Below, piece by piece: positions 1 to 64,000 of a stretch of 64,000 bases of DNA. The stretch spans positions 1-64,000 of the forward strand of contig DATDPG010000076.1 of the NCBI GenBank assembly GCA_035292885.1, in the 5' to 3' direction. Made by a program: the position numbers and the translations under genes. Source of the stretch: Bdellovibrionota bacterium (GTDB taxonomy: Bacteria > Bdellovibrionota_G > JALEGL01 > DATDPG01). The notes under the pieces are model-generated. The model did not search any database, was not told the DNA's origin, and saw only the letters and a program-made list of their open reading frames with translations. Each line of letters starts with the position of its first letter. Position 1 is the stretch's first letter.

Positions 1-519
1 CTTCGAGAAGAAGCACTTTCAGAGCAAATTGGTGATGCTCTTCGTGGGATAGCTCTCCCTACGGACGCGTACGAGAAAATGCTCTCTGAATGGGCCAAGG
101 AACGGAACGAATCTCGCCACCAAAGGGCTGACCTAGAAAAGATGGCCGCCGACGAGCTTGCCAGCCTAAAAGGCAAGCTCGATCGGCTACTCGATGCTCA
201 CGTAAACGGCGTGGTCGACACCTCGGAGTACGTTGCGAAGAAAGAGTCACTGCTCAATCGAAAGGTGAGCATCGAGCAGCGTTTGAGCCAATTTGACGGG
301 TCAGCCCTTTCGTCGCTCGAACTCGCAAAGGAATTTCTCGAATCGGCCCACCAGGCGGGTCCGGTCGCGAAAGACGAAAACCAAAAAGCCAAAAAGGAAT
401 TCTTCGAAAAAGTTGGGTCGAACCGGTTCCTCAAAAACCGAAAAATCAGTTTTTCCCACAACATGCCATGGGCCATCTTGACCCGAAACCGCGAATTGTC
501 AGAGTGGTGCCCCGAGTAG
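1..519 (+). CDS. Large serine recombinase, C-terminal part (5' end outside window)
   Basis: The frame is open from base 1 and ends at TAG 517-519, giving about 172 residues. The protein has a long charged helical stretch (Leu/Glu/Lys rich, typical of the coiled coil after the zinc-ribbon of large serine recombinases), then a short beta-rich tail containing KVGSNRFLKNRKISF, which resembles the usual end of resolvase-type integrases. The catalytic and zinc-ribbon domains must lie to the left and cannot be seen. The last four sense codons (Trp-Cys-Pro-Glu) and the stop are encoded inside the 3' end of the tRNA-Arg gene on the opposite strand, as expected when an integrative element sits in that tRNA. 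Family assignment is by recognition of the C-terminal pattern only. Confidence 0.72.
   Translation, partial: LREEALSEQIGDALRGIALPTDAYEKMLSEWAKERNESRHQRADLEKMAADELASLKGKLDRLLDAHVNGVVDTSEYVAKKESLLNRKVSIEQRLSQFDGSALSSLELAKEFLESAHQAGPVAKDENQKAKKEFFEKVGSNRFLKNRKISFSHNMPWAILTRNRELSEWCPE
505..519. other. Putative attachment-site half inside tRNA-Arg 3' end
   Basis: The last 15 bases of the recombinase reading frame are at the same time the encoded CCA, discriminator and 3' acceptor strand of tRNA-Arg(CCG). This is the geometry of an integrative element inserted at a tRNA 3' end with the element to the left. The real core may extend into the T arm (to about 530). A second copy of this sequence should mark the other end outside the window; only one copy is visible here. 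Confidence 0.5.
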
Positions 520-579
520 GAATCGAACCTACATCTTAAGCTCCGGAGGCTTACATTCTATCCGTTGAACTATCGGGGC
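505..579 (-). tRNA. tRNA-Arg (anticodon CCG)
   Basis: Reading the minus strand, a complete cloverleaf folds. The 7-bp acceptor stem is GCCCCGA/TCGGGGC, the D stem is GTTC/GAAT, the anticodon stem is TAAGC/GCTTA with loop CTCCGGA (anticodon CCG, decoding CGG), and the T stem is GTAGG/CCTAC with loop TTCGATT. The discriminator base is A and CCA is encoded. The 3' end overlaps the last 15 bases of the serine recombinase gene on the plus strand. The gene is intact, so insertion of the neighbouring element has preserved or rebuilt the 3' half. Confidence 0.96.
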
Positions 580-642
580 GTCGGTCGGACGTGAGTATCA
601 AATTCCCTGTCGCACTCCAAGCCTAAAGGAAGAAACCCGATT

Positions 643-1596
643 TCAGGTACCTCTTTGCCGGGGGTTGAGCGGATTCTTCTTCGCAAACTCTTCAATCAGT
701 TCTTTCGACCGGCGATCGAGATCTTTCGGAATCACGATTTGAATCCGGGCGTAGTGATCCCCCCGTCCGCCGTCGCGGCGATACACGCCTTTTCCTTTTA
801 ACCGAAGTTGCACGCCGCTCGAGGTACCCGGTGGAAGTTTAGCATGAGAAAGACCGTCGACGGTCGACACCTCGATTGTGGAACCCAACGCCGCTTCCGC
901 CAATGTAACCGGCACGTCGGCGACGATATCGCTCCCTTTCCGCTCAAGCGTCGGATGAGGTTGAATCCGCAACGTGATGTAGAGATCTCCGCGCGAACTC
1001 CGCTTGCCTTGCGCGCCCCCCTTCCCTGCGAGCCGGATCTGTTGGCCGTTTTCCACGCCCGCCGGAATTTTCACGCTCAACCGCTCGCCGCCGACATTTA
1101 CTTGGACGTCCCCTCCCTTTACGGCGGTCAAAAAATCGATCTCCAATTCGGACGTCGCGTCCGCGCCCCCTCCCGTCGATTCGAACGATTCGAACGGCAC
1201 GTGGCCATGAGCGCCGGGCCCCGCCCCGCCACCGAACATCGAACCGAAGATGTCCTCCAGGCCGCCGAAATCAAAATTGAACCCGCCCTGCCCCGAGGAA
1301 AAATGATAGACCCGCTGGCCCGGTCGCGGCCGAAAACCTCCTCCGAAGAACTGGGAGAAATCAAAACCGGACTGAAAGCCGTCCGGCCCGATGGCGTCGT
1401 ATTGGCGGCGCTTGTCCGCGTCGCTCAAAACCGCGTATGCCTCGGTGATTTCCTTGAACTTGTCCTCGGCCTGTTTGTTCCCGGGATTGAAGTCGGGGTG
1501 GTACTGTTTGGCGAGCTTCCGATATGCCTTCTTAATTTGGTCGTTCGTGGCGGAGCGTTCCACACCTAACAACTTGTAGTAATCTTTCCCTTTCAT
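643..1596 (-). CDS. DnaJ/CbpA-type J-domain co-chaperone (no zinc finger)
   Basis: 317 aa. Residues 1-70 form a J domain with the HPD motif at 33-35, which stimulates the Hsp70 (DnaK) ATPase. A Gly/Phe-rich linker follows (about 70-140, with FGGGF and [10 protein letters not shown]), then two beta-rich client-binding domains. The CxxCxGxG repeats of classical DnaJ are absent, which places it with the type II, CbpA-like group. The start ATG at 1596 is preceded by a GAGG ribosome site and lies 12 nt after the rimK-like gene, so the two are probably cotranscribed. It acts in the cytoplasm in protein folding. Whether a full-length DnaJ exists elsewhere is unknown. Confidence 0.92.
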
Positions 1597-1608
1597 TTCG
1601 GATTAACC

Positions 1609-2511
1609 TCACAAAGCCTTTCGCATCGGATTCTTTTGATTCGCCGCGGCCGCTAGGCATTGCAAGATTTTTCGGGCCACATTCACTCCCGTAGCCGCCT
1701 CCACTCCTTCCAACCCCGGCGAGGAATTCACCTCGATCACCTTCGGCCCTTCGTGCGATTCCAAGAGATCGACGCCGGCGATTTGAAGACCGACGATCTT
1801 GGTCGCCTGTTTCGCCATTCGTTCATATTCTTTCGGCAGCTCCACCGGCGTTCCGATCCCTCCGCGGTGAATGTTCGAGCGAAATTCACCGAGACGCGCC
1901 TGCCTCCGCATCGCCGCCACCACTTGGCCGCCGACGACGATCACGCGAATATCCCGACCGACCGACTCTTTGACGCATTCTTGGATCAAAATATCCTGTC
2001 CCAGGCTCCAGAGCGTATCCAGCGTCGACTCGATCGTTTGCATCGTCTCCGCCAGCATGACGCCGACACCCTGCGTTCCGCTCAAGAGCTTTAGAATCAC
2101 CGGAAAGCCGCCCACCATCTCCACGGCACTCGGGATGTCGATCGGCTTTCGAACGACAACGGTCCTCGGAATATCAATATCGTGCCGACTCATCAGTTGA
2201 ATGCAGCGGAGCTTGTTGCGCGTGCGGATGATGGAGATCGAATTGTTGACGACGGGCACCCCCATCATCTCAAACTGCGAGACCACGGCGAGGGCGTAGT
2301 TGGTGATCGACGCTCCGATCCGGGTCGTGACGACATCGCACTGATCCGCCTTTCGGCCGTTGCGATAGAGCATCGGCGTGGCCCGGCCGAGCACGATATC
2401 GAAGTCGAGCGGATCGGAGACCGTGAGTTTGTACCGAAGGCGCTTCGCTTCTTCGCGAAACCGTCGATTGGAATAGTTCGCCCTGCTTCGGGCCAGGATC
2501 TTGATCCGCAT
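1609..2511 (-). CDS. rimK: RimK-family ATP-grasp ligase
   Basis: 300 aa, the usual length for RimK. The central and C-terminal parts match an ATP-grasp fold: a Gly-rich loop (SGTQGVGVML), the DIRVIVVGG strand and the Mg-binding end KVIEVNSSPGLEG. E. coli RimK adds glutamates to the C-terminus of ribosomal protein S6, and relatives ligate amino acids to coenzyme F420 or other acceptors. The window holds no S6 gene, so the acceptor here is inferred only. It sits between xseB and the J-domain gene in a minus-strand operon, with no clear Shine-Dalgarno. A TACATT hexamer lies 9 nt before the ATG, so a secondary promoter is possible. Confidence 0.87.
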   Translation of the reverse strand: MRIKILARSRANYSNRRFREEAKRLRYKLTVSDPLDFDIVLGRATPMLYRNGRKADQCDVVTTRIGASITNYALAVVSQFEMMGVPVVNNSISIIRTRNKLRCIQLMSRHDIDIPRTVVVRKPIDIPSAVEMVGGFPVILKLLSGTQGVGVMLAETMQTIESTLDTLWSLGQDILIQECVKESVGRDIRVIVVGGQVVAAMRRQARLGEFRSNIHRGGIGTPVELPKEYERMAKQATKIVGLQIAGVDLLESHEGPKVIEVNSSPGLEGVEAATGVNVARKILQCLAAAANQKNPMRKAL

Positions 2512-2544
2512 CGGTCGGTTAATGTAGGCCCTTTCCAGTACCCG

Positions 2545-2814
2545 TCAATGACCGCTAGTCCCGGCTTGGCTCTCTAAGGCGTGCCAGTCAAAGGGACTCT
2601 CCTGAACGGTTCCGTCCCGCCCGATCTGAATTCGGTGCACGGAAAATGCGGCGTCGACGAAGCTCTTTCGAAACGACCGGACCGTTTGAATGGCGTCGCG
2701 CACGCGCTTGAATGCGTCCTCCAGCGCGAGATCCCCGCTTCGGATCTCCGCGTCGATTTCCTGCAAGCGTTCCTCTATGTTTCGGATGTCTTCAAGATCT
2801 GTGTGACCTGACAC
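2545..2814 (-). CDS. xseB: Exodeoxyribonuclease VII small subunit-like protein
   Basis: 89 aa with a GTG start at 2814. Residues 5-60 form the two-helix pattern of XseB, including EIRSGDLALEDAFKRV, which parallels the family's ESGxLxLEEAxxxFE signature. The C-terminal 25 residues (containing RIQIGRDG) are not typical. The first 40 nt overlap the 3' end of xseA, the classic arrangement, and imply translational coupling. In exonuclease VII several small subunits bind one XseA to degrade single-stranded DNA into short oligonucleotides. The call depends on both the short motif and the xseA overlap. Confidence 0.75.
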   Translation of the reverse strand: MSGHTDLEDIRNIEERLQEIDAEIRSGDLALEDAFKRVRDAIQTVRSFRKSFVDAAFSVHRIQIGRDGTVQESPFDWHALESQAGTSGH

Positions 2815-4121
2815 GCGAGACCTCCTTCGTACAGACGGACCGATACCTGTTCGCCGCGATGAACCTGACCGCTCCGCTTGACGATTTGGCCGCCCTCTCG
2901 GCTCACCACGCTGTACCCCCGAGCCAAAATGGACAACGGATTGAGCATACTTAGATTGCTGACACTCTTCTCAAAACGGAGTTTGCGCGGCACCATCAAT
3001 TTCGCCAAGAAAATGCGGAGCCGATCATACGCACGCGACACTCGGTCGCCCTCCCGATCTTTCCGCTCGCGCAGGCGATCGACCATCCGCTCCACGGCGG
3101 TGTCCAGCCGTTGCATGCGGCTTTCAATCAACACGCGCGGATCGCGAAGCGGCGCCGCGCGATTGAGCTCTTTCAGCCGGGCCGCCGCCAGCTCCCATTG
3201 GCGGTGCAAATCGTGAACGATATTTCGGATTAAAGATTCGACCCGCTGGCGGAGAATGCCCAGATTCGGCACGACTAACTCCGCCGCTTGCGAGGGAGTG
3301 GCCGCCCGGACGTCGGCGACAAAATCCGAAATCGTGAAATCAGTTTGGTGCCCCACGGCGGAAATCAACGGTAGCCTTGAAGCGACGATGCTTCTCGCGA
3401 CGATTTCCTCGTTGAACGCCCATAAATCCTCAATCGATCCGCCGCCGCGCCCGGCAATCAGAACTTCCAAACCGTGGTTAGGCCGATTGGCTTCCTCGAT
3501 GGCCGCAGCGATCTCCTGTGCCGCTCCCTCCCCCTGTACTTTCACGGGAAACAGCAGGAGCTTGACGATCGGGCAGCGGGTCCGGATGACGTGAATCATG
3601 TCGCGAATGGCGGCGCCTGTGGGCGACGTGATCAATCCGATCCGTTTCGGAAAGGCGGGGAGTTTCCGCTTTCTTGCAGGATCGAATAGACCTTCCAGTT
3701 CCAACTTCTTCTTCAGCTGTTCAAAACGAAGATAGAGCTCTCCCGCGCCTCCCGGCCGGATGGCTTCAATGATGAGCTGGTATTTTCCGCCGGGCGCCCA
3801 GACATCCAGCCGGCCCAAAGCCAATACTTCAAGACCTTCCTGGAGTTCAAAATCGATCCGCTGATTGGCGTTCCGAAAGAAGACGCAGTTGAGGACGGCG
3901 TTCTCGTCTTTGAGGAAGAAATACATGTGCCCCGACTGGTTCCGACCCTTAAAATTCGAAATCTCCCCTTTGATCCAGATGCTCGACTTTCCGAAACGGG
4001 CGTGGATGAGCGATTTCACCTCCGACGTGATTTCGCTGACGGTGTAGATCGCCTCGTTGAATTGGCGTTCGCCTTCTTCAGGCTCCTCCTGCTGCTGCGA
4101 GGCGTATTCGAATAGGTCCAT
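2775..4121 (-). CDS. xseA: Exodeoxyribonuclease VII large subunit
   Basis: 448 aa, full length. An N-terminal OB fold (about 25-120, with IWIKGEISNFKGRNQSGHMY) binds single-stranded DNA. The catalytic domain follows with GRGGGSIEDLWAFN and the SAVGHQTDFTISDFVADVRA block that defines the family. The second half (about 290-390) is rich in Arg and Glu and predicts the long coiled coil that carries XseB. The cytoplasmic complex degrades single-stranded DNA in both directions during repair. It overlaps xseB by 40 nt, and 78 nt separate it from the diguanylate cyclase upstream. Confidence 0.96.
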   Translation of the reverse strand: MDLFEYASQQQEEPEEGERQFNEAIYTVSEITSEVKSLIHARFGKSSIWIKGEISNFKGRNQSGHMYFFLKDENAVLNCVFFRNANQRIDFELQEGLEVLALGRLDVWAPGGKYQLIIEAIRPGGAGELYLRFEQLKKKLELEGLFDPARKRKLPAFPKRIGLITSPTGAAIRDMIHVIRTRCPIVKLLLFPVKVQGEGAAQEIAAAIEEANRPNHGLEVLIAGRGGGSIEDLWAFNEEIVARSIVASRLPLISAVGHQTDFTISDFVADVRAATPSQAAELVVPNLGILRQRVESLIRNIVHDLHRQWELAAARLKELNRAAPLRDPRVLIESRMQRLDTAVERMVDRLRERKDREGDRVSRAYDRLRIFLAKLMVPRKLRFEKSVSNLSMLNPLSILARGYSVVSREGGQIVKRSGQVHRGEQVSVRLYEGGLACQVTQILKTSET

Positions 4122-4199
4122 GCGGAGGCCGGAGCCTACACCAGCCGCCGCGGAACGAAAAGTCGCGTCGGAGTTGATTTCCTAGCTTCGAGCCTCGCT

Positions 4200-6413
4200 T
4201 TAACCCGCGCGCTGACGGGTTCGGCGCTCGGCCTGCGTCGCTTTGCGCACTTCCTCTTCGGCCACGGCGATGAGTTTCGCTTCGCTCAGACCCGATTCCA
4301 TCTTCCCCAACCCCGCGTGATACGCGGTCGCCCGGTTTCGGCCGGCGCGTTTGGATTCGTAGAGAGCACGATCCGCCTTTTCGATTAAATCCTCCCGGCT
4401 TTCCGAATCATCGGGAAATTCCGCCAGGCCGACTGAAAGCGTCACCCGCAACGTGAGCCCCTGACGGACGAACCGCGTCTTTGCGACGGCCTCCACGATT
4501 CGCTCGGCCATCCGATAACCGCCGCTCCCGGGCGTGCCGACCAAAATCACGGCGAATTCTTCCCCTCCGTATCGGGCCACGAGGTCGATTTTGCGGACCA
4601 TTTTTCGCAGCACGCCCCCGATCTCACGCAAGACGAAGTCGCCGACCGGATGCCCGTACTCGTCATTGAACTTCTTGAAGTGATCGATGTCGGCCAGAAG
4701 AAGAGTCGTGGAGGACGGATGCCGGCCGGAGCGCTCAAGCTCCGTGGAGAGAAATTCCTGAAACGTCCGGTGATTCGCGAGGCCGGTCAAACCGTCGGTC
4801 GTGGCGCGCCGCTCCAGCTCCTGCACCATGCGTGCGTTCTTCAGCGATGAAGCCGCCTGCAGCGCCACCACCTCCAGCATCTTGCGCACGCTCTTGGAGA
4901 AAGCGTTGTTCTTGCGGCTGGCAAAAAGAATCGCCCCCAGCGGTTCTCCTTTCATTTGAAGCGGCAGCAATAGAACGGAGTCGAAAATCGGTGGAACACG
5001 AATCGACTTGGGAAAAAGCGTCGTCTTGCCCTGCCGAAGACGAAAATGGGTGTATGAAAGCGGGGTCTGATTTTTCACGACCCAAGAGACCAACCCGCGC
5101 TCGGGCGCGCAGACAAACGTCGCTCCGGTGCATCCCGCCGGAGTCTCCCCGCCTTCCGCAGTGATCCGATTTTCATCCGATTCGGCATCGTAGAGCACGA
5201 CCGCGCTCCAGTCATAGTGAACGATCTCATGTGTCGACTGAACCAGCGTCTGAACGACATCTTCGACGCGAAGACTCCGGTTAAGCGCCGTGCTCGCGGA
5301 GTAAAAATTCGACAATTCCTCTTTGAGATGGAAATACGCGTGCAACGCTTCGGCGTTTTCAATCGCGCGGTTCAGTTGCCGCCCGATTTGGATCACCGTT
5401 TCGCACTCGTCATCGGCGAAGGGCGTGGGCTCTAATCGATCCAGAACCAAGGCCCCTTTCAGTTGCCCCGAATCCTCCGTCCGGAGCGGAGCCACCAGGA
5501 CCGACTGAACCGGCGCCGGACCCTCGTAATACGTGAGCCCGCGCAACGGCTTCGACGAAGAAAAAAGGCGAATCGGAGCGTTTTCGTTCCGCAGAGCCTG
5601 AAAAATCCCCTCCGAGGCACGAACCGGCTCTTTGGAAAATCGATCCGACCGCGTGAAATGATCCTTTAAAACAAAAACCTCATCCATTTCATCGAAAAGA
5701 TAGAGGGCGCACGTGTGCGGCTCGTACGTCCGCTGGACGATTTCGAGAAGGTTTCGAAAGCTTTTCTCCCTCCCACGGATCATCTCGGCCAGATGCGCTT
5801 TTTTCCGGTCCGCCGCGCGCAGGACCGACTCCATTTCGGCCGACCTCCCTTCCAAGAGGCTCGCCTCCCGCTCATACAATTGAAGGCGGTCGAGAACTCC
5901 CTTCCGTTTTTTCCGTTCCTGAAGGCGAAAAACGGACGCCAGCGCCGTCCAGATGACGAGAAAAAGATACGTCGAAACGACGAGCGTCAGTCCGTCTTTT
6001 CCGCCGGGAGCATGAAAGAGCGAGAGCGCCCCTTGAAGAACCAGCAACGCCGCGATTTCACGCCAACGATAGCCGGCGTAAACCAACACCAGAAAGAACG
6101 GAAACGTCAGATACGGAAGCCATTCCTGCGGCCAAGTTCGCGCAGCCAAGTCAATGGCGAGGAGCGCCGCAGCGGCACCTTCCATCAAGCGCCGGCGCGC
6201 GAGCTTCCCTTCCGGCGTTCCCGCCGTCTTGGGCAGAAAGAGGTAGGAAAAGAGAGAGATCGCCGCCAATAACGGGACGCACGCGAGCGGCCACCAGGAA
6301 TCCCCGAGGCGCGGATGCAGGCTGCTCAAAAAAAGAAACGAGGCGACAACGGCGAATCGAAAACGATAGAGCGGGCGAGTTACGACGTTAGCCCAAAGTA
6401 CCGCCCGCATCAT
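4200..6413 (-). CDS. Membrane GAF-GAF-GGDEF diguanylate cyclase
   Basis: 737 aa. The N-terminal 170 residues contain about five hydrophobic segments, then a charged helix (about 175-225), then two GAF-like regions (about 225-360 and 365-525). A C-terminal GGDEF domain carries the active-site GGEEF at 616-620. An RKID inhibitory (I) site lies five residues before it (607-610), so product feedback by c-di-GMP is expected. The enzyme should make c-di-GMP from two GTP at the inner membrane, gated by an unknown ligand. Its ATG overlaps the ftsB stop codon as ATGA, so synthesis is coupled to a cell-division gene. Confidence 0.93.
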   Translation of the reverse strand: MMRAVLWANVVTRPLYRFRFAVVASFLFLSSLHPRLGDSWWPLACVPLLAAISLFSYLFLPKTAGTPEGKLARRRLMEGAAAALLAIDLAARTWPQEWLPYLTFPFFLVLVYAGYRWREIAALLVLQGALSLFHAPGGKDGLTLVVSTYLFLVIWTALASVFRLQERKKRKGVLDRLQLYEREASLLEGRSAEMESVLRAADRKKAHLAEMIRGREKSFRNLLEIVQRTYEPHTCALYLFDEMDEVFVLKDHFTRSDRFSKEPVRASEGIFQALRNENAPIRLFSSSKPLRGLTYYEGPAPVQSVLVAPLRTEDSGQLKGALVLDRLEPTPFADDECETVIQIGRQLNRAIENAEALHAYFHLKEELSNFYSASTALNRSLRVEDVVQTLVQSTHEIVHYDWSAVVLYDAESDENRITAEGGETPAGCTGATFVCAPERGLVSWVVKNQTPLSYTHFRLRQGKTTLFPKSIRVPPIFDSVLLLPLQMKGEPLGAILFASRKNNAFSKSVRKMLEVVALQAASSLKNARMVQELERRATTDGLTGLANHRTFQEFLSTELERSGRHPSSTTLLLADIDHFKKFNDEYGHPVGDFVLREIGGVLRKMVRKIDLVARYGGEEFAVILVGTPGSGGYRMAERIVEAVAKTRFVRQGLTLRVTLSVGLAEFPDDSESREDLIEKADRALYESKRAGRNRATAYHAGLGKMESGLSEAKLIAVAEEEVRKATQAERRTRQRAG

Positions 6414-6745
6414 CGGAAGATATATTGAATTTCATTCTCCCCAGCAAGCTGCAGTTCTTGCCGGGCCTCGCGTTCAATCGTTCGCAAATCATTCCGATAG
6501 AGTTCAATCTTTTTGGCGAGCCGGCCGATGTCCCGGTTGAATTGACCGATCTCTCGGTCAATCTGCTTTCCTCGGGTCCAAAGCTGATAGCTGGTCCAGA
6601 GTCCCCGATCTCCGACGATCGAAAAGAAAATGAGCGCGGAAATATAGGCCAGAAACGTCGTCCAAAGTAACGACCTGCGGCGGGAAAAACGAATCTCAAG
6701 TTTCCGAAGGAGGATCCGGCTCCATTTCCCCGCCATGTTCGCCAT
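6410..6745 (-). CDS. ftsB: FtsB/DivIC-family septum formation initiator
   Basis: 111 aa. A basic N-terminus precedes one membrane span (about 27-46, LLWTTFLAYISALIFFSIVG). A coiled coil follows (about 58-95) and ends in the EREARQELQLAGENEI segment typical of FtsB/DivIC. These bitopic proteins join FtsL and FtsQ at the septum. The gene overlaps the diguanylate cyclase by 4 nt. A TAGGAT box lies 6 nt before the ATG at 6745 with no Shine-Dalgarno, so the mRNA is probably leaderless. The dcw-cluster enolase or IspD context seen in many genomes is absent here. Confidence 0.82.
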   Translation of the reverse strand: MANMAGKWSRILLRKLEIRFSRRRSLLWTTFLAYISALIFFSIVGDRGLWTSYQLWTRGKQIDREIGQFNRDIGRLAKKIELYRNDLRTIEREARQELQLAGENEIQYIFR

Positions 6746-6751
6746 GAAACG

Positions 6752-6780
6752 ATCCTAGCGGAGCACGCGAAGTTTGAAAA
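6752..6780 (-). promoter_or_regulatory. Leaderless promoter of ftsB-diguanylate cyclase
   Basis: On the minus strand TTTTCA (6780-6775), a 17-nt spacer and TAGGAT (6757-6752) are followed by 6 nt and the ATG. The predicted transcription start coincides with the start codon. The -35 box overlaps that of the divergent patatin promoter on the plus strand, so RNA polymerase binding at the two may compete. Confidence 0.5.
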
Positions 6781-6801
6781 GCCGCACCCTCCGCGTATGA
6801 T
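6774..6801 (+). promoter_or_regulatory. Promoter of patatin gene
   Basis: TTGAAA (6774-6779), a 16-nt spacer and TATGAT (6796-6801) match the sigma-70 consensus well. They predict a start near 6808 and a leader of about 20 nt before the ATG at 6828. The -35 hexamer overlaps the divergent ftsB -35 box. Confidence 0.5.
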
Positions 6802-6827
6802 CTCGATATCTTTCGGGTTTCCTCGCG

Positions 6828-8078
6828 ATGCCACCCAAACGAAAAGTTCGAACCGCACTCGTTTTGTCCGGCGGCGGAACCCGGGGCGCCTATGAAGTCG
6901 GCGTAGTCCACTATCTAAGAACAAAGCTCCCCTCACGGCTCGCGGAAGGGTTGCAATTCGACATTCATTGCGGCTCGAGCGTCGGCGCCATTAACGCCGC
7001 TTTTATGGCTTCCATGGCCCACGACCCGGTCGCGCAGGGACAAACCCTGCTGAATCTCTGGAGCGACCTTCGCACAGAAAATATTTACCGCCGTGGACCG
7101 TTGACCTTGGGAAAATTACTGTTGCGAACTCTGGTGGGAGTCGTATCCCACGTGGCGGGTCTTAAGGGTCTGGCTCGTCCGGACGATCGGTCGCTGCATT
7201 TCCGGGGCTTTTTCGACACGGCTCCCTTTTTTCAGTTTCTGCGCGAACATTGTCACTGGGCCAATATCAGCAAGAATATCGATCACGGCGTGATCGAGGC
7301 TCTCGCTATTTCCGCCACCAATATGCTCACCGGCCAGTTGGAGATCTTCATCCACAAACGGCTGGAACTGGGTCACAGCGAACGGCTGAATTGCCACATC
7401 GGACGGATCAGCCCCCGGCATGTCATGGCCTCCGCTGCCTTGCCCCTTATCTTCCCGCCCGTCCCAATCCACGGCGTTTATTACAACGACGGGGCGATGC
7501 GCCTGAACACCCCCCTCGCACCCGCAGTTTCGCTGGGCGCAGCGAGAATCCTGATCATCGGAACCCGATATCATCCCACCGTCGAGGATCTCGACACGCA
7601 GATTCGAATGACGGTCTCGCGCCAGCCCACTCTGGGCGATGTCCTGGGAAAGCTTTTTCACGCGATTCTTGTGGATCGTCTCGATTCCGACCAGGAACAG
7701 GTGGACCGCATTAATCGAATTCTCACGGCCTGTGCCACGCACCTCGATCCGGACGCGTATCACGCGATTTGCACCCAGGCCGGCGTTCAACGGATCGAAA
7801 CGCTTTCGATCGAACCCACGGCGAACATCGCCAACCTCGTCGATGAAACCGCCCGCGGTTCGCTTCAAAACCTTCGAACCATGGGAATTTTGGAGCGGTT
7901 CGTTCTGCGAGTCCTGGAAACCGATCCGGGCCAGGGGAGCGACTTCCTCAGTTACTTTCTTTTTGAACCGAGTTACCTGAAAAAGCTCATTGATCTCGGC
8001 TACGAAGACGCGAGACGTCACCACGACGCCCTGGCCGCGTTCGCGGAACGAGCCATTGAACATAAGCCGGTTGAATAA
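6828..8078 (+). CDS. Patatin-like phospholipase
   Basis: 416 aa. The N-terminus carries the oxyanion-hole loop SGGGTRGAYEVG and then the nucleophile elbow GSSVG with catalytic Ser51. The DGA motif of the Ser-Asp dyad is at YNDGAMR (Asp221). These residues define a patatin-fold lipid acyl hydrolase. Family members cleave fatty acids from phospholipids or neutral lipids, or act as toxins. No signal peptide or outer-membrane barrel is visible, so it is probably cytoplasmic or peripheral. The roughly 190 residues after the DGA motif are helical and family-specific. The following methyltransferase gene starts within about 50 nt and may be cotranscribed. Confidence 0.93.
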   Translation: MPPKRKVRTALVLSGGGTRGAYEVGVVHYLRTKLPSRLAEGLQFDIHCGSSVGAINAAFMASMAHDPVAQGQTLLNLWSDLRTENIYRRGPLTLGKLLLRTLVGVVSHVAGLKGLARPDDRSLHFRGFFDTAPFFQFLREHCHWANISKNIDHGVIEALAISATNMLTGQLEIFIHKRLELGHSERLNCHIGRISPRHVMASAALPLIFPPVPIHGVYYNDGAMRLNTPLAPAVSLGAARILIIGTRYHPTVEDLDTQIRMTVSRQPTLGDVLGKLFHAILVDRLDSDQEQVDRINRILTACATHLDPDAYHAICTQAGVQRIETLSIEPTANIANLVDETARGSLQNLRTMGILERFVLRVLETDPGQGSDFLSYFLFEPSYLKKLIDLGYEDARRHHDALAAFAERAIEHKPVE

Positions 8079-8124
8079 CACATGCATTCGAATTCCGCCG
8101 AAACAGCTTGAAACCAATACCCCC

Positions 8125-8865
8125 GTGGCGTCCTGGTATTCAGATCCTGATTTTTGGGCGTTCACCCGGCCGTTCATGTTCGATGCGGACCGGTGGAAGG
8201 CCGCACCTATGGAGATCATCGATCTGATCCGATTGACGCGTGTTCAATCCGGCGCCCGTGTGCTGGATCTCTGTTGCGGCCCGGGAAGGCATGCAATACC
8301 CCTCGCTCAACACGGTTTCACCGTCACGGGAGTCGATCTGAGTGCGGAACTTCTCAAACAGGCCGAACAAAAAGCTAAGACAGAAGGGGCAAAAATTGAA
8401 TGGATTGAAAAGGACATGCGGGAATTTGTTCGTCCGGAGGCCTTCGATCTCGCGTTGAGTCTGTTCACCTCTTTCGGTTATTTCGAAGAGTCGGCTGACG
8501 ATGTAAAGACGTTGAAGAACGTTTGCCGTTCCCTAAAAACGGGCGGAATGTTCGTGATTGATCTCATGGGAAAAGAGGTCTTAGCCCGCATCTTTGAAGC
8601 ACGTCGTTGGCGAGAAAGCCAAGGCGCGATCTTCTTGGAAGAAGCGAAAATTTCCGACGACTGGGGAAAAGTGGATGTCCTTGCCGTCGTGATTGAAAAA
8701 GAGCGGCGCCACGAAACGCCGATGTCCATCCGTCTCTATTCAGGACAGGAACTCCGGGCGCTCCTGACGGAATGTGGATTCAAACAGATCGTCCTTTTCG
8801 GGGATTTCCAGGGAAATCCTTATGACCATCGGGCCCGACGTCTGGTGGCTTTGGCTCGAAAGTAA
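8125..8865 (+). CDS. Class I SAM-dependent methyltransferase
   Basis: 246 aa from GTG 8125. Motif I is VLDLCCGPGRHA, followed by the acidic strand VTGVDLSAELL and a motif II-like FDLALSLFTSFGYF, so it is a Rossmann methyltransferase binding S-adenosylmethionine. The opening WYSDPDFWAFTRPFMF matches the start of a common uncharacterised subgroup, which is why GTG 8125 is preferred. The frame is open further upstream, and ATG 8176 is an alternative. The substrate is unknown. The gene ends 10 nt before the convergent acetoacetyl-CoA synthetase with no terminator between them. Confidence 0.82.
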   Translation: MASWYSDPDFWAFTRPFMFDADRWKAAPMEIIDLIRLTRVQSGARVLDLCCGPGRHAIPLAQHGFTVTGVDLSAELLKQAEQKAKTEGAKIEWIEKDMREFVRPEAFDLALSLFTSFGYFEESADDVKTLKNVCRSLKTGGMFVIDLMGKEVLARIFEARRWRESQGAIFLEEAKISDDWGKVDVLAVVIEKERRHETPMSIRLYSGQELRALLTECGFKQIVLFGDFQGNPYDHRARRLVALARK

Positions 8866-8874
8866 TCTCCAAGC

Positions 8875-10827
8875 CTAAGATAGAAGTTCCTTAAGGTTTC
8901 TGAACTGATCCAATGACGTTGGGTTTGCGAGGGCGTCCCGATTTTTGATCTCCTCACCTTTGATCGTTTTGAGAACCGCCATCTCGACCTTTTTCCCGCT
9001 GATCGTGTACGGAATTTCCCGTATGGAAAGAATCTTCGCCGGAACATGCCTCGGCGTCGTCTCTTCGCGGATCCTTGTCTTGATTTTCTTTTGGAGTTGC
9101 TCCGTAAGCTTCGCACCGCGTTTTAGCACGATAAAAAGCACGATTCTTTCGTCCCCTTCCCACGGCTGACCGATCACGAGGCTGTCGGAGATTTCGGGCA
9201 TCGTTTCGACCTGTCGGTAGATTTCGGCCGTTCCGATTCGCACACCCGACGGATTGAGCGTCGCATCGGAGCGCCCGTAGATCACCGCCCCTCCCCTCTC
9301 GTTGAAAAGAATGTAATCTCCGTGCCTCCAAATTCCGGGATATTCGCTGAAATAGGCCTTCCGATATTTCTCGCCGCCGGGATCGTTCCAGAAATAGATC
9401 GGCATGGAGGGCGCCGGCTTCCGACAAACCAGTTCCCCCTGCCGGCCGATCAGCTCTTTGCCGTCATCGGAGTAAGCCGCGACATCCATTCCAAGCCCTT
9501 TGCATTGAATCTCGCCTCGATAGACAGGGAGGATCGGATTTCCCAGGACGAAGCAGGAGACGATGTCGGTCCCGCCCGAGATCGACGAGAGCAGGACGTC
9601 TGGCTTCACATGTTCGTACACCCAATCGAAATCCTCGGGAAGAAGAGGAGAACCGGTCGACGTAATCGTTTTCAGACGACTCAGATCGAACTTATCCTTG
9701 GGTGAAAGGTTCGCGTTGCGACAGGCACCCAGGAATTTTGCGCTCGTTCCGAAGATCGTCAGCCTTTCATTGGCGGCCAATTCCCAGAGTCGATTCAGTG
9801 AAGGATACGACGGCGATCCGTCATACAAAACCAGCTTGCATCCCGTCAGCAAACCGGAAATCTGCCAATTCCACATCATCCAGCCGCACGTCGTGAAATA
9901 TGTGAACGTATCGTCCGGCCCGACGTTTGTATGGAGCATCAATTCCTTGCCGTGCTGAAGGAGCGTCCCTCCCGCTCCGTGAACAATACACTTCGGAACA
10001 CCCGTGGTTCCCGAAGAGTAGAGAATGTAGACCGGGTGATCGAACGGAAGCGCCCGAAATTCGAGGCCCATTGGGGCCTCGAATTTCGCGGCATCGTTCC
10101 ATGAAACCGCTCCTGGAATCTCGACCACGGACTCTGGGTTCATCTGCGGAATGAGAACCACCGTTTGAATCGAAGGAACCCGTTTCTGGACTTCGCGAAT
10201 CCGGTCGAGAATTGAAAATGGCTTTCCATTGTATTGGTAGCCGTCCACGGCGATCAAGATCTTCGGTTCGATCTGGCCGAACCGGTCGAAAATCCCCTGC
10301 ACGCCGAAATCGGGTGAACAGGAGGACCAGATCGCTCCGATACTCGTCGCTGCGAGCATTCCAATGACCGGTTCCGGAGAATGCGACGTAATCGCGGCGA
10401 CCCGGTCTCCGGATACGATACCTTCGGACTTCAGAAACGCAGCGACGGACGCTACTTGTCGGTAAAGCTCGCCGTACGTGATTTCCCGTCGCGCGCCAGC
10501 TTCGTTGATCGCTGTGATCGCGATTTTCTCGGAGTTCCCGCCTTCGGAACACCGCAACAGGTTCTCGGCGAAATTGAGCCGCGCCCCTTCGAACCAACGG
10601 GCTCCCGGCATTTTGGAGCCGGCTAGAACTTTCTTGTAAGGCGTGTGAGATACGACATCCGTGAATTTCCAGATCGATTCCCAAAATGGGCCGATTTGAT
10701 CCACCGACCATCTATGGAGCGAAAGATAATCTTGGAAAGAAGGATACCCGTTTTTGGGAAGCCAATGGATGTAACGAGCCATTTGGCTTTTCTGCAGGTC
10801 ATCAGCCCTTGGCTTCCGAAGAATCAT
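8875..10827 (-). CDS. Acetoacetyl-CoA synthetase
   Basis: 650 aa, the expected length. The adenylate-forming signature YILYSSGTTGVPK sits near residue 268, with later family motifs TSTGSPL, SGGTDIV, WRHGDY and a GRSDATLNPSGVRIG block. The C-terminal PYTISGKKVEM contains the catalytic Lys. The N-terminal region with RWFEGARLNFAENLL marks the acetoacetate branch rather than acetyl-CoA synthetase. It activates acetoacetate with ATP and CoA. With the neighbouring thiolase, hydroxyacyl-CoA dehydrogenase and crotonase this suggests use of ketone bodies, C4 acids or polyhydroxybutyrate products. A TAAGGT hexamer lies 9 nt before the ATG. Confidence 0.94.
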   Translation of the reverse strand: MILRKPRADDLQKSQMARYIHWLPKNGYPSFQDYLSLHRWSVDQIGPFWESIWKFTDVVSHTPYKKVLAGSKMPGARWFEGARLNFAENLLRCSEGGNSEKIAITAINEAGARREITYGELYRQVASVAAFLKSEGIVSGDRVAAITSHSPEPVIGMLAATSIGAIWSSCSPDFGVQGIFDRFGQIEPKILIAVDGYQYNGKPFSILDRIREVQKRVPSIQTVVLIPQMNPESVVEIPGAVSWNDAAKFEAPMGLEFRALPFDHPVYILYSSGTTGVPKCIVHGAGGTLLQHGKELMLHTNVGPDDTFTYFTTCGWMMWNWQISGLLTGCKLVLYDGSPSYPSLNRLWELAANERLTIFGTSAKFLGACRNANLSPKDKFDLSRLKTITSTGSPLLPEDFDWVYEHVKPDVLLSSISGGTDIVSCFVLGNPILPVYRGEIQCKGLGMDVAAYSDDGKELIGRQGELVCRKPAPSMPIYFWNDPGGEKYRKAYFSEYPGIWRHGDYILFNERGGAVIYGRSDATLNPSGVRIGTAEIYRQVETMPEISDSLVIGQPWEGDERIVLFIVLKRGAKLTEQLQKKIKTRIREETTPRHVPAKILSIREIPYTISGKKVEMAVLKTIKGEEIKNRDALANPTSLDQFRNLKELLS

Positions 10828-10857
10828 GGTTTCGGTACCTTAGAGGGCCTAATACCC

Positions 10858-10863
10858 TAGAAT
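10858..10863 (+). promoter_or_regulatory. Candidate -10 box, leaderless lipoprotein gene
   Basis: TAGAAT lies 8 nt before the ATG at 10872, and there is no purine-rich ribosome site. No good -35 hexamer is visible. This fits the TAnnnT pattern seen before other first genes in the window. Confidence 0.35.
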
Positions 10864-10871
10864 TGATCCCT

Positions 10872-11234
10872 ATGAAAATCGCAATTATTACAATTGTGTT
10901 TTGTTTGACCGCTTGCCAACAGGTTTCGCAGGATGACTCTAAGGAGGCAGCGCAATCTTCTCCCCCGACGGAGTCCCTGGCCCCAACAGGAAAAGGGCCT
11001 CCGCCCGCCTGGAATGCTTCAAGTGCCCTTCAACGATTTGGAAAACATATGGAGAATATGTCTCCCGAGGATTATGTCGACAATGGTGCGAGACATGGCG
11101 GAAAACTCACTATTTCAGATTGGCTCACCCGAAGCACGTGTTGCATTGATCGATTTCGAAAAAAAGAGACGGAACAAATAGCAAAAGCAGAGGGGATTAC
11201 GCTTCCACAAATCTTTCGAGTGCCAGCCGGATAA
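10872..11234 (+). CDS. Small predicted lipoprotein, function unknown
   Basis: 120 aa. The signal sequence MKIAIITIVFCLTACQQ ends in a lipobox (LTAC) with Cys15 as the lipidation site. A Pro/Ser-rich linker follows, then about 80 residues with no family recognised; they contain the pair CC near residue 91. The start ATG 10872 lies 8 nt after a TAGAAT box. The last 38 nt overlap the 3' end of the convergent BrnA-like antitoxin. Its only same-strand neighbour is far away, so context gives no role. Export as an envelope lipoprotein is the only supported prediction. Confidence 0.62.
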   Translation: MKIAIITIVFCLTACQQVSQDDSKEAAQSSPPTESLAPTGKGPPPAWNASSALQRFGKHMENMSPEDYVDNGARHGGKLTISDWLTRSTCCIDRFRKKETEQIAKAEGITLPQIFRVPAG

Positions 11235-11433
11235 ACTTTTGATAGTCGAGCCCGGCGGCATGGGCTCTTTTCTTGAGAGCATGAAGCAGCCGTTCACTGA
11301 GACGAATCGTGATCGTTTTATTCTTCGCCTCAAGTTCGAAACGCACAGCCTTCCACTTTCCCGTCTTAAGCAGATCGGACATGTCCCGATCCAAAGGATC
11401 TTCGTTCCTATTTCGTTTTTTGGAGATTCTCAT
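11197..11433 (-). CDS. BrnA-like CopG/RHH antitoxin
   Basis: 78 aa. The C-terminal half (TITIRLSERLLHALKK, then AHAAGLDYQKFIRLALERF) is a ribbon-helix-helix DNA-binding domain. The N-terminal part (charged, ending in KWKAVRFELE) is the toxin-binding arm seen in BrnA/CopG antitoxins. The gene starts 26 nt inside the 3' end of the BrnT-type toxin, the normal brnT-brnA order. The protein should bind BrnT and repress the shared promoter, where a GTAAAT...ATTTAC palindrome overlaps the -35 box. It appears intact although its toxin partner is frameshifted. Confidence 0.82.
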   Translation of the reverse strand: MRISKKRNRNEDPLDRDMSDLLKTGKWKAVRFELEAKNKTITIRLSERLLHALKKRAHAAGLDYQKFIRLALERFVEA

Positions 11434-11706
11434 AAGCTCTTGCCTCTCTTTTGTGTGCGTATCGCGCAGAAATGACTCGAATCAAGGATTCTTTCCCTTT
11501 CGTTCTGAACGTGAAAGCCACAAACATATATCGACCGTTTCCCGCTCGTCCCACAGCCACATACCGATGTTCCCTCTCGGAATGCTCAGAATCTTCCGCA
11601 ACCAGCACTTCCCGCGCAAAGAATTCCTCAATCTCGCCAATTGCAAGCCCGTGCTTCCCGGCCTTTCGGTGTTTCCCGAATCCCAGTCGAAGCCGTGGAA
11701 TTTCAC
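11408..11706 (-). pseudogene. BrnT-family RNase toxin with a one-base frameshift
   Basis: From GTG 11706 the frame reads VKFHGFDWDSGNTE, the proper BrnT amino terminus. The rest of the toxin (KAGKHGLAIGEIEEFFARE through LIRVISARYAHKREARAYE) lies in a different frame down to the stop at 11408. One extra A in the GAAAGG run (TTT at 11664-11666 on the plus strand) would join the two into a 99-residue protein. BrnT is a ribonuclease toxin of type II modules, and the RVISAR and late acidic/Tyr motifs are present. The frame lesion predicts an inactive toxin unless it is a sequencing error or is bypassed. A reading frame running back to ATG 11734 exists but gives a non-family N-terminus. Confidence 0.8.
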
Positions 11707-11712
11707 TTTTTG

Positions 11713-11756
11713 AGCCTAACACGAGGTAGTGCATTATGTAAATACAAATGATTTAC
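11713..11756 (-). promoter_or_regulatory. Promoter and palindromic operator of brnT-brnA
   Basis: On the minus strand TTTACA (11742-11737, five of six matches), an 18-nt spacer and TAGGCT (11718-11713) lead into GTG 11706 after 6 nt, so the transcript should be leaderless. A perfect inverted repeat GTAAAT-7-ATTTAC (11738-11756) covers the -35 box, a suitable site for autorepression by the ribbon-helix-helix antitoxin. The bases from about 11760 to the exbD stop at 11884 contain a second TTACAAT (11764-11770) and nothing else recognised. Confidence 0.55.
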
Positions 11757-11883
11757 AATAGACTTACAATTGCTTAGGAATTCAAACAAACCGAGACACG
11801 AAACTACCGCGAATGCCGGCTAGACCAGAAGCGCGTACGCCACAAGGTGGTGTAGCCAAGCTTCAAAGGCGTATCAGATTCAA

Positions 11884-12309
11884 TTAACGGTTAGTAGGGC
11901 TCTTTGTCGCAATGCCGACGTTTTGGAGGCCTTGTTGCCGGACCAGGTCGATCACGGTAACCACGGAACCGTGTTTCGACTCGCGGTCCGCTCGAATCAC
12001 GACCGGGATCGTGGCTCGCTTCTCGGCCGGAATGGTCTCGAGGTTGGCTTTAAGCTCTTCCATCGTCACGATTTTACGATCGACTGAAATTTCCCCGGCC
12101 GAACCGACATTGATCCAAACGAGCTTGCGCTCTCCGGCCTGACCCGCGGCCGACGCTTCGGGAAGATCGACGAAAAAGAACGATTCGGTCGACGCGAACG
12201 TCGTCGTCACGATGAAAAACACCAGAATATTCAGAAAGAGATCGATCAGAGGAATCAGATTGATTTCGGCGGAACGGTGACGAAGGCGGCGGGAGGTGGC
12301 GAACCTCAT
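11884..12309 (-). CDS. exbD: ExbD/TolR-family biopolymer transport protein
   Basis: 141 aa. A short basic cytoplasmic tail is followed by one membrane span (about 15-37, INLIPLIDLFLNILVFFIV) with the conserved Asp of the proton path. A periplasmic domain follows with the TLPV-like stretch KRATIPVVIRADRESKHGSVV. With ExbB it forms a proton-driven motor that energises TonB- or Tol-type transport, or gliding-like systems. It overlaps exbB by 4 nt. No TonB, TolA or receptor gene is nearby, so the partner is unknown. Confidence 0.9.
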   Translation of the reverse strand: MRFATSRRLRHRSAEINLIPLIDLFLNILVFFIVTTTFASTESFFFVDLPEASAAGQAGERKLVWINVGSAGEISVDRKIVTMEELKANLETIPAEKRATIPVVIRADRESKHGSVVTVIDLVRQQGLQNVGIATKSPTNR

Positions 12310-12929
12310 CCCCTTCTCCGCACCATCTTCACAATCCGGCTGGCATATTCTTCCATCTCCAGGACGAATCGATCCACGCGATGGAGAAAATATTGCTGGG
12401 CGATGAGCGCCGGAATTCCGACAACGAGCCCGCCGGCCGTATTGAGAAGCGCTTCGGCGATCCCTCCCGACAATTTCAACGGATCTCCCACGCCGGTCAC
12501 GGCGACGACGCCGAACGTCCGAATCATGCCGGTGACCGTCCCCAAGAGACCGATCAGCGGACCGGCGGCCGCCAGTGTGCCGAGAAAGTCGAGGTTCCGT
12601 TCGAGCACGCTGGTCTCGCGCCTGCCGGCGCTTTCCATCTCCTCTTCCATCTCCTTGGGATCCGTTCCGTCAAACGATAGCCCGGTCGTAAGGATTCTCC
12701 CCACGGGAACGTCGCTGGCCCGGCAGAGAGCGAGGGCTTCGGATACTTTTTTCTCGCGCACGAGCGATTCGACGTCGGTCAGAAATCGAACCGGCAATAT
12801 TTTGTTTTTTCGAAGCGCCCGAAATCGCTCGAAAATCAGGGCGACGCAGGCGACGGAGCAGAGGAAAAGGACCGCCATGACGGGGCCGCCTTTGGAGAGA
12901 TAGGCGTAAACGTAATGAAACGTTTCCAT
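12306..12929 (-). CDS. exbB: MotA/TolQ/ExbB proton channel family protein
   Basis: 207 aa with three membrane spans (about 13-34, 112-135 and 152-178). The middle segment LGTLAAAGPLIGLLGTVTGMI is the MotA/TolQ/ExbB signature. A long cytoplasmic region lies between spans 1 and 2. It is the pentameric stator component that pairs with the ExbD encoded immediately downstream. The gene follows an acyl-CoA dehydrogenase by only 5 nt, an unusual operon partner for a transport motor. Confidence 0.92.
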   Translation of the reverse strand: METFHYVYAYLSKGGPVMAVLFLCSVACVALIFERFRALRKNKILPVRFLTDVESLVREKKVSEALALCRASDVPVGRILTTGLSFDGTDPKEMEEEMESAGRRETSVLERNLDFLGTLAAAGPLIGLLGTVTGMIRTFGVVAVTGVGDPLKLSGGIAEALLNTAGGLVVGIPALIAQQYFLHRVDRFVLEMEEYASRIVKMVRRRG

Positions 12930-12934
12930 GAGAA

Positions 12935-14086
12935 CTAAACGGAAGCCTGATCGATCACTTGGTTCGCGATGACGTCCCGCTGAATTTCGCTGGTTCCTTC
13001 CCCGATTTCACAGAGTTTCACGTCGCGAAAATAGCGTTCCACCGGATATTCTTTGACGTACCCATATCCGCCGAAGACCTGAATTCCGCGATGGCAAGCC
13101 CGCATCGCGGCTTCCGAAGCGTAAAGCTTGGCCATCGACGATTCTTTCTTCGAGAACTTTCCGTTCCCCTGCAACCACGCCGCCCTGTAAACAAGCACCC
13201 GTGCGGCTTCGAGTTCCATGGCGGAATCGGCCAACAGCCATTGAATCCCCTGGAATTCTGAAATCGGGTGTCCGAAGGCTTGCCGCTCTTTCGAATATTT
13301 TGCGGCCTCTTCCAGAGCGCCGCGACCCAGCCCCAAAGCCATGGCGCCGATGACGACCCGGCCGCGATCCAATACTTTAAGCGCGTTGATAAATCCCTCG
13401 CCGACATTTCCCAAAACATTTTCTTCCGGGATCTCGAGGTTCTCGAACGTCAAGGCCGCCGTGTCGCTCGAACGAACGCCCAATTTCTCCTCTTTTTTCC
13501 CGGGAGTCAGCCCTTTCCATCCTTTTTCCGCGATAAACGCCGTTACGCCGCGGGTGCCCTTGGATCGATCGGTGTGCGCGAGGATCACGTAGACATCTCC
13601 CACCGAGCCCTGTGTGATGAAGTTTTTTGACCCGTTGATGACCCAGCGGTCCCCTTTCTTCACGGCCGTCGTCTTCATCGCCAGCGCGTCCGACCCGGAT
13701 CCCGGTTCGGTCAAGCACCAAGCGCCCAGCTTTTTCCCGCTCGCCAAGGAAGGGAGATACTTTTTCTTCAGTGTGTCGTTCGCTCCCACCAACATGTGAC
13801 CGATACAGAGTCCGTTGTGCGATGCGGCCGTGAGAGCGAGCGAACCGTCGTGGCGAGCGATCTCTTCCACGGCAATCACAAAACTCGTGACGTCGAGCCC
13901 GGCTCCGCCCAAAGCCTCGGGGACCATAATGCCCATGAGGCCGAGCTCTCCCAGTTTCTGGCAGAGATCGAACGGGAACTCGCAGGTTTCATCGCGCTTC
14001 ATCGCGCCGGGAGCCACCTCGCGGGCTGCGAAGTCCCGTACGAGGTCCCGGATCATTCGGTGGTTTTCTTCGAGATCGAAATTCAT
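12935..14086 (-). CDS. Acyl-CoA dehydrogenase
   Basis: 383 aa from ATG 14086. The frame is open for 93 more codons but that extension is low-complexity and overlaps the secreted-protein gene; the chosen ATG overlaps that gene's stop by 4 nt (ATGA). Family signatures are [14 protein letters not shown] (FAD/substrate loop) and [20 protein letters not shown], whose Glu in EGTSEIQ is the catalytic base region of short-chain enzymes. It should form a 2,3-enoyl-CoA with electrons passed to ETF. It shares close architecture with the second dehydrogenase at 17-18 kb. Confidence 0.94.
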
Positions 14087-14589
14087 TGCGGCTTCGCCGG
14101 CGTGTAGGGGGCCGCTTTGACGAAGAGAGCCCGATCTCGCTTGTATTTCGAAAGGATCCCGGTCACCGTAACTTCCTGGCCCATTAAATCGGCGAATTTC
14201 TCCTTCAGGCTGACTTGGCCGTCCCGCCTCGGATGATGCTCCTCGGGGATAATGAGCGTGAGTTCTCCCTTTTTGTCGACCACGCCAAAGGGTTGACCAT
14301 TCAGCACACATTTCTTTCCACAATCGATATGTTTTTCTCCCCGTTTTCCGAGTTGCATATAACAAGAGACGTCCACGACTTCGCCGGTAATGGAGACCAC
14401 TTTCCCTTTCTCGAGCACTTTTTTCTGTTCCGGCGTAGCCGCCGCTTCGGTCGACGTCGGTCCCCAGCCGGCCGTAACCTCATCGCCGATTTTGACCGGC
14501 TCTCTCTTCATTGGCTCCTTCTCTTGCGCCTGTACTGCAAATCCGAAACCTAGAATCACAAGAAAAAGAGTCAGGATCGTTCGGTTCAT
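14083..14589 (-). CDS. Secreted OB-fold-like protein with conserved Cys motif
   Basis: 168 aa from ATG 14589, which has a strong AGGAG site 8 nt upstream; an in-frame upstream start (14634) lacks this. A signal peptide (MNRTILTLFLVILGFGFAVQA) ends with an AQA cleavage site. The mature protein holds VSITGEVVDVSCYM and then CGKKCVLNGQPFG, three Cys and a nearby His, in a barrel-like region that ends with a second strand set (GQEVTVTGILSKYKRDRALF). Similar secreted proteins are seen beside redox and metal genes; the function is unknown. It lies between the mutase B12 subunit and an acyl-CoA dehydrogenase, an odd cytoplasmic-pathway context for an exported protein. Confidence 0.72.
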   Translation of the reverse strand: MNRTILTLFLVILGFGFAVQAQEKEPMKREPVKIGDEVTAGWGPTSTEAAATPEQKKVLEKGKVVSITGEVVDVSCYMQLGKRGEKHIDCGKKCVLNGQPFGVVDKKGELTLIIPEEHHPRRDGQVSLKEKFADLMGQEVTVTGILSKYKRDRALFVKAAPYTPAKPQ

Positions 14590-14600
14590 GGATTGCTCCT

Positions 14601-15002
14601 TTATTTGGTTGGTTTCACTGAAGTTCGAACCCAATCGGTAATTTCCTGAAGGGAGGCCCCCGGCGTAAAAAGTTTCGCCACACCGGCGGCTTCCAGCTTA
14701 GGAATGTCATCGTCGGGAATAATCCCGCCGCCGAAAACGGTGATATCCCCCGCGCCTTTTTCCTTGAGCAGGCGGATGACTTCGGAAAACAAAAACATGT
14801 GCGCACCCGAGAGAACCGACAGGCTGACGGCGTCGACATCTTCGTCCACCGCCGCGCCGACGATCATTTCCGGTGTTTGATGCAGGCCGGTGTAAATGAC
14901 TTCGAACCCGGCGTCTCGTAGAGCGCGGGCCACCACCTTGGCCCCTCGGTCGTGGCCGTCCAGACCTGGTTTGGCCACCAAGATGCGGAGTTTTCGTTCC
15001 AT
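14601..15002 (-). CDS. Methylmalonyl-CoA mutase, cobalamin-binding subunit
   Basis: 133 aa, a stand-alone B12-binding domain. The lower-ligand motif DxHxxG is present as DGHDRG (15-20, His17 coordinating cobalt). The later SVLSGAHM and [14 protein letters not shown] segments clasp the nucleotide tail. It should pair with the large subunit encoded at 15318-16982 to interconvert methylmalonyl-CoA and succinyl-CoA. The two parts are separate genes here, as in archaeal and several bacterial enzymes, with a broken antitoxin gene between them. A TATAAA hexamer lies 9 nt before the ATG. Confidence 0.93.
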
Positions 15003-15052
15003 CGAGCGGTCTTTATAGCCGCATGCCGGGGAATTTCAACTACTTAGCCTGC

Positions 15053-15301
15053 TTATGCCACTTTTTTAACGCGCTCGGCTAACCAGATCTTGATCAATGA
15101 TTGGTACGGCACATCGTGAGCATCGGCAATGATACGAATCTTGTCGAGTACTTCTCACGGAAGCCGAATACTTATAGATTGTGTGGGCGCGGGAAACTCG
15201 AGATCCAGCTTGAGCGGTTTCATCTCCGCCAGGACATTTCCAAAATCGGTATGTATGTAAAATTCACGTTCTCTCTTTTCATTTTTTGCTTTTCTCTTCA
15301 T
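15053..15301 (-). pseudogene. CopG/BrnA-type antitoxin with an in-frame TGA
   Basis: From ATG 15301 the frame reads MKRKAKNEKREREFY and later QSISIRLP, then hits TGA at 15157-15155. The same frame continues as EVLDKIRIIADAHDVPYQS and LIKIWLAERVKKVA to TAA 15055-15053. Together they make an 82-residue ribbon-helix-helix antitoxin very like the BrnA family, with the stop exactly between the strand and helix 1. A C-to-T change in CGA, or G-to-T in GGA, would explain it. No toxin gene is adjacent, so this is probably a decayed orphan inside the mutase operon. Confidence 0.78.
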
Positions 15302-15317
15302 AGATTGCTCGCCGGCG

Positions 15318-16982
15318 TTAGAGCCACTTCGGATCGTGGTATTCGCCGAAGACCGACCGAAAGACATCACACAACTCGCCGAGCGAAGCATAAGAACGAA
15401 CGGCGTCGATGATATGCGGCATGACGTTTTCTTTGCCCTTCGCGGCTTGGCGCAGCCGTTCCAGTCGCTGCTTCACCAGTGTGCTGTCCCGTTTTTCTTT
15501 GATCCGCTTGACGTTGGCGATCTGTTCTTTCTCGACCTTTTCGTCGATAAAAAGCGTTGGAATCGGTCTTTCATCCTCCGCGATGTACTTGTTGATTCCG
15601 ACGATGATCTTTTCCTTCTTTTCCACCTGTTGCTGGTATCGGTACGCTGAATTTCCGATTTCCCGCTGCGGGAAACCTTTTTCAACGGCCGCGACTATTC
15701 CGCCCATTTGATCGATCTTTTCAATGTATTCCCATGCCGCCTTTTCCATTTCATTCGTCAGCGATTCGATGAAGTAGCTGCCGCCCAGCGGATCGATCGT
15801 GGCGGCGACGCCCGACTCCTCCGCGATGATCTGTTGCGTCCGGAGCGCGATCGTCACCGACTCTTCGGTCGGAAGGGAAAGCGTTTCATCCAGGGAGTTC
15901 GTATGGAGCGATTGCGTCCCACCCATCACGGCGGCCAGGGCCTGGAGCGTCGTTCGAACGACGTTGTTGTAAGGCTGTTGAGCCGTGAGCGAAACGCCCG
16001 CCGTCTGTGTGTGAAACCGAAGCATCCAGCTCCTCGGATTCTTGGCCTTGAATCTTTCTTTCATCACCCTCGACCAGATCCTCCGGGCGGCCCGGTATTT
16101 GGCGATCTCCTCGAAAAAATCGTTGTGGGCGTTGAAAAAGAACGCCAGCCGAGGGGCGAAGGCATCGGCATCCATTCCGGCCTCGACGCCGGCCTGGACG
16201 TACCCGATACCGTCGGCCAGCGTGAACGCGAGTTCCTGAACTGCCGTGGAACCGGCTTCTCGGATGTGGTAGCCCGAAATCGAAATTGTGTTCCATCGCG
16301 GAACTTTTTCGGTGCAAAACGCGATCATGTCGGTGATCAGACGAATCGACGGCTTGGGTGGATAAATCCACGATTTCTGGGCGATGTATTCTTTCAGAAT
16401 ATCGTTCTGCGTCGTGCCGCCGACTTTGTCCCACGAGACGTTTTGTTTTTCGGCGACGGCTAAATACATCGAAAGAAGAATCGACGCCGGAGCGTTGATC
16501 GTCATCGACGTCGTTACGCGATCGAGCGGTATTCCGTGGAACAGCGTCTCCATATCCTCCATTGTGTCGATCGAGACGCCGACCTTTCCGACTTCGCCGC
16601 GCGAACGCGGGTGGTCCGAGTCGTACCCCATGATCGTCGGCATGTGAAACGCCACCGAGAGGCCGGTCTGGCCCTGCTCCAGCAGGTAATGAAACCGTTT
16701 GTTCGAATCCTTGGCCGTACCGAACCCGGCGAACTGGCGCATCGTCCAAACCCGGCCGCGGTACATCGTCTCGTGAATTCCGCGGGTGAACGGATATTGG
16801 CCCGGGATTCCCAGGTCGCGTTCGTATTCGACCGTTTCCGTGTCTGCCGGCGTATAGAGCCGGCGGATTTCGTGATCGGAGATCGTCGTGAATCGCTGTT
16901 TGCGTTCGGGAGACTTTTCCAGCGCTTTTTTGAGGACACTCTCTTCCCACGCCTTGAGCGATTTTTTGAGGTCGTCCGCCAT
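15318..16982 (-). CDS. Methylmalonyl-CoA mutase, large (catalytic) subunit
   Basis: 554 aa. This is the TIM-barrel half of the mutase: [10 protein letters not shown]-like start ([16 protein letters not shown]), the substrate tunnel segment [34 protein letters not shown], and the later [19 protein letters not shown]. These match the methylmalonyl/isobutyryl-CoA group of archaeal-type subunits. The cobalamin domain is encoded separately at 14601-15002. The pathway joins propionyl-CoA from odd-chain or branched-chain breakdown to succinyl-CoA. Carboxylase, epimerase and the MeaB chaperone are not in the window. It lies 12 nt after the acyl-CoA dehydrogenase gene. Confidence 0.95.
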
Positions 16983-16994
16983 CGGGGATTTCAG

Positions 16995-18146
16995 CTACGC
17001 CCCCACATCCTTGAGCAGTTGGTTCGCAATGACGATTCTTTGAATCTCACTGGTGCCTTCGTAAATCTCGGTGATCCGGGCATCGCGCATGAAACGCTCG
17101 ACCGGATAATCGCTAATATAGCCGTAGCCCCCGTGGATTTGAACCGCCTTATTCGTCACAAACGCCGCGGTTTCCGAGGCAAAGAGCTTCGCAATCGCCG
17201 CGTCCTTGGAGTAGCGGCCCCCCTGTGACTTCTTATACGCCGCTTGATACGTCAAGAGCCGCGCGGCTTCCACGCGCGTCGCCATATCGGCGATCATCCA
17301 GCGCAACCCCTGGAACTGGCCGATCGGTTTTCCGAATTGCCGGCGCTCTTTCGAGTACTTTATGGATTCCTCCAAAGCGGCCTGCGCGATGCCGACCGCC
17401 TGTGCGGCGATCCCGATGCGGCCTCCGTCCAACGTCATCATCGCCACTTTGAACCCGAAGCCCTCCTCACCGATTCTGCACGACACGGGCACTTTCACGT
17501 TCGTAAAACTGATTGTGCAGGTGCCCGAAGCGCGGATGCCGAGCTTGTTCTCGTCCTTTCCGACTTCGACGCCCGGGAGTTTCGATTCGAACACAAATGC
17601 CGAAACGCCCTTGGATCCTTTGGCCGGGTTGAACATCGCGAAAAGAATGAGCGTGTCGGCCTGTGGGCCATTCGTGATCCAGTTCTTCGCTCCATTGACG
17701 ACGTAGAAACCGCTTTCCCGCGTCGCCGTCGTTTTCTGCGTCGCCGCGTCGGAACCCGACATCGGCTCGGTCAAACAATACGCACCCAGATGTTCGCCCT
17801 TGGCCAGCGGAATCAAATATTTCTTCTTCTGTTCGTCGGAACCCCAAGTCTTGATGACATCGCACACCAACGAGTTGTTAACCGAAGCGATGACCGCAGT
17901 CGAAGCGCAGACGCGGGCCAGCTCTTCGATGGCGATGGCGTACGAAACCGTGTCGAGTCCCGATCCTCCGTATTCGGCCGGAACCACCATTCCCATAAGG
18001 CCCAACTCGGCAAGTTTCTTCACTTGTTCTTTCGGAAATCTTGAATCTCGGTCGTTCTTCGCGGCAACGGGACGGAGCTCGTTCTCTGCAAACTCCCGCA
18101 CCATCTTTCGAATTTCTTCCTGTTCTTGTGATAACGCAAAGTCCAT
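16995..18146 (-). CDS. Acyl-CoA dehydrogenase (butyryl-CoA-like)
   Basis: 383 aa from ATG 18146, whose first base overlaps the upstream stop as TGATG; an in-frame alternative lies 4 codons earlier. Motifs are LGAYCLTEPMSGSDAA for flavin and acyl binding and [20 protein letters not shown] at the C-terminus with the catalytic Glu. The sequence is typical of short-chain (butyryl-CoA) dehydrogenases. With thiolase, hydroxybutyryl-CoA dehydrogenase and crotonase in the same operon, a C4 beta-oxidation or synthesis cycle is likely. Direction cannot be told; no electron-transfer flavoprotein gene is nearby. Confidence 0.95.
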   Translation of the reverse strand: MDFALSQEQEEIRKMVREFAENELRPVAAKNDRDSRFPKEQVKKLAELGLMGMVVPAEYGGSGLDTVSYAIAIEELARVCASTAVIASVNNSLVCDVIKTWGSDEQKKKYLIPLAKGEHLGAYCLTEPMSGSDAATQKTTATRESGFYVVNGAKNWITNGPQADTLILFAMFNPAKGSKGVSAFVFESKLPGVEVGKDENKLGIRASGTCTISFTNVKVPVSCRIGEEGFGFKVAMMTLDGGRIGIAAQAVGIAQAALEESIKYSKERRQFGKPIGQFQGLRWMIADMATRVEAARLLTYQAAYKKSQGGRYSKDAAIAKLFASETAAFVTNKAVQIHGGYGYISDYPVERFMRDARITEIYEGTSEIQRIVIANQLLKDVGA

Positions 18147-18919
18147 CAGTCTCTCCAATTCGGTTTTCGCTTTTCGAGAAAGGCGGACATCCCCTCTTTT
18201 TGATCCGGGTGAGCAAAGCAGAGGGCAAAATGGTCCCGTTCGATCGCGCAGCCCCGAACCAAGTCGGTTCCCAGGCCGTCGCGCATCATCACTTTGCTCC
18301 GGCGGATCGCCTCAGGGCCTTTGGACGCAATGGTCTTTGCCACCTCCATCACTTTGCCCAAGAATTCCGCGGCCGGAAAGACGCGAGCCACCAGACCGAT
18401 TCTCAATGCCTCCTGAGCGTCGATCATCTCACCGGTGTAGATCATCTCCCGCGCTTTCATGGGGCCCACCAACCTCGGCAGACGCTGACTACCGCCGAAC
18501 CCCGGCGTGATCCCGAGATTTACCTCCGGTTGACCGAACTTCGCCTTCTCCGACGCGTAAATCAGATCGCACCCCATGGCGAACTCGCATCCGCCGCCCA
18601 ACGCAAAGCCGTTTACGGCGGCAATTGTAATCTGCGGCGCATTCTCCAACGCAAAGAGACAGTCCTGGCCAAGCTTGCCGAACCTGGACGCCTGCAACGG
18701 CGAGAGCGATTGCATGTGTTTGATGTCGGCGCCGGCGATAAATGCTTTTTCCCCGGCACCTGTCACCACGATCACGGAAACGTCTTTTCTTTCGGCCAGC
18801 TCTTTGGCCGTTGTGTGAAAAAACTCCAGCGTCTCCAAGTTCAAGGCGTTGAGAGAATCCGGCCGGTTAAAGATTATTGTCGCGATTCGTTCCGAAATCT
18901 TTGTTTCAAGTACCGCCAT
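18146..18919 (-). CDS. Enoyl-CoA hydratase (crotonase)
   Basis: 257 aa, standard crotonase length. The oxyanion hole residues lie in EKAFIAGADIKHMQ and NGFALGGGCEFAMGCD. The catalytic Glu pair is expected in CEFAMGCD and in the PEVNLGITPGFGGSQRLPR block, which is complete. It hydrates crotonyl-CoA to 3-hydroxybutyryl-CoA. It is placed between the dehydrogenase that makes the enoyl-CoA and the one that oxidises the hydroxyacyl-CoA, matching the reaction order. Confidence 0.95.
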   Translation of the reverse strand: MAVLETKISERIATIIFNRPDSLNALNLETLEFFHTTAKELAERKDVSVIVVTGAGEKAFIAGADIKHMQSLSPLQASRFGKLGQDCLFALENAPQITIAAVNGFALGGGCEFAMGCDLIYASEKAKFGQPEVNLGITPGFGGSQRLPRLVGPMKAREMIYTGEMIDAQEALRIGLVARVFPAAEFLGKVMEVAKTIASKGPEAIRRSKVMMRDGLGTDLVRGCAIERDHFALCFAHPDQKEGMSAFLEKRKPNWRD

Positions 18920-18925
18920 GGCGCC

Positions 18926-19777
18926 TCACTTGTTGTACGTAAAAAATCCTCGCCCGGTTTTCCGCCCCAAAAGCCCCGCCGCAACGTACTTCCGTAACAG
19001 CGGCGCCGGTCGGAACTTGTCCTCCCCCAGCCCTTGATGGAGCACTTCCATAATCGCCAGGAGAGTATCGAGACCGATGTAATCGGCCAGCTCCAACGGC
19101 CCCATCGGGACGTTCGTGCCGAGCTTCATCGCCTTGTCGATGTCCTCCGGTGAAGCGATCCCTTCTTCCAATGCGAAAATCGCCTCGTTGATCATCGGGC
19201 AGAGAATTCGGTTCACCAGAAATCCGGGGAAATCCGCGGCCGTGACCGTCTCTTTTCCCATTTTCTGAACGAATTCCACGGAGGTTTTGTACGTTTCGTC
19301 CGACGTCAAGAGGCCTCGGATAATTTCCACGAGTTTCATGATCGGAACCGGATTCATGAAATGAATTCCGATCACTTTGTCGGAGCGCTTGGTTGCGCCC
19401 GCAATTTTCGTGATCGAAATCGAAGAGGTATTCGACCCGAGAATCACGTCCGGCCGCGTGACTTCATCGAGCGTTTGAAAAATTTGGAGTTTGATGTCGA
19501 TGTTTTCCGTGGCCGCTTCGACGACCAGATCGGCGTCCTTCATTGCCTTGAGGTCCGTCGTCGTTCGGATCCGGCCCAGCGCTTCTTGCTTCTGGGCGGC
19601 CGTGAGCTTTTCCTTCTGAACCAGGCGATCGAGGTTTTTTTGGATCGCCGACATTCCTTTTTCCACAAACTCCGTCTCGATGTCGTGCAGGATCACGGAA
19701 AATCCGCTTTGGGCGGCGACCTGAGCGATCCCACCGCCCATCTGCCCCGCGCCGATCACTCCGATCGTCTTGATCAT
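18926..19777 (-). CDS. 3-hydroxybutyryl-CoA dehydrogenase
   Basis: 283 aa. The N-terminal Rossmann fold carries GVIGAGQMGGGIAQVAAQSG for NAD(P). The catalytic His-Glu pair lies around IGIHFMNPVPIMKLVEII, and the C-terminal helical domain has GFLVNRIL and NVPMGPLELADYIGLD. This is the single-domain type used for 3-hydroxybutyryl-CoA. Its ATG overlaps the thiolase stop by 4 nt, and the hydratase follows 6 nt later, so all three are translationally linked. Confidence 0.95.
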   Translation of the reverse strand: MIKTIGVIGAGQMGGGIAQVAAQSGFSVILHDIETEFVEKGMSAIQKNLDRLVQKEKLTAAQKQEALGRIRTTTDLKAMKDADLVVEAATENIDIKLQIFQTLDEVTRPDVILGSNTSSISITKIAGATKRSDKVIGIHFMNPVPIMKLVEIIRGLLTSDETYKTSVEFVQKMGKETVTAADFPGFLVNRILCPMINEAIFALEEGIASPEDIDKAMKLGTNVPMGPLELADYIGLDTLLAIMEVLHQGLGEDKFRPAPLLRKYVAAGLLGRKTGRGFFTYNK

Positions 19778-20961
19778 GACTTTACCTCCCTCTCGACACC
19801 GAGAGCGACGGCCTCACCTCCACCGATGCAGAGGCTCGCCACACCCCTTTTTTTCTCGTATCTCATCATGGCGTAGATCAGCGTTGCCAGAACTCGCGCG
19901 CCGCTCGCGCCGATCGGATGCCCGAGTGCGACGGCGCCTCCATGCACGTTCACTTTTTTCGGATCCAGCTTGAGCCGATCGTTGACGGCCAGCGACACAA
20001 CGGCGAACGCCTCGTTGATCTCGTACAGATCGACCGAATCGCCCGTCCAGTTCAGTTCCTTAAAGAGGTTCGAGATGGCATCCGCCGGCGCCACGGTGAA
20101 CCATTCCGGTTCGCGTGCGGCCTGCGCCTGGCCGACAATCCGGGCCAACGGTTTGAGCTTTCGAGCTTTCGCCAATTCGCCGGCCATCAAAATAACCGCC
20201 GCCGCTCCGTCATTCAGGCTCGATGAATTGGCGACTGTCACAGTTCCATTCTTGTCGAATGCCGGCTTAAGCTCGGGAATTTTCTCGAACTTCACGCGGC
20301 CCGGTTCTTCGTCTTCCGAAACCAATGTCGTTTCGCCCTTTTTGCCCTGGATCTCCACCGGAACGATTTCACCCCGAAAAAGGCCCTCCTTTTGAGCTCG
20401 AAGAGCCCGTTCATAACTTTCGCGGGCGAACGCATCCTGATCCTTGCGGGAGATGTTGCATTCCCGGGCGCAAAGCTCCGCGGCGTTCCCCATATGATAA
20501 TTGTTGTATACGTCCCAAAGGCCGTCCCGGATCATCGTGTCGATCAGTTCTCCATGCCCGAGCCGGTACCCTTGGCGGGCCTTATCGAGAGCGAACGGCG
20601 CGTTCGACATGCTTTCCATCCCGCCCGCGACCACAATATCCGCGTCCCCGCACGCAATGGCTTGAGTACCGAGCATGACCGCCTTGAGGCCCGATCCGCA
20701 GACTTTCCCCACCGTCGTACAAGGGACCTTATTGGGAAGCCCCGCTCCAAGCGCAGCCTGCCGAGCCGGCGCCTGACCGACCGCCGCCGTCAAAACACAG
20801 CCCATATAGACTTCGGAAACTTCCTCCGATTTCACGGTCGAACGGCGAACGGCTTCGCGGATGGCAATCGATCCGAGTTTCGGCGCCGTCAGCGTCGAAA
20901 GACCGCCCAAAAATCCGCCGATCGGCGTACGCGCCGCACCGATTATCCAGACCTCTCGCAC
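19774..20961 (-). CDS. Acetyl-CoA C-acetyltransferase (thiolase)
   Basis: 395 aa. The nucleophile Cys is in KVCGSGLKAV (about residue 89), the NEAFA motif is INEAFAVVSL, and the C-terminal GHPIGASGAR and CIGGGEAVAL hold the catalytic His and second Cys. It condenses two acetyl-CoA or cleaves acetoacetyl-CoA. It is the first gene of the long minus-strand operon. The start is GTG 20961 with TAATGT 7 nt upstream and no ribosome site, so the operon mRNA is probably leaderless. Confidence 0.95.
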   Translation of the reverse strand: MREVWIIGAARTPIGGFLGGLSTLTAPKLGSIAIREAVRRSTVKSEEVSEVYMGCVLTAAVGQAPARQAALGAGLPNKVPCTTVGKVCGSGLKAVMLGTQAIACGDADIVVAGGMESMSNAPFALDKARQGYRLGHGELIDTMIRDGLWDVYNNYHMGNAAELCARECNISRKDQDAFARESYERALRAQKEGLFRGEIVPVEIQGKKGETTLVSEDEEPGRVKFEKIPELKPAFDKNGTVTVANSSSLNDGAAAVILMAGELAKARKLKPLARIVGQAQAAREPEWFTVAPADAISNLFKELNWTGDSVDLYEINEAFAVVSLAVNDRLKLDPKKVNVHGGAVALGHPIGASGARVLATLIYAMMRYEKKRGVASLCIGGGEAVALGVEREVKS

Positions 20962-20968
20962 GGCGCGG

Positions 20969-20996
20969 ACATTACCAGAATGCGTTACCTGAGCAA
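20969..20996 (-). promoter_or_regulatory. Leaderless promoter of the thiolase/mutase operon
   Basis: On the minus strand TTGCTC (20996-20991), a 16-nt spacer and TAATGT (20974-20969) are followed by 7 nt and GTG 20961. The predicted start of transcription falls on the start codon. Confidence 0.45.
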
Positions 20997-21058
20997 CCGC
21001 CGAGCGAGTTCAGAAACGCGGCTGAGCGGGTAGTGCCCAACACCGTCGGGCAAGCGAT

Positions 21059-21463
21059 CTATTGGATATAGTCATACCGCCGCAGGTCCGTCGACCGGAA
21101 TAACGGCTCAAAGTCACGATCCAGTGTCCAAAGAAGGAGCGACCCCCGTGCGTGTTCAGCGCACGTTCCCGCAATGAGGAGATCCACGGGTGAGAATGTG
21201 ATTCCCCTTTCCCTTGTTCTTCGCGCGACACGCCGGCACCACGTCCAACTATCGGCCACCGGTTCGCGGTACTCCATCACCGAAAATAGTTCGGACAAAA
21301 TAGAGCGTTCTTGCCTTCGACTTCCCAACCATAGCTCGACTTCCACTGGCGCCAACAGAACCAGCGCGTCGGCTTCCAACAACTCCTGAACGTGCTCCAC
21401 GAGGGGATCTCTTTGGGATCGAAGAAACTCAATCCAAACCGAGGAATCAACGGCGATTTTCAC
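21059..21463 (-). CDS. vapC: PIN-domain toxin (VapC-like)
   Basis: 134 aa. The PIN fold is shown by the opening KIAVDSSVWIEFLR (first metal-binding Asp6), a mid-protein Glu in LAPVEVELWLGSR, SPVDLLIAGTCAEH (third acid) and LLLWTLDRDFEPL (fourth acid). All four acidic positions of the Mg-dependent RNase site are present, so the toxin looks active. It overlaps the VapB-type antitoxin by 4 nt, the usual module layout. The RNA target (tRNA or rRNA in known VapC enzymes) cannot be predicted. Confidence 0.9.
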   Translation of the reverse strand: MKIAVDSSVWIEFLRSQRDPLVEHVQELLEADALVLLAPVEVELWLGSRRQERSILSELFSVMEYREPVADSWTWCRRVARRTRERGITFSPVDLLIAGTCAEHARGSLLLWTLDRDFEPLFRSTDLRRYDYIQ

Positions 21464-21678
21464 TTCCGGCCCGGCAGAGGGCGGCCCCGGCTTTTCAAAT
21501 ACACCTTTTCGATATGCGGAAGTCGGAGTTTCCCGCGCAGGGCTATCAGTCTTTCGATTTTGTTTTTTCGAATGAATTCTTGAAGAGAATGGATGACAAT
21601 ATCCGTCTTCGATTTCAGACGGCTTATTCTTCGCGCTTCTTCCAAAAGATCCTGGGGGATATCGAGGGTGGTTCGCAT
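21460..21678 (-). CDS. vapB: VapB-type antitoxin
   Basis: 72 aa from ATG 21678 (MRTTLDIPQDLLEEA), an N-terminal beta strand and helices typical of type II VapB antitoxins (DUF2191-like). The second half, ending SRGRPLPGRK, should wrap the PIN toxin. A second in-frame ATG lies two codons upstream at 21684. The position of TACCAT exactly 7 nt before 21678 favours the inner start on a leaderless mRNA. The product neutralises VapC and binds its own promoter. Confidence 0.85.
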   Translation of the reverse strand: MRTTLDIPQDLLEEARRISRLKSKTDIVIHSLQEFIRKNKIERLIALRGKLRLPHIEKVYLKSRGRPLPGRK

Positions 21679-21685
21679 ATTCATA

Positions 21686-21714
21686 ATGGTAGAAGATATG
21701 CTTTTTTATGTCAA
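21686..21714 (-). promoter_or_regulatory. Leaderless promoter of vapBC
   Basis: On the minus strand a perfect TTGACA (21714-21709), a 17-nt spacer and TACCAT (21691-21686) are followed by 7 nt and ATG 21678. No ribosome site is present. Confidence 0.6.
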
Positions 21715-21750
21715 AATGCTTAATTTATTATGCGGATCGATCGAGCCACT

Positions 21751-22188
21751 TCAATTGCTTTGAGCGCCGGCAGAGATCCAACAGTAGGCGGTCACGTAAT
21801 CCGCATCGGTGATGCTGTCGTAGACCTTCCCGCCGCCATGGCTGTCCAGACCGAGAGGTTTTCGGAGAAGTTTGCTGTCGGAGGGAGACGAAGTACTCAC
21901 CCGGCTGTTCGAGGTTGCATTGGTAAAGAGTGCGGGTGCTCCCAGCGACGCGGTCAGGTCTAGATTGCCCGCCGGCGCCGCTCCTGTATGGCAACCGGAA
22001 GCGTTACACCCACGGCCGGAAAAAATCGGAACAACATCGGTCGCAAAGGAAGCTGCGACGGTCGTGCAGTCGGTTCCCGTGGTTGTGCCACCTGTCGTGG
22101 AAAACTCCTTGGGGTCGAGATTCGCCACGTCGACGGAACCGCAGCTGCAGATTGAAACGAGGAGAAAAACGAATGCCGCGCGCCGCAT
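21751..22188 (-). CDS. Lipoprotein with a cytochrome-like CX4CH motif
   Basis: 145 aa. A short signal sequence ends in a lipobox-like ICSC (Cys16). The mature protein has VPIFSGRGCNASGCHTGAA with Cys61, Cys66 and His67, a CX4CH arrangement met in cytochrome-type domains of planctomycete and myxobacterial surface proteins. It ends in YCWISAGAQSN, also a familiar end of such domains (Trp-Ile-x-x-Gly). Heme binding is possible but CX4CH is rarer than CXXCH, so it is unproven. It is the last gene of a four-gene envelope operon, 42 nt after the Tat protein gene. Confidence 0.72.
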   Translation of the reverse strand: MRRAAFVFLLVSICSCGSVDVANLDPKEFSTTGGTTTGTDCTTVAASFATDVVPIFSGRGCNASGCHTGAAPAGNLDLTASLGAPALFTNATSNSRVSTSSPSDSKLLRKPLGLDSHGGGKVYDSITDADYVTAYCWISAGAQSN

Positions 22189-22230
22189 GCCCGTGAGTAT
22201 CCTATACGGTGGATCGCCTTGGGGAAACCT

Positions 22231-23772
22231 TTACGGAACCATCGCCGTGAGCACGGCCGTAGCGTCGTGTTCCGTGCTGTCCGTCAGGCCGACAAACCGG
22301 CGGATTGTATTCACCAGATTCGTCTGATCCAATTGCCCTTCGACCGTAGCGTCGCCCGTAGCCAAGTCCGGTTTGAGCGACTTCATCGCGGTCGTGTGAT
22401 CGCCGTACGTTCCTCCGTTCAGTCCGTTGCCGATGAGGATGCTTCCGGTATGACCGCCGTCGCCGTTATCTCCGGTAGCCGGGCCCCCGTTAATGGTGCG
22501 CAGAAACTCGCTCGCGTGAACGATCCGCAGTTTCTCTCCAATCGTGGAGCCGCCCACAGCAATTCCATCCGCAAGATTGAGCAGAGCCGCAAAAAACTCG
22601 CCGAACCATGCCGCGTGCCGCGCTTGAGCGGTTCCATCGTTCCGCCCGGTAGCGTCCGTGATGCCCTGGTTGTTCGTGCCGTCGCTCCCGGCCTGCGTAT
22701 TGTGCCAATCCCCTGTATCGATCGTATGGCCGAAGCCATTGCAGATTCCTAATTCGATGCAGCGCAGTGCAACGGCGACCTGCTGGGCGATCGACACGCT
22801 CCCCGTGCTGAACCGTGTGTTTGGAACCGTAACACCCGTCGTCAGCGCCGAGATATATCCTGCCGTGGTCGTATTGTTGGGATCGATGAGCGCGGAAAGG
22901 TTGGTTTTCAACAGTGCGGCAACCGCCGCTTGCCCCGCGCGGAGAGCGTCCACACCTTCGCGTGTTTCGATCGTTTTAATAAATTGTTCGTCGATATTCG
23001 CCTGAACGGTATTGATCTCGTTCACTAGGTCGGAAGAGAGGGTGGTGTTGTCGGCCGCCTTTAAGTCAGTCGGCTTGAACAAACCTTGGAACTGAGCCGT
23101 CGATCCATAGGTCGGCGTGAAAGACGCCGAAAGACTCCCCAATTGCCCATAATCAAACGTCCCTTTGGCGCCGTATACTAAGTAATTTGACAGGAGCGTT
23201 GGGTTTAACGTGGCCATCTTGGCCGCGTGGCTCACAAATGCATTCGAGTCGGTTCCCTTCGTCCCGCCCGGCATCCAGAGAGCGGACGAACCGTTCATAT
23301 GGCCGGTTGTGTTCTTGCAAGCCGTCATTTTCGCCATTCGGTCGGCAAATGGCGCGCCCACCGGCGTGATGGCAGCCAAAGCTTCCGAGAACTGCGCGGG
23401 CGCGTAAAGATTTCGACCGCCAGTCGTGGGGACCGCCGCAACGTTCGCGGGTGTCGCATGGAAATTCCGTTGAGCGTCGCCGGGACCCGCTAAGTCCTGG
23501 GCATCGCAGATGATGTTGTCCATCGGATAGCCCGAACGCCATCCGAAGCAGAGAAGAAATGTGTTCCCCGAAGAGGCCGCAAACGCCGTGGAACTTCCGA
23601 AAATTTTCCCCGATAACTTCTCTAATGCCTCCATCCGCCACTGCCAGGGAACTCCCATGGCCGCCAAGAACAGAGCCGCCCGATTGAGAAACGAGCGCCG
23701 CGTCCAGTCGTTCGCCTTTGCCAGAGGCGTCTTCGGATCATAGGTTTGTGCCGGTGGATGTTTGTCACACAT
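22231..23772 (-). CDS. DUF1501-like Tat-exported protein
   Basis: 513 aa. The N-terminus has a twin-arginine motif NDWTRRSFLN (Arg25-Arg26) and a hydrophobic h-region, so export folded through Tat is predicted. The C-terminal part (EKLRIVHASEFLRTING, then GGHTGSILIGNGLNGGTYG) parallels the SEFGRTP...HW...LLAGGG block of DUF1501, an alkaline-phosphatase-like fold. The conserved HTIDTGDWHN may bind metal. In Planctomycetes and Myxococcota DUF1501 proteins pair with cytochrome-bearing DUF1549/1592 proteins; here the partner at 24323 has a CXXCH. A strong GGAGGAG ribosome site precedes ATG 23772. Activity is unknown. Confidence 0.7.
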   Translation of the reverse strand: MCDKHPPAQTYDPKTPLAKANDWTRRSFLNRAALFLAAMGVPWQWRMEALEKLSGKIFGSSTAFAASSGNTFLLCFGWRSGYPMDNIICDAQDLAGPGDAQRNFHATPANVAAVPTTGGRNLYAPAQFSEALAAITPVGAPFADRMAKMTACKNTTGHMNGSSALWMPGGTKGTDSNAFVSHAAKMATLNPTLLSNYLVYGAKGTFDYGQLGSLSASFTPTYGSTAQFQGLFKPTDLKAADNTTLSSDLVNEINTVQANIDEQFIKTIETREGVDALRAGQAAVAALLKTNLSALIDPNNTTTAGYISALTTGVTVPNTRFSTGSVSIAQQVAVALRCIELGICNGFGHTIDTGDWHNTQAGSDGTNNQGITDATGRNDGTAQARHAAWFGEFFAALLNLADGIAVGGSTIGEKLRIVHASEFLRTINGGPATGDNGDGGHTGSILIGNGLNGGTYGDHTTAMKSLKPDLATGDATVEGQLDQTNLVNTIRRFVGLTDSTEHDATAVLTAMVP

Positions 23773-23789
23773 GCGTCATCTCCTCCAGA

Positions 23790-24326
23790 CTATTGCACCG
23801 TGGCCTTTAGACTCGCGAACATCGTCACGCAGGCGGCGTGTTGGCGTTGGGTATTGGAGGTGTATCCTTTCACCTGACCCAGGTCGTCGAGCATCTGCCG
23901 GTCCGAATCCGTCAAGGGTCTTCCGAAGATCGCGCGGCCGAGCTTATCGAAATTGAGGGGGTCGTTCTCATCCAAGAGTAGTTCCTCGTTCTTCTGAAGA
24001 GCTTCGCGGCAACAGAGATCCGCCAGCGCCACGGTCGATTTCGCCCGCGTAATGCTGAAATTGAGCGACCGGGCTCCGCCCGCCGCCTGGGATCCGTACA
24101 GTTCCTTCTGACTATCCAAACTCTTGATGCAACTTGAACTGGTGCTCAGCTGGAAATTTTGAACGATATTGTTGCGCAAGATTTCATACGGAAGAAATTC
24201 GACGGGAGCTGCGGATGCAAATTTGACCGACGAAGCCCCGGTTCCCGACGCGTCCACGCCTCCGCCGGCACAGCCAAAGAGACCGACGCATGTCATCAGG
24301 GCAAGAGGGATCGCGCCCGGCTTCAT
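23790..24326 (-). CDS. Lipoprotein of the DUF1501-like operon, function unknown
   Basis: 178 aa. The signal sequence ends with lipobox LFGC (Cys19). The mature region has a CC pair (LADLCCREAL) and a further Cys near each end, and a helix-rich segment DPLNFDKLGRAIFGRPLTD, followed by SDRQMLDDLG. The latter loosely resembles the short helical repeats of cytochrome-associated planctomycete proteins (RxxFGRxPT...). No family was recognised with confidence. It overlaps the upstream gene by 4 nt and precedes the Tat protein gene by 17 nt, so it is a dedicated part of this module. Confidence 0.6.
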   Translation of the reverse strand: MKPGAIPLALMTCVGLFGCAGGGVDASGTGASSVKFASAAPVEFLPYEILRNNIVQNFQLSTSSSCIKSLDSQKELYGSQAAGGARSLNFSITRAKSTVALADLCCREALQKNEELLLDENDPLNFDKLGRAIFGRPLTDSDRQMLDDLGQVKGYTSNTQRQHAACVTMFASLKATVQ

Positions 24327-25471
24327 AACGTACCTCCATACGTGACCCGCTGAATAAAATCTTCGCTCTGGAAGAATGCGGTCAAGAACGGGCGAATTTT
24401 CATGGCGTGCGTGTTGACAAGCTCACCGGTCCATTTTTCGAGAAGCTCACGATCCCCTTCCTGCGAGCTGGCATCAAAGTCAAAAGGGGTTTTTCCGAGG
24501 CCTTGCCCGGCGGAGCCGCTGGCGTATCCAAGCCCGAAAGCCAGAAAACGCCGGGCCGTGCACCGCTTGAAACGATCTCCCTGCGTGATTTGAAGGCCGA
24601 AATCGGCCGGCGTCGTGATGTCCGAAACGAATTTGAACTGACCGCCGTTCAGCGGTTCGTCCACGGGCGAGCCGTTAAAGAGATCTTTCTCGTGGCCGTA
24701 TAGATCGGGACTCTTGGCCGGATTTGTCCGCCACTGAGGAATTTCCGCGCTGCTGTAATGGTAAAACACGCTTCGGCGGACGTTCATCGCCGAGTGGCAA
24801 GCATGGCAGTTGATGTCATCCCGCGCGCGGTACTTCGGCGCGATCTGACTTTCCGTCCAAGCGCCTAATCCGTCTTTATCCGGATATTCGTAACATTCGC
24901 TGACTCGGGCAATTTCTCGGATGTAGTTGAAGAGGAAGTTGTTTCCCTTCCAAAACTGGAGCCATCCGGAAAGCGTGGCAAACCCAGCCAGTGCCGTCAC
25001 GGGAGTGCCGTTCGGATCTTGCCCGGCGATTTTCGTTCCCACCGCGTCAATCTTGTAATTGGCGGTCAGGATCTCAGTGTAATCGTTGTCGTTCATGATG
25101 ATATACGCCGCCAGGCGAGCGGGATCGTCGTACTGAGGATTCGCGGGATCGTTGCCCATGCCGAAGATCGTCCGGTAATAGTCGATCAGGGCCGTTCGAA
25201 GTCCTTCCGAGTGAACGTAGCCGTCCACCAGCGTGTTGTATTCCGACGCCGGATCCGACGCCGCGATGAGAGCGTCGACATCGGCCGACGCGGGAAGAGC
25301 CAAATTCGCTTTGAGCGAAACGGCGCGAAGGGCCTGGAGGTACTGATCCGACGTAAAGGCTGAACTCAGTTTACCGTTCGGGGAGGTGCTCCCGGCTGTC
25401 GTCTCCGATTTGCTGCAGGCACCGAGCGCAAGGAAAGCGATCAGTGCGAAAATGGTGTGTCGTGATTCCAT
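24323..25471 (-). CDS. Cytochrome-type lipoprotein with CXXCH (DUF1592-like region)
   Basis: 382 aa from ATG 25471 (TTG 25474 is an alternative). The lipobox LGAC follows a hydrophobic signal. One CXXCH heme-binding motif, INCHACHSAMN (Cys222-His226), lies mid-protein. The C-terminal part (RFLAFGLGYASG, then FDFDASSQEGDRELLEKW and FLTAFFQSEDFIQRVTYG) resembles the end of DUF1585/1592-type proteins, where a helix pair precedes a final xSxxFxxR motif. First gene of the operon. Two palindromes (25491-25500 and 25524-25539) precede it. Heme attachment in the periplasm is predicted; the redox partner is unknown. Confidence 0.72.
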   Translation of the reverse strand: MESRHTIFALIAFLALGACSKSETTAGSTSPNGKLSSAFTSDQYLQALRAVSLKANLALPASADVDALIAASDPASEYNTLVDGYVHSEGLRTALIDYYRTIFGMGNDPANPQYDDPARLAAYIIMNDNDYTEILTANYKIDAVGTKIAGQDPNGTPVTALAGFATLSGWLQFWKGNNFLFNYIREIARVSECYEYPDKDGLGAWTESQIAPKYRARDDINCHACHSAMNVRRSVFYHYSSAEIPQWRTNPAKSPDLYGHEKDLFNGSPVDEPLNGGQFKFVSDITTPADFGLQITQGDRFKRCTARRFLAFGLGYASGSAGQGLGKTPFDFDASSQEGDRELLEKWTGELVNTHAMKIRPFLTAFFQSEDFIQRVTYGGTL

Positions 25472-25490
25472 CAATTGAAACGCACCCCTC

Positions 25491-25539
25491 CGAACGTTCG
25501 TCGGACCCCCCTTACCTGCAAAGGCTGATCCAGATCAGC
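25491..25539 (-). promoter_or_regulatory. Palindromic operator candidates upstream of the lipoprotein operon
   Basis: Two perfect dyads sit 20-68 nt before ATG 25471: CGAACGTTCG (25491-25500) and GCTGATC-CA-GATCAGC (25524-25539). The 2-nt centre of the second is too short for an RNA hairpin, so a dimeric repressor or activator site is more likely. No convincing -35/-10 pair was found. The rest of the 25472-25659 gap holds two short dyads (25577-25589 and 25628-25642, GTGAAAACTTTTCAC) and nothing else recognised. Confidence 0.45.
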
Positions 25540-25659
25540 TTGTTCTAAAAATGGAGGCCTTTCAATAGGTTAAATGAACGCTTCGCGTTAAACCGCCCGC
25601 AATTTTTTCAATGATTCCCGTCACATTGTGAAAACTTTTCACGGCCGGGCTCGACGCGT

Positions 25660-27045
25660 CTAAAAGTGATAATCGTAAGCCAAGAAGAAATTGTGCGCGG
25701 CGGTGTCGGCGCTCCCGTCCGTTACCGCGTTGCCCACACGCGTTCCCGCACCCGTGAATTCGTATTTTTGGAGCCGGAGTTGATAGCCCGCGCCGATTCG
25801 ATGCCGATATGTCGGGAGCCACGCCAAACCTACGGAGGGACCGTAACCGATATTCGCACTCGGGTCCGTTCCGGTCGCGTCCGAGGGATCCTCACTCACA
25901 AAATTCAAAATGAAGAGATCGAACCCTAGGTTGGCGACCAGATTTTTTGTCCTCGGGATTTCGATGTGCCCCTCGACTCCCGTCGTGACGCTCATCGTCT
26001 TCTGGGAGACATAAAGATTAATCGGGCCGGTATCGTTGTTCACGTCATCGCCGCTGAATTTGAAATACTGAAAACCGGCCGCCAGGCCTACGGAGTTGAG
26101 ACTTTTCTGGGGATTAAAGCGATATTCGGTCAGCACCTTTCCCCACATATTGTCCGTGGAAGAGCTGGTCGAAGGAGACTGAAACGTCGCACCGGACGAA
26201 TCCTGAAGGTTGGTCGTGTGGCGATAAAATCCGTGCTGATAAAAGAGTGAGCCGCCGATACGGAATTTTTCATCCGGCATGTTCCAAAACCAGTAACGCA
26301 GATCTACGTCGACGCCGAAGCCGGGGAGATTGTACGCAAACAGTTCACTCGGCGTGGCTCCACCGTTCTGAAGTTTGTAATGGTAGAGGAGATAGCCGAC
26401 GCGAATCGCCGCCGACGCGCGATCTCCCAGGGGCGTGAGGAAATCTTGACGAGTCGGTGGTCGCTCGAAGTTCGCAGGCCGTCCGGGACCCTCCGCGTCG
26501 CTCGGTATTTGAGCAAATGTTTTATTGGCCGTTGCCGACGGCGAATTCGTTGTGGCCGGTGGCGGGACGGATCCCGAAGATTCAAAGAATTGGTCGAGGG
26601 GAGTCGGTGCTCCTCCGGCCGGAGCCGTCGGCGGAGAGGCTGAAGGAACGCTCGGAGTTGGATTGATTCGAGGGGATACCGGGGCCGGCGTCGTCACCGA
26701 CGCCACCGGAGTTTTGGCCGGAGCCGCTTTCTTTGAGGCCACGACCGAGGCGGCAGCCGGCTTTTTCCAAGTGATAAGTTTGGCCGACACCCATCCGTCG
26801 AACGTAAACGCCGCGTCGAGGGCGACTTTGATTCGGAGCCAGCCTCCCCGCTGCTCGATCACGGTGACCGCTTTCCCCTTTTCAAGTGTGATGAGAATTT
26901 CGCTCTTCGTGTTGGGGTCGGATCGAACGGCGACATTGTTGCCGTTAACGGTTCCCTTCGTCTGTCCGAAGGCGACACCGCTGACGGCCAACATAGAAAG
27001 AAAAAACGAAGCCAGCGTTAGGCGCTTAAACAAGGAGGCGATCAA
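25660..27045 (-). CDS. SH3-domain plus outer-membrane beta-barrel protein
   Basis: 461 aa, TTG start at 27045 preceded by GGAG 7 nt upstream; TTG 27033 is an alternative. A signal peptide ends near AVSGVAFGQ. Residues about 30-93 form a bacterial SH3 domain (VAVRSDPNTKSEILITLEKG and WLRIKVALD), a likely peptidoglycan binder. A Pro/Ala/Thr-rich linker (about 95-195) leads to a C-terminal region of alternating strands ending in YDYHF; the final Phe is the usual BAM recognition residue. It probably tethers an 8- to 12-strand barrel to the cell wall. Substrate or role is unknown. Confidence 0.76.
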   Translation of the reverse strand: MIASLFKRLTLASFFLSMLAVSGVAFGQTKGTVNGNNVAVRSDPNTKSEILITLEKGKAVTVIEQRGGWLRIKVALDAAFTFDGWVSAKLITWKKPAAASVVASKKAAPAKTPVASVTTPAPVSPRINPTPSVPSASPPTAPAGGAPTPLDQFFESSGSVPPPATTNSPSATANKTFAQIPSDAEGPGRPANFERPPTRQDFLTPLGDRASAAIRVGYLLYHYKLQNGGATPSELFAYNLPGFGVDVDLRYWFWNMPDEKFRIGGSLFYQHGFYRHTTNLQDSSGATFQSPSTSSSTDNMWGKVLTEYRFNPQKSLNSVGLAAGFQYFKFSGDDVNNDTGPINLYVSQKTMSVTTGVEGHIEIPRTKNLVANLGFDLFILNFVSEDPSDATGTDPSANIGYGPSVGLAWLPTYRHRIGAGYQLRLQKYEFTGAGTRVGNAVTDGSADTAAHNFFLAYDYHF

Positions 27046-27064
27046 TAATAGCTCCGGGGCCGCT

Positions 27065-27073
27065 ATTATAACA
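27065..27073 (-). promoter_or_regulatory. Extended -10 promoter of the SH3-barrel gene
   Basis: On the minus strand TGTTATAAT (27073-27065) is a consensus extended -10 element (TGn before TATAAT). No -35 is evident. The predicted start near 27058 gives a leader of about 12 nt that carries GGAG, unlike the leaderless genes nearby. Confidence 0.5.
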
Positions 27074-27081
27074 CCGGTTTA

Positions 27082-27480
27082 TTATTTGCCTTTTGCTTTT
27101 TCATTCAACGCTTTGGAGAGGCGATTCGCCCGCACCAAAAGATCCCGAACTAATTCGACAAAATCCTTTTCGGGTATTCCGAAATAATCGTGCACACTAT
27201 CGTTCCGAGCATTGATGAAATCGATCCATCGTTCCGGATCATCCAAAAGCTCGAGCTTCGCCGCCTGACGGATGGCCTCTTTGGGAGACGGTGCATCGAG
27301 TCCCTCGTCCTCCACGTAAGTCTTAAGGCGCCTCCAAAGATACTCCGTGAGAATTTCGAAGCTCTTTACAACCGCCAAAAAGCGCAGATCTCGATCGTCG
27401 TCATTTTTCGCATAAAACTCAACCGCCTTTTCCAACTGCAAAAGTGCGTTATGCAACTTTGTCGAAGGATTTCGCCGCAT
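27082..27480 (-). CDS. HEPN-domain toxin (HepT-like)
   Basis: 132 aa from ATG 27480, which has AAGGGG 7 nt upstream. The four-helix HEPN fold is supported by LHNALLQLEKAVEFY, VVKSFEILTEYLWRRLK and the active motif ARNDSVHDYF. This is an RX4HXY motif with Arg92, His97 and Tyr99; in HepT/MntA systems the Tyr is AMPylated by the antitoxin to block RNase activity. The gene overlaps the nucleotidyltransferase gene by 32 nt, with the antitoxin first. The protein belongs to the HI0074-type nucleotidyltransferase-binding family. RNA cleavage is inferred from the motif. Confidence 0.85.
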   Translation of the reverse strand: MRRNPSTKLHNALLQLEKAVEFYAKNDDDRDLRFLAVVKSFEILTEYLWRRLKTYVEDEGLDAPSPKEAIRQAAKLELLDDPERWIDFINARNDSVHDYFGIPEKDFVELVRDLLVRANRLSKALNEKAKGK

Positions 27481-28027
27481 GCAGGACCCCTTTGAAGAAT
27501 TGAAAGGCCTCGAAGCTTCCGGCCAGATGCGCAAGGCCCGGCGTCATTTCCTGAAGAAACCAAGTTGGAGCCTGGTCTAAATTCACAAGATCCACCCCAT
27601 ACGGAAAGTCTTCGACGAGATCGGATACCTCCGTCTTGATTCGCAGGTATTCCGAGGAAGTCACTTTTTGCTCACCTCCGGTGACCCCAACGTCCCAGTC
27701 CGAAAAGGGACGTTCCCGTTTTTCGGCGCGCGAACCAAACAAGAGGAACGCAAGGTTACGGTCCGATCGCCCTTGGATAACGGAGCGAAGAACATTCCGC
27801 AAATCGGAAAGTCCGGGGAAATCGGACTGAATGGCAAGTGCAACCGGATCAATCTTTAGAGTCGTTGCGATCTTCTCCATCGGGGCGGAGAAGACGGACT
27901 TTTTCCCACTCATGTACGCGTTCAACGTGTTTCTGTGAATCGCGGACTTCTGCGCAAAAGCTTGGACGCTTGAAAAACCCTGTTCTTTCAACAGCTTCCT
28001 AAACTTCTGTCGGTCAAGCACATACAT
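27449..28027 (-). CDS. HTH-nucleotidyltransferase fusion, MntA-like antitoxin
   Basis: 192 aa. Residues about 5-62 form an XRE-type helix-turn-helix (SVQAFAQKSAIHRNTLNAYM). Residues about 75-170 form a minimal nucleotidyltransferase with FLLFGSRAEKRERPFSDWDV, an exact GSX10DXD motif (Gly98-Ser99, Asp110 and Asp112), as in MntA antitoxins that AMPylate HepT. A further Asp lies in YGVDLVNLD. Most MntA proteins lack a DNA-binding domain, so this one likely combines toxin modification and promoter control. It is leaderless: TATACT lies 6 nt before ATG 28027. The downstream toxin overlaps by 32 nt. Confidence 0.88.
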   Translation of the reverse strand: MYVLDRQKFRKLLKEQGFSSVQAFAQKSAIHRNTLNAYMSGKKSVFSAPMEKIATTLKIDPVALAIQSDFPGLSDLRNVLRSVIQGRSDRNLAFLLFGSRAEKRERPFSDWDVGVTGGEQKVTSSEYLRIKTEVSDLVEDFPYGVDLVNLDQAPTWFLQEMTPGLAHLAGSFEAFQFFKGVLHAAKSFDKVA

Positions 28028-28033
28028 GAACTC

Positions 28034-28062
28034 AGTATACCGAAGAGAATGCGATTTGACTA
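28034..28062 (-). promoter_or_regulatory. Leaderless promoter of the HTH-MNT/HEPN operon
   Basis: On the minus strand TAGTCA (28062-28057), a 17-nt spacer and TATACT (28039-28034) are followed by 6 nt and ATG 28027. The upstream AT-rich bases (28062-28093) may act as an UP element or HTH operator. The rest of the 28028-28148 gap shows nothing recognised. Confidence 0.6.
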
Positions 28063-28148
28063 ATTTATTTAGCGATATGCATATTTATTTGTGCACACCG
28101 AGCGCGCCGACGAGCAGTTCCCTTTGACGCGAGAGGGACGGATATTGC

Positions 28149-28535
28149 CTACTTCTTTCTCTTGGCTTCCGACTCTTTGGGCGTTGCGGTCGTCGCAACG
28201 GATGGCGTGCTGGCCGGAACCGCTGTCGCAGGGGCGGAAGCCGGCACCGCCGAGGCCGCGGCGCTCTTTGGCTGCGGTTTCCGGCCGGCGAAGAGGCTCT
28301 TTGCCGACCCGCGCGAGGAGAGATAGGCCAACGACAGACTCGTCACCATAAAGATAATCGCGCAAGAGACCGTGAGCTTGCTCAAGAACGTCGCGGCTCC
28401 GCGAGTTCCGAAAACGGTCTGGCTGGCGCCGCCGAAGCTCGCGCCGATGTCCGCCCCTTTTCCATGCTGAAGAAGAACGATGACAATCAAGAAGATACAG
28501 ACCGAAACGTGAAGAATCGTCAGAAACAGAACCAT
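28149..28535 (-). CDS. secG: Preprotein translocase subunit SecG
   Basis: 128 aa. Two membrane spans (about 3-22 and 52-72) flank the SecG signature VIVLLQHGKGADIGASFGG and QTVFGTRGAATFLSKLT. A Pro/Ala-rich cytoplasmic tail of about 45 residues is longer than in E. coli SecG. It works with SecYE in export through the inner membrane. AAGGAG precedes ATG 28535, and it follows tpiA by 2 nt, the common pgk-tpiA-secG order. Confidence 0.95.
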   Translation of the reverse strand: MVLFLTILHVSVCIFLIVIVLLQHGKGADIGASFGGASQTVFGTRGAATFLSKLTVSCAIIFMVTSLSLAYLSSRGSAKSLFAGRKPQPKSAAASAVPASAPATAVPASTPSVATTATPKESEAKRKK

Positions 28536-28537
28536 GC

Positions 28538-29293
28538 CTACTCCTTGAAATGAATGATTTGGGAAAAGCTCTTGGGATCCAAGCTGGCTCCGCCCACGAG
28601 CGCGCCGTCGATATGCGGCTGTGCCATGAGATCTTTGATGTTTTCCGGCGTCACCGAACCGCCGTAAACGATCCGAATTTTGTGCGCCACGTCCCGCCGA
28701 AAGATCGCGGATAACTTTTCGAAGATGAATCCGTGAACTTCTTCGGCGGTTCCCGGCGAGGCCGTATCCCCCGTACCGATCGCCCAGACCGGTTCGTACG
28801 CCACCACTAAATCCTCCGCCTCGGCGTCGTTCACGCCGCGCAGCCCTTCCCGAAGCTGGGACTCAACCACGTCGAAGGTCTTTTTCTGTTCCCTCTCGGT
28901 TTCGGTTTCGCCCACGCACAAGATCGGTTTGAGCCCGTTGTCGATCGCCGCCTTCACCTTCTTGTTGACGATCAGATTCGTCTCACCGAAATGCTGGCGC
29001 CGCTCGGAATGGCCCACAATGACGTAGGTGCATCCGACGTCGACCAACATGGGCGGCGAGATCTCACCTGTGAAGGCCCCGCTGTCCTCATGGAAAACGT
29101 CCTGCGCCGCAATTTTGATCGGTGTTCCCTGCGCCGCAATCTCCGCGGGCTGAAGGGAAACAAACGGCGGGGCGACCGCCACTTCAATTTCCTGTTTTCC
29201 GGACAAAAGGGCCTTGAGTTCCGTGACGAGACGGATCGTCTCCGTCGCGGTCTTATTCATCTTCCAATTGCCGATGATGATTCTCTGTTTCAT
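28538..29293 (-). CDS. tpiA: Triosephosphate isomerase
   Basis: 251 aa, complete TIM barrel. The N-terminal GNWKMNK carries Lys13 region for phosphate binding; the catalytic His is in VGHSERRQHF and the catalytic Glu in the family signature AYEPVWAIGTGDTA. The flexible loop 6 follows, and GALVGGASLDP binds phosphate. It interconverts glyceraldehyde-3-phosphate and dihydroxyacetone phosphate in glycolysis and gluconeogenesis. Operon between pgk (15 nt upstream) and secG. Confidence 0.97.
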   Translation of the reverse strand: MKQRIIIGNWKMNKTATETIRLVTELKALLSGKQEIEVAVAPPFVSLQPAEIAAQGTPIKIAAQDVFHEDSGAFTGEISPPMLVDVGCTYVIVGHSERRQHFGETNLIVNKKVKAAIDNGLKPILCVGETETEREQKKTFDVVESQLREGLRGVNDAEAEDLVVAYEPVWAIGTGDTASPGTAEEVHGFIFEKLSAIFRRDVAHKIRIVYGGSVTPENIKDLMAQPHIDGALVGGASLDPKSFSQIIHFKE

Positions 29294-29308
29294 GGCGGGC
29301 GCGGGAGT

Positions 29309-30511
29309 CTACACCGCCAGTGCCGTGAGTCCAGGCAAACCGTTTCCCTCAAGATATTCAAGGGTTGCGCCTCCTCCGGTGGAGACATGGGTCATGCGGT
29401 CGGCCATCCCGACTCTCGCGACGGCCGCCGCGGAATCTCCTCCCCCTACAACCCGAATCGAGGAAAATTCTCCAAGAATTCGAGCCAGGCCGTTCGTTCC
29501 GGCATCAAAAGGAGGCTTCTCAAAAAGCCCCAACGGACCGTTCCAAAAGATCGTTTTTGCATCCTGAAGCGCTTGGCCGTAAAGGCGAACCGTTTCGGGT
29601 CCGACGTCCAGCCCCGTGGCGTCGTCCGGAATCTCCTGCCCTTGAATCGTTTTCGGTTCGCCGGGATTCTCGATGCTGTTGCCAACGACAAAATCTTTCG
29701 GAAGCAATACCTGAACGTTTCTTGTCTTGGCCTGTTCGAGAATCCGCTTCGCCCGATCCAGCTGGCCGTTCTCGACCAGCGACTTGCCGATCCCGTGTCC
29801 CGTCGCCTTCAAAAACGTGAAGACCATGGCTCCGCCCAAGAGGATCCGATCGACGTATCGCAAGAGGTTCTCCACCACTTTGATCTTGTCGGACACCTTG
29901 GCTCCGCCCAGGACGACGGCGAACGGCCGCTGCGGCGAGGAAACCAACGGGGCCAGAAACTGAAGTTCTTTTTCCACGAGAAATCCGGCGGCCCGTTGAT
30001 CGAACAGGCGCGGAAGCGCGTCGGTCGATGCGTGCGCGCGATGGAGAGAGCCGAAAGCATCGGTGACGTAAACCTGACGCTGGTGGCGGAGTTCCGCCGC
30101 GAACTTCGGATCGTTTTTCTCTTCTTCGGCGTGGAAGCGGAGATTTTCGAGCAGCACCACATCCTCCGATTTTTGTGTGGCCAGAATGCCGCGAACGCCG
30201 TCCCCAATACAATTGTCGGGGACAATCACCTCGCCGGAGATCAGGCGGGCGAGCGCCTCCGCCACAGGGACCAAGGAATATTTCGGATCGGGCTTTCCTT
30301 TCGGGCGTCCCAAATGCGAAGCCATCACCACACGGGCCTTTTTGTCCACGAGGTACTTCAGTGTCGGCAGCATTCCCCGGATACGGGTGTCGTCGGTGAC
30401 CCGTCCATCCTGAATCGGAACATTGAGGTCGGCCCGAAGGAAGACCGTCTTGCCGCCCACCTCCACCTCTTTGAGGGTCCGGATTTTTCCTTGCGCCAGC
30501 TGAATCGCCAT
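29309..30511 (-). CDS. pgk: Phosphoglycerate kinase
   Basis: 400 aa from ATG 30511, chosen because GAGG sits about 7 nt upstream; GTG 30517 is an alternative. The signature VFLRADLNVPIQDG occurs at the N-terminus, with basic-patch segments SHLGRPKG and NLRFHAEEEKNDP. The nucleotide site VLGGAKVSDKI and GNGGS-like VVGGGDSAAA follow. It makes ATP from 1,3-bisphosphoglycerate. The usual gapA partner is not adjacent; a 92-residue unknown gene precedes it instead. Confidence 0.97.
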   Translation of the reverse strand: MAIQLAQGKIRTLKEVEVGGKTVFLRADLNVPIQDGRVTDDTRIRGMLPTLKYLVDKKARVVMASHLGRPKGKPDPKYSLVPVAEALARLISGEVIVPDNCIGDGVRGILATQKSEDVVLLENLRFHAEEEKNDPKFAAELRHQRQVYVTDAFGSLHRAHASTDALPRLFDQRAAGFLVEKELQFLAPLVSSPQRPFAVVLGGAKVSDKIKVVENLLRYVDRILLGGAMVFTFLKATGHGIGKSLVENGQLDRAKRILEQAKTRNVQVLLPKDFVVGNSIENPGEPKTIQGQEIPDDATGLDVGPETVRLYGQALQDAKTIFWNGPLGLFEKPPFDAGTNGLARILGEFSSIRVVGGGDSAAAVARVGMADRMTHVSTGGGATLEYLEGNGLPGLTALAV

Positions 30512-30525
30512 AGCCACCCCCTCAA

Positions 30526-30804
30526 TTACGACACCACCACAAAATCGATCTTGCCGTACGGTATGAAGATCCGTTCGAACGGGAGTTCGCTCTCGGTCAG
30601 CTTCATGTTGCTTAGCTCTTCCGCCTTCACCAAGAGACCCGCCCGCTTTTCCCGAAGCACGACGCCCGAGATCCGAACCGCGTTTTCGAGAAGCTCGCGC
30701 TCTTCATTGTTGAACACGTAGCGGAACCGAAACAGCGGCGTGTTGAGGAAGATCTCCACCCGTTTTCCGTCCAAATATTCGCGCTCTTCCCGGTGCTCCG
30801 CCAT
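30526..30804 (-). CDS. Small conserved-looking protein, function unknown
   Basis: 92 aa from ATG 30804 (MAEHREEREYLDGKRVEIF). The frame is open 45 codons further but that part overlaps the kinase gene antisense-free end and is low-complexity. Alternating hydrophobic strands (RVEIFLNTPLFRFRYVF, RISGVVLREKRAGLLV and FERIFIPYGKIDFVVV) suggest a small beta barrel, perhaps Sm/LSm-like, but no family was recognised. It sits between the Ser/Thr kinase and pgk, with 14 nt to pgk, so it is probably cotranscribed with the glycolytic genes. The barrel idea is inference only. Confidence 0.6.
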   Translation of the reverse strand: MAEHREEREYLDGKRVEIFLNTPLFRFRYVFNNEERELLENAVRISGVVLREKRAGLLVKAEELSNMKLTESELPFERIFIPYGKIDFVVVS

Positions 30805-30848
30805 CGCGGGACGATCTATCGGAACTGGGGGGATCTGGCAAGAACGCT

Positions 30849-31943
30849 TCAGCGAGCGAGCCACTCGGCGGCCGCGAGCGTCGCGAGCGCCAGCAAAACG
30901 GATATCGGCGCGCGATGCTCCGTTAATTTTTTGACCCATGGGTGAACGGCGGGGTGACGCGCGTCATGGATTTTCCGTTCCTGTTCTTCCTTCCATTTCA
31001 GAACGACGATGTTCGTCGGTTCGTCCAGGCCGAAAAATCGCTCGGCGGGGAACAGAACTTTCAAGAATTGAGCGATATGTTTTCCGCTTGCGTCCGGGTA
31101 TTCGTCGGAGAGAACATTCTGAAGCCCGTGACCGAGCTTTTCGGCCGACGCGTATCTCCGATGCGGCTCTTTGGCCAACGCTTTCGACAACACCGATTCG
31201 AGTGCGGGCGAGACCAAGGAATTCAACGGACGGATCGGCGGAATATCGCATTTTCGAACCGCCATAAGCGTATCGACTTCCTTTTCCCGGAGAAAAAGCC
31301 TGCGGGACGTAAGAATCTCCCACAAGACGACTCCCAAGCTGAATACATCCGAACGTTTGTCCGTGGGAACGCCGCTCGCCTGCTCGGGCGACATATAGCT
31401 GAATTTTCCCCGAATGATTCCCGGCTGCGTCTGGATGCCCTTGTTCTGGGCGTCCGCGATGCCGAAATCGGCGATCTTGGCGACGCAGTCCCGTGTCACC
31501 AAAACATTGGGCGGGCTGATATCGCGGTGAACGATTCCGAGCGGGCGGTCGAATCGGTCCGTTTTTGCATGGGCGTAAGCGAGCCCCTCACAGACATCCA
31601 CGCCGATCAAAAGGGCGTCCTCAATCGGAAACGGAACGCCCAGCTCGATCTGCCGTTTGATGATCGTCGACAGCGGTTTTCCGTCCACCCACTCCATCGA
31701 AAAGAAATAGGTGTCCTCGATCTTCCCGAAGTCGAGAAGTTGGACGATATTGGGATGCCGAAGCGTGACGACGATCCGCGCCTCGTCGAGAAACATCTGC
31801 ACGAATTTCGGCTGCGAGGCGTACTCCGGCAGGATCATTTTGATGGCAACCGGTTCGCCCGGTTCGGAGAAGGCGCGGTAAATCTCCGCCATCCCTCCGA
31901 TGGCGATCTTCCGTTCAATCCAGTATTTGCCGAAGCGTTGCAC
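30849..31943 (-). CDS. Serine/threonine protein kinase, tail-anchored
   Basis: 364 aa from GTG 31943. The kinase domain (about 5-265) has the Gly-rich loop IAIGGMAEIYRAF, the catalytic loop VHRDISPPNVL (His139-Arg140-Asp141), DFG as ADFGIADA, and an activation segment ending in YMSPEQASG. All catalytic residues are present. The C-terminal 25 residues (ISVLLALATLAAAEWLA) form one hydrophobic span, so the domain is probably anchored to the inner membrane by its tail. The GGMAE form is common in myxobacteria-like genomes. Substrates are unknown. Confidence 0.93.
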   Translation of the reverse strand: MQRFGKYWIERKIAIGGMAEIYRAFSEPGEPVAIKMILPEYASQPKFVQMFLDEARIVVTLRHPNIVQLLDFGKIEDTYFFSMEWVDGKPLSTIIKRQIELGVPFPIEDALLIGVDVCEGLAYAHAKTDRFDRPLGIVHRDISPPNVLVTRDCVAKIADFGIADAQNKGIQTQPGIIRGKFSYMSPEQASGVPTDKRSDVFSLGVVLWEILTSRRLFLREKEVDTLMAVRKCDIPPIRPLNSLVSPALESVLSKALAKEPHRRYASAEKLGHGLQNVLSDEYPDASGKHIAQFLKVLFPAERFFGLDEPTNIVVLKWKEEQERKIHDARHPAVHPWVKKLTEHRAPISVLLALATLAAAEWLAR

Positions 31944-31971
31944 GGCTCATCTTTCTATGTGGCCTAATTTT

Positions 31972-31999
31972 ACTATACAACTGGGCTGGTCCGGCGCAA
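31972..31999 (-). promoter_or_regulatory. Promoter of the Ser/Thr kinase gene
   Basis: On the minus strand TTGCGC (31999-31994), a 16-nt spacer and TATAGT (31977-31972, five of six matches) predict a start near 31965 and a short leader of about 22 nt before GTG 31943. The 95-nt gap to rpoZ holds nothing else recognised. Confidence 0.45.
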
Positions 32000-32039
32000 C
32001 CAATTGAAATGTCAGGTATAAATTTCTAGGGTTGGGCGA

Positions 32040-32255
32040 CTACGGATGCGTGATCGACTTTTCGTCGAGAACCTTGGCGAACTTGACCTTTTCGGCGGCG
32101 ATCTCGCGAAGCGCCGTCACGATGATCTTGTTCTTCGATCGGACGAGGGGACTGGAGCCCTTGACCAGTTGGCGGGCCCGTTCGGCAGCCAAATGGACGA
32201 GACCGAACCGGCTTTCGACTTTTTCCAAGCAGTCTTGAATCGTGATCCGTGCCAT
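32040..32255 (-). CDS. rpoZ: DNA-directed RNA polymerase omega subunit
   Basis: 71 aa. The omega signature is present: [29 protein letters not shown] split as [12 protein letters not shown] and [16 protein letters not shown], then [16 protein letters not shown]. It aids assembly of the core polymerase around beta-prime. It lies downstream of gmk and yicC, the common yicC-gmk-rpoZ order. No ribosome site is visible (the bases before ATG 32255 are pyrimidine-rich). Confidence 0.95.
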
Positions 32256-32317
32256 GGGAGAGGGAGAGATACCGGTAAGTGCCGCCGGCTGTCAAGCCGC
32301 CCAAGCTCCGGGTCCGT

Positions 32318-32953
32318 TCAACGGCCTGCCAGAATCTGTATTAATGAGCGCCGCCGGGCTAACTCCAGCCGTTCGGCCTGGATAATGATATGAAGGTCCG
32401 TGACGGCATTGTGAATCCGTTCGTTGACCACGACGTAATCGTACCACCGCATGGCGCGAATCTCGGACTTTGCGGCGCGAAGGCGCCGCTTCATCTCTGT
32501 AACGCCCTCGCCTCCCCTTCGGGAGATGCGCCGCTTAAGTTCCAAAAGACTGGGCGGAACGATCAGTATGAATACGGCGTTTCGAAACTTCTTTCGGATC
32601 GACCGCGCTCCTTGCGCTTCAATGACCAAGACCGCGTCTTTTCCTTTTCGAAGAATGCCGTCGATGGTTCGTTTGGACGTTCCGTACAGGTCTCCGTACA
32701 CCCTCGCCCATTCCACGAACGACTTCTTTGAAATCATTCGCTGGAACACGGTTTTGGAAATAAAAAAATAGTCTCTTCCGTCTCTTTCCCCGGAGCGGGG
32801 GGAACGCGTGGTGTGCGATATCGTTTTGTGAATGCGCCGGTCCTTCCGAAGGAGGCGCTTCACAAGCGTTGTTTTTCCCGCACCGGATGGCGCGGAAACC
32901 ACAAACAGAATACCGCTATTCCAGGTTCTGGGCCTGCTCACGGATCTTTTCAA
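32318..32953 (-). CDS. gmk: Guanylate kinase
   Basis: 211 aa. The P-loop is SAPSGAGKTTLVKRLL, and the GMP-binding signature TTRSPRSGERDGRDYFF is complete, followed by FVEWARVYGDLYGT. It phosphorylates GMP to GDP. The N-terminus is about 12 residues longer than in E. coli; GTG 32941 is an alternative start. It overlaps the 3' end of yicC by 38 nt, so translation is probably coupled. Confidence 0.96.
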   Translation of the reverse strand: MKRSVSRPRTWNSGILFVVSAPSGAGKTTLVKRLLRKDRRIHKTISHTTRSPRSGERDGRDYFFISKTVFQRMISKKSFVEWARVYGDLYGTSKRTIDGILRKGKDAVLVIEAQGARSIRKKFRNAVFILIVPPSLLELKRRISRRGGEGVTEMKRRLRAAKSEIRAMRWYDYVVVNERIHNAVTDLHIIIQAERLELARRRSLIQILAGR

Positions 32954-33785
32954 CCTCCGCTTTTACCAAAATCACGTCTCCGGTGATATCGAGATCGGGC
33001 GACTTGGAACCGATCGTGTTGATCTCGCGGTTCATTTCCTGGAGCAGGAAGTCGATTTCCCGCCCGACGCTCCCTTTCGAACCCAAAAGCTCCTCCAGTC
33101 TTTTCAAGTGGCTCTTCAAGCGGACGACCTCTTCCGTGACATCGTCTTTTTCCACCAGCAAAGCCAGCTCGACGTTCACGCGGTCCCAGGCAATCTCTTT
33201 GCCGTTTAAGAGCTCCGTCGCACGCGTTCGCATCCGATCGATTCGTATTCGACCCGCCTCCCCTATTTGATGCGAAACCCTTTCCACCGCCCGTTCGATG
33301 GTCTGCCTCCGGCGGCCGATATCCGCCACCAGCGCTTTCCCCTCTCGCCACCGGAATTCGCGCAGTTTTTCCAGCGCTCCCCTGGCCGCTTTCTGAAAAA
33401 GCCGGGATGCATCCGATCCAAAGGGAGACCGGTCATCGCGCGAGGATGCGAGGGCGACCGCTGTTTCGAGCAAAACGGGTGTCGGAATTCCAAGTTTCTT
33501 TCGAAGCCGCTCCAGCTCCCGCCAGCGCCCGATGACCACCGGCTCCGAAAACCCGTTGTTCTTTCGCGCGGCGAGCGGCTCGGCTTTCAAAACTAGATCG
33601 ATTTTCCCGCGGGAAAATTCCTTTCTCACGAGCCCCGCCAGGTCGTGCTCGAGTTCCAGAAGCTCTTTGGGGGCCTGGATTCGAACGTCACAGAATCGAT
33701 TGTTCACCGAACGCGCCTCCACGACGTAGCGATATTCTTTCCCTTTCGCCACGCCGCGGCCGAATCCGGTCATGCTGGACGCCAT
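32916..33785 (-). CDS. yicC: YicC-family endoribonuclease
   Basis: 289 aa, full length. It begins SSMTGFGRG (the typical MTGFGR opening) and holds the family's RSVNNRFCDVRIQAPKEL block, plus the C-terminal GSKGSVGREIDFLLQEMNRE with the conserved EINTIGSK segment. YicC/YloC proteins are stress-related RNases that cut RNA, in E. coli affecting the small RNA RyhB. It heads the yicC-gmk-rpoZ run with a leaderless promoter: TAGGAT lies 6 nt before ATG 33785. A 120-bp palindromic region lies directly upstream. Confidence 0.93.
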   Translation of the reverse strand: MASSMTGFGRGVAKGKEYRYVVEARSVNNRFCDVRIQAPKELLELEHDLAGLVRKEFSRGKIDLVLKAEPLAARKNNGFSEPVVIGRWRELERLRKKLGIPTPVLLETAVALASSRDDRSPFGSDASRLFQKAARGALEKLREFRWREGKALVADIGRRRQTIERAVERVSHQIGEAGRIRIDRMRTRATELLNGKEIAWDRVNVELALLVEKDDVTEEVVRLKSHLKRLEELLGSKGSVGREIDFLLQEMNREINTIGSKSPDLDITGDVILVKAEVEKIREQAQNLE

Positions 33786-33791
33786 GCCGAG

Positions 33792-33820
33792 ATCCTATCC
33801 CGGATTATTCGCGAAGGAAA
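33792..33820 (-). promoter_or_regulatory. Leaderless promoter of yicC-gmk-rpoZ
   Basis: On the minus strand a weak TTTCCT (33820-33815), a 17-nt spacer and TAGGAT (33797-33792) are followed by 6 nt and ATG 33785. The -35 box touches the left arm of the 33817-33936 inverted repeat. Confidence 0.4.
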
Positions 33821-33936
33821 CGCTGAGTTTGCCGCATCTCTGCGTTGGACGCCTGCGAGCGGTCCTCATTTACGTTTCTTGTAAACTCCGGTCCGTTCTC
33901 GGCGCCCGCCTTAACCTGCGTCAAACTGAGCGTTTC
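33817..33936. repeat. 120-bp imperfect palindrome upstream of yicC
   Basis: The left arm GAAACGCTGAGTTTGCCGCA (33817-33836) and the reverse complement of the right arm (33917-33936) agree at 18 of 20 positions. A small dyad TTTAC-7-GTAAA (33869-33885) is centred on the same point, so the whole block is one nested palindrome. It holds no good reading frame. It could be a miniature inverted-repeat element or a regulatory hairpin; no second copy was noticed in the window. Confidence 0.5.
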
Positions 33937-33959
33937 GAAGTAACTCGATGCGTCGCGGC

Positions 33960-34355
33960 CTAATCCGCCGTTCTCTTCGGCACAAGAATCACAAACGCGA
34001 TCGCCTGGTCGTCGGTGTGGGAGAGCGACACGAGCGGCCGATATCGCGAAAAGAAACGACGTACCGACGAACTCTTGGAACGCGGGCGGAAAGAGGGCGC
34101 GCCGTCTTTGTCGTTCCGAACCTCGGCGTCCGTCACATGGAGAGGCAAGATTCCGCGCGCGGCCTTGACGAGGGCCTCTTTCGCACAGAACCGGACCGCA
34201 AAATGCGGCGCCGGATCGCGGAAAGAAGCGCAGTATTTCATTTCGTCGTTTGAAAAGAGCCGTTCGTAGAAACGGCGGTGCCGGGACACCTTTCGCGACC
34301 GAAACGAAGAGACCGACTCGATGTCCACGCCGATTCCGACAGGCGCCGGATTCAT
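33960..34355 (-). CDS. acpS: Holo-ACP synthase (4'-phosphopantetheinyl transferase)
   Basis: 131 aa. The AcpS signature is present: GIGVDIESVSSF with the Mg-binding Asp, and AVRFCAKEALVKAARG with the WxxKEA-type Lys-Glu. LSHTDDQAIAFVI is the usual C-terminal strand (SLSH-D). It moves phosphopantetheine from CoA to apo-acyl carrier protein. Its ATG overlaps the Trm112-like gene stop by 4 nt. The middle segment (KSSSVRRFF) is a little longer than in E. coli AcpS. Confidence 0.9.
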   Translation of the reverse strand: MNPAPVGIGVDIESVSSFRSRKVSRHRRFYERLFSNDEMKYCASFRDPAPHFAVRFCAKEALVKAARGILPLHVTDAEVRNDKDGAPSFRPRSKSSSVRRFFSRYRPLVSLSHTDDQAIAFVILVPKRTAD

Positions 34356-34540
34356 CGAGCCGCGGAAGCCATCGCGGGGACCGGCGTCGCTTCGTCGATC
34401 AGCATGACGGGGATATCGTCCTCAATCCGGTAGCGAAGATTGCACGCACCGCAATCCAATGCGCTCTGTTCCGGATGATATTGGAGATCCCCCTTGCATT
34501 TCGGACAGACCAGAATGTCCAAGAGGTCTTTCGCCAGCAT
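34352..34540 (-). CDS. Trm112/YcaR-family zinc-ribbon-like protein
   Basis: 62 aa from ATG 34540 (MLAKDLLDILVCPKCKGDL). It has CPKC and a second Cys pair (DCGAC), a complete four-Cys set that may bind zinc, and ends with the family's RYRIEDDIPVMLIDEA (the IPVML motif). Bacterial Trm112-like proteins are small and often found beside lipid A or methyltransferase genes; the role is not settled. AAGGTG precedes the start. A longer in-frame opening to 34813 covers the divergent hexapeptide gene and the inverted repeat and is rejected. Confidence 0.88.
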   Translation of the reverse strand: MLAKDLLDILVCPKCKGDLQYHPEQSALDCGACNLRYRIEDDIPVMLIDEATPVPAMASAAR

Positions 34541-34576
34541 GCGCGTCACCTTAACGCGATTCTCGGGGGAAATATA

Positions 34577-34644
34577 GGGACACACAACTGGACCCGAATT
34601 ATTTGGGAAAGAATGGAATGAATTCGGGTCCGGTCGTGTGTCCC
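34577..34644. repeat. 24-bp near-perfect inverted repeat (MITE/REP-like)
   Basis: The left arm is at 34577-34600 and the right arm at 34621-34644, with a 20-nt loop. Reverse-complemented, the arms differ at only 2 of 24 positions; the arms run GGGACACAC...GGACCCGAATT. It lies between the divergent Trm112-like and hexapeptide genes, and only one copy was seen here. GGGACACA termini recall REP/MITE-type elements mobilised by Y1 transposases, but that link is an inference. Confidence 0.7.
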
Positions 34645-34678
34645 CCGAATATGAACTGTATGTTATTGATTTCACCGG

Positions 34679-34684
34679 TACTAT
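34679..34684 (+). promoter_or_regulatory. Candidate -10 box, leaderless hexapeptide gene
   Basis: TACTAT lies 7 nt before GTG 34692 and there is no ribosome site. The -35 region is poor. This supports GTG 34692 rather than GTG 34638, which lies inside the inverted repeat. Confidence 0.4.
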
Positions 34685-34691
34685 TACAGCC

Positions 34692-34973
34692 GTGCCGCAT
34701 GCCGTGAAAATCGGCCGAAACGTGAGAATCGGCGAAAATTGTTCGATCGGCCGCTGCAAGGTCGGGGACAACGTCACGATCGCGCGCGGGAGTGTGATCG
34801 AAGACGGTGCCACGATTCACGACGGCGCGCGTCTGGCCGCACATTGTGTCGTCGGATCGGGCGCTACGATCGGCTCCCACGCACGATTGGGTGAGGGGTG
34901 CGTCGTGGAAGCCGGCGCCCGGGTCGACCGTCATTCCCGCGCCGCCGCCGGCGCAATCATCAAGCGAGGCTAA
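34692..34973 (+). CDS. Small left-handed beta-helix (hexapeptide repeat) protein
   Basis: 93 aa from GTG 34692. Nearly the whole protein is hexapeptide repeats of the [LIV]GxxxxI type (VKIGRNVRIGENCSIG, then VGDNVTIARGSVIEDGATI and VGSGATIGSHARLGEG). Such left-handed beta-helices usually trimerise and carry acyl- or acetyltransferase activity, but no catalytic extension is visible, so the function is uncertain. It opens the polysaccharide locus. The O-antigen-ligase-like gene starts near its 3' end. Confidence 0.75.
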   Translation: MPHAVKIGRNVRIGENCSIGRCKVGDNVTIARGSVIEDGATIHDGARLAAHCVVGSGATIGSHARLGEGCVVEAGARVDRHSRAAAGAIIKRG

Positions 34974-37453
34974 CTCTGCCTCGACTTCCGAACTACCTCC
35001 TGGGCGCAGCGTTGGCCGCGGCTACGTTCTTCTATGGTGGAGACGGAGCCCCATTTCTTATACATGGCCTGATCGCCGCCGCGGCGCTGGCCGCCTTTTT
35101 CATTTGGCCGAAGGAGGAACAACCCACATGGCCATTCGCCAACCCGGCTTCCCGATTGATCCTCGTTTTGCTGATCGGCTTTGCCCTTCAAGCATATGGA
35201 TCGCCGAATCGATGGGAGTGGATTCAATCCATCTTGTGGGCCGTCGATGCCCTCCTTCTCGTCGCGCTCTTTCGAACTCCTTCTTCCCGGAAACCGTCCG
35301 CAAAAGTCGTTGTGGCAGCCCTTCTCGCCGTCTGCCTCCTGGAAGTCCTCCTGCTTCCCTTTGCCCCGTTGATCGATTTCACGCGGGCCGGCACGTTCGT
35401 CAACGCCAACCATACGGCGGCTTTGCTGACGTTCGGGTTTTGGCTTGCGTTTCGCACCAGCCGTCCGCTCTTTTTCGGCGACCACGAACAAAGCGCGAAC
35501 TGGCGGACACTTCTGACCTCCGTTCTCGCCTGCGGCGTGATCCTCTGTTTCTCGATGGGCGCCACGCTCGCTCTCGCTCTCGCCAGCGTTCTGTTCCTCC
35601 TGCGGAATCACATTAAGCCGAAAATTACCGTACCGGTCGTCTTCCTGATCCTCCTCGGCGTTCAAATCCACTTCGCCTACGTTGAAGAGGAGACCGCCGG
35701 AAAAATCCTCGCCGCCGTCGCCCCGACCAAGGTAAATGACGATACCCGCCGGGGGATGACCCGGGCCGCCGTCGCACTCTGGAAAGAGCGCCCTCTCCTG
35801 GGCCATGGTCTCGGCTCGTATGCGGAGCGCTTTCCGTCCGTCGCCGATATCGAGACCACCGACCGCGTCGCCAACTACGCCCACCACGACGTCCTTCAAC
35901 TTCTCGCGGAACTAGGCACGCCGCTTTTCCTCATCGCAGCCTGGCTTGTCACGATGCTCTTTCTCTCCCTTCTCAAGCATCACAAGGAAGGATCGTTCGA
36001 GAACCACCGGTTACGTCAGGCGGTGTTTTGGAGCGGCGTCACGCTGGGTTTCCATTCGCTTGTCGATTTCCCCTGGCATGTGCCTCTGGTCGCGCTCGCG
36101 ATTTTAGCCCTTTGCGCCGAGTCGATCGCCTCGCCGAGAGCGGGCGGGATCCGGTCCCGCGGCCTGATTTCCTCCTTCGCGATCCTTCAACTTGCCGCCG
36201 TCGTTCTCTTTTCCATCGGGGGAGCGCTTATGCGCTTCGGTGGAAGTCCTACGATCGCCTCTCTGCTCCGGCCTGGAGATCCAGTTCCAGCCATGCGGGA
36301 GGCGCAACGACTGCTTCAAAAGGGAGACGCCGCTGAAGGCGTCCGTTGGATACGCAAGGCGGCGGCGCGAGCCCCGTACAACTCTGATGTGTTGGAGATT
36401 CTTGGGACCGTTCTCAGTGCGAACCGAGAATACCAGGATGCCGCTATTCCCATGGAGAAGGCCGGTTTATACGATCGCCGCAACGGAAAACGGCTGGAAA
36501 GAACGGTGACGTGGCTCTTGGAGCACGGATTTTCGGAACCGGGCTTTCGATTAGCTTCGGAGTTCCGACATCTTCCACATTATTGGCGATCCGTTTGCCT
36601 CCGAACCATGGCCGGATTCGCCGACGATCCTCTGTTGTTGCGACGCTGCATCGACGCCCGAAGTCCGGACATGCGGCGCGAGCTTGCCCTATTTTTGCAG
36701 GAGAGAGGCCAGATACAAGCGGCCTTCGAGGAGGCGTTTCAATCGATCGCTCCACCCATACCCGTGGATTGGATCCATTGGTATTCCGAGCTCACGATTC
36801 GGGCGTCCCAGCATGAAAGAGCTTTAAATCAACTGAAACCGTTCTTCGACGGCGCGAATCCCGATCCGAGTTCGTTCCATCTGGCGGGCAAAATACTCTT
36901 GGCGGCCCATCTTCCGGACAGAGCCGTTCCTTTCCTCGACCGCGCGGCGAATCTGGCCGGCGTTCCCGCGACCGTCTGGCCCGATATGCGGCGCGCACTT
37001 GAACTCGGCACCGAATCCGAAACGTGCCAAACGTTGGCGGAAAAATGGCTGAAGGAATGGCCCCATTCGCCTTCCCCACATCTTGCCCAGGCGATTTGTT
37101 TTCATCGAACGGGGAAGTTGAACCATGCGCTCTTCGAGGTGCAGCAGGCACTCCAGATGGACGTCGGAAACCAGGATGCGTGGAGCCTAAAGATTGACGT
37201 CTGGTCCCGGCGGGGAATGCCCGATCGCGCCGTCGACACGGCGTGCGAAAGCCTCTCCGCCCTTCACGGTAACGCTCAATATCTTCAGATCTGCATCCGC
37301 GGCCTCGCTCAAAGCGGCCGATGCTCCAGTCTTCGAACCGCCTGGGAGACGAACAAATCCCGTTGGCCGGATAAAACGCGCTGGAATACGCTGGCGGGAG
37401 AGTTGATGGATTCGTCCAATGGCGCCGTCCGGAAATGCCTGGGGAATCCATGA
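34898..37453 (+). CDS. O-antigen ligase/polymerase-like membrane protein with TPR domain
   Basis: 851 aa from GTG 34898. About ten hydrophobic segments fill residues 30-450. The Wzy/WaaL periplasmic-loop motif is WKERPLLGHGLGSYAERFP followed by HHDVLQLLAELG. The soluble C-terminal 400 residues read as TPR-type helix pairs (LQKGDAAEGVRWIRKAAARA and similar). Such proteins join or polymerise glycan units in the periplasm. The first 26 residues are Arg-rich and overlap the hexapeptide gene, so the true start may be near 34976, where CTG follows GCGAGG. The next gene overlaps by ATGA. Confidence 0.83.
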   Translation: MRRGSRRPGRPSFPRRRRRNHQARLTLPRLPNYLLGAALAAATFFYGGDGAPFLIHGLIAAAALAAFFIWPKEEQPTWPFANPASRLILVLLIGFALQAYGSPNRWEWIQSILWAVDALLLVALFRTPSSRKPSAKVVVAALLAVCLLEVLLLPFAPLIDFTRAGTFVNANHTAALLTFGFWLAFRTSRPLFFGDHEQSANWRTLLTSVLACGVILCFSMGATLALALASVLFLLRNHIKPKITVPVVFLILLGVQIHFAYVEEETAGKILAAVAPTKVNDDTRRGMTRAAVALWKERPLLGHGLGSYAERFPSVADIETTDRVANYAHHDVLQLLAELGTPLFLIAAWLVTMLFLSLLKHHKEGSFENHRLRQAVFWSGVTLGFHSLVDFPWHVPLVALAILALCAESIASPRAGGIRSRGLISSFAILQLAAVVLFSIGGALMRFGGSPTIASLLRPGDPVPAMREAQRLLQKGDAAEGVRWIRKAAARAPYNSDVLEILGTVLSANREYQDAAIPMEKAGLYDRRNGKRLERTVTWLLEHGFSEPGFRLASEFRHLPHYWRSVCLRTMAGFADDPLLLRRCIDARSPDMRRELALFLQERGQIQAAFEEAFQSIAPPIPVDWIHWYSELTIRASQHERALNQLKPFFDGANPDPSSFHLAGKILLAAHLPDRAVPFLDRAANLAGVPATVWPDMRRALELGTESETCQTLAEKWLKEWPHSPSPHLAQAICFHRTGKLNHALFEVQQALQMDVGNQDAWSLKIDVWSRRGMPDRAVDTACESLSALHGNAQYLQICIRGLAQSGRCSSLRTAWETNKSRWPDKTRWNTLAGELMDSSNGAVRKCLGNP

Positions 37454-38676
37454 AGATTCTCGTCATCAATCAATATTTCCCGCCGGATCGCGCGGCGACG
37501 GCCCTTTTGTTGGGCCAACTCACGGCCGACCTCTCCCGGTCGGAAAACATGACCGTCGTTTGCGCTCAACCGACGTACAACCCGGACTCACGGATTTCCG
37601 AGAACCTGTCCCGCGTTCAGATGATGCGAATTCCGATGCTCCCCTTCTCGCGCTCCAATCTCTTTGTCCGAGTCATCAACTATTTCTTATTTCTGTTCGG
37701 CGCCGTCTTTCGAACGATGTTTTTGCCTCGTCATGACATCCTTCTCTGCTGGACCGATCCGCCCCTCGTGGGTCTCATCGGCGCCCTGGTAAGTGCCGTC
37801 AAGGGGGGAACGTTCGTATTTGTCTCCCAAGATGTTTATCCGGAAATCGCGGCCGCGGTTGGAAAGATGAGCGACCCCATCAGCCGAAGCATCTTACGGT
37901 GGGCGTCGAGCATCATTTTGAATCGCGCGGCCGCCGTCGTCGCGGTGGGCGAGGATATGAAAAAACGCCTCGCGGCCAAAGGGTGCCCCTTCCGCAAGAT
38001 CCACGTCATCCCGAACTGGCAGGATCTCGAGGCGCTCAAGCCCACGGACCCCACAATTTTTCGAAAAGCAAACGGCATTCCCGAATCCGCCTTCGTCGTC
38101 ATGCACTCCGGCAATATCGGTTTTTCACAGGATCTTGAAACCCTGCTCGCCGCCGCCCAAGCCACTCGCGATGAGCCCGATATTCAGTTCGTGATCGTGG
38201 GAGATGGCGCGCGAAAAAACCATTTCGAAGCGCAAGCGAAACGGATGGAACTCGGCAATGTTCGGTTTCTCCCCTACCAGCCCGGCGACCACCTCGCGGA
38301 ATCCTTAAGCGCCGCGGACCTTCATTACGTATCGCTCGATCCGAAGCTCACCGGATATATCGTCCCGAGCAAGATCTACGGCATTCTGGCCGTCGCCCGC
38401 CCGGTCCTGGCCAATGTGCAGCCGGGGAGCGAGGTGGACCGGATCGTTCGATCCGCCGGATGCGGTGTTGTCTGTCCACCCGATGCCGACGAAATCGCAA
38501 AAGCGATTCGCCAGCTCCGCGCGGATCCGCACAACCTCAAACGGATCGGCCAGAAGGGACGGGAGTGGATCGAGGAAAACGGCGGACGAAAACGCGCTAC
38601 GGAACGTTACCACGCGCTTCTGGCCGCCTTGTTGAAAGAACCCCCCAGCGGATCCATCAAGGACGTGCCCGTTTGA
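37450..38676 (+). CDS. Glycosyltransferase, WbuB-like GT4 family
   Basis: 408 aa from ATG 37450, which overlaps the upstream stop (ATGA). The N-terminus KILVINQYFPPD and the donor-site part (VMHSGNIGFSQDLETLL, PYQPGDHLAESLSAADLHYVSL) match GT4 enzymes of the WbuB type that transfer L-fucosamine-like sugars. The Glu-rich motif is the retained YIVPSKIYGILAVARPVLAN. It is probably a cytoplasmic-face enzyme extending the lipid-linked repeat unit. The last 20 nt overlap a convergent glycosyltransferase gene. Confidence 0.92.
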   Translation: MKILVINQYFPPDRAATALLLGQLTADLSRSENMTVVCAQPTYNPDSRISENLSRVQMMRIPMLPFSRSNLFVRVINYFLFLFGAVFRTMFLPRHDILLCWTDPPLVGLIGALVSAVKGGTFVFVSQDVYPEIAAAVGKMSDPISRSILRWASSIILNRAAAVVAVGEDMKKRLAAKGCPFRKIHVIPNWQDLEALKPTDPTIFRKANGIPESAFVVMHSGNIGFSQDLETLLAAAQATRDEPDIQFVIVGDGARKNHFEAQAKRMELGNVRFLPYQPGDHLAESLSAADLHYVSLDPKLTGYIVPSKIYGILAVARPVLANVQPGSEVDRIVRSAGCGVVCPPDADEIAKAIRQLRADPHNLKRIGQKGREWIEENGGRKRATERYHALLAALLKEPPSGSIKDVPV

Positions 38677-39763
38677 CCAACTCTTGGATCCCGTTCAACG
38701 TGTCGTCGGCAACCCGATCCCAGCAATACTTCGCTAGAACCAGACTCCGGTTCTTTTCTCCGATGGCCTGACGATCGCCCGCAGACATTTGAGACACTTT
38801 TTCCAAGGACTCGATTAATCCGGTTAAATCATCTTTTTCGAACGTGAAGACCTGCGCCTGCTGTGCAAGATCGGGAATGACTCCCACGCGAGCGGCCACG
38901 ATGGTGAGCGCAGATGCCATGCCCTCCAAAACCACCGTGGGAAATCCTTCGGCCCGGCTTGGGAGAACGAGGGCGTCGACCTGTGAGTAGACGCTCCGAA
39001 GGGCCCTTTCTTCGCGAATTTCGCCGAGGAAACGAACGTTCCTGAGGCTCGACTTTTCTTGAACGGGATGATGACCCACCACACAAAACTCGGCCGTCGG
39101 AATCTTGATCGCCGCGCGTAGAAACAGATCGAGCCCTTTTCTCGGTTCGTCGCGCCCCACAAAAAGAAACCGAAACGTCGAACGTGGAATGCCCCGGTCG
39201 GAAGATCCTGATACGGGCGACAAGAAAGCGGGAGATACGGCATTCCCGAGTCGAAGAAGGACTTCGGCCCGAACCCCGATCTCCTGAACAAGGATGCGAT
39301 CGAAAAACTCACCAAAACTTACAATCCCGTCGGCACGCAAAAGCAGTTGCGTGAACGCTCTGCGCAGGGGAAGGAGCTGTAAACGGGAAAGGATTCCGGA
39401 TCCAAGTTGAAAGCTCTCCAGGCCATGTGGATGGACGATCAAAGGACACTTTGGCTCTTTCAGGGACATGGCCGTCAGACCATGGGCGAAGATCACGTCA
39501 TAGGTTCCATCCGCAAGACGTGCTCCAATTTCTTCCGAAAACCTTCTATTTTCTCTGACGTAATGTCCGGGGAAGGCGGCACTGCCGGGCCAAGAAATCC
39601 ATTGAACGCCCGCGATCTCCGGGTGTCCCGAGGCGGGCGCCGACGCGAATACGTCTATAAGTGCATCGCGCTCCCGGAGAGTTTCCATATGGAACCGCGC
39701 ATACTTCGCCATCCCCCCCATCTGGAGAGGGAACAGGGCGTCTGTCAGGTAGGCGATGCGCAC
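38657..39763 (-). CDS. Glycosyltransferase, GT4 family
   Basis: 368 aa from GTG 39763. GT4 features: an N-terminal acceptor domain opening RIAYLTDALFPLQMGGMAKY, then LFVGRDEPRKGLDLFLRAA and the donor-binding PSRAEGFPTVVLEGMASAL with the conserved E-x7-E. Acceptor and donor are unknown. It is alone on the minus strand among plus-strand genes and converges with the WbuB-like gene (20-nt overlap), so it may have been inverted or inserted. AGGAG lies about 13 nt before the start. Confidence 0.92.
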   Translation of the reverse strand: MRIAYLTDALFPLQMGGMAKYARFHMETLRERDALIDVFASAPASGHPEIAGVQWISWPGSAAFPGHYVRENRRFSEEIGARLADGTYDVIFAHGLTAMSLKEPKCPLIVHPHGLESFQLGSGILSRLQLLPLRRAFTQLLLRADGIVSFGEFFDRILVQEIGVRAEVLLRLGNAVSPAFLSPVSGSSDRGIPRSTFRFLFVGRDEPRKGLDLFLRAAIKIPTAEFCVVGHHPVQEKSSLRNVRFLGEIREERALRSVYSQVDALVLPSRAEGFPTVVLEGMASALTIVAARVGVIPDLAQQAQVFTFEKDDLTGLIESLEKVSQMSAGDRQAIGEKNRSLVLAKYCWDRVADDTLNGIQELVKRARP

Positions 39764-39825
39764 AACTCATTGCCACTCCTACCTGACCTTGGTTTATTGT
39801 GGAAATATGCCCCGCGTTAGGAAAA

Positions 39826-39853
39826 TTCACGTCGAACCGATTCAAGCTACACT
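39826..39853 (+). promoter_or_regulatory. Leaderless promoter of the 39.9-kb glycosyltransferase operon
   Basis: TTCACG (39826-39831), a 16-nt spacer and TACACT (39848-39853) are followed by 7 nt and ATG 39861. The same -35 hexamer TTCACG occurs before the methyltransferase at 61.1 kb. Confidence 0.45.
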
Positions 39854-39860
39854 GTAGTCG

Positions 39861-41042
39861 ATGAGAACCATTCTCTACGGTTCGCCGTTTAATCATTCCG
39901 TGAGCGGTGCGGATGAAAGCTTGCTCACGTTACTCAAATTTCTTTCGAAAGAACATTGGCGCCCCGTCGTCGTCACGCCTTGGCGATCCGCGTATGCCGA
40001 AAAATACAGGGCGCTGGGTGCGCAGGTGATTCGGTTTCCCATGTTACGAATCATCCGGACCTTTAATCCCCTCTACTGGATCCTCTTCTTGGTTTGGTTT
40101 CCGATTGAAGTGGGCCTTTTCGTCTTTTCGATTCTCCGCGTCCATGCCGACATCGTGCACTCCAATATGGATTCCCTGATTTCTCCCTTGGTCGCCGCGA
40201 GAATTATCGGTGTTCCCGCAGTCCTCCACTATCGGGCGAAAACCGTGGATGAACCGAAGTGGTTTTTTGATCGTTTCCTTCCGCTCCTTGTCGCTCTCAG
40301 CCATCGCATCGTGGCCATCAGCCGCGCGACCGCCCGACCGTTTTTCAAAAGAGATCTCGGTGCGAAAGTTCAGGTTTGCTACAACGGTCTCGATTTGGGC
40401 CGTTTTCGAAATGTCTCAAATACGCGCCTTATCGAATTGTTTCCGGAATTGTCGAAACGGCGGATCGTGTTGTTCGTCGGGCGACTGGATCCGCAGAAGC
40501 GCCTGGAGGATCTGATCCAAGCCGCTCATGAAATCGTATCGGTCCGTAAAGACATTACGTTCGTCATTGCCGGAGGAGATCCCAACGTTTCCCTGGAAAC
40601 AGATCACAAACTCCATTTGGAGCAGGAAATCGCTCGCCTGGGACTTGGAGCGCATTTTCTTTTCTTGGGTCGAAGAAGCGACGTTCCTGATCTCCTGGCC
40701 TCGAGTCACTGCTTTGTCTTCCCGGCGGAGAATGAAGGGTTCGGTCGGGCGGTCATCGAGGCGATGGCGTCAGGAATCCCGGTTATTGCCGCCAACTCAG
40801 GAGGCCCTCCCGAATTGCTCGAAGACGGGAAGCTCGGGTTTCTCGTTCCCCCGCGCGACCCCGCGGCTCTCGCTTCGGGCATACTTCGTGCGCTGGAATC
40901 AAAGGAGGCGCGAAAGGTCGCCCTGGCGGCAAAAGAATCGGCATTTAAGAAATTTAGCGCGGAACAGCACGCCAACCAGATTACGGCCGTCTATCAAGAC
41001 ATGTTGGGCGCGGGACACCCTCTCCACGAAAAGGTAACCTAG
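39861..41042 (+). CDS. Glycosyltransferase, GT4 family
   Basis: 393 aa. The donor domain shows VLFVGRLDPQKRLEDLIQAAHE and FPAENEGFGRAVIEAMASGIPVIAA, the usual GT4 nucleotide-sugar and catalytic Glu region. The middle (about 65-95) has a hydrophobic stretch likely to touch the membrane. It begins a plus-strand operon, leaderless by TACACT 7 nt before ATG 39861. The serine acetyltransferase-like gene follows 7 nt later. Confidence 0.94.
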   Translation: MRTILYGSPFNHSVSGADESLLTLLKFLSKEHWRPVVVTPWRSAYAEKYRALGAQVIRFPMLRIIRTFNPLYWILFLVWFPIEVGLFVFSILRVHADIVHSNMDSLISPLVAARIIGVPAVLHYRAKTVDEPKWFFDRFLPLLVALSHRIVAISRATARPFFKRDLGAKVQVCYNGLDLGRFRNVSNTRLIELFPELSKRRIVLFVGRLDPQKRLEDLIQAAHEIVSVRKDITFVIAGGDPNVSLETDHKLHLEQEIARLGLGAHFLFLGRRSDVPDLLASSHCFVFPAENEGFGRAVIEAMASGIPVIAANSGGPPELLEDGKLGFLVPPRDPAALASGILRALESKEARKVALAAKESAFKKFSAEQHANQITAVYQDMLGAGHPLHEKVT

Positions 41043-41049
41043 CTCCGAA

Positions 41050-41607
41050 ATGACCTCTATCGACCTTTCGAAATTCGATAACAGAAACTTTCGTCGGGGC
41101 CGATCCTATTGGATCGAGGTCCTATGGCGAGTCGTCAGCGCGATTCTCTTCCAAAGCTCCTGGTTTCCCTTTTACGCCCCAAAGAGATTTCTATTGCGGT
41201 GCTTTGGCGGTTCCGTCGGCCGCGGCGTCCTGATCAAACCTCGAGTGACGATCACTTTCCCGTGGAAACTCCGTCTCGGAGATTTTTCGTGGGTTGGCGA
41301 AGAGGTCTGGCTGGACTCGCTGGATGAGATCCGAATCGGCGCCCACGCATGCATCGCCCAACGCGCCTACCTTTGCACCGGAACGCACGACTCGCGCATC
41401 CCCACGTTCGATCTGCTGACCAAGGCGATCGAGATCGGCGACGGCGCATGGGTCGGGGCCGGATCGTCGATCGCGCCCGGCGTTCACGTCGGTCCCGAAG
41501 CTTTCATTCAACTCGGCTCCGTCGTGGTGAACGACGTGCCGTCCCGAGCGATCGTGCGGGGCAATCCGGCGCAAAAGACCGGAGAGCGAAAGATCGAATC
41601 CCGTTGA
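41050..41607 (+). CDS. WcaF-type colanic acid-like O-acetyltransferase
   Basis: 185 aa. The first 60 residues (DLSKFDNRNFRRGRSYWIEVLWR) are typical of WcaF/WcaB-like enzymes that put acetyl groups on exopolysaccharide sugars. The rest is a left-handed beta-helix (IRIGAHACIAQRAYLCTGTHD, IGDGAWVGAGSSIAPGVHVG) with catalytic His in the TGTHD loop. The stop overlaps the next gene's TTG start (TTGA). The acceptor is unknown. Confidence 0.88.
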   Translation: MTSIDLSKFDNRNFRRGRSYWIEVLWRVVSAILFQSSWFPFYAPKRFLLRCFGGSVGRGVLIKPRVTITFPWKLRLGDFSWVGEEVWLDSLDEIRIGAHACIAQRAYLCTGTHDSRIPTFDLLTKAIEIGDGAWVGAGSSIAPGVHVGPEAFIQLGSVVVNDVPSRAIVRGNPAQKTGERKIESR

Positions 41608-43016
41608 AATTCACAGTCGTCAGCCACGCGGGCCTTCTGGTCGAAACGAAGGACGAATCTCTGCTTTGCGACCCTTGGGTGATCGGGAGCTGTTACTGGC
41701 GCTCCTGGTGGAACTACCCTCCCCCTCCGGCATCATTGATTCAGAAGCTCAAGCCGGGAACGATTTACCTGACACATGTGCATTGGGATCATTTCCATGG
41801 CCCATCGCTTCGGCGCTTCGCACCGGACACGCTCATGCTGGTGCCCAAAGCACACTTTACGCGGATGGTGGACGATCTCGCGGGCATGGGATTTACGCGG
41901 ATCCAGGAACTTCCCCACGGTGTTTCGACGGAGATTTCGAACGGCTTCAACGTTACCAGTTATCAATTCGGCCCGGCCCTGGATTCAATTCTCGTCATCG
42001 AGTCCGAGGGACGAACGTTCGTCAATGCCAACGACTGCAAAATGATGGGAAGACCGCTTCGTCACTTGGCGTCACGCCACCCGAATGTGGACTTCGTTTT
42101 TCGGAGCCACAGCAGCGCCGGCCCCTACCCTTGGTGCGTCACTTCTAATTTTCCCGAGCAACATTTAAGACACCGTTCCAACGAGGATTACGCGGCCGAA
42201 TTCTTGGCGTTCGCGGAACGTCTGGGAGCGAAGTACGCGATCCCCTTCGCCAGCAACCATTGCTTCCTTCATAAGGAGACGCGAAAGTTCAACTCCACCT
42301 CGGTTTCTCCCGTCATGATTAAGGAGTACTTCGACCAACATCGGACGACCTCGTCGGAATGCCGGGTCATGATTCCCGGGGATATTTGGTCCGATGCCGA
42401 GGGATTCGTCACGCAAACCCATGACTACTTTACCGCTCGGGACCGGCATATCGAGCTATTGGCGGAGAAACACAAGTCGACGCTCGAAATGTTCTACGCT
42501 CAGGAAGATCGGGTAGCGCCCCATTGGCCGAGCTTTCAGAAATATTTTTCCGCGCTCCTATCGGCGTTGCCACCTCTTTTTTCGAGGTTCTTTCCGGCTC
42601 TCGTCATATTCAACCCGACCAGCCCGGCGGGGCGCGCCCGTTGGCTTGTCGATTTCAGGAAGCGGGTGGTTTCGGACCGGCCGGATCCCACGCTCGTCCC
42701 GGACGTGGAAGTGACTCTTCATGCCAATGTCCTGCGGGACTGTTGCCGGAAACGGATGTTTTCCGTATTCACCGCGAGCAAGCGAGGACAGTTTCATCTC
42801 CACACGCCCTCCGCCCTCCGACTTTATTTCATGTTTCTCGTCCTCATGGACGCCTATGAAAGCGGATATTTTCCGGTCCGGCTATGGTTTCGCCGTCGTT
42901 TTTTGGCCAATTGGATCCGACGTTGGAGGGAAATCCTTTTCAATGCGGGCATGTTGTTCTCCCTCGCTTTCGGCCGAGGGAACCGCCTGCGTCCTGTGGA
43001 CCATATTCGGGAATGA
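41604..43016 (+). CDS. Metallo-beta-lactamase-fold hydrolase (UlaG/CMAH-like)
   Basis: 470 aa from TTG 41604, which overlaps the previous stop by 4 nt. The metal-binding HXHXDH motif is LTHVHWDHFHGPS, with further metal ligands expected around RSHSSAGPYPW. The fold and length resemble CMP-N-acetylneuraminate hydroxylase-like/UlaG-type proteins without a Rieske centre. Residues from about 300 on are unrelated to known domains, basic and partly hydrophobic near the C-terminus (ILFNAGMLFSLAFG). It lies between an acetyltransferase and a DegT aminotransferase, so a role in sugar or lipid-linked precursor modification is inferred. Confidence 0.8.
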   Translation: MKFTVVSHAGLLVETKDESLLCDPWVIGSCYWRSWWNYPPPPASLIQKLKPGTIYLTHVHWDHFHGPSLRRFAPDTLMLVPKAHFTRMVDDLAGMGFTRIQELPHGVSTEISNGFNVTSYQFGPALDSILVIESEGRTFVNANDCKMMGRPLRHLASRHPNVDFVFRSHSSAGPYPWCVTSNFPEQHLRHRSNEDYAAEFLAFAERLGAKYAIPFASNHCFLHKETRKFNSTSVSPVMIKEYFDQHRTTSSECRVMIPGDIWSDAEGFVTQTHDYFTARDRHIELLAEKHKSTLEMFYAQEDRVAPHWPSFQKYFSALLSALPPLFSRFFPALVIFNPTSPAGRARWLVDFRKRVVSDRPDPTLVPDVEVTLHANVLRDCCRKRMFSVFTASKRGQFHLHTPSALRLYFMFLVLMDAYESGYFPVRLWFRRRFLANWIRRWREILFNAGMLFSLAFGRGNRLRPVDHIRE

Positions 43017-43017
43017 T

Positions 43018-44148
43018 ATGATGCCGACCGTGATTCCACTACTGGACTTGAAGGCTCAGTTGGCCCCGCTGAAAGAGGATCTGATCGCTTCACTTCGAAG
43101 TTTGACGGAGACGACCGATTTCGTTTCCGGGAAAATGGTCGAACGCTTCGAGAAGGAGTTCGCACAGTATCTCGGTGCTGATCACGTCGTCGGCTGCGCC
43201 AACGGCACCGATGCGTTGGAGTTATCGCTCCGGGCCCTGGGCCTTTTGCCGGGAGAGAAAGTCATCACGCCGGCCCTTTCATTTTTCGCAACCGCAAGCG
43301 CCGTAGTTCACGCCGGCGGCATCCCCTGTTTCATCGATGTGGATCCGGATACCGAGGTCATGACACCGGATCATTTGGAAGCCTTTTTGAAAAAAGCGGC
43401 GGCAAGGGGAGAGAAGTTTCGCGGCGTGATCCCCGTCCATCTTCGGGGGAATGCCTGCTCAATTCAAAAGATCATCGACGTAGCACGCCGTTTTGGCCTC
43501 TTCGTCTTGGAAGACGCGGCGCAGGCGCACGGAGCGCGCTTTAAAGATCAACGGGTAGGCACGTTCGGTGATGCGGCGGTATTCAGCTTTTATCCGGGCA
43601 AGAATTTGGGCGCCCTGGGTGACGGCGGAGCCGTGGCGACCAACGACAAGGAGGTGGCGGATAAACTGCGACTCCTTTGCAATCACGGCCGGACGGGAAA
43701 ATATGACCACCGGGTCATGGGCCGAAATTCCCGCTTAGACACGATCCAGGCGGCATGGCTGAGCATAAAACTCAAACATCTCGATTCATGGAACGAGCGC
43801 CGGCGAAAGGTCGCGATAAAATACCAAGCGCTCTTGGCCCCTCACCCGAACCTTCGTCTCAGTCGAGTGACCGAAGGTGCGCAACCGATCTGGCACCACT
43901 TCACGATCCGCCATCCCGATCGTGAACGGATCGCATCACACATGAAGAGCCGGGGTGTATCGACCGTTGTTCATTATCCGGTTCCACTACACTTACAACC
44001 CGCCTTGCGCGGATGCAGCCTAGCTACGGAAGCCATGGCCGAATCCGAATCCATCAGCCTCACAACGCTGTCGCTCCCGATTTATCCAGAATTGTCCGAT
44101 GACCAGATTGATTTTGTCGTGCACGCCTTGATCGAGGCGACTTCCTAG
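43018..44148 (+). CDS. DegT/DnrJ/EryC1-family sugar aminotransferase
   Basis: 376 aa (ATG 43018; ATG 43021 equally possible). PLP motifs: the opening IPLLDLKAQL, GCANGTDALELSLRALG for phosphate binding, VLEDAAQAHGA with the pyridine-binding Asp, and the Schiff-base Lys in FSFYPGKNLGALGDGGA. It transfers an amino group, commonly from glutamate, to a keto-sugar nucleotide. With the Gfo/Idh/MocA dehydrogenase that follows, it resembles the WbpB/WbpE pair making 3-amino sugars. The substrate is inferred from this pairing. Confidence 0.94.
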   Translation: MMPTVIPLLDLKAQLAPLKEDLIASLRSLTETTDFVSGKMVERFEKEFAQYLGADHVVGCANGTDALELSLRALGLLPGEKVITPALSFFATASAVVHAGGIPCFIDVDPDTEVMTPDHLEAFLKKAAARGEKFRGVIPVHLRGNACSIQKIIDVARRFGLFVLEDAAQAHGARFKDQRVGTFGDAAVFSFYPGKNLGALGDGGAVATNDKEVADKLRLLCNHGRTGKYDHRVMGRNSRLDTIQAAWLSIKLKHLDSWNERRRKVAIKYQALLAPHPNLRLSRVTEGAQPIWHHFTIRHPDRERIASHMKSRGVSTVVHYPVPLHLQPALRGCSLATEAMAESESISLTTLSLPIYPELSDDQIDFVVHALIEATS

Positions 44149-44168
44149 CCTTCGTTCAATCCCGAGCT

Positions 44169-44174
44169 TATACT
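44169..44174 (+). promoter_or_regulatory. Candidate -10 box, leaderless Gfo/Idh/MocA gene
   Basis: TATACT lies 7 nt before GTG 44182; the preceding TT makes it close to an extended -10. The -35 match is weak. It would give an internal promoter within the polysaccharide locus. Confidence 0.45.
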
Positions 44175-44181
44175 TTTCGAC

Positions 44182-45264
44182 GTGTCTCGTGCCGCCCTGA
44201 ACTTCGGTCTTCTCGGTTGTGGTCGAATCGCGCCACGACACGCCGAGGTTCTACAGGCGGGAATCGAGGGAGCCAAACTAAGCGCTGTTTGTGACATCGA
44301 TCCGAAGCGGGCCGAAGCCATGGGACGAAAGTATGGCGTTCCCTGGTATGCGGATCCCGAAAAATTCTTACGGGAAGCCACGCTCGACGTCGTAAATGTT
44401 CTCACTCCAAGCGGTCAGCATGCCCGCGACGTTTCGATGGTCGCCCAGCACAAGAAGCATGTCGTCGTCGAAAAGCCGATGACCCTCACGCTGAAAGACG
44501 CCGAAACCATGATCCGAGAGTGTGATCGTTCCGGAATCCGGCTCTTTGTCGTGAAGCAAAACCGGTACAACCTGCCGATTCAAGCATTACGCAAAGCGGT
44601 CGAGAACGACCGTTTCGGAAAGATGGTGATGGGAACGGTCCGCGTGCGGTGGTGCAGGCGGCAGGACTATTACGACCAAGATTCATGGCGCGGCACATGG
44701 GCCATGGACGGCGGCGTTTTCACCAACCAGGCGAGCCACCACATCGACATGATCGAGTGGATGATGGGGGAAGTCGATTCGGTATTCGCGAAGACCGTGA
44801 CCCGATTGGTGGATATCGAAACCGAAGACACCGGCGTGGCGGTACTGAACTTTCGAAGCGGAGCCCTGGGAATTATCGAAGCCACGACGGCTACGCGACC
44901 GAAGGACCTGGAAGGGTCCATCACGATCATGGGGGAAAAGGGAACCGTGGAAGTGGCGGGATTCGCCATGAACGAAATCCGCACATGGAACTTCGAGAAT
45001 CCCCTTCCCGAAGACAAGACCATCGTCGCCACGGCCCGCGAGAATCCGCCGAACGTTTACGGCTTCGGCCACCGGGAATACCTCCGGCACGTCGTCGAAA
45101 GCATTCGAAACCAAACCCGGGCCCTTGTGGACGGCGTAGAGGCGATGAAGTCGATCGTATTGATCAACGCTCTTTATGAATCGGCGGAAACGGGCAAAGA
45201 AATCCATCTGAAGTTCCGCCCACGGCATAGTCGTCTGGGGAGAAGAAAGGACAACGCGGCTTAA
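44182..45264 (+). CDS. Gfo/Idh/MocA-family oxidoreductase
   Basis: 360 aa from GTG 44182. The N-terminal Rossmann fold reads FGLLGCGRIAPRHAEVL, and the family's EKPMTLTLKDAE motif carries the catalytic Lys. The second domain follows with GVFTNQASHHIDMIEWMMG, where His is expected to act in catalysis. It most likely oxidises the 3-OH of a UDP-hexuronate or reduces a keto-sugar, feeding the DegT aminotransferase encoded just upstream. The following SGNH gene starts 2 nt after the stop. Confidence 0.93.
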   Translation: MSRAALNFGLLGCGRIAPRHAEVLQAGIEGAKLSAVCDIDPKRAEAMGRKYGVPWYADPEKFLREATLDVVNVLTPSGQHARDVSMVAQHKKHVVVEKPMTLTLKDAETMIRECDRSGIRLFVVKQNRYNLPIQALRKAVENDRFGKMVMGTVRVRWCRRQDYYDQDSWRGTWAMDGGVFTNQASHHIDMIEWMMGEVDSVFAKTVTRLVDIETEDTGVAVLNFRSGALGIIEATTATRPKDLEGSITIMGEKGTVEVAGFAMNEIRTWNFENPLPEDKTIVATARENPPNVYGFGHREYLRHVVESIRNQTRALVDGVEAMKSIVLINALYESAETGKEIHLKFRPRHSRLGRRKDNAA

Positions 45265-45266
45265 GT

Positions 45267-46298
45267 TTGCGTAAGGGTCTACACGCGTCGATTTGGGGAC
45301 GGTGGGCCCTTGCTTCGGCCTGCGCCCTCATCCTTTGGGAACTTATCGCGCGGGGATTCATCACGGCCCCGCGCAACTACATCTACGATCCCGCCCTACG
45401 TTTTGCCTATATCCCTGGCGCGCGAACGCTAAGCAGCGGTGAAGGATTTGCCGAAATCCGTTACAACTCCCTCGGCCTCCGCGGACCCGAACCCGACCTC
45501 GATCGACATCCATTCGTCGTAATCACTGGAGACTCCTTTACCGAAGCAGACTCAATGCCGGATCGCGAATTATTCACAGCCGTGGCCCAACAAAATTTAG
45601 GACAGCGCGGCCGAAACGTCCAAGTCGTCAATGCCGGACGGAACGGGGACGATTTTTTTCAACAGCTGATTCTGCTTGACCGGATCTTCCGACCTCATCA
45701 TCCCGATCTCGTGGTTCTTCAGGTCGACGAATGGATGTTGGATTGGATCGACCGTCCTCAGCCGTTTCAATTTCGCGTAACGGAGGACGAGCTTCTGGAG
45801 ATCGAGCCTCCGCAGCCACGAAGCGAATCTCCTTGGAGAACTCGAATTCGCCGGCCTGTCTATTATTCGGCTCTCGCGAATTTAATCGTCTTACGGTATT
45901 TCAATCTCGTCCGGCCCGATGATATCCGCTTGCCGATGGCACCGACGCCTCCCCAAGCACCCTTTCGGGACCTTACTTCCAAACAAGACCTTCTTCGAGT
46001 CACACTTCGAACGTTACAGAAGAATTATCCCAATCTCGCTATTCTCTATCTTCCCAAACTATCTTACCCCCAACTTGTTCAAACGGATCCAAACGAACTT
46101 CTGTTTCTAGGTACGGCAAACGCTCTGGGTTTGAGCGTGTACAACCCCCTCGAGGCCCTAAAGGCCGATTATGTGACCCGGCGGAAACCTCATTTCGGAT
46201 TTCACAACTCCGGTATGGGTGCCGGGCACCTCAATCAGGACGGGCATAAGGTTGTGGGAGACTTTCTGGCAAAGGTCATTTCGGAGAACTTGAAATGA
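45267..46298 (+). CDS. SGNH-hydrolase-like membrane-anchored protein
   Basis: 343 aa from TTG 45267. One hydrophobic N-terminal helix (about 10-27) suggests a signal anchor facing the periplasm. Block I is VITGDSFTEADSM with the catalytic Ser, block III is VVNAGRNGDDFF, and block V is GHLNQDGHKVVG with Asp and His, so the triad looks complete. It overlaps the MBOAT gene by ATGA. SGNH-MBOAT pairs such as AlgJ/AlgI and PatB/PatA O-acetylate polysaccharides, and this pair likely does the same outside the inner membrane. Confidence 0.82.
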   Translation: MRKGLHASIWGRWALASACALILWELIARGFITAPRNYIYDPALRFAYIPGARTLSSGEGFAEIRYNSLGLRGPEPDLDRHPFVVITGDSFTEADSMPDRELFTAVAQQNLGQRGRNVQVVNAGRNGDDFFQQLILLDRIFRPHHPDLVVLQVDEWMLDWIDRPQPFQFRVTEDELLEIEPPQPRSESPWRTRIRRPVYYSALANLIVLRYFNLVRPDDIRLPMAPTPPQAPFRDLTSKQDLLRVTLRTLQKNYPNLAILYLPKLSYPQLVQTDPNELLFLGTANALGLSVYNPLEALKADYVTRRKPHFGFHNSGMGAGHLNQDGHKVVGDFLAKVISENLK

Positions 46299-47686
46299 TC
46301 TTTTCCAGCTGGGCGTTCGCCCTATTTTTCACCGTTGTCATACTCGGTCTTCTCGTATCGCCATCGCGCAATTACAGAAGCTGGTTCCTTTTGGCCGCGA
46401 GTCTGTTTTTTTACGGTTATTGGGATGTTCGATTTCTTCCTCTGATTCTTTTCACAACTTGGATTGATTTCGAAGTGGGCAAGTATATTCACCGGTCAAA
46501 ATCGTCTCGCTTTCGAAGATGGCTTCTCGCGGCGAGCGTGGTCGCAAACCTCGGTGTCCTTGGCATATTCAAGTACGCGAACTTCCTCCTTACCACGGCC
46601 AATGCTCTCTTTGTAAGTACAGGGTGGCATTTCCGGACGCTCGACATCGTTCTGCCGCTCGGGATCTCGTTTTTCACGTTTCAGAGCATGAATTACACGA
46701 TCGACATTTATCGGAATAAACTCGCGCCGACAAAGCGTTACCGGGATTTTCTCTTTTTCGTTTCGTTTTTTCCCCATCTGATCGCAGGCCCCTTGGTCCG
46801 TGCGGCGAACTTCCTTCCTCAAGTGGCTCGCCCTGTCACGCTCCGGTGGCGGAATTTTGAATCCGGCATTTGGTTGTTTTCGCAAGGATTGGTGAAAAAA
46901 CTTCTGATCGCCGATCGAATCGCCTTTTTTGTTGATCCCGTCTTTTCCGATCCCGCCAGTTACAGCGGGTCCACGCTGTTGCTGGCCGTAATTGCGTACT
47001 CGATCCAGATCTACTGTGACTTTTCCGGCTATAGCGACATGGCGATCGCCCTCGCCCGTTCGCTCGGGTTCACCTTTCCGGAGAATTTCCGGATGCCGTA
47101 CCTCTCCCTGAACGTTACGGAGTTTTGGCAACGCTGGCATATCACGCTGTCCAACTGGCTTCGCGATTATCTTTATATTTCGTTGGGCGGCAATCGAAAG
47201 GGAAAGCGCCGAACGTACGTCAACCTTTTCATAACGATGGCCCTCGGCGGTCTTTGGCACGGCGCCAGTTGGAATTTCGTAATTTGGGGCGTCCTGCATG
47301 GGTCGGCGCTGGCCCTTCATCGAATGCTTTCGAGGGATCTTAAGACGCCCCTCCTCACGCACATGCCGAATTGGCTTGCATGGCTCCTCACATATGCTTT
47401 TGTCTGTTTCTGCTGGGTATTTTTCCGCGCTCCCACTCTTGTTGACGCCGCACTCATCCTGCGAAAGATCGTCACCTGGGATAGCTATGGCGTGGGCTGG
47501 TACTACACCGGCGTTCTACTCTGGATTCCCGTGATCATACTGGCGAATTGGATTGGAAGGCACAAAGGGCTCCCGCAACTTTCGCTCACCAGTTTTCGCG
47601 GCGCCTTCGCGTTGTTGATGATCGTTCTCGCCCTGATCGCCTTTGCTCCGCTCCAGTCCTCTCCATTTATCTATTTCCAATTTTAA
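46295..47686 (+). CDS. MBOAT-family O-acyltransferase (AlgI-like)
   Basis: 463 aa with about ten membrane spans. The family signature is present: SFFTFQSMNYTIDIYR, FFPHLIAGPLVR, FCDFSGYSDMAIALAR, FWQRWHITLSNWLRDYLY and the catalytic His in LGGLWHGASWNFVIWG. These proteins carry acetyl groups across the inner membrane to a partner SGNH or AlgJ-type enzyme. The gene starts in the last codons of the SGNH gene (ATGA) and converges with the NodZ-like gene, overlapping it by 4 nt. Confidence 0.95.
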   Translation: MIFSSWAFALFFTVVILGLLVSPSRNYRSWFLLAASLFFYGYWDVRFLPLILFTTWIDFEVGKYIHRSKSSRFRRWLLAASVVANLGVLGIFKYANFLLTTANALFVSTGWHFRTLDIVLPLGISFFTFQSMNYTIDIYRNKLAPTKRYRDFLFFVSFFPHLIAGPLVRAANFLPQVARPVTLRWRNFESGIWLFSQGLVKKLLIADRIAFFVDPVFSDPASYSGSTLLLAVIAYSIQIYCDFSGYSDMAIALARSLGFTFPENFRMPYLSLNVTEFWQRWHITLSNWLRDYLYISLGGNRKGKRRTYVNLFITMALGGLWHGASWNFVIWGVLHGSALALHRMLSRDLKTPLLTHMPNWLAWLLTYAFVCFCWVFFRAPTLVDAALILRKIVTWDSYGVGWYYTGVLLWIPVIILANWIGRHKGLPQLSLTSFRGAFALLMIVLALIAFAPLQSSPFIYFQF

Positions 47687-48705
47687 ACAATCTCCGTCCA
47701 ATCCTGGCTCACTTGCCCCGGTGAAGCCCACACACGCGCTAAACGAGAGAAATTGGATTGTCCTTGGTAGAGCAAATGACCGCACTGCGTGAGCACGTAG
47801 AGATCGATAAGGCTTTCCTCCAAGACGCGCTTCAAATATTCCGGTTGGTTTTGAGAAGAGGCCCAATGATGGAGGCCCATCACGCCATTAATTTCGGGGA
47901 GGTGTTTGGGATAAAAGGCGAGAACTTCGGGGAATTCCCGTCGGAACTGCTGGAGAACGCCCGCGTTATCGGTGGCCAAAAACATTTGCTTCGCTCGGTT
48001 GAAGGGATCGCGTTTCAACCTCCCAATCAATTGATCCACGCCAGCGGCCGGCGATCGATCCGTATGTCGGACATGGACGCCGAACGTATCTTTGCCTATG
48101 TGAAGCTCTGTTGCAGCCTGCGTCACTTTCTTCTCAACGGCTTGGGTAAAATGAACATTTGTTCTCAAGATTTCCTCGTACAACGTGGGAACGAAATCGG
48201 CGCCGAATACGACATCTTCCACCATTCGCGCTGGATATCCGCCCGCCAAAGGTAAGGTCGCCCCGGTTGAGATTTCGGCGAGGAAACTCGGCCCCCGCCC
48301 TTTAGCAATCTCTAGTCTATGCTCAGGCTTAACGGGCCACACGCCGTTCACCGACCATCGACCGAACGTCAGGCATCGAACGAGTCTTCGTTTCCATTTC
48401 GGGTAGGCTACCGGCTCTTGGTACAGATCGTACGCAGCGGCTTCGGGATGATTTTTCCAGAGTGCTGGATAGACGGATTTCTGCGCTAACTCCGAAATGT
48501 TTCTCCAAGAGTCGGCGGTCTTTACGCCGGTGATCTGAAAGAATTCAAAGAATACATTCCGCCCTCTGGGTCCGAACAATCCGTCCGACCAATCCACAAT
48601 CAGGGTCCGACCATTTCGAAGGCAGTATCCGATCGCCCATGCGAGCGTGATCAAACGATCGCCCAATCCGGCACAACCCTTAAGGACAAAATATCTTTCC
48701 TCCAT
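47683..48705 (-). CDS. NodZ/FUT8-like fucosyltransferase (GT23-like)
   Basis: 340 aa from ATG 48705 (MEERYFVLKGCAGLGDRL); an open extension to 48783 overlaps the neighbouring gene and is not used. The N-terminal GCAGLGDRLITLAWAIGY and the donor motif FGVHVRHTDRS (HxRxTD) are those of alpha-1,6 fucosyltransferases of the NodZ type, which use GDP-fucose. FLATDNAGVLQQFRREF follows as in that family. No GDP-fucose genes are in the window, so the donor is uncertain. It and the next gene form a two-gene minus-strand unit. Confidence 0.68.
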   Translation of the reverse strand: MEERYFVLKGCAGLGDRLITLAWAIGYCLRNGRTLIVDWSDGLFGPRGRNVFFEFFQITGVKTADSWRNISELAQKSVYPALWKNHPEAAAYDLYQEPVAYPKWKRRLVRCLTFGRWSVNGVWPVKPEHRLEIAKGRGPSFLAEISTGATLPLAGGYPARMVEDVVFGADFVPTLYEEILRTNVHFTQAVEKKVTQAATELHIGKDTFGVHVRHTDRSPAAGVDQLIGRLKRDPFNRAKQMFLATDNAGVLQQFRREFPEVLAFYPKHLPEINGVMGLHHWASSQNQPEYLKRVLEESLIDLYVLTQCGHLLYQGQSNFSRLARVWASPGQVSQDWTEIV

Positions 48706-48709
48706 GCGG

Positions 48710-49846
48710 CTAGCTCGTCGTCTCTTTGAGATATTCGAGAAGTCTCGCGGCCTGTGCCGCTGGACTGTAGTGATCTTTCGCAAACATACGGCCCTTTCGA
48801 CCGATTTCGGAGATCTCCTGAGGGCTCATTCCGGCCAAGCGATCGGCTAATCCACGGACGTCGAACCGCTTGATTCCCAAGTAGTGCGCGCCGTCCGCCG
48901 GCATCGCCGGCATCCAGAAGTTCCAATCCTGGAGATCGATCTGGATGGGGCAAGCCCTGGAATAAAGGACCTCGTAAAAGCGAAAGCTGTCGTGCTGAAA
49001 CAAAAATTGCTTCGAGGCTTCGTCGAGTCCCAAACCGTTTGCAATCTTCGACCCCCAGATAAACGGGCGACGGCGTATTTTGTCGAGGAACGAATAGGGC
49101 TGGTACAAGAGCGGGCGATACTCAAAATAACCGCAGATGGCTGAAAAGAGGAGATGGCGATTGAGCGCGTGGAAGTAATCGGGATCGTGGCGCTCCGTAG
49201 TTTGTTTCCAATAGATGTAATCCGGATCTTTCGCGTCCGCTTTCCAACCTGCGTGTCCCGAAGACAAACATGGTTTAAGTGGATAGCATTTGGACTGTTC
49301 CGAAAGAGCCGCGTGAAGGCGGCTTCGCACGTTATTGTCGGTGCGGGAATTGGACCCGATCACCGGATCTTGAGGCTCATCTTCCTTATAGAACCGATCG
49401 ATGGCCCTCATGATGCGAGAGGTTAGGCCCATCGCCCAAGGTCGCATGTTCCGCCTATATTTGACGTTTCGGTAAAGGTTTCCCGAGGCAATCAACTCGA
49501 ATCGTTCGTACGGCTTGTCCAGCCAGATCGGAGAGATCCAATCATTGCGATCCAGCAAGATATGGGGTCGATCTTTTCGGAAATTCGGATACCCATGTCG
49601 GAACAGTAGGTGGGCAAAGGAGGTGACGTAGCGATAATCGTAAACGGCGATGTCAAAGTCCGACTCGTCGTCTTCGGGGATTAGATAGCTGCTCACTTCA
49701 GGAATCTGCCAATAGTTCACGTTGCCGATCACCCGATGGCCGAGTTCCTGAAAGCCTTCCGCCAGGGCGACGATCTCATGGTAATACCGGTCCTTTCCAT
49801 ACGGGTAGACCGGCGTGACGAAGAACTTCGCGGTCAGTCGGGGCAT
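48710..49846 (-). CDS. Putative glycosyltransferase, family not identified
   Basis: 378 aa. The opening KFFVTPVYPYGKDRYYHEIVALAEGFQELGH split as KFFVTPVYPYGKDRYYH and VALAEGFQELGHRVIG has the look of a GT-B acceptor domain. The C-terminal RFDVRGLADRLAGMSPQEIS, followed by GRKGRMFAKDHYSPAAQAARLLEYL, is the usual tail of glycosyltransferases that mature in GT4/exostosin-like groups. The middle is rich in Trp and Tyr and unfamiliar. It precedes the NodZ-like gene by 4 nt, suggesting that both act on the same glycan. Low certainty on family. Confidence 0.6.
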   Translation of the reverse strand: MPRLTAKFFVTPVYPYGKDRYYHEIVALAEGFQELGHRVIGNVNYWQIPEVSSYLIPEDDESDFDIAVYDYRYVTSFAHLLFRHGYPNFRKDRPHILLDRNDWISPIWLDKPYERFELIASGNLYRNVKYRRNMRPWAMGLTSRIMRAIDRFYKEDEPQDPVIGSNSRTDNNVRSRLHAALSEQSKCYPLKPCLSSGHAGWKADAKDPDYIYWKQTTERHDPDYFHALNRHLLFSAICGYFEYRPLLYQPYSFLDKIRRRPFIWGSKIANGLGLDEASKQFLFQHDSFRFYEVLYSRACPIQIDLQDWNFWMPAMPADGAHYLGIKRFDVRGLADRLAGMSPQEISEIGRKGRMFAKDHYSPAAQAARLLEYLKETTS

Positions 49847-49884
49847 CGATTCGTAAGGTTCACGTCCTTTCCCCCCGTTGTCAA

Positions 49885-49913
49885 TTGAGCTTTCGAATCA
49901 TTGGCACTATTCT
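49885..49913 (+). promoter_or_regulatory. Leaderless promoter of the CDP-sugar operon
   Basis: TTGAGC (49885-49890), a 17-nt spacer and TATTCT (49908-49913) are followed by 8 nt and ATG 49922, with no ribosome site. Confidence 0.5.
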
Positions 49914-49921
49914 AGGCGTCT

Positions 49922-50692
49922 ATGAAGGCAGTCATCCTAGCCGGCGGACGAGGCACAAGAATCACCGAAGAAACGAACCTTAAACCCAAACCGATGATCG
50001 AGATCGGCGGCTTACCCATCCTATGGCACATCATGAAGATTTTTTCTTCTTACGGCGTAAACGATTTCATCATCTGCTGCGGATACAAGGGGTACGTCAT
50101 CAAAGAATATTTTTCGAACTACTTCCTCCACACTTCGGACGTCACGTTCGATCTGGCAAAAAATAGAGTCGAAATCCACCAGAGCAAGTCGGAACCGTGG
50201 CGGGTGACGCTCGTGGATACGGGAGAACAGACGATGACCGGGGGGCGTCTTTTGCGAGTTCGGCCTTTTATCGGCGAAGAAGACTTCCTTTTTACGTATG
50301 GAGACGGCGTCGGCGACATCGACATTCGAAAACTGACGGCGTTTCACAAGACGCAGGGCACGCTGGCGACTCTTTCGGCGATGACGCTCCCTAGCCGTTT
50401 CGGGTCGTTGGCCGTGGCGGAAGGAAAGGCCACTCTTTTTCGGGAGAAATCCCCCGATCAATCAAGCCTCATCAGCGGCGGATTCTTCGTCCTGTCGCCT
50501 CGTGTGATCGACTATATCGAAGGGGATCACACGACCTGGGAACGCGAGCCGATGGAGCGACTGGCGAAGGAGGGTCAACTCTCCGCATTTGTGCACAAAG
50601 GCTTTTGGCATCCAATGGACACACTGCGAGATAAAGAAGTGCTGGAGGCTCTTTGGAACTCGGGAAAGGCTCCCTGGAAGATCTGGAAATGA
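49922..50692 (+). CDS. rfbF: Glucose-1-phosphate cytidylyltransferase
   Basis: 256 aa. The nucleotidyltransferase opening is KAVILAGGRGTRITEETNLK followed by PKPMIEIGG, and FTYGDGVGDIDIRKL carries the metal-binding Asp. These match RfbF/AscA enzymes that make CDP-glucose from CTP and glucose-1-phosphate. It begins a run of at least five overlapping plus-strand genes for a CDP-deoxysugar. The stop overlaps rfbG by ATGA. Confidence 0.96.
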   Translation: MKAVILAGGRGTRITEETNLKPKPMIEIGGLPILWHIMKIFSSYGVNDFIICCGYKGYVIKEYFSNYFLHTSDVTFDLAKNRVEIHQSKSEPWRVTLVDTGEQTMTGGRLLRVRPFIGEEDFLFTYGDGVGDIDIRKLTAFHKTQGTLATLSAMTLPSRFGSLAVAEGKATLFREKSPDQSSLISGGFFVLSPRVIDYIEGDHTTWEREPMERLAKEGQLSAFVHKGFWHPMDTLRDKEVLEALWNSGKAPWKIWK

Positions 50693-51765
50693 ACCCCGGC
50701 TTTTGGGGAAAGAAGTCCGTCTTCATCACCGGGCATACGGGGTTCAAGGGTAGCTGGATCTCTCTTTGGCTTCGTCGCCTCGGTGCCGAGGTGACAGGCT
50801 ATTCTCTCCCTCCCCCCACACAACCAAACCTCTTTAGCGATTCGAACCTCGTGAAGGAGATGGATTCCATTACGGGTGACGTCCGCGATCTGCCAGCTCT
50901 CGAATCCGCCGTCTCCAAAGCACGGCCCGAAGTTCTGATTCATTTGGCCGCCCAGGCATTGGTTCGAACCTCTTATACCGATCCCCTCGACACGATTTCC
51001 ACGAATGTCATGGGCACGGCGAACGTTTTGGACGTTTGCCGTCGAACTCCGTCCCTTCGGGCGGCGCTGATTGTTACGACGGACAAGTGTTACGAAGACA
51101 ACCCGGCGAAGCGGCCCTATGCGGAGACGGCTCCGCTCGGCGGGAAGGACCCCTATTCAGCCAGCAAGGCCGCTGCAGAAATCGTAACGGCGTCGTATCG
51201 GAATTCGTATTTCAACGGAACTCAATTTCCGAAATCCCCAGCCATCGCAACATGCAGGGCCGGGAACATCATCGGCGGCGGGGACTGGGCCCAGGATCGT
51301 CTGATTCCGGATCTTGTACGCGCTTTTCAACAGAAACGCCCGGCACCCATTCGCAACCCGCATGCTGTTCGTCCCTGGCAGTTTGTCCTCGACGCGCTCC
51401 GCGGATATCTCATTCTGGCGGAAAAGGCGTTCACAATCGGCGCGTCCTTTGCGGAAAGTTGGAATTTTGGCCCCTCATCGGAAGAGAGCAGTAAGCCGGT
51501 GGGATGGATGGCGACTGAATTCGGTCGCCACTTCGATCCTCCCATTCAATGGCAGACGGATACGGCGAAACACCCCCATGAAGCAAAAACGCTCGAGCTG
51601 GACAGCTCCAAAGCCCGGGCGCGACTCGAGTGGAAAACCCAACTTACGATTCCCGAAATTCTCCAATGGACGGCGGAATGGTATCGCGACTCGTGGACGA
51701 CTCGAGACGCCAAAACCATTTCCGAAAAGCAGATCCAACGCTATGAGAAACTAAAAAATGCCTGA
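50689..51765 (+). CDS. rfbG: CDP-glucose 4,6-dehydratase
   Basis: 358 aa from ATG 50689. The short-chain dehydrogenase nucleotide motif is VFITGHTGFKGSWISLWL, typical of RfbG; the catalytic YxxxK is PYSASKAAAE, and TTDKCYEDN supplies the Thr/Asp. It converts CDP-glucose to CDP-4-keto-6-deoxyglucose, the branch point for CDP-dideoxysugars and C-branched sugars. The following RfbH-type 3-dehydrase of the abequose/tyvelose route is absent, so the pathway must diverge here. It overlaps the next gene by 8 nt. Confidence 0.96.
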   Translation: MNPGFWGKKSVFITGHTGFKGSWISLWLRRLGAEVTGYSLPPPTQPNLFSDSNLVKEMDSITGDVRDLPALESAVSKARPEVLIHLAAQALVRTSYTDPLDTISTNVMGTANVLDVCRRTPSLRAALIVTTDKCYEDNPAKRPYAETAPLGGKDPYSASKAAAEIVTASYRNSYFNGTQFPKSPAIATCRAGNIIGGGDWAQDRLIPDLVRAFQQKRPAPIRNPHAVRPWQFVLDALRGYLILAEKAFTIGASFAESWNFGPSSEESSKPVGWMATEFGRHFDPPIQWQTDTAKHPHEAKTLELDSSKARARLEWKTQLTIPEILQWTAEWYRDSWTTRDAKTISEKQIQRYEKLKNA

Positions 51766-53002
51766 GGCGGCCCCGCCCAAATGCCGACTCTGCCGGCAAA
51801 TTCTCCGCACGACTTTTTGTGATCTCGGATCGGCCCCATTGGCTAACTCGCTCGTAGCGCCGCAGGACTCCCAGAAGAAGGAAGCGTTTTTCCCATTGCG
51901 CGTATACGTATGCGACCATTGTCTCTTGGTTCAGCTCGAAGAATTCCAGAGTCCCAACAAAATTTTCTCCTCTTATCCCTACTTTTCTTCGTATTCGGCC
52001 ACGTGGGTAGAACATGCGAAGAAATTTGCTCAAAATACCGCGCGGCGCTTCGGTCTCGCAGCGACCAGTCTTGTCATCGAAATCGGAAGCAACGACGGTT
52101 ACCTGCTTACCCATTTTCGCGAACTTGGTGTGCCCTCTCTCGGCATCGAACCCGCCTCGAACGTGGCGGATGTCGCTCGATCCAATGGAATCGAGACGAT
52201 TTCCGAATTTTTCGGCTCGGCGTTGGCCTCCAAACTCGTGCAACAAAAGACCCGTGCCGATTTGGTGGTCGCCAATAACGTCATGGCCCACGTTCCCGAT
52301 CTCCTGGATTTTGTCCGAGGCCTCGCAATCATCCTCGCCCCGGACGGAGTGATCAGTATCGAGTTCCCCCACCTTCTCCGCTTGATCCAAGATGTTCAAT
52401 TCGACACGATTTATCACGAGCATTTTTCCTACTTCTCGCTTCGCTCCACCGAGGAAGCTCTGCGCACTTCCGGCCTTCGTGTGTTCGATGCGGAAGAACT
52501 CGGGACACACGGCGGCTCGTTGCGTATTTATGCCTGCCATAACGGAAGCGGCCACTCCACAACTTCCGAACGACTGGAGCTTTTGCGACATGAAGAAAAG
52601 AGAATGGGTCTGGACCAGCTGAGTACGTATGCGGGGTTCGAGGATCGAGTCCGCAGATTGAAACGCGAACTTCTAGCCCTCCTGGACACCCTTAAGCGCG
52701 AAGGAAAGACGATTGTCGGATATGGGGCCGCCGCGAAAGGAAGCACCCTGTTGAACTACTGCGGTATCCGTACAAACTACTTGGAGTACATCGTCGATCG
52801 CAATCCTCACAAACAGGGGAATCTCTTGCCGGGCGTGCACATTCCTATTGTTCCGCCTCAAAAAATATTCGAGACCCAGCCCGATTATCTGCTCATTCTG
52901 CCTTGGAATATCGCCTCCGAAATTACATCCCAGATGAGCGACATTCGAAAATGGGGAGGACGATTCATTATCCCCGTACCTCGTCCGACCGTGATGCCAT
53001 GA
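51758..53002 (+). CDS. Zinc-binding SAM-dependent sugar C-methyltransferase (NovU/TylC3-like)
   Basis: 414 aa. The N-terminus has a zinc-knuckle pair CRLC...CDLGSAPLANSLV and VCDHC, followed by the methyltransferase core with LVIEIGSNDGYLLTHF. The C-terminal domain has GYGAAAKGSTLLNYCGI and PWNIASEI. This three-domain layout is that of C-methyltransferases that put a methyl on C-3 of 4-keto-6-deoxysugars (NovU, TylC3). It overlaps both neighbours and is flanked by a 4,6-dehydratase and a 3,5-epimerase-like gene, as expected for such a branch. Confidence 0.92.
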   Translation: MPEAAPPKCRLCRQILRTTFCDLGSAPLANSLVAPQDSQKKEAFFPLRVYVCDHCLLVQLEEFQSPNKIFSSYPYFSSYSATWVEHAKKFAQNTARRFGLAATSLVIEIGSNDGYLLTHFRELGVPSLGIEPASNVADVARSNGIETISEFFGSALASKLVQQKTRADLVVANNVMAHVPDLLDFVRGLAIILAPDGVISIEFPHLLRLIQDVQFDTIYHEHFSYFSLRSTEEALRTSGLRVFDAEELGTHGGSLRIYACHNGSGHSTTSERLELLRHEEKRMGLDQLSTYAGFEDRVRRLKRELLALLDTLKREGKTIVGYGAAAKGSTLLNYCGIRTNYLEYIVDRNPHKQGNLLPGVHIPIVPPQKIFETQPDYLLILPWNIASEITSQMSDIRKWGGRFIIPVPRPTVMP

Positions 53003-53529
53003 AGTTCAAGAAGACAACGCTCGATGGGCTTTGGTCGATTTCTCCAGAACCTCGAGTCGATGACCGGGGGTTTTTTGCACGCACCTTTTGCGCCAAGGAA
53101 TTTTCGGAGAACGGCCTGGAGAACCGACTTGTTCAGACGAATCTATCCTATAACAACAAACGGGGTTTGATCCGAGGCCTTCATTACCAATCCGAACCAT
53201 ATGAGGAAGCGAAATGCGTCTCGTGCGTTAGAGGCGCGATTTTCGACGTCGCCGTCGATTTGCGTCCCGGTTCGAGGACGTATCTTCATTGGTACGGGGT
53301 CGACCTCGACGCCGAACAGTCCAACATGCTCTATGTCCCAAAGGGATTTGCTCACGGATTCCAAACGCTTCAGAACGATGCGTTGGTTCTCTATTACATC
53401 TCCGAATTCTATCGTCCGGAACTTCAGCGCGGCATTCCCTGGAACGACGCCACCCTCAAGATATCTTGGCCGATTCCCAACCCCACGCTGTCGGATCGCG
53501 ATCGGAATTTTTCTCCCCTCCAGCCATGA
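52999..53529 (+). CDS. dTDP-4-dehydrorhamnose 3,5-epimerase-like sugar epimerase
   Basis: 176 aa from ATG 52999 (ATGA overlap). The RmlC cupin motifs are complete: DDRGFFARTFCAKEF, RGLHYQSEP (catalytic His), KCVSCVRGAIFDVAVDLR, and YVPKGFAHGFQTL. It should epimerise C-3 and/or C-5 of a 4-keto-6-deoxysugar; because the neighbours are CDP-specific, the substrate is probably the CDP (C-methylated) sugar rather than dTDP. This substrate reassignment is inferred from operon context. Confidence 0.9.
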   Translation: MKFKKTTLDGLWSISPEPRVDDRGFFARTFCAKEFSENGLENRLVQTNLSYNNKRGLIRGLHYQSEPYEEAKCVSCVRGAIFDVAVDLRPGSRTYLHWYGVDLDAEQSNMLYVPKGFAHGFQTLQNDALVLYYISEFYRPELQRGIPWNDATLKISWPIPNPTLSDRDRNFSPLQP

Positions 53530-54449
53530 GGAAAATCCTCGTCACGGGCGCAAACGGCTTTATCGGACGTCATCTGAAGCCAATTCTGGAAAAGGAGGGA
53601 TGTGAAATACACGCACTTTCCAGGTACCCCCTCGATTCAGAACACCCCGGGGTTAAATGGTATCCCTTCGATTTGCTCACAGGGAAACAGGATCAGCTCA
53701 AGGAGATCATCCAACGAATCGCCCCCACGGAACTCGTTCACCTCGCTTGGTGCACACAGCCCGGAGCCTTCTGGTCCGCCAACGAGAACCTCGTGTGGGT
53801 GGATTCAAGTTTGAATCTCGTTAGAGCCTTCGTATCAGCTGGCGGTAAACGAATACTCGTGACCGGGAGTTGCGCCGAATATCGGTGGAGCGACCAACTG
53901 ATGGACGAAGGCGCAACCCCCCTCGAACCGCGCACGCTTTACGGCCAGTGTAAGAATCGCTTTCGGTCCGCCGCAAAAGAGATTTGCAATGCCGATGGCA
54001 TCGAATTGGCATGGGTTCGGCTATTCAACATGTACGGCCCGCACGAGCATCCAAAACGCCTTGTGAGCTCCGTCATTCAAACACTTTTGTCGGGAAACGT
54101 GGCGACCTGCTCGTCGGGAACTCAGACTCGCGACTTCACTTACATTGAAGATGTGGCCCAGGCCCTCTGCGACATCCTCTCTAGTAAATTCGTCGGAGCC
54201 GTGAATTTCGGTTCGGGTCAGCGTTTTACTGTTCGTCACGTGGTCGAACGAATCGCCGGGATTTTGGGGGCTGTGGACAGGGTCCGATTCGGGGACACGG
54301 TCCCTGCAGGAGAACCGTTATATCTCGTGCCTTCGCTCGACCGCCTCCATGAGATTACCGATTGGTCTCCTCGACACGATCTCGAAACAGGCCTCGCTCA
54401 TACTATAAATTGGTGGCAGAATCATTCGTCCGATGCGCCTCGTCATTGA
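53526..54449 (+). CDS. NAD-dependent sugar epimerase/reductase
   Basis: 307 aa from ATG 53526 (ATGA overlap). The extended short-chain dehydrogenase fold is shown by ILVTGANGFIGRHLKP, the catalytic TLYGQCKNRF (YxxxK), and RLFNMYGPHEHPKRLVSSV. In this position it most likely reduces the 4-keto group to finish the CDP-6-deoxysugar, as 4-ketoreductases do in the NovU-type routes. An epimerase activity cannot be excluded. It overlaps the CmcI-type gene by 17 nt. Confidence 0.88.
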   Translation: MRKILVTGANGFIGRHLKPILEKEGCEIHALSRYPLDSEHPGVKWYPFDLLTGKQDQLKEIIQRIAPTELVHLAWCTQPGAFWSANENLVWVDSSLNLVRAFVSAGGKRILVTGSCAEYRWSDQLMDEGATPLEPRTLYGQCKNRFRSAAKEICNADGIELAWVRLFNMYGPHEHPKRLVSSVIQTLLSGNVATCSSGTQTRDFTYIEDVAQALCDILSSKFVGAVNFGSGQRFTVRHVVERIAGILGAVDRVRFGDTVPAGEPLYLVPSLDRLHEITDWSPRHDLETGLAHTINWWQNHSSDAPRH

Positions 54450-55200
54450 CACGGATCGTCGCACAATTACTCGCGAGGCAGGCGGGGAAAGCCGAACGGT
54501 TCCGCTTTATTCCCAAGAAGCTCTTGAGTGGCTTTCACAACAATGGTTGCGCGTCGGGTGGGATCAAAAGTACACGTATACGTTCAGTTGGTTCGGCCGG
54601 CCGATCATCCAACTCCCCGAAGATATTGTCCGAACACAAGAAGTCATCTTCCAGCTGCGTCCGGATCTTATTATTGAGACGGGCGTGGCCCACGGAGGAT
54701 CTCTTGTGCTTTACGCAAGCCTCCTTAAAGCCATCGGGAACGGCCATGTCGTCGGGATTGACATAGAAATTCGTCCCCATAATCGCAAGGCTATCGAAAA
54801 ACACGAATTGGCCTCGATGATCACCCTTTTGGAAGGAAGTTCGACGGACAAAACCATTGTCCAGCAAGCCAAGGACCTTGCCAAGGGTGCCCGTACCGTC
54901 CTCGTGTTCCTCGACTCAAATCATTCAAAGAAACACGTATTGGAAGAGCTCGAAGCCTACAGCCCGTTCGTATCGCTCGGTTCTTACATCGTGGCGACCG
55001 ACGGAATCATGAAGGACCTTACGGACGTACCCCGCGGGAACTCTTCTTGGATAAGCGACAATCCGTACGAGGCGGCCGCCGAATTCGTCAAGGAGCACCC
55101 TGCCTTTCGAATCGAGCGGCCGAAGCCCCCCTTCTCGGAAAGCAACCTCGATATCGAAGTTACGCATTGGCCGGGGGCGTGGATTAAGAGAGTCTCCTGA
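54433..55200 (+). CDS. CmcI-family methyltransferase (cephalosporin hydroxylase family)
   Basis: 255 aa. The signature block IIETGVAHGGSLVLYASLL, then VVGIDIEIRPHNRKAIE and LVFLDSNHSKKHVLEEL, is that of the CmcI/RhmM group of SAM O-methyltransferases, which use metal held by Asp and His. Members methylate sugar hydroxyls in surface glycans. It overlaps the sugar reductase by 17 nt, so O-methylation of the deoxysugar is a reasonable guess. The annotation name 'cephalosporin hydroxylase' is historical and misleading. Confidence 0.88.
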   Translation: MRLVIDTDRRTITREAGGESRTVPLYSQEALEWLSQQWLRVGWDQKYTYTFSWFGRPIIQLPEDIVRTQEVIFQLRPDLIIETGVAHGGSLVLYASLLKAIGNGHVVGIDIEIRPHNRKAIEKHELASMITLLEGSSTDKTIVQQAKDLAKGARTVLVFLDSNHSKKHVLEELEAYSPFVSLGSYIVATDGIMKDLTDVPRGNSSWISDNPYEAAAEFVKEHPAFRIERPKPPFSESNLDIEVTHWPGAWIKRVS

Positions 55201-55238
55201 AAGAACGATTAAAAACATTCTTTCAACGTTTTCCGCTT

Positions 55239-56405
55239 TTGGTCAGCTTCGTCCGTTGGCTTCGAAAGGCGGAATTCGAATGTTACACCGCCTTGGCCCG
55301 CGTTCTCTTCCACTTTGTGAACCGTCGCGAGCTTTTTGAAGGTAGAAAATATGACGTCCGGTTCTTTGGCGATGCAGAAACCATCTCCGGTACGCACGCC
55401 ACATGGAAAAAGATTGGACTCGAACGCCCGTTTTATTGGGAACGTCTTTTTCAAAAGCCGCTCACTCTCCATCGCCCCTTTTTCGTCGTTCTGCCTCGCG
55501 GCGAATTGGTCGGGAAAAAGGCGGTTGCCCTGGATCCATCGGGAAACATCCTTCTTGAATCCACCGTTTTTCAGATGGAGTATTTTCGAAAAACCTACGA
55601 CGCTCGTTTCATTCTTCGACGGCGGCGAATCGAAGCGATTGAATTCCCCTTTCCGGCGATCAGCCTAGTCTCTTGGCACGAACGCTCTTACGGCCATTGG
55701 ACAGGCGAAGCTCTGGCGCGCTTTCTCGCCTATCCGGAGGTCGAAAAGGCGTTCGGCCGGGATGTCCGGGTCGTTATTAGTGGAACGCCTTACCCATTCC
55801 AGCGTGACACGTTGACCGAGCTCTTTGGAATTCGGCCCGAGCAGTTTCTGCCGTGGGCCTATACGCGGGCGGTTTTTAAGAAGCTCATCGTGCCCGGATA
55901 CCGGCATCGGAGAGACGCCGAAACGATGAACAGCGACGTCAACTCCCTTGAAGCCTACCGCGAGCTCCACAGGCGATCAAAAGCGATCCCGGTCACCGGT
56001 ACTTTTCCGAAAAACTTCATCATTAATCGGCAGCCGATCCATGGCCGCAGCATTTTGAACATTGATCACTTGCATGACGCCCTTTCAGACCTCGACTTCA
56101 CCGTCCTCGATACGGAAGGGATGCCGTTTCGAGATGAGGTGGGCTTATTTCGAAACGCGGAGAAAGTCGTTTTGGTTCACGGATCCGCATTTCCAAATCT
56201 TATCTATTCGGACCACGCCCGAGTGATCGATCTTTTGCCCGGTGGATTCGAATGGGATCAAAGCCAATTGTTCTTCTACCAGATCTCCCGCGCGCTCGGT
56301 CTAATACATCACGTGGTTCCCATCGGTCCGATCAAAACCCGGGATAATGTTAGGTTAACTTCCGAAGAAATTGGAAGAATCCGAAAGGCATGCGCTGAAA
56401 TTTGA
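55239..56405 (+). CDS. Glycosyltransferase family 61-like protein
   Basis: 388 aa from GTG 55239; the frame is open back to the previous stop, and CTG 55197 overlapping it is another possible start. GT61-type motifs: ISLVSWHERSYGHWTGEALARF near the middle and KVVLVHGSAFPNLIYSD at the C-terminus, parallel to the usual HW-x-E and GAGL-TN motifs. These enzymes add sugars such as xylose or GlcNAc. It is the last gene of the CDP-sugar run and meets a convergent membrane-protein gene at 56406. Confidence 0.72.
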   Translation: MVSFVRWLRKAEFECYTALARVLFHFVNRRELFEGRKYDVRFFGDAETISGTHATWKKIGLERPFYWERLFQKPLTLHRPFFVVLPRGELVGKKAVALDPSGNILLESTVFQMEYFRKTYDARFILRRRRIEAIEFPFPAISLVSWHERSYGHWTGEALARFLAYPEVEKAFGRDVRVVISGTPYPFQRDTLTELFGIRPEQFLPWAYTRAVFKKLIVPGYRHRRDAETMNSDVNSLEAYRELHRRSKAIPVTGTFPKNFIINRQPIHGRSILNIDHLHDALSDLDFTVLDTEGMPFRDEVGLFRNAEKVVLVHGSAFPNLIYSDHARVIDLLPGGFEWDQSQLFFYQISRALGLIHHVVPIGPIKTRDNVRLTSEEIGRIRKACAEI

Positions 56406-58319
56406 TTAGGGACCCACTGAACCACTAGAGCGTATTTGCTCGTCAAGAATACCCAACTTCAAAAACTCATGTGGCTCGTAGAGTTGGCCGTCATACATCA
56501 CACGATCCATCGGTCGTAGCCTGAAATAATGATCGTACGTTTCGAGATTGGGCCGTTTGTCTCCATAGAGCGGCAACAGACGATAAATATAAAGAAGGTA
56601 CTCGCGAGTCTCCTTTGTTCCTTTTGTCGCAAAATACTTAAACGGAGAGATCGGTTCGATATCCATCCCCGCGGCGAGATATCCAAGCTTGTTTCCTGGA
56701 ACGTAAATGAGGGGCTGAAACCACTTCACGTCGTACGTCTCGACCTCCCTTTGGGTTAAAACGTATCCTATTCGAATCCTGCGCCCTTCCCGGGCGAGAT
56801 CCGTTACGATTCGAGCCGTCTCCGGCTCGATCGAGTGCCGCGCGGCATAGACGTGCCCTAAACTTTGACTCCAGTCGACATCGAATCCCCACATCGAATG
56901 AGTCGAAGTTATGACGGCGATAAAGCATGTTCCGATCACGGTCGCCGCCATCGAACGTTTCGAGTTCAAGGTTAGGCGTGAAATCATCGGTATAAGCGCA
57001 TACCAACAGGCCACGTATCCGATGTACGGAAATTGATAGGTATTTTCGTTCGTCGGTACGGCCTGAAAAACCGCAATCCCCGCGGCGGTCAGAAAAAGTG
57101 ACATCCATAGAGCAGGGCCAAATGTTTCGTGTTCAACACTATTTTTGCGTTCGAACCACTTCACGAGGACCCAGGCCAGGCCAACGAAAAGCGTGACCCG
57201 AGCCATGAGGGAAAAACTGATCCAAAGAATCGGCTTGGAAAGTCGAAGCCACCCCAGGACGATGGAGCTTAATGAAGGCATAGCATCCAGGTTCGTAACT
57301 TTCGCTTGGGTGACTTTATAAAAAAGTGCAATGTACGCGGCGTTCAATATTGTGGCCGCCAGAATTTTTATCATGAAATGATCACGGTCTTTTCCTCGAA
57401 CGACACGGTACGCGGCGTACAAAAAGATCCCTGTGAATACGGCGGGGGCCGTCGTGATCGACACAACCGGAAGGTAGAGCAGACACAAAAGAGCAGACCG
57501 AACGTCGTTGACGCCCAATCGCCCGAAAACGGGCACCAAGAAAAGAACGTACGTTAAAAAATTAGGTCGTATCCATACGTCCGCGTAGATCGGCCAAAAG
57601 TCGCTTCCAATATTAAGGGCGTGCCACGTTTGCGTCAGCGAAAGAAAAAACGCAACGCTTCCGGCGGCCGCCCATTGTCCAATTGTCTTTGGTCGCACGA
57701 GAATGACGATTCCGAGAAGACCTAGGGCTTGCAGCCAAGCATAGACGCCGTGAATCAATACGACGGACTCCGGCATCCGGAGACCTTGGTAGAGGATATT
57801 CCCCAGCCAAAATTCGAAATAATGGTACGGAGAGGTTCCAACAAATTCCGGCACAATCTCGTTGAAAAAGTGAAACCAATTCTCAACTCCGTAGACGGAA
57901 AGATCGTGGATCCGTTTGGCGTAGATCAGGACATCATTTTCAATTGTTTCGGGATAGACGTGAAAAAGACGGACAAGGCTCACGAGCAGCATTGTAACCA
58001 TCATCCATAGGAGGAAGCGGCCACCGTCCTGCCAGTGCGGACGCTGAAAAGTCGGCTTTGCATTCGGCGAGAGAAGCCAAACGGAAGCCGCGCTGACAAA
58101 AAAAGCCGTGTGAATGGTGACTCCCTTCGTCACCCACATCGCCCAGACTGTTGTTAGGCCTATGAGCCCGGAAAGAATAACCAGAAACGTCTGTTCGTAT
58201 TTATTTTCGGAACCCCAAGGGAAAATGAACGGCTGCAGAAAACGCCCAAGAAGGAGACTGACCGCGCTTATGAATGTTGCCAAAACCGACAGCCATAAAA
58301 TCTCAAAAACAAATGGCAT
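56406..58319 (-). CDS. Large polytopic membrane protein, function unknown
   Basis: 637 aa with about twelve membrane spans between residues 1 and 480, then a soluble periplasmic-like C-terminal 140 residues. The loop after span 3 or 4 (EIVPEFVGTSPYHYFEFWLG) holds acidic and aromatic residues as in GT-C or Wzy-like enzymes. No family is recognised with confidence. Its place in the polysaccharide locus suggests a flippase, polymerase or GT-C role. It is monocistronic and convergent with the GT61-like gene; its start lacks both a ribosome site and the TAnnnT box. Confidence 0.72.
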   Translation of the reverse strand: MPFVFEILWLSVLATFISAVSLLLGRFLQPFIFPWGSENKYEQTFLVILSGLIGLTTVWAMWVTKGVTIHTAFFVSAASVWLLSPNAKPTFQRPHWQDGGRFLLWMMVTMLLVSLVRLFHVYPETIENDVLIYAKRIHDLSVYGVENWFHFFNEIVPEFVGTSPYHYFEFWLGNILYQGLRMPESVVLIHGVYAWLQALGLLGIVILVRPKTIGQWAAAGSVAFFLSLTQTWHALNIGSDFWPIYADVWIRPNFLTYVLFLVPVFGRLGVNDVRSALLCLLYLPVVSITTAPAVFTGIFLYAAYRVVRGKDRDHFMIKILAATILNAAYIALFYKVTQAKVTNLDAMPSLSSIVLGWLRLSKPILWISFSLMARVTLFVGLAWVLVKWFERKNSVEHETFGPALWMSLFLTAAGIAVFQAVPTNENTYQFPYIGYVACWYALIPMISRLTLNSKRSMAATVIGTCFIAVITSTHSMWGFDVDWSQSLGHVYAARHSIEPETARIVTDLAREGRRIRIGYVLTQREVETYDVKWFQPLIYVPGNKLGYLAAGMDIEPISPFKYFATKGTKETREYLLYIYRLLPLYGDKRPNLETYDHYFRLRPMDRVMYDGQLYEPHEFLKLGILDEQIRSSGSVGP

Positions 58320-58354
58320 AAGAATTCGAATGCGCTCTCATACCCTTATCGTTT

Positions 58355-58382
58355 TTGTTAGACGCTAGCCAATTATTAGGAT
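58355..58382 (+). promoter_or_regulatory. Promoter of the 58.5-kb methyltransferase
   Basis: TTGTTA (58355-58360), a 16-nt spacer and TAGGAT (58377-58382) predict a start near 58389. The gene then has a leader of about 65 nt with GGAGG just before ATG 58456, unlike the leaderless genes. Confidence 0.4.
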
Positions 58383-58455
58383 TCAGTCCGTAGTCCTGGC
58401 CTCCACAAATCGGAAAATACGAGGGCAAGGAATTCGGACGCTCACCGCGGAGGGT

Positions 58456-59136
58456 ATGCTTCCGGACTGCGAGATCTATCTTTCCGGGACATTTTATTCC
58501 TTAGCTGAAATCGGCCGAGGCAAAACGGTTTTGGATATCGGTTGCGGCCACGGATTTAATAAAGAGGTGATCGAAGCAGCCGGAGGGCGTTGGATCGGAA
58601 TCGATCCGTTTCGTGGCGGAGGCCAATCCGCCATCGCCGACGCAATGTTCTTGCCTATAATGGAGAGGTCCATCGACGTTGTGGTCGCGGATTCGGTATT
58701 GGAGCATATTCCCAATCTTTCTCGCGCATTCGCGGAGATCGCTCGTGTCTTGAAACCTGGAGGAAAGTTCGTTGGATACGCGGCTTTTCTGGAACCGTAT
58801 CATGAAATATCGTATTGCCACGTTTCCTATTCGGCGCTGGAATATTTTGCCCTGGAAAGCGGAATGAAATTGCGGAAACTTTTCGGCGGGGGCCGATACG
58901 GTATCGGCGTGCAGATCGCCTCCTTGATCTGGCCGCTCCGCATTCCATTTCTACAAACTCTGGTAAGTGCCTTAATCAATACGCTCCTCCGTTTTAAGTT
59001 GGTTTTTGGATTTTTCTATTTGATTCTGAGGCGCAGACAAGAGCTCTCCGACGCTTGGAAAAAAGCGAAACAGTATTATGTATCTCAAAAGCTGGGTTAC
59101 TCTCAGGGGTTCAGTTTTCTGATTGATAAGCGGTGA
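58456..59136 (+). CDS. Class I SAM-dependent methyltransferase
   Basis: 226 aa. Motif I is VLDIGCGHGFNKEV, the ribose-binding acid is in WIGIDPFRGGG, and VVVADSVLEHIPN is a typical motif II. The C-terminal 60 residues hold a hydrophobic helix pair (IPFLQTLVSALINTLL and FGFFYLIL), so it may be membrane-associated and act on a lipid-linked sugar. GGAGG precedes the ATG. It lies alone between a divergent membrane protein and a convergent asnB. Confidence 0.85.
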   Translation: MLPDCEIYLSGTFYSLAEIGRGKTVLDIGCGHGFNKEVIEAAGGRWIGIDPFRGGGQSAIADAMFLPIMERSIDVVVADSVLEHIPNLSRAFAEIARVLKPGGKFVGYAAFLEPYHEISYCHVSYSALEYFALESGMKLRKLFGGGRYGIGVQIASLIWPLRIPFLQTLVSALINTLLRFKLVFGFFYLILRRRQELSDAWKKAKQYYVSQKLGYSQGFSFLIDKR

Positions 59137-59142
59137 GTGCGG

Positions 59143-61020
59143 TTAGCTTCCCACGTGGGCCAACCAAGACTCCAGAACGAAGAGAGACCAGACCGGTTCC
59201 CATCGCCCCTTCGACGAAATGAAATCCTTCTTCAATTCCTCAACGCGGTCCCACCGAAACAACCCGCGGCTTTCGATCCGTTGTTTTGAAAGCGCGTGAT
59301 CCACGCGATCCCAAAGCCGCCCCCGCAGCCATGACTCAATCGGCACCGTAAATCCTCGCTTCGGGCCGAGGACTCCTTTGGGCAAAAGCCTCTTTGCGAT
59401 TTCTCGCAATATTCTCTTATTGATTCCCCGGTCGTACTTATAGGGGTCCGGCAAGGAAAGAATGAACTCTACCCATCGATGATCGAGATAGGGGACGCGC
59501 ACTTCAAGACTGTTAGCCATACTCAATGCGTCAATGTCCCGTAATAAAGGTGCCTGAAGATAGACATTGAGTCCGTGAGATATAAGTCTCCTCTCAAGGG
59601 TCGCTCCCGCCATTTTTCGTTCCATCCATTCCCACGCCGGTTCGCATCCGGTAAACCCGGCTGGTTGTTGAAGTTGTTTCTTATCGGCTTCGGAGAAAAT
59701 CGAAAAACCGACCCTTTCGAGCCGTTGGCCCAAAGAAAGTGAAAGTAACGCCGCAACATCACGGGGGGAGCGCTTGCCCGTGCCGAAAAGCACCGACAGA
59801 AGAAGGGTTCTTTGAATTGTAAGCGGAAGCCAGGAAGTGAACGTTTCAAATTGCTGCAACAATAAGAGCGGTCGAACATAAGAGTAACTGAGAAACAGTT
59901 CATCCCCTCCCAGCCCGGACATGGCCACCTTTACATGTTTGGCCGCCGCTTCCGAGACAAGAAATGTATTCCAGCCGTCAAAGGAAGGTTGGTCCAGCGA
60001 AGAGATATACCGGTCGAACGTATCCACCGCTTTCGCCGGAGAGATCACAACCTCTTCGTGTTGAGTTCCTAAGCGGTTTGCAACTGCTCTTGCAATGGCA
60101 CGTTCGTCCTCAGGAGAATCGGGACGACGTTCCCATCCCACGGTGAGCGTGCGGACATCTCCCTGATGAACTCGCTTCATCAAGGCGGCCAGGAGCGACG
60201 AATCGATTCCACCGCTCAGAAATACGGCGATGGGTGTGTCGGCCAGGAGATGCGAGGCTACCGTTTTCTCGAGTAAGACCTCCGCCTTTTCAACGGCTTT
60301 CTCAAACGTTAAGTCGGCTCGCGGCTCGGCAAGAATGAGGTCGTTGGCCGACCAATATCTCTTTGACTGGCTTGAGCGTACTTCGGAAGACGATGGATCA
60401 ATTTCGTAAGTTCGAATCTCCGCGGGCTCCAATCCTCGTACGTCTTTGTAGAACGTATGCGGGGCAGGCGCGCCCTGTAAGGTCAAATAGAAGTGAATGG
60501 CGCACGGATCGAGTGACGGTGAAAAGGTCGGCAAGCGACGAAATGCCCGCAGCTCCGAAGCGAAGAACACTTGCCGATCTCGTTCCCACACGTAGAGCGG
60601 TTTGATTCCAAGGCGATCGCGGGCCAGGATGAGCCGAGATTGCTCCGTATCCCATAGGACGATGGCGAACATTCCTTGAAGATGCTCGACAAAGCGATCT
60701 CCCCATTCTTCATACGCGTGAACGATGGCCTCCGTATCGCTTCTACTTCGAAAGGAATGACCGTACCGAATCAACTCGTCCCGCAATTGAGGAGAGTTAT
60801 AGATCTCTCCATTCTGAGCCACCCAGATGGTTCCCGTTTCATTACAAAGAGGCTGGCGACCTCCGCCGATATCCACAATCGCCAGACGGGCCGTTCCGAA
60901 GGCCACGCGGCGATCCTCATAGAAATGCTGATCGTCGGGGCCTCGATGGAGCATGGAGTCGATCATCGCACGAACGTTCTCGGCACTGGGGCGTCCGATC
61001 GAACCGGCAATTCCGCACAT
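59143..61020 (-). CDS. asnB: Asparagine synthase (glutamine-hydrolysing)-like amidotransferase
   Basis: 625 aa. Cys2 of MCGIAGSIGRP is the glutaminase nucleophile after Met removal. The PPi-loop synthetase motif is AVFLSGGIDSSLLAALM, and SGLGGDELFLSYSYV follows. Both domains are complete. In surface-polysaccharide loci AsnB homologues amidate uronic-acid carboxyls, which fits this location better than amino-acid supply; which one applies is not known. It is leaderless: TAAACT lies 6 nt before the ATG. Confidence 0.95.
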   Translation of the reverse strand: MCGIAGSIGRPSAENVRAMIDSMLHRGPDDQHFYEDRRVAFGTARLAIVDIGGGRQPLCNETGTIWVAQNGEIYNSPQLRDELIRYGHSFRSRSDTEAIVHAYEEWGDRFVEHLQGMFAIVLWDTEQSRLILARDRLGIKPLYVWERDRQVFFASELRAFRRLPTFSPSLDPCAIHFYLTLQGAPAPHTFYKDVRGLEPAEIRTYEIDPSSSEVRSSQSKRYWSANDLILAEPRADLTFEKAVEKAEVLLEKTVASHLLADTPIAVFLSGGIDSSLLAALMKRVHQGDVRTLTVGWERRPDSPEDERAIARAVANRLGTQHEEVVISPAKAVDTFDRYISSLDQPSFDGWNTFLVSEAAAKHVKVAMSGLGGDELFLSYSYVRPLLLLQQFETFTSWLPLTIQRTLLLSVLFGTGKRSPRDVAALLSLSLGQRLERVGFSIFSEADKKQLQQPAGFTGCEPAWEWMERKMAGATLERRLISHGLNVYLQAPLLRDIDALSMANSLEVRVPYLDHRWVEFILSLPDPYKYDRGINKRILREIAKRLLPKGVLGPKRGFTVPIESWLRGRLWDRVDHALSKQRIESRGLFRWDRVEELKKDFISSKGRWEPVWSLFVLESWLAHVGS

Positions 61021-61026
61021 AGCGTC

Positions 61027-61055
61027 AGTTTAGCTGCCCGGGCTTTCCAGGGGAA
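61027..61055 (-). promoter_or_regulatory. Leaderless promoter of asnB
   Basis: On the minus strand a weak TTCCCC (61055-61050), a 17-nt spacer and TAAACT (61032-61027) are followed by 6 nt and ATG 61020. It lies back-to-back with the divergent methyltransferase promoter. Confidence 0.45.
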
Positions 61056-61058
61056 CAT

Positions 61059-61087
61059 TTCACGCCGGTGATGAGAGGTGATAGGAT
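61059..61087 (+). promoter_or_regulatory. Promoter of the 61.1-kb methyltransferase/glycosyltransferase operon
   Basis: TTCACG (61059-61064), a 17-nt spacer and TAGGAT (61082-61087) predict a start near 61094, giving a leader of only about 7 nt before ATG 61101. This argues against the upstream ATG codons at 61068 and 61071. Confidence 0.45.
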
Positions 61088-61100
61088 TTCAATTAAACAC

Positions 61101-61745
61101 ATGCCGCAAGCACCGGAGAAAAGGGAATGGGAGCTCTGGAATTCGCCCCAAATTGTGGACACGCTCAAAAAGGAGTGGACGGAACGCGCCTCCGCGAAGG
61201 AGCGCGAACTATTTTACGGGGAAATCCGGGCTCTCAAGTCCTCCGGAAGCACCCTCCTCGATTTTGGATGCGGCATCGGTCATGACGCACCGGAGTTCGT
61301 CCGTCAGGGTTGGACATATACGGGCGTCGACCGAACCGATGCGATGCTTGCCGTAGCCCGGCGAGATCACCCCGAACTCACTTTTCAAAAGGAAGATCTT
61401 TTCAACGCCGCGCTGCCGGACAATAGTTTCGATTTCGTGGTATCCAACGACGTTCTCGTGCACCTGCCGGATCATATCGTTCCACTCCAAACCTTGTACC
61501 GAGTGGCGCGAAAATATGTGGTCGTTAAACTCTGTTATCTGACGGAGAAGCGCTTCGGGTTGTTCTACCCTCCGCACCGTATCGAACGTGACCCTCAGGG
61601 GTTTGTTCTTCGTTATTTCAACCCTCGTGCGTTCGTCCGAGAGATTAATCAAATTTTGCACCCAATATCGGTTCGAGCCGTCATCCAGCCCCGCGTAAAC
61701 ACGACCGATGGTCATCATGGCGTCTTCGTAATTCGAAAAGAGTGA
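61101..61745 (+). CDS. Class I SAM-dependent methyltransferase
   Basis: 214 aa from ATG 61101, chosen because it follows the TAGGAT box; ATG 61068 is in frame but would lie before the predicted transcript. Motif I is LLDFGCGIGHDAPE, then YTGVDRTDAMLAVAR and FDFVVSNDVLVHLPD. The C-terminal part is typical of sugar- or lipid-precursor methyltransferases in polysaccharide loci. The stop overlaps the next gene as GTGA. The substrate is unknown. Confidence 0.87.
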   Translation: MPQAPEKREWELWNSPQIVDTLKKEWTERASAKERELFYGEIRALKSSGSTLLDFGCGIGHDAPEFVRQGWTYTGVDRTDAMLAVARRDHPELTFQKEDLFNAALPDNSFDFVVSNDVLVHLPDHIVPLQTLYRVARKYVVVKLCYLTEKRFGLFYPPHRIERDPQGFVLRYFNPRAFVREINQILHPISVRAVIQPRVNTTDGHHGVFVIRKE

Positions 61746-62893
61746 CCCAACTTCGCGTCGCCGTCGTCTTCGAAATTCCGACACCCTACCGTCAGCCGGT
61801 TTTTGAGCGATTGGCCCGCGATGAAAACGGGACATATCGATTTTTCTTCCTCGCCCGCACGCAAGAGGACCGGCTTTGGAAAATGGAATCTACATCCGGG
61901 CTTCCGGCCACCTACCTTCCGGGCCGCCAAATTTGCCTCAAGGGACACCACACGATTCATTTAAATTGGGGGCTCAAGGGTCTTCTATTGAATCCACCCT
62001 TTGATGTTTATGTTTTAGGCGGATATGCACAACCGGCGATCTGGAAACTTCTTCGATGGTGTTGGAAATCCGGAACACCTTATGTCATGTGCTCGGAAAG
62101 CCACCTTAGAAAGAAGCGACCCCTATGGCTTCGTGGGATCAAGGGTCCCTGGGTCCGAAAAGTTTACGCCCGATCGAGTGCCAACCTCGTCACCGGATCG
62201 GAAGCTCAGGCCTACGCCGAGCATTACGGCGCAAGGAGAGAATCCATCTTTCGCTTCCCAAATTCCATCGATGGACCCGAATACGCGGCTCGCGTGGACC
62301 AGGAGCGAGTTCATCAACAAGCGCACCGGAAAACACTAAGACTTTCGCAAGGTCCGATCACTCTATTCGTCGGCGCGCTGAATTATCGGAAGGGAGTGGA
62401 TTTGCTCATCGCGGCCTTTCGCGAGGTTGCATCAAGAATTTCAAACAGCTCCTTAGTCTTGGTTGGAAACGGTAGCTGGGAATCGGCGCTGCGAACCCAG
62501 GTCGAACAATCCGGACTTTCGAAACAAGTAACCTTTCTGGGTTTCGTTCAACCTTCAGACCTGCCTAAAATCTACGCGTGCTCAGACCTTATGGTACTTC
62601 CCTCTAGGGAGGAAACGTTCGGTGCCGTCATTTGCGAGGCTTTGGCTGCCCGGCTTCCCGTCATCACGACCGACGCCGTCGGAGCCGCCCGAGATTTCGT
62701 GATATCCGAGAAAACCGGCCTCGTCGTTCCATCCGACGACGCACCTTCTCTTGCCACAGCGATGCTTCGGCTCTTGTCAGACAAAAATCTTCGGTCAAAC
62801 ATGAGTGCCGCGGCTCATGCTCATATGCAACCGTGGACGCACGATCGCATGGCCGCCGAGTTACGCAATTCCGTTCGGGCAGCGCTCGCATGA
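61742..62893 (+). CDS. Glycosyltransferase, GT4 family
   Basis: 383 aa from GTG 61742 (GTGA overlap). The acceptor domain opens RVAVVFEIPTPYRQPVFERL. The donor domain has LFVGALNYRKGVDLLIAAF, SDLMVLPSREETFGAVICEALA and ITTDAVGAARDFV, with the E-x7-E catalytic region complete. It is expected on the cytoplasmic face, extending the glycan. It overlaps the next gene by ATGA. Confidence 0.94.
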   Translation: MTQLRVAVVFEIPTPYRQPVFERLARDENGTYRFFFLARTQEDRLWKMESTSGLPATYLPGRQICLKGHHTIHLNWGLKGLLLNPPFDVYVLGGYAQPAIWKLLRWCWKSGTPYVMCSESHLRKKRPLWLRGIKGPWVRKVYARSSANLVTGSEAQAYAEHYGARRESIFRFPNSIDGPEYAARVDQERVHQQAHRKTLRLSQGPITLFVGALNYRKGVDLLIAAFREVASRISNSSLVLVGNGSWESALRTQVEQSGLSKQVTFLGFVQPSDLPKIYACSDLMVLPSREETFGAVICEALAARLPVITTDAVGAARDFVISEKTGLVVPSDDAPSLATAMLRLLSDKNLRSNMSAAAHAHMQPWTHDRMAAELRNSVRAALA

Positions 62894-63813
62894 GGGTCAA
62901 CGCCGTTTACCAGATCCTCGAGCGGCCGAAGGTCTATTTGAGTATCGGCGCCGTTCAATGGTCGAAAATAAACCAAGGCTCCCGGGGCCGCATTTATCTC
63001 CTCGCGCACCCGATATGGGCTTTCGGTGGAAGAAGCATCTATCTCTACTTCAAGCACAAGTTTTCTCTGGCAAGACGTAACGTAAAGCTGATTCTACTCA
63101 ATAATTCCGCATCGGAAGATCGGATGACCAAGTGTCTGGGGTTTGAAAGCTATCTCATTAATCACAATATTCACGTTTCCGAGAGCGATTTCAGAGTCGA
63201 ACCGCGGCCAAAAAAATACGATGCGGTCTACATGGCGCAGGCCAAGCCATTCAAAAGGATTCACCTGGCGCGCCAGGTTCGGAGTTTGTATGTGATCACC
63301 TATTTTTGGCCCGATGTGCGGGACAAGAATGGACTCTGGGACCTGCATGCATTCGAGCCCTCGGTCTCCCACGCTGAATTCAACCGGGACCGCATCTCGG
63401 CTTCGGAGATCAATCGCATTCTTAACGAGAGCTACTGCGGCTTGGCCTTGTCGCGGAAAGAGGGGGCCATGTTTTCATCGATGGAATACCTATTTGCCGG
63501 ATTGCCGATCGTATCGACGAAATCCATTGGCGGTCGCGATTTTTTCTTCGATGATCGCTTTGTGCGAATCGTTAAGAGCGATGCCGAACAGGTCAGCGAG
63601 GGAGTGGCGGAGTTCAAGCGCCTCAAACTCGACCCTCACATCATTCGAAAGGTTACGCTGGAGAAAGTCATGAAATCGAGAAAAGACTTCTTTGATGTTG
63701 TGTGCGACATCGCGAAACGGGAAGGTGCGCCCCTCGACGAGAGTTTCGAAGCGTTTCATAATCGGATCTGGGGAGTGGACGCACTCGAAAAACTCTCGGT
63801 CATAATCTCGTGA
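62890..63813 (+). CDS. Putative glycosyltransferase (GT4-like), atypical
   Basis: 307 aa from ATG 62890. The frame is open further upstream into the previous gene but that part is a shadow. The C-terminal half reads LNESYCGLALSRKEGAMFSS, followed by MEYLFAGLPIVSTKSIGGRDFF, like the donor site of GT4 enzymes though the N-terminal domain (YQILERPKVYLSIG, then GRIYLLAHPIWAFGGRS) is unfamiliar. Its short length suggests a reduced acceptor domain. It overlaps both neighbours (ATGA and GTGA). Confidence 0.68.
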   Translation: MRVNAVYQILERPKVYLSIGAVQWSKINQGSRGRIYLLAHPIWAFGGRSIYLYFKHKFSLARRNVKLILLNNSASEDRMTKCLGFESYLINHNIHVSESDFRVEPRPKKYDAVYMAQAKPFKRIHLARQVRSLYVITYFWPDVRDKNGLWDLHAFEPSVSHAEFNRDRISASEINRILNESYCGLALSRKEGAMFSSMEYLFAGLPIVSTKSIGGRDFFFDDRFVRIVKSDAEQVSEGVAEFKRLKLDPHIIRKVTLEKVMKSRKDFFDVVCDIAKREGAPLDESFEAFHNRIWGVDALEKLSVIIS

Positions 63814-64000
63814 TTCAACTTGTCTGGAGAACGTTTGGCCGGTCGATGACGCTGATTCCGGCGCATTATCGGCGGCAAAGCTACGGGATAGCGGCCTTAT
63901 TACTGACTCAGAGTTTTCTGGATGTTCTGGGCCTCGGATTGATCGTCTCGCTTGCACCCATGCTTTTCGATCGAGAACGGGTGATGCGCTTCTCCCTGTA
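63810..64000 (+). CDS. ABC transporter, N-terminal part (3' end outside window)
   Basis: GTG 63810 overlaps the previous stop (GTGA) and the frame stays open to the end, 63 codons. The N-terminal helix SYGIAALLLTQSFLDVLGLG, followed by LIVSLAPMLFDRERV, matches the first span of PglK/MsbA-type exporters (LLxxxLDxxGLGLxxP). An ABC flippase at this point would export the lipid-linked oligosaccharide. Neither the Walker motifs nor the second half can be seen, so the class is not certain. Confidence 0.62.
   Translation, partial: MIQLVWRTFGRSMTLIPAHYRRQSYGIAALLLTQSFLDVLGLGLIVSLAPMLFDRERVMRFSL

Follow-up and report, generated by a model that had tools for sequence, protein, structure and literature searches.

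Promoter-like TAnnnT boxes adjoining start codons point to leaderless or nearly leaderless messages in a Bdellovibrionota bacterium

Do the messages of this Bdellovibrionota bacterium begin at their own start codons? The question arises from the 64,000-nucleotide stretch of DNA analysed here (the window), in which a first-pass annotation had listed twelve first genes of transcription units with a TAnnnT box 6-8 nt ahead of ATG or GTG and no ribosome site, and had predicted widespread leaderless mRNAs. All twelve boxes were found at the claimed spacing (Table 1), together with two that the list had omitted, ahead of the Trm112-like gene and rimK. The chance expectation given with the list, about 3 in 64 per three-position window, was about right, the measured first-gene background being 1.23% per position. 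With starts assigned by coding score alone, a box at -12 to -14 was carried by 8 of the 29 first or possibly first genes of the window (binomial P ~7e-6). The accompanying details held in part. The absence of a ribosome site is not strict, because AGGA sits inside the ftsB and yicC boxes, and the Gfo/Idh gene has a same-strand gene 33 nt upstream and may be operon-internal. As for the -35 hexamers placed 16-18 nt away, those of vapB and brnT were found, the former being the only perfect TTGACA among the twelve genes; four more matched at 4/6 and six at 3/6 or less.

Table 1. Predicted promoter elements ahead of start codons in the window (gap, nucleotides between box and start codon).
Element	Position	Strand	Gap	Gene and start codon	Remarks
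-10 box TACATT	2521..2526	-	9	rimK ATG 2511	9-10 nt class
-10 box TAGGAT	6752..6757	-	6	ftsB ATG 6745	DivIC/FtsB by Pfam
-10 box TAGAAT	10858..10863	+	8	lipoprotein ATG 10872	-35 weak (2/6)
-10 box TAGGCT	11713..11718	-	6	brnT GTG 11706	-35 TTTACA (5/6), spacer 18; BrnT by Pfam
-10 box TAATGT	20969..20974	-	7	thiolase GTG 20961	Thiolase by Pfam
-10 box TACCAT	21686..21691	-	7	vapB-like ATG 21678	
-35 TTGACA (6/6)	21709..21714	-		vapB-like	spacer 17
-10 box TATACT	28034..28039	-	6	HTH-MNT ATG 28027	HTH_26 and Polbeta by Pfam
-10 box TAGGAT	33792..33797	-	6	yicC ATG 33785	start homology-fixed
-10 box TAAGGT	34548..34553	-	7	Trm112-like ATG ~34540	Trm112p by Pfam (longer ORF)
-10 box TACTAT	34679..34684	+	7	hexapeptide protein GTG 34692	Hexapep by Pfam
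-10 box TACACT	39848..39853	+	7	glycosyltransferase ATG 39861	GT4 by Pfam
-10 box TATACT	44169..44174	+	7	Gfo/Idh GTG 44182	
-10 box TATTCT	49908..49913	+	8	rfbF ATG 49922	-35 TTGAGC, spacer 17
-10 box TAAACT	61027..61032	-	6	asnB ATG 61020	catalytic Cys2 fixes the start

The genome comprises 3.10 Mb in 214 contigs (54-55% GC), of which 1.49 Mb, taken in stretches, was analysed. Genes were called with a hexamer coding model and starts were chosen by coding score and start codon, upstream sequence never being used. Genes that were divergent, or that began at least 80 nt past a same-strand gene, were classed as first genes (n=529) and compared with operon-internal genes (n=370), expected box counts being derived from other upstream positions. 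TAnnnT at -12 to -16 was found in 74 first genes against 32.6 expected (P=3.4e-10), in 54 against 19.1 among divergent genes alone (P=4.9e-11), and in 66 against 31.5 when the window was left out (P=5.6e-8), whereas operon-internal genes showed no excess at these positions (11 vs 9.5). The comparison of first with internal genes that the annotation had proposed did not refute its reading, the excess being confined to first genes. This excess reaches across the genome; its size is about 8-12% of first genes and not the roughly one-third that the window had suggested. Strict TAnnnT gives 8% of first genes and 12% of divergent genes, a sigma-70 matrix gives 9-11%, and these figures are lower bounds because of start-calling errors. 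The window is richer in boxes than the remainder (8/29 vs 39/506, P=0.002), a surplus that may stem from the way attention was drawn to it. About one-tenth of operon first genes are thus predicted to carry an ordinary promoter box directly ahead of the start codon, and their messages would probably start on that codon or no more than a few bases away.

Very probably, these boxes are -10 elements of the housekeeping sigma-70 (RpoD-type) factor, with the transcription start point on the start codon or at most about 4 nt before it. The resulting mRNAs would be leaderless or almost so and could hold no Shine-Dalgarno (SD) site. Two modes of initiation would coexist, in which first genes are often served by adjoining promoters and downstream operon genes by SD sites. 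The exact 5' ends are predicted from the box positions, and for translation the 5'-terminal RTG would presumably be recognized directly, the mechanism demonstrated in mycobacteria (PMC4633059).

SD usage follows the same division between gene classes. SD motifs occurred at a frequency of 0.39 in internal genes (control 0.10) and 0.20 in first genes, and divergent genes as a class were likewise poor in them (0.20). Boxed first genes had fewer SD motifs than unboxed ones when the box was left unmasked (5/74 vs 101/455, P=0.0015); once the box was masked, the difference was not significant (1/74 vs 4.6%, P=0.34). The sole 16S rRNA match in the assembly (C196:2607-3493) spans model positions 9-873 and is ended by the contig end, so that the anti-SD tail is absent from the assembly.

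One alternative accepts the boxes as genuine -10 elements but places the true start codons further downstream, so that the mRNAs would have leaders and the annotated starts would be misplaced. Start prediction is indeed uncertain for many genes, several of which have an in-frame ATG or GTG a few codons on. We consider this explanation improbable, because the excess remains where the next in-frame start lies at least 45 nt away, the divergent genes are poor in SD motifs, and two of the window's starts are fixed by homology. Homologues of yicC share the N-terminal pattern M-x-x-S-M-T-G-F/Y-G, which fixes the start at the ATG at 33785, and the asnB product begins M-C-G-I from the ATG at 61020. 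In class II amidotransferases the catalytic residue is Cys2, which fixes this second start codon.

Several features of the boxes argue for promoters. In upstream regions aligned by their boxes, agreement with TTGACA was greatest at spacer 17 (mean 2.24 vs ~1.4 at other spacers), where TTG was present in 15% of cases, against mostly 0-4% outside spacers 16-18. A -35 match of at least 4/6 was found in 26 of the 74 boxed genes, compared with 14% of controls (P=2e-6). An extended -10 signal (TGn) was also apparent, with G at box position -2 in 55% of boxes. Both the -35 and the G features were common to boxes with gaps of 6-8 and of 9-10. Among the 46 boxed genes whose gap was 6-8, 34 had a pyrimidine at position -1, whereas 176 of the 370 internal genes did (P=9e-4). 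An E. coli sigma-70 matrix of textbook form, untrained on these genomes, was also applied at -12 to -16. In the bacterium's own genome it gave 79 hits against 25.1 (P=8e-18) and, in a further count, 143 against 73; the corresponding figures were 53 against 20 in a same-order relative with 37% GC (G002; P=8.5e-10) and 9 against 2.8 in Deinococcus, and E. coli showed no matrix excess. De novo motif search recovered TAnnnT from divergent genes and GGAGG from internal genes; on pooled first genes it converged on the SD motif, the -10 box emerging only for divergent genes. By these measures, the boxes behave as sigma-70 -10 elements.

The same features bear on the proposal that the boxes are a translational or regulatory element unconnected with promoters, either an A/T-rich initiator or the operator of a single regulator. 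Its precedent is that A-rich, non-SD initiation signals occur in other phyla. The -35 match at 17-nt spacing, the TGn and the pyrimidine at -1 are, however, promoter hallmarks, the boxes show no excess in internal genes, and the boxed genes are functionally unrelated, which together leave this proposal scarcely credible.

Finally, gene callers open reading frames after stops, and both TAAnnT and TAGnnT are forms of TAnnnT, so that the excess might in principle come from start choice, through TAA/TAG stops or AT-rich hexamers just 5' of the chosen starts; this artefact is rejected as hardly tenable, since the excess occurs both in frame and out of frame (-13, -14, -16), extends to the stop-free TA[CT]nnT (30 vs 11.1, P=1.9e-6) and to genes that offer a single plausible start (17 vs 7.4, P=1.8e-3), agrees with a count made without gene calls, and is absent at -6 to -11, in internal genes and, under an identical pipeline, in E. 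coli (5 vs 7.6). In that gene-call-free count, over the bacterium's whole genome, TTGA-N18..20-TANNNT-N6..10-RTG occurred 99 times against 62 with N21..25 (P=2e-3).

The reading as start-adjoining promoters leads to the question of how close the 5' ends lie to the start codons. Box positions were flat over -12 to -16 (14, 18, 14, 16 and 12 genes, for gaps of 6-10) and dropped at -11 and -17. A transcription start point usually lies 6-8 nt from the -10 box, which puts the predicted 5' ends 0-4 nt ahead of the start codon. The first-pass annotation had placed the transcription start on the start codon itself, which is one of these predicted positions, the full range of gaps extending the prediction upstream. 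The wider gaps may correspond to leaders of 1-4 nt or to a longer discriminator. In Deinococcus, the same pipeline gave a peak at -12 (17, 8, 4, 2 and 2; Fisher P=0.011, the raw counts including background), and because the spacing here is broader, the start codon may in some cases be preceded by a few transcribed nucleotides. The near-equal box frequency at 6-10 nt, with edges on both sides, suggests a loose rule in which RTG is used within the first few bases. It is possible, although we hold this idea only tentatively and think it rather doubtful, that the lineage tolerates leaders of 1-4 nt besides true leaderless mRNAs, its ribosomes starting at an RTG near the 5' end without an SD site and less strictly than those of Deinococcus or mycobacteria.

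Leaderless genes preceded by TAnnnT are already well known; what is new is the lineage that has them. A TA-like -10 signal about 10 bp before the start codon has been taken to mark leaderless genes in many phyla (Zheng et al. 2011, PMC3160421), such TA-led genes being reported in Acidobacteria, Actinobacteria, Aquificae, Chloroflexi, Deinococcus-Thermus, Proteobacteria and others. The present genome resembles these in having a -10-like signal near the start and SD-led genes alongside. It differs in lineage, which is distinct from those groups and sparsely sampled, and in that TAnnnT with a weak middle belonged there to high-GC groups (>60%), whereas it occurs here at 54-55% GC. In Deinococcus, TANNNT 6-7 bp before open reading frames acts as the -10 region of leaderless mRNA according to reporter fusions, and about 30% of open reading frames genome-wide were reported to carry the motif (PMC12340547). 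An ORF-adjoining -10 motif alongside a ribosome-binding motif is common to both. In our pipeline, Deinococcus gave 20 TAnnnT against 3.2, and the excess per first gene was 14% for Deinococcus plasmid genes compared with 8% here. The sharp 6-7 nt spacing of the Deinococcus type was not found; boxes there concentrate at gap 6, whereas here they are flat over 6-10. In mycobacteria, leaderless 5' ends have been mapped, with a TANNNT -10 element and an RTG that lies on the 5' end or close to it (Shell 2015, PMC4633059; Cortes 2013, PMC3898074); RTG at +1 exceeds the next four positions summed (1098 vs 558), and translation from a 5'-terminal RTG was demonstrated (PMC4633059). In contrast to those mapped ends, the spread seen in the sequence here suggests that many start codons lie 1-4 nt inside the message. 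The leaderless class of GeneMarkS-2 accounts for 21.6% of bacterial species (Lomsadze 2018, as cited in PMC9581028); the present genome resembles that class in mixing leaderless and SD genes, and only the lineage would be new.

The phylum was represented in our comparison by five genomes, none of them from the bacterium's own family. Identity to the closest named XseA homologues reaches 48% at most, and the XseA tree gave no supported placement for the window's XseA. The box excess is also present in the same-order relative G002, and conservation of the box was sought in yicC and asnB orthologues of order and phylum relatives and was not seen. The finding adds a sparsely sampled phylum to the lineages that mix leaderless and SD initiation, and bears on the age of the leaderless mode and on how often it has been lost. 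For the prediction of gene starts in this group, a promoter model is needed besides a ribosome-binding-site model. Should mapped 5' ends confirm the flat 6-10 nt spacing, they would test how far from the 5' terminus a start codon may lie.

Two loci in the window deserve separate mention. The brnT-like gene (11380-11706, minus strand) is frameshifted: FDWD, near the N-terminus, is encoded in the frame of the GTG at 11706, and the remaining BrnT in another. The frame from this GTG leaves the BrnT frame within a few codons, and because of this shift relative to the BrnT body the gene is either broken or mis-assembled, reflecting true decay or an assembly error in the metagenome-assembled genome. 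Additionally, a long near-perfect inverted repeat (GGGACACACAACTGGACCCGAATT ... AATTCGGGTCCGGTCGTGTGTCCC) lies at about 34577-34645, between the divergent boxed promoters of the Trm112-like and hexapeptide genes. No second copy was found in the loci analysed. Is it an operator or the remnant of a mobile element?

The gene-call-free pattern was also counted in other genomes. A same-phylum genome, G004, gave 196 against 125 (P=4e-5), and the count was weak in AT-rich genomes of the same order (G002, 350 vs 325). Several unrelated genomes gave ratios near 1 and a few exceeded 2, as expected for a trait scattered across bacteria. In two non-relatives, G033 and G029, TTGA-17-TAnnnT-(6-10)-RTG was more than twice as frequent as its shifted control, and by this count both are likely to be heavy users of leaderless genes.
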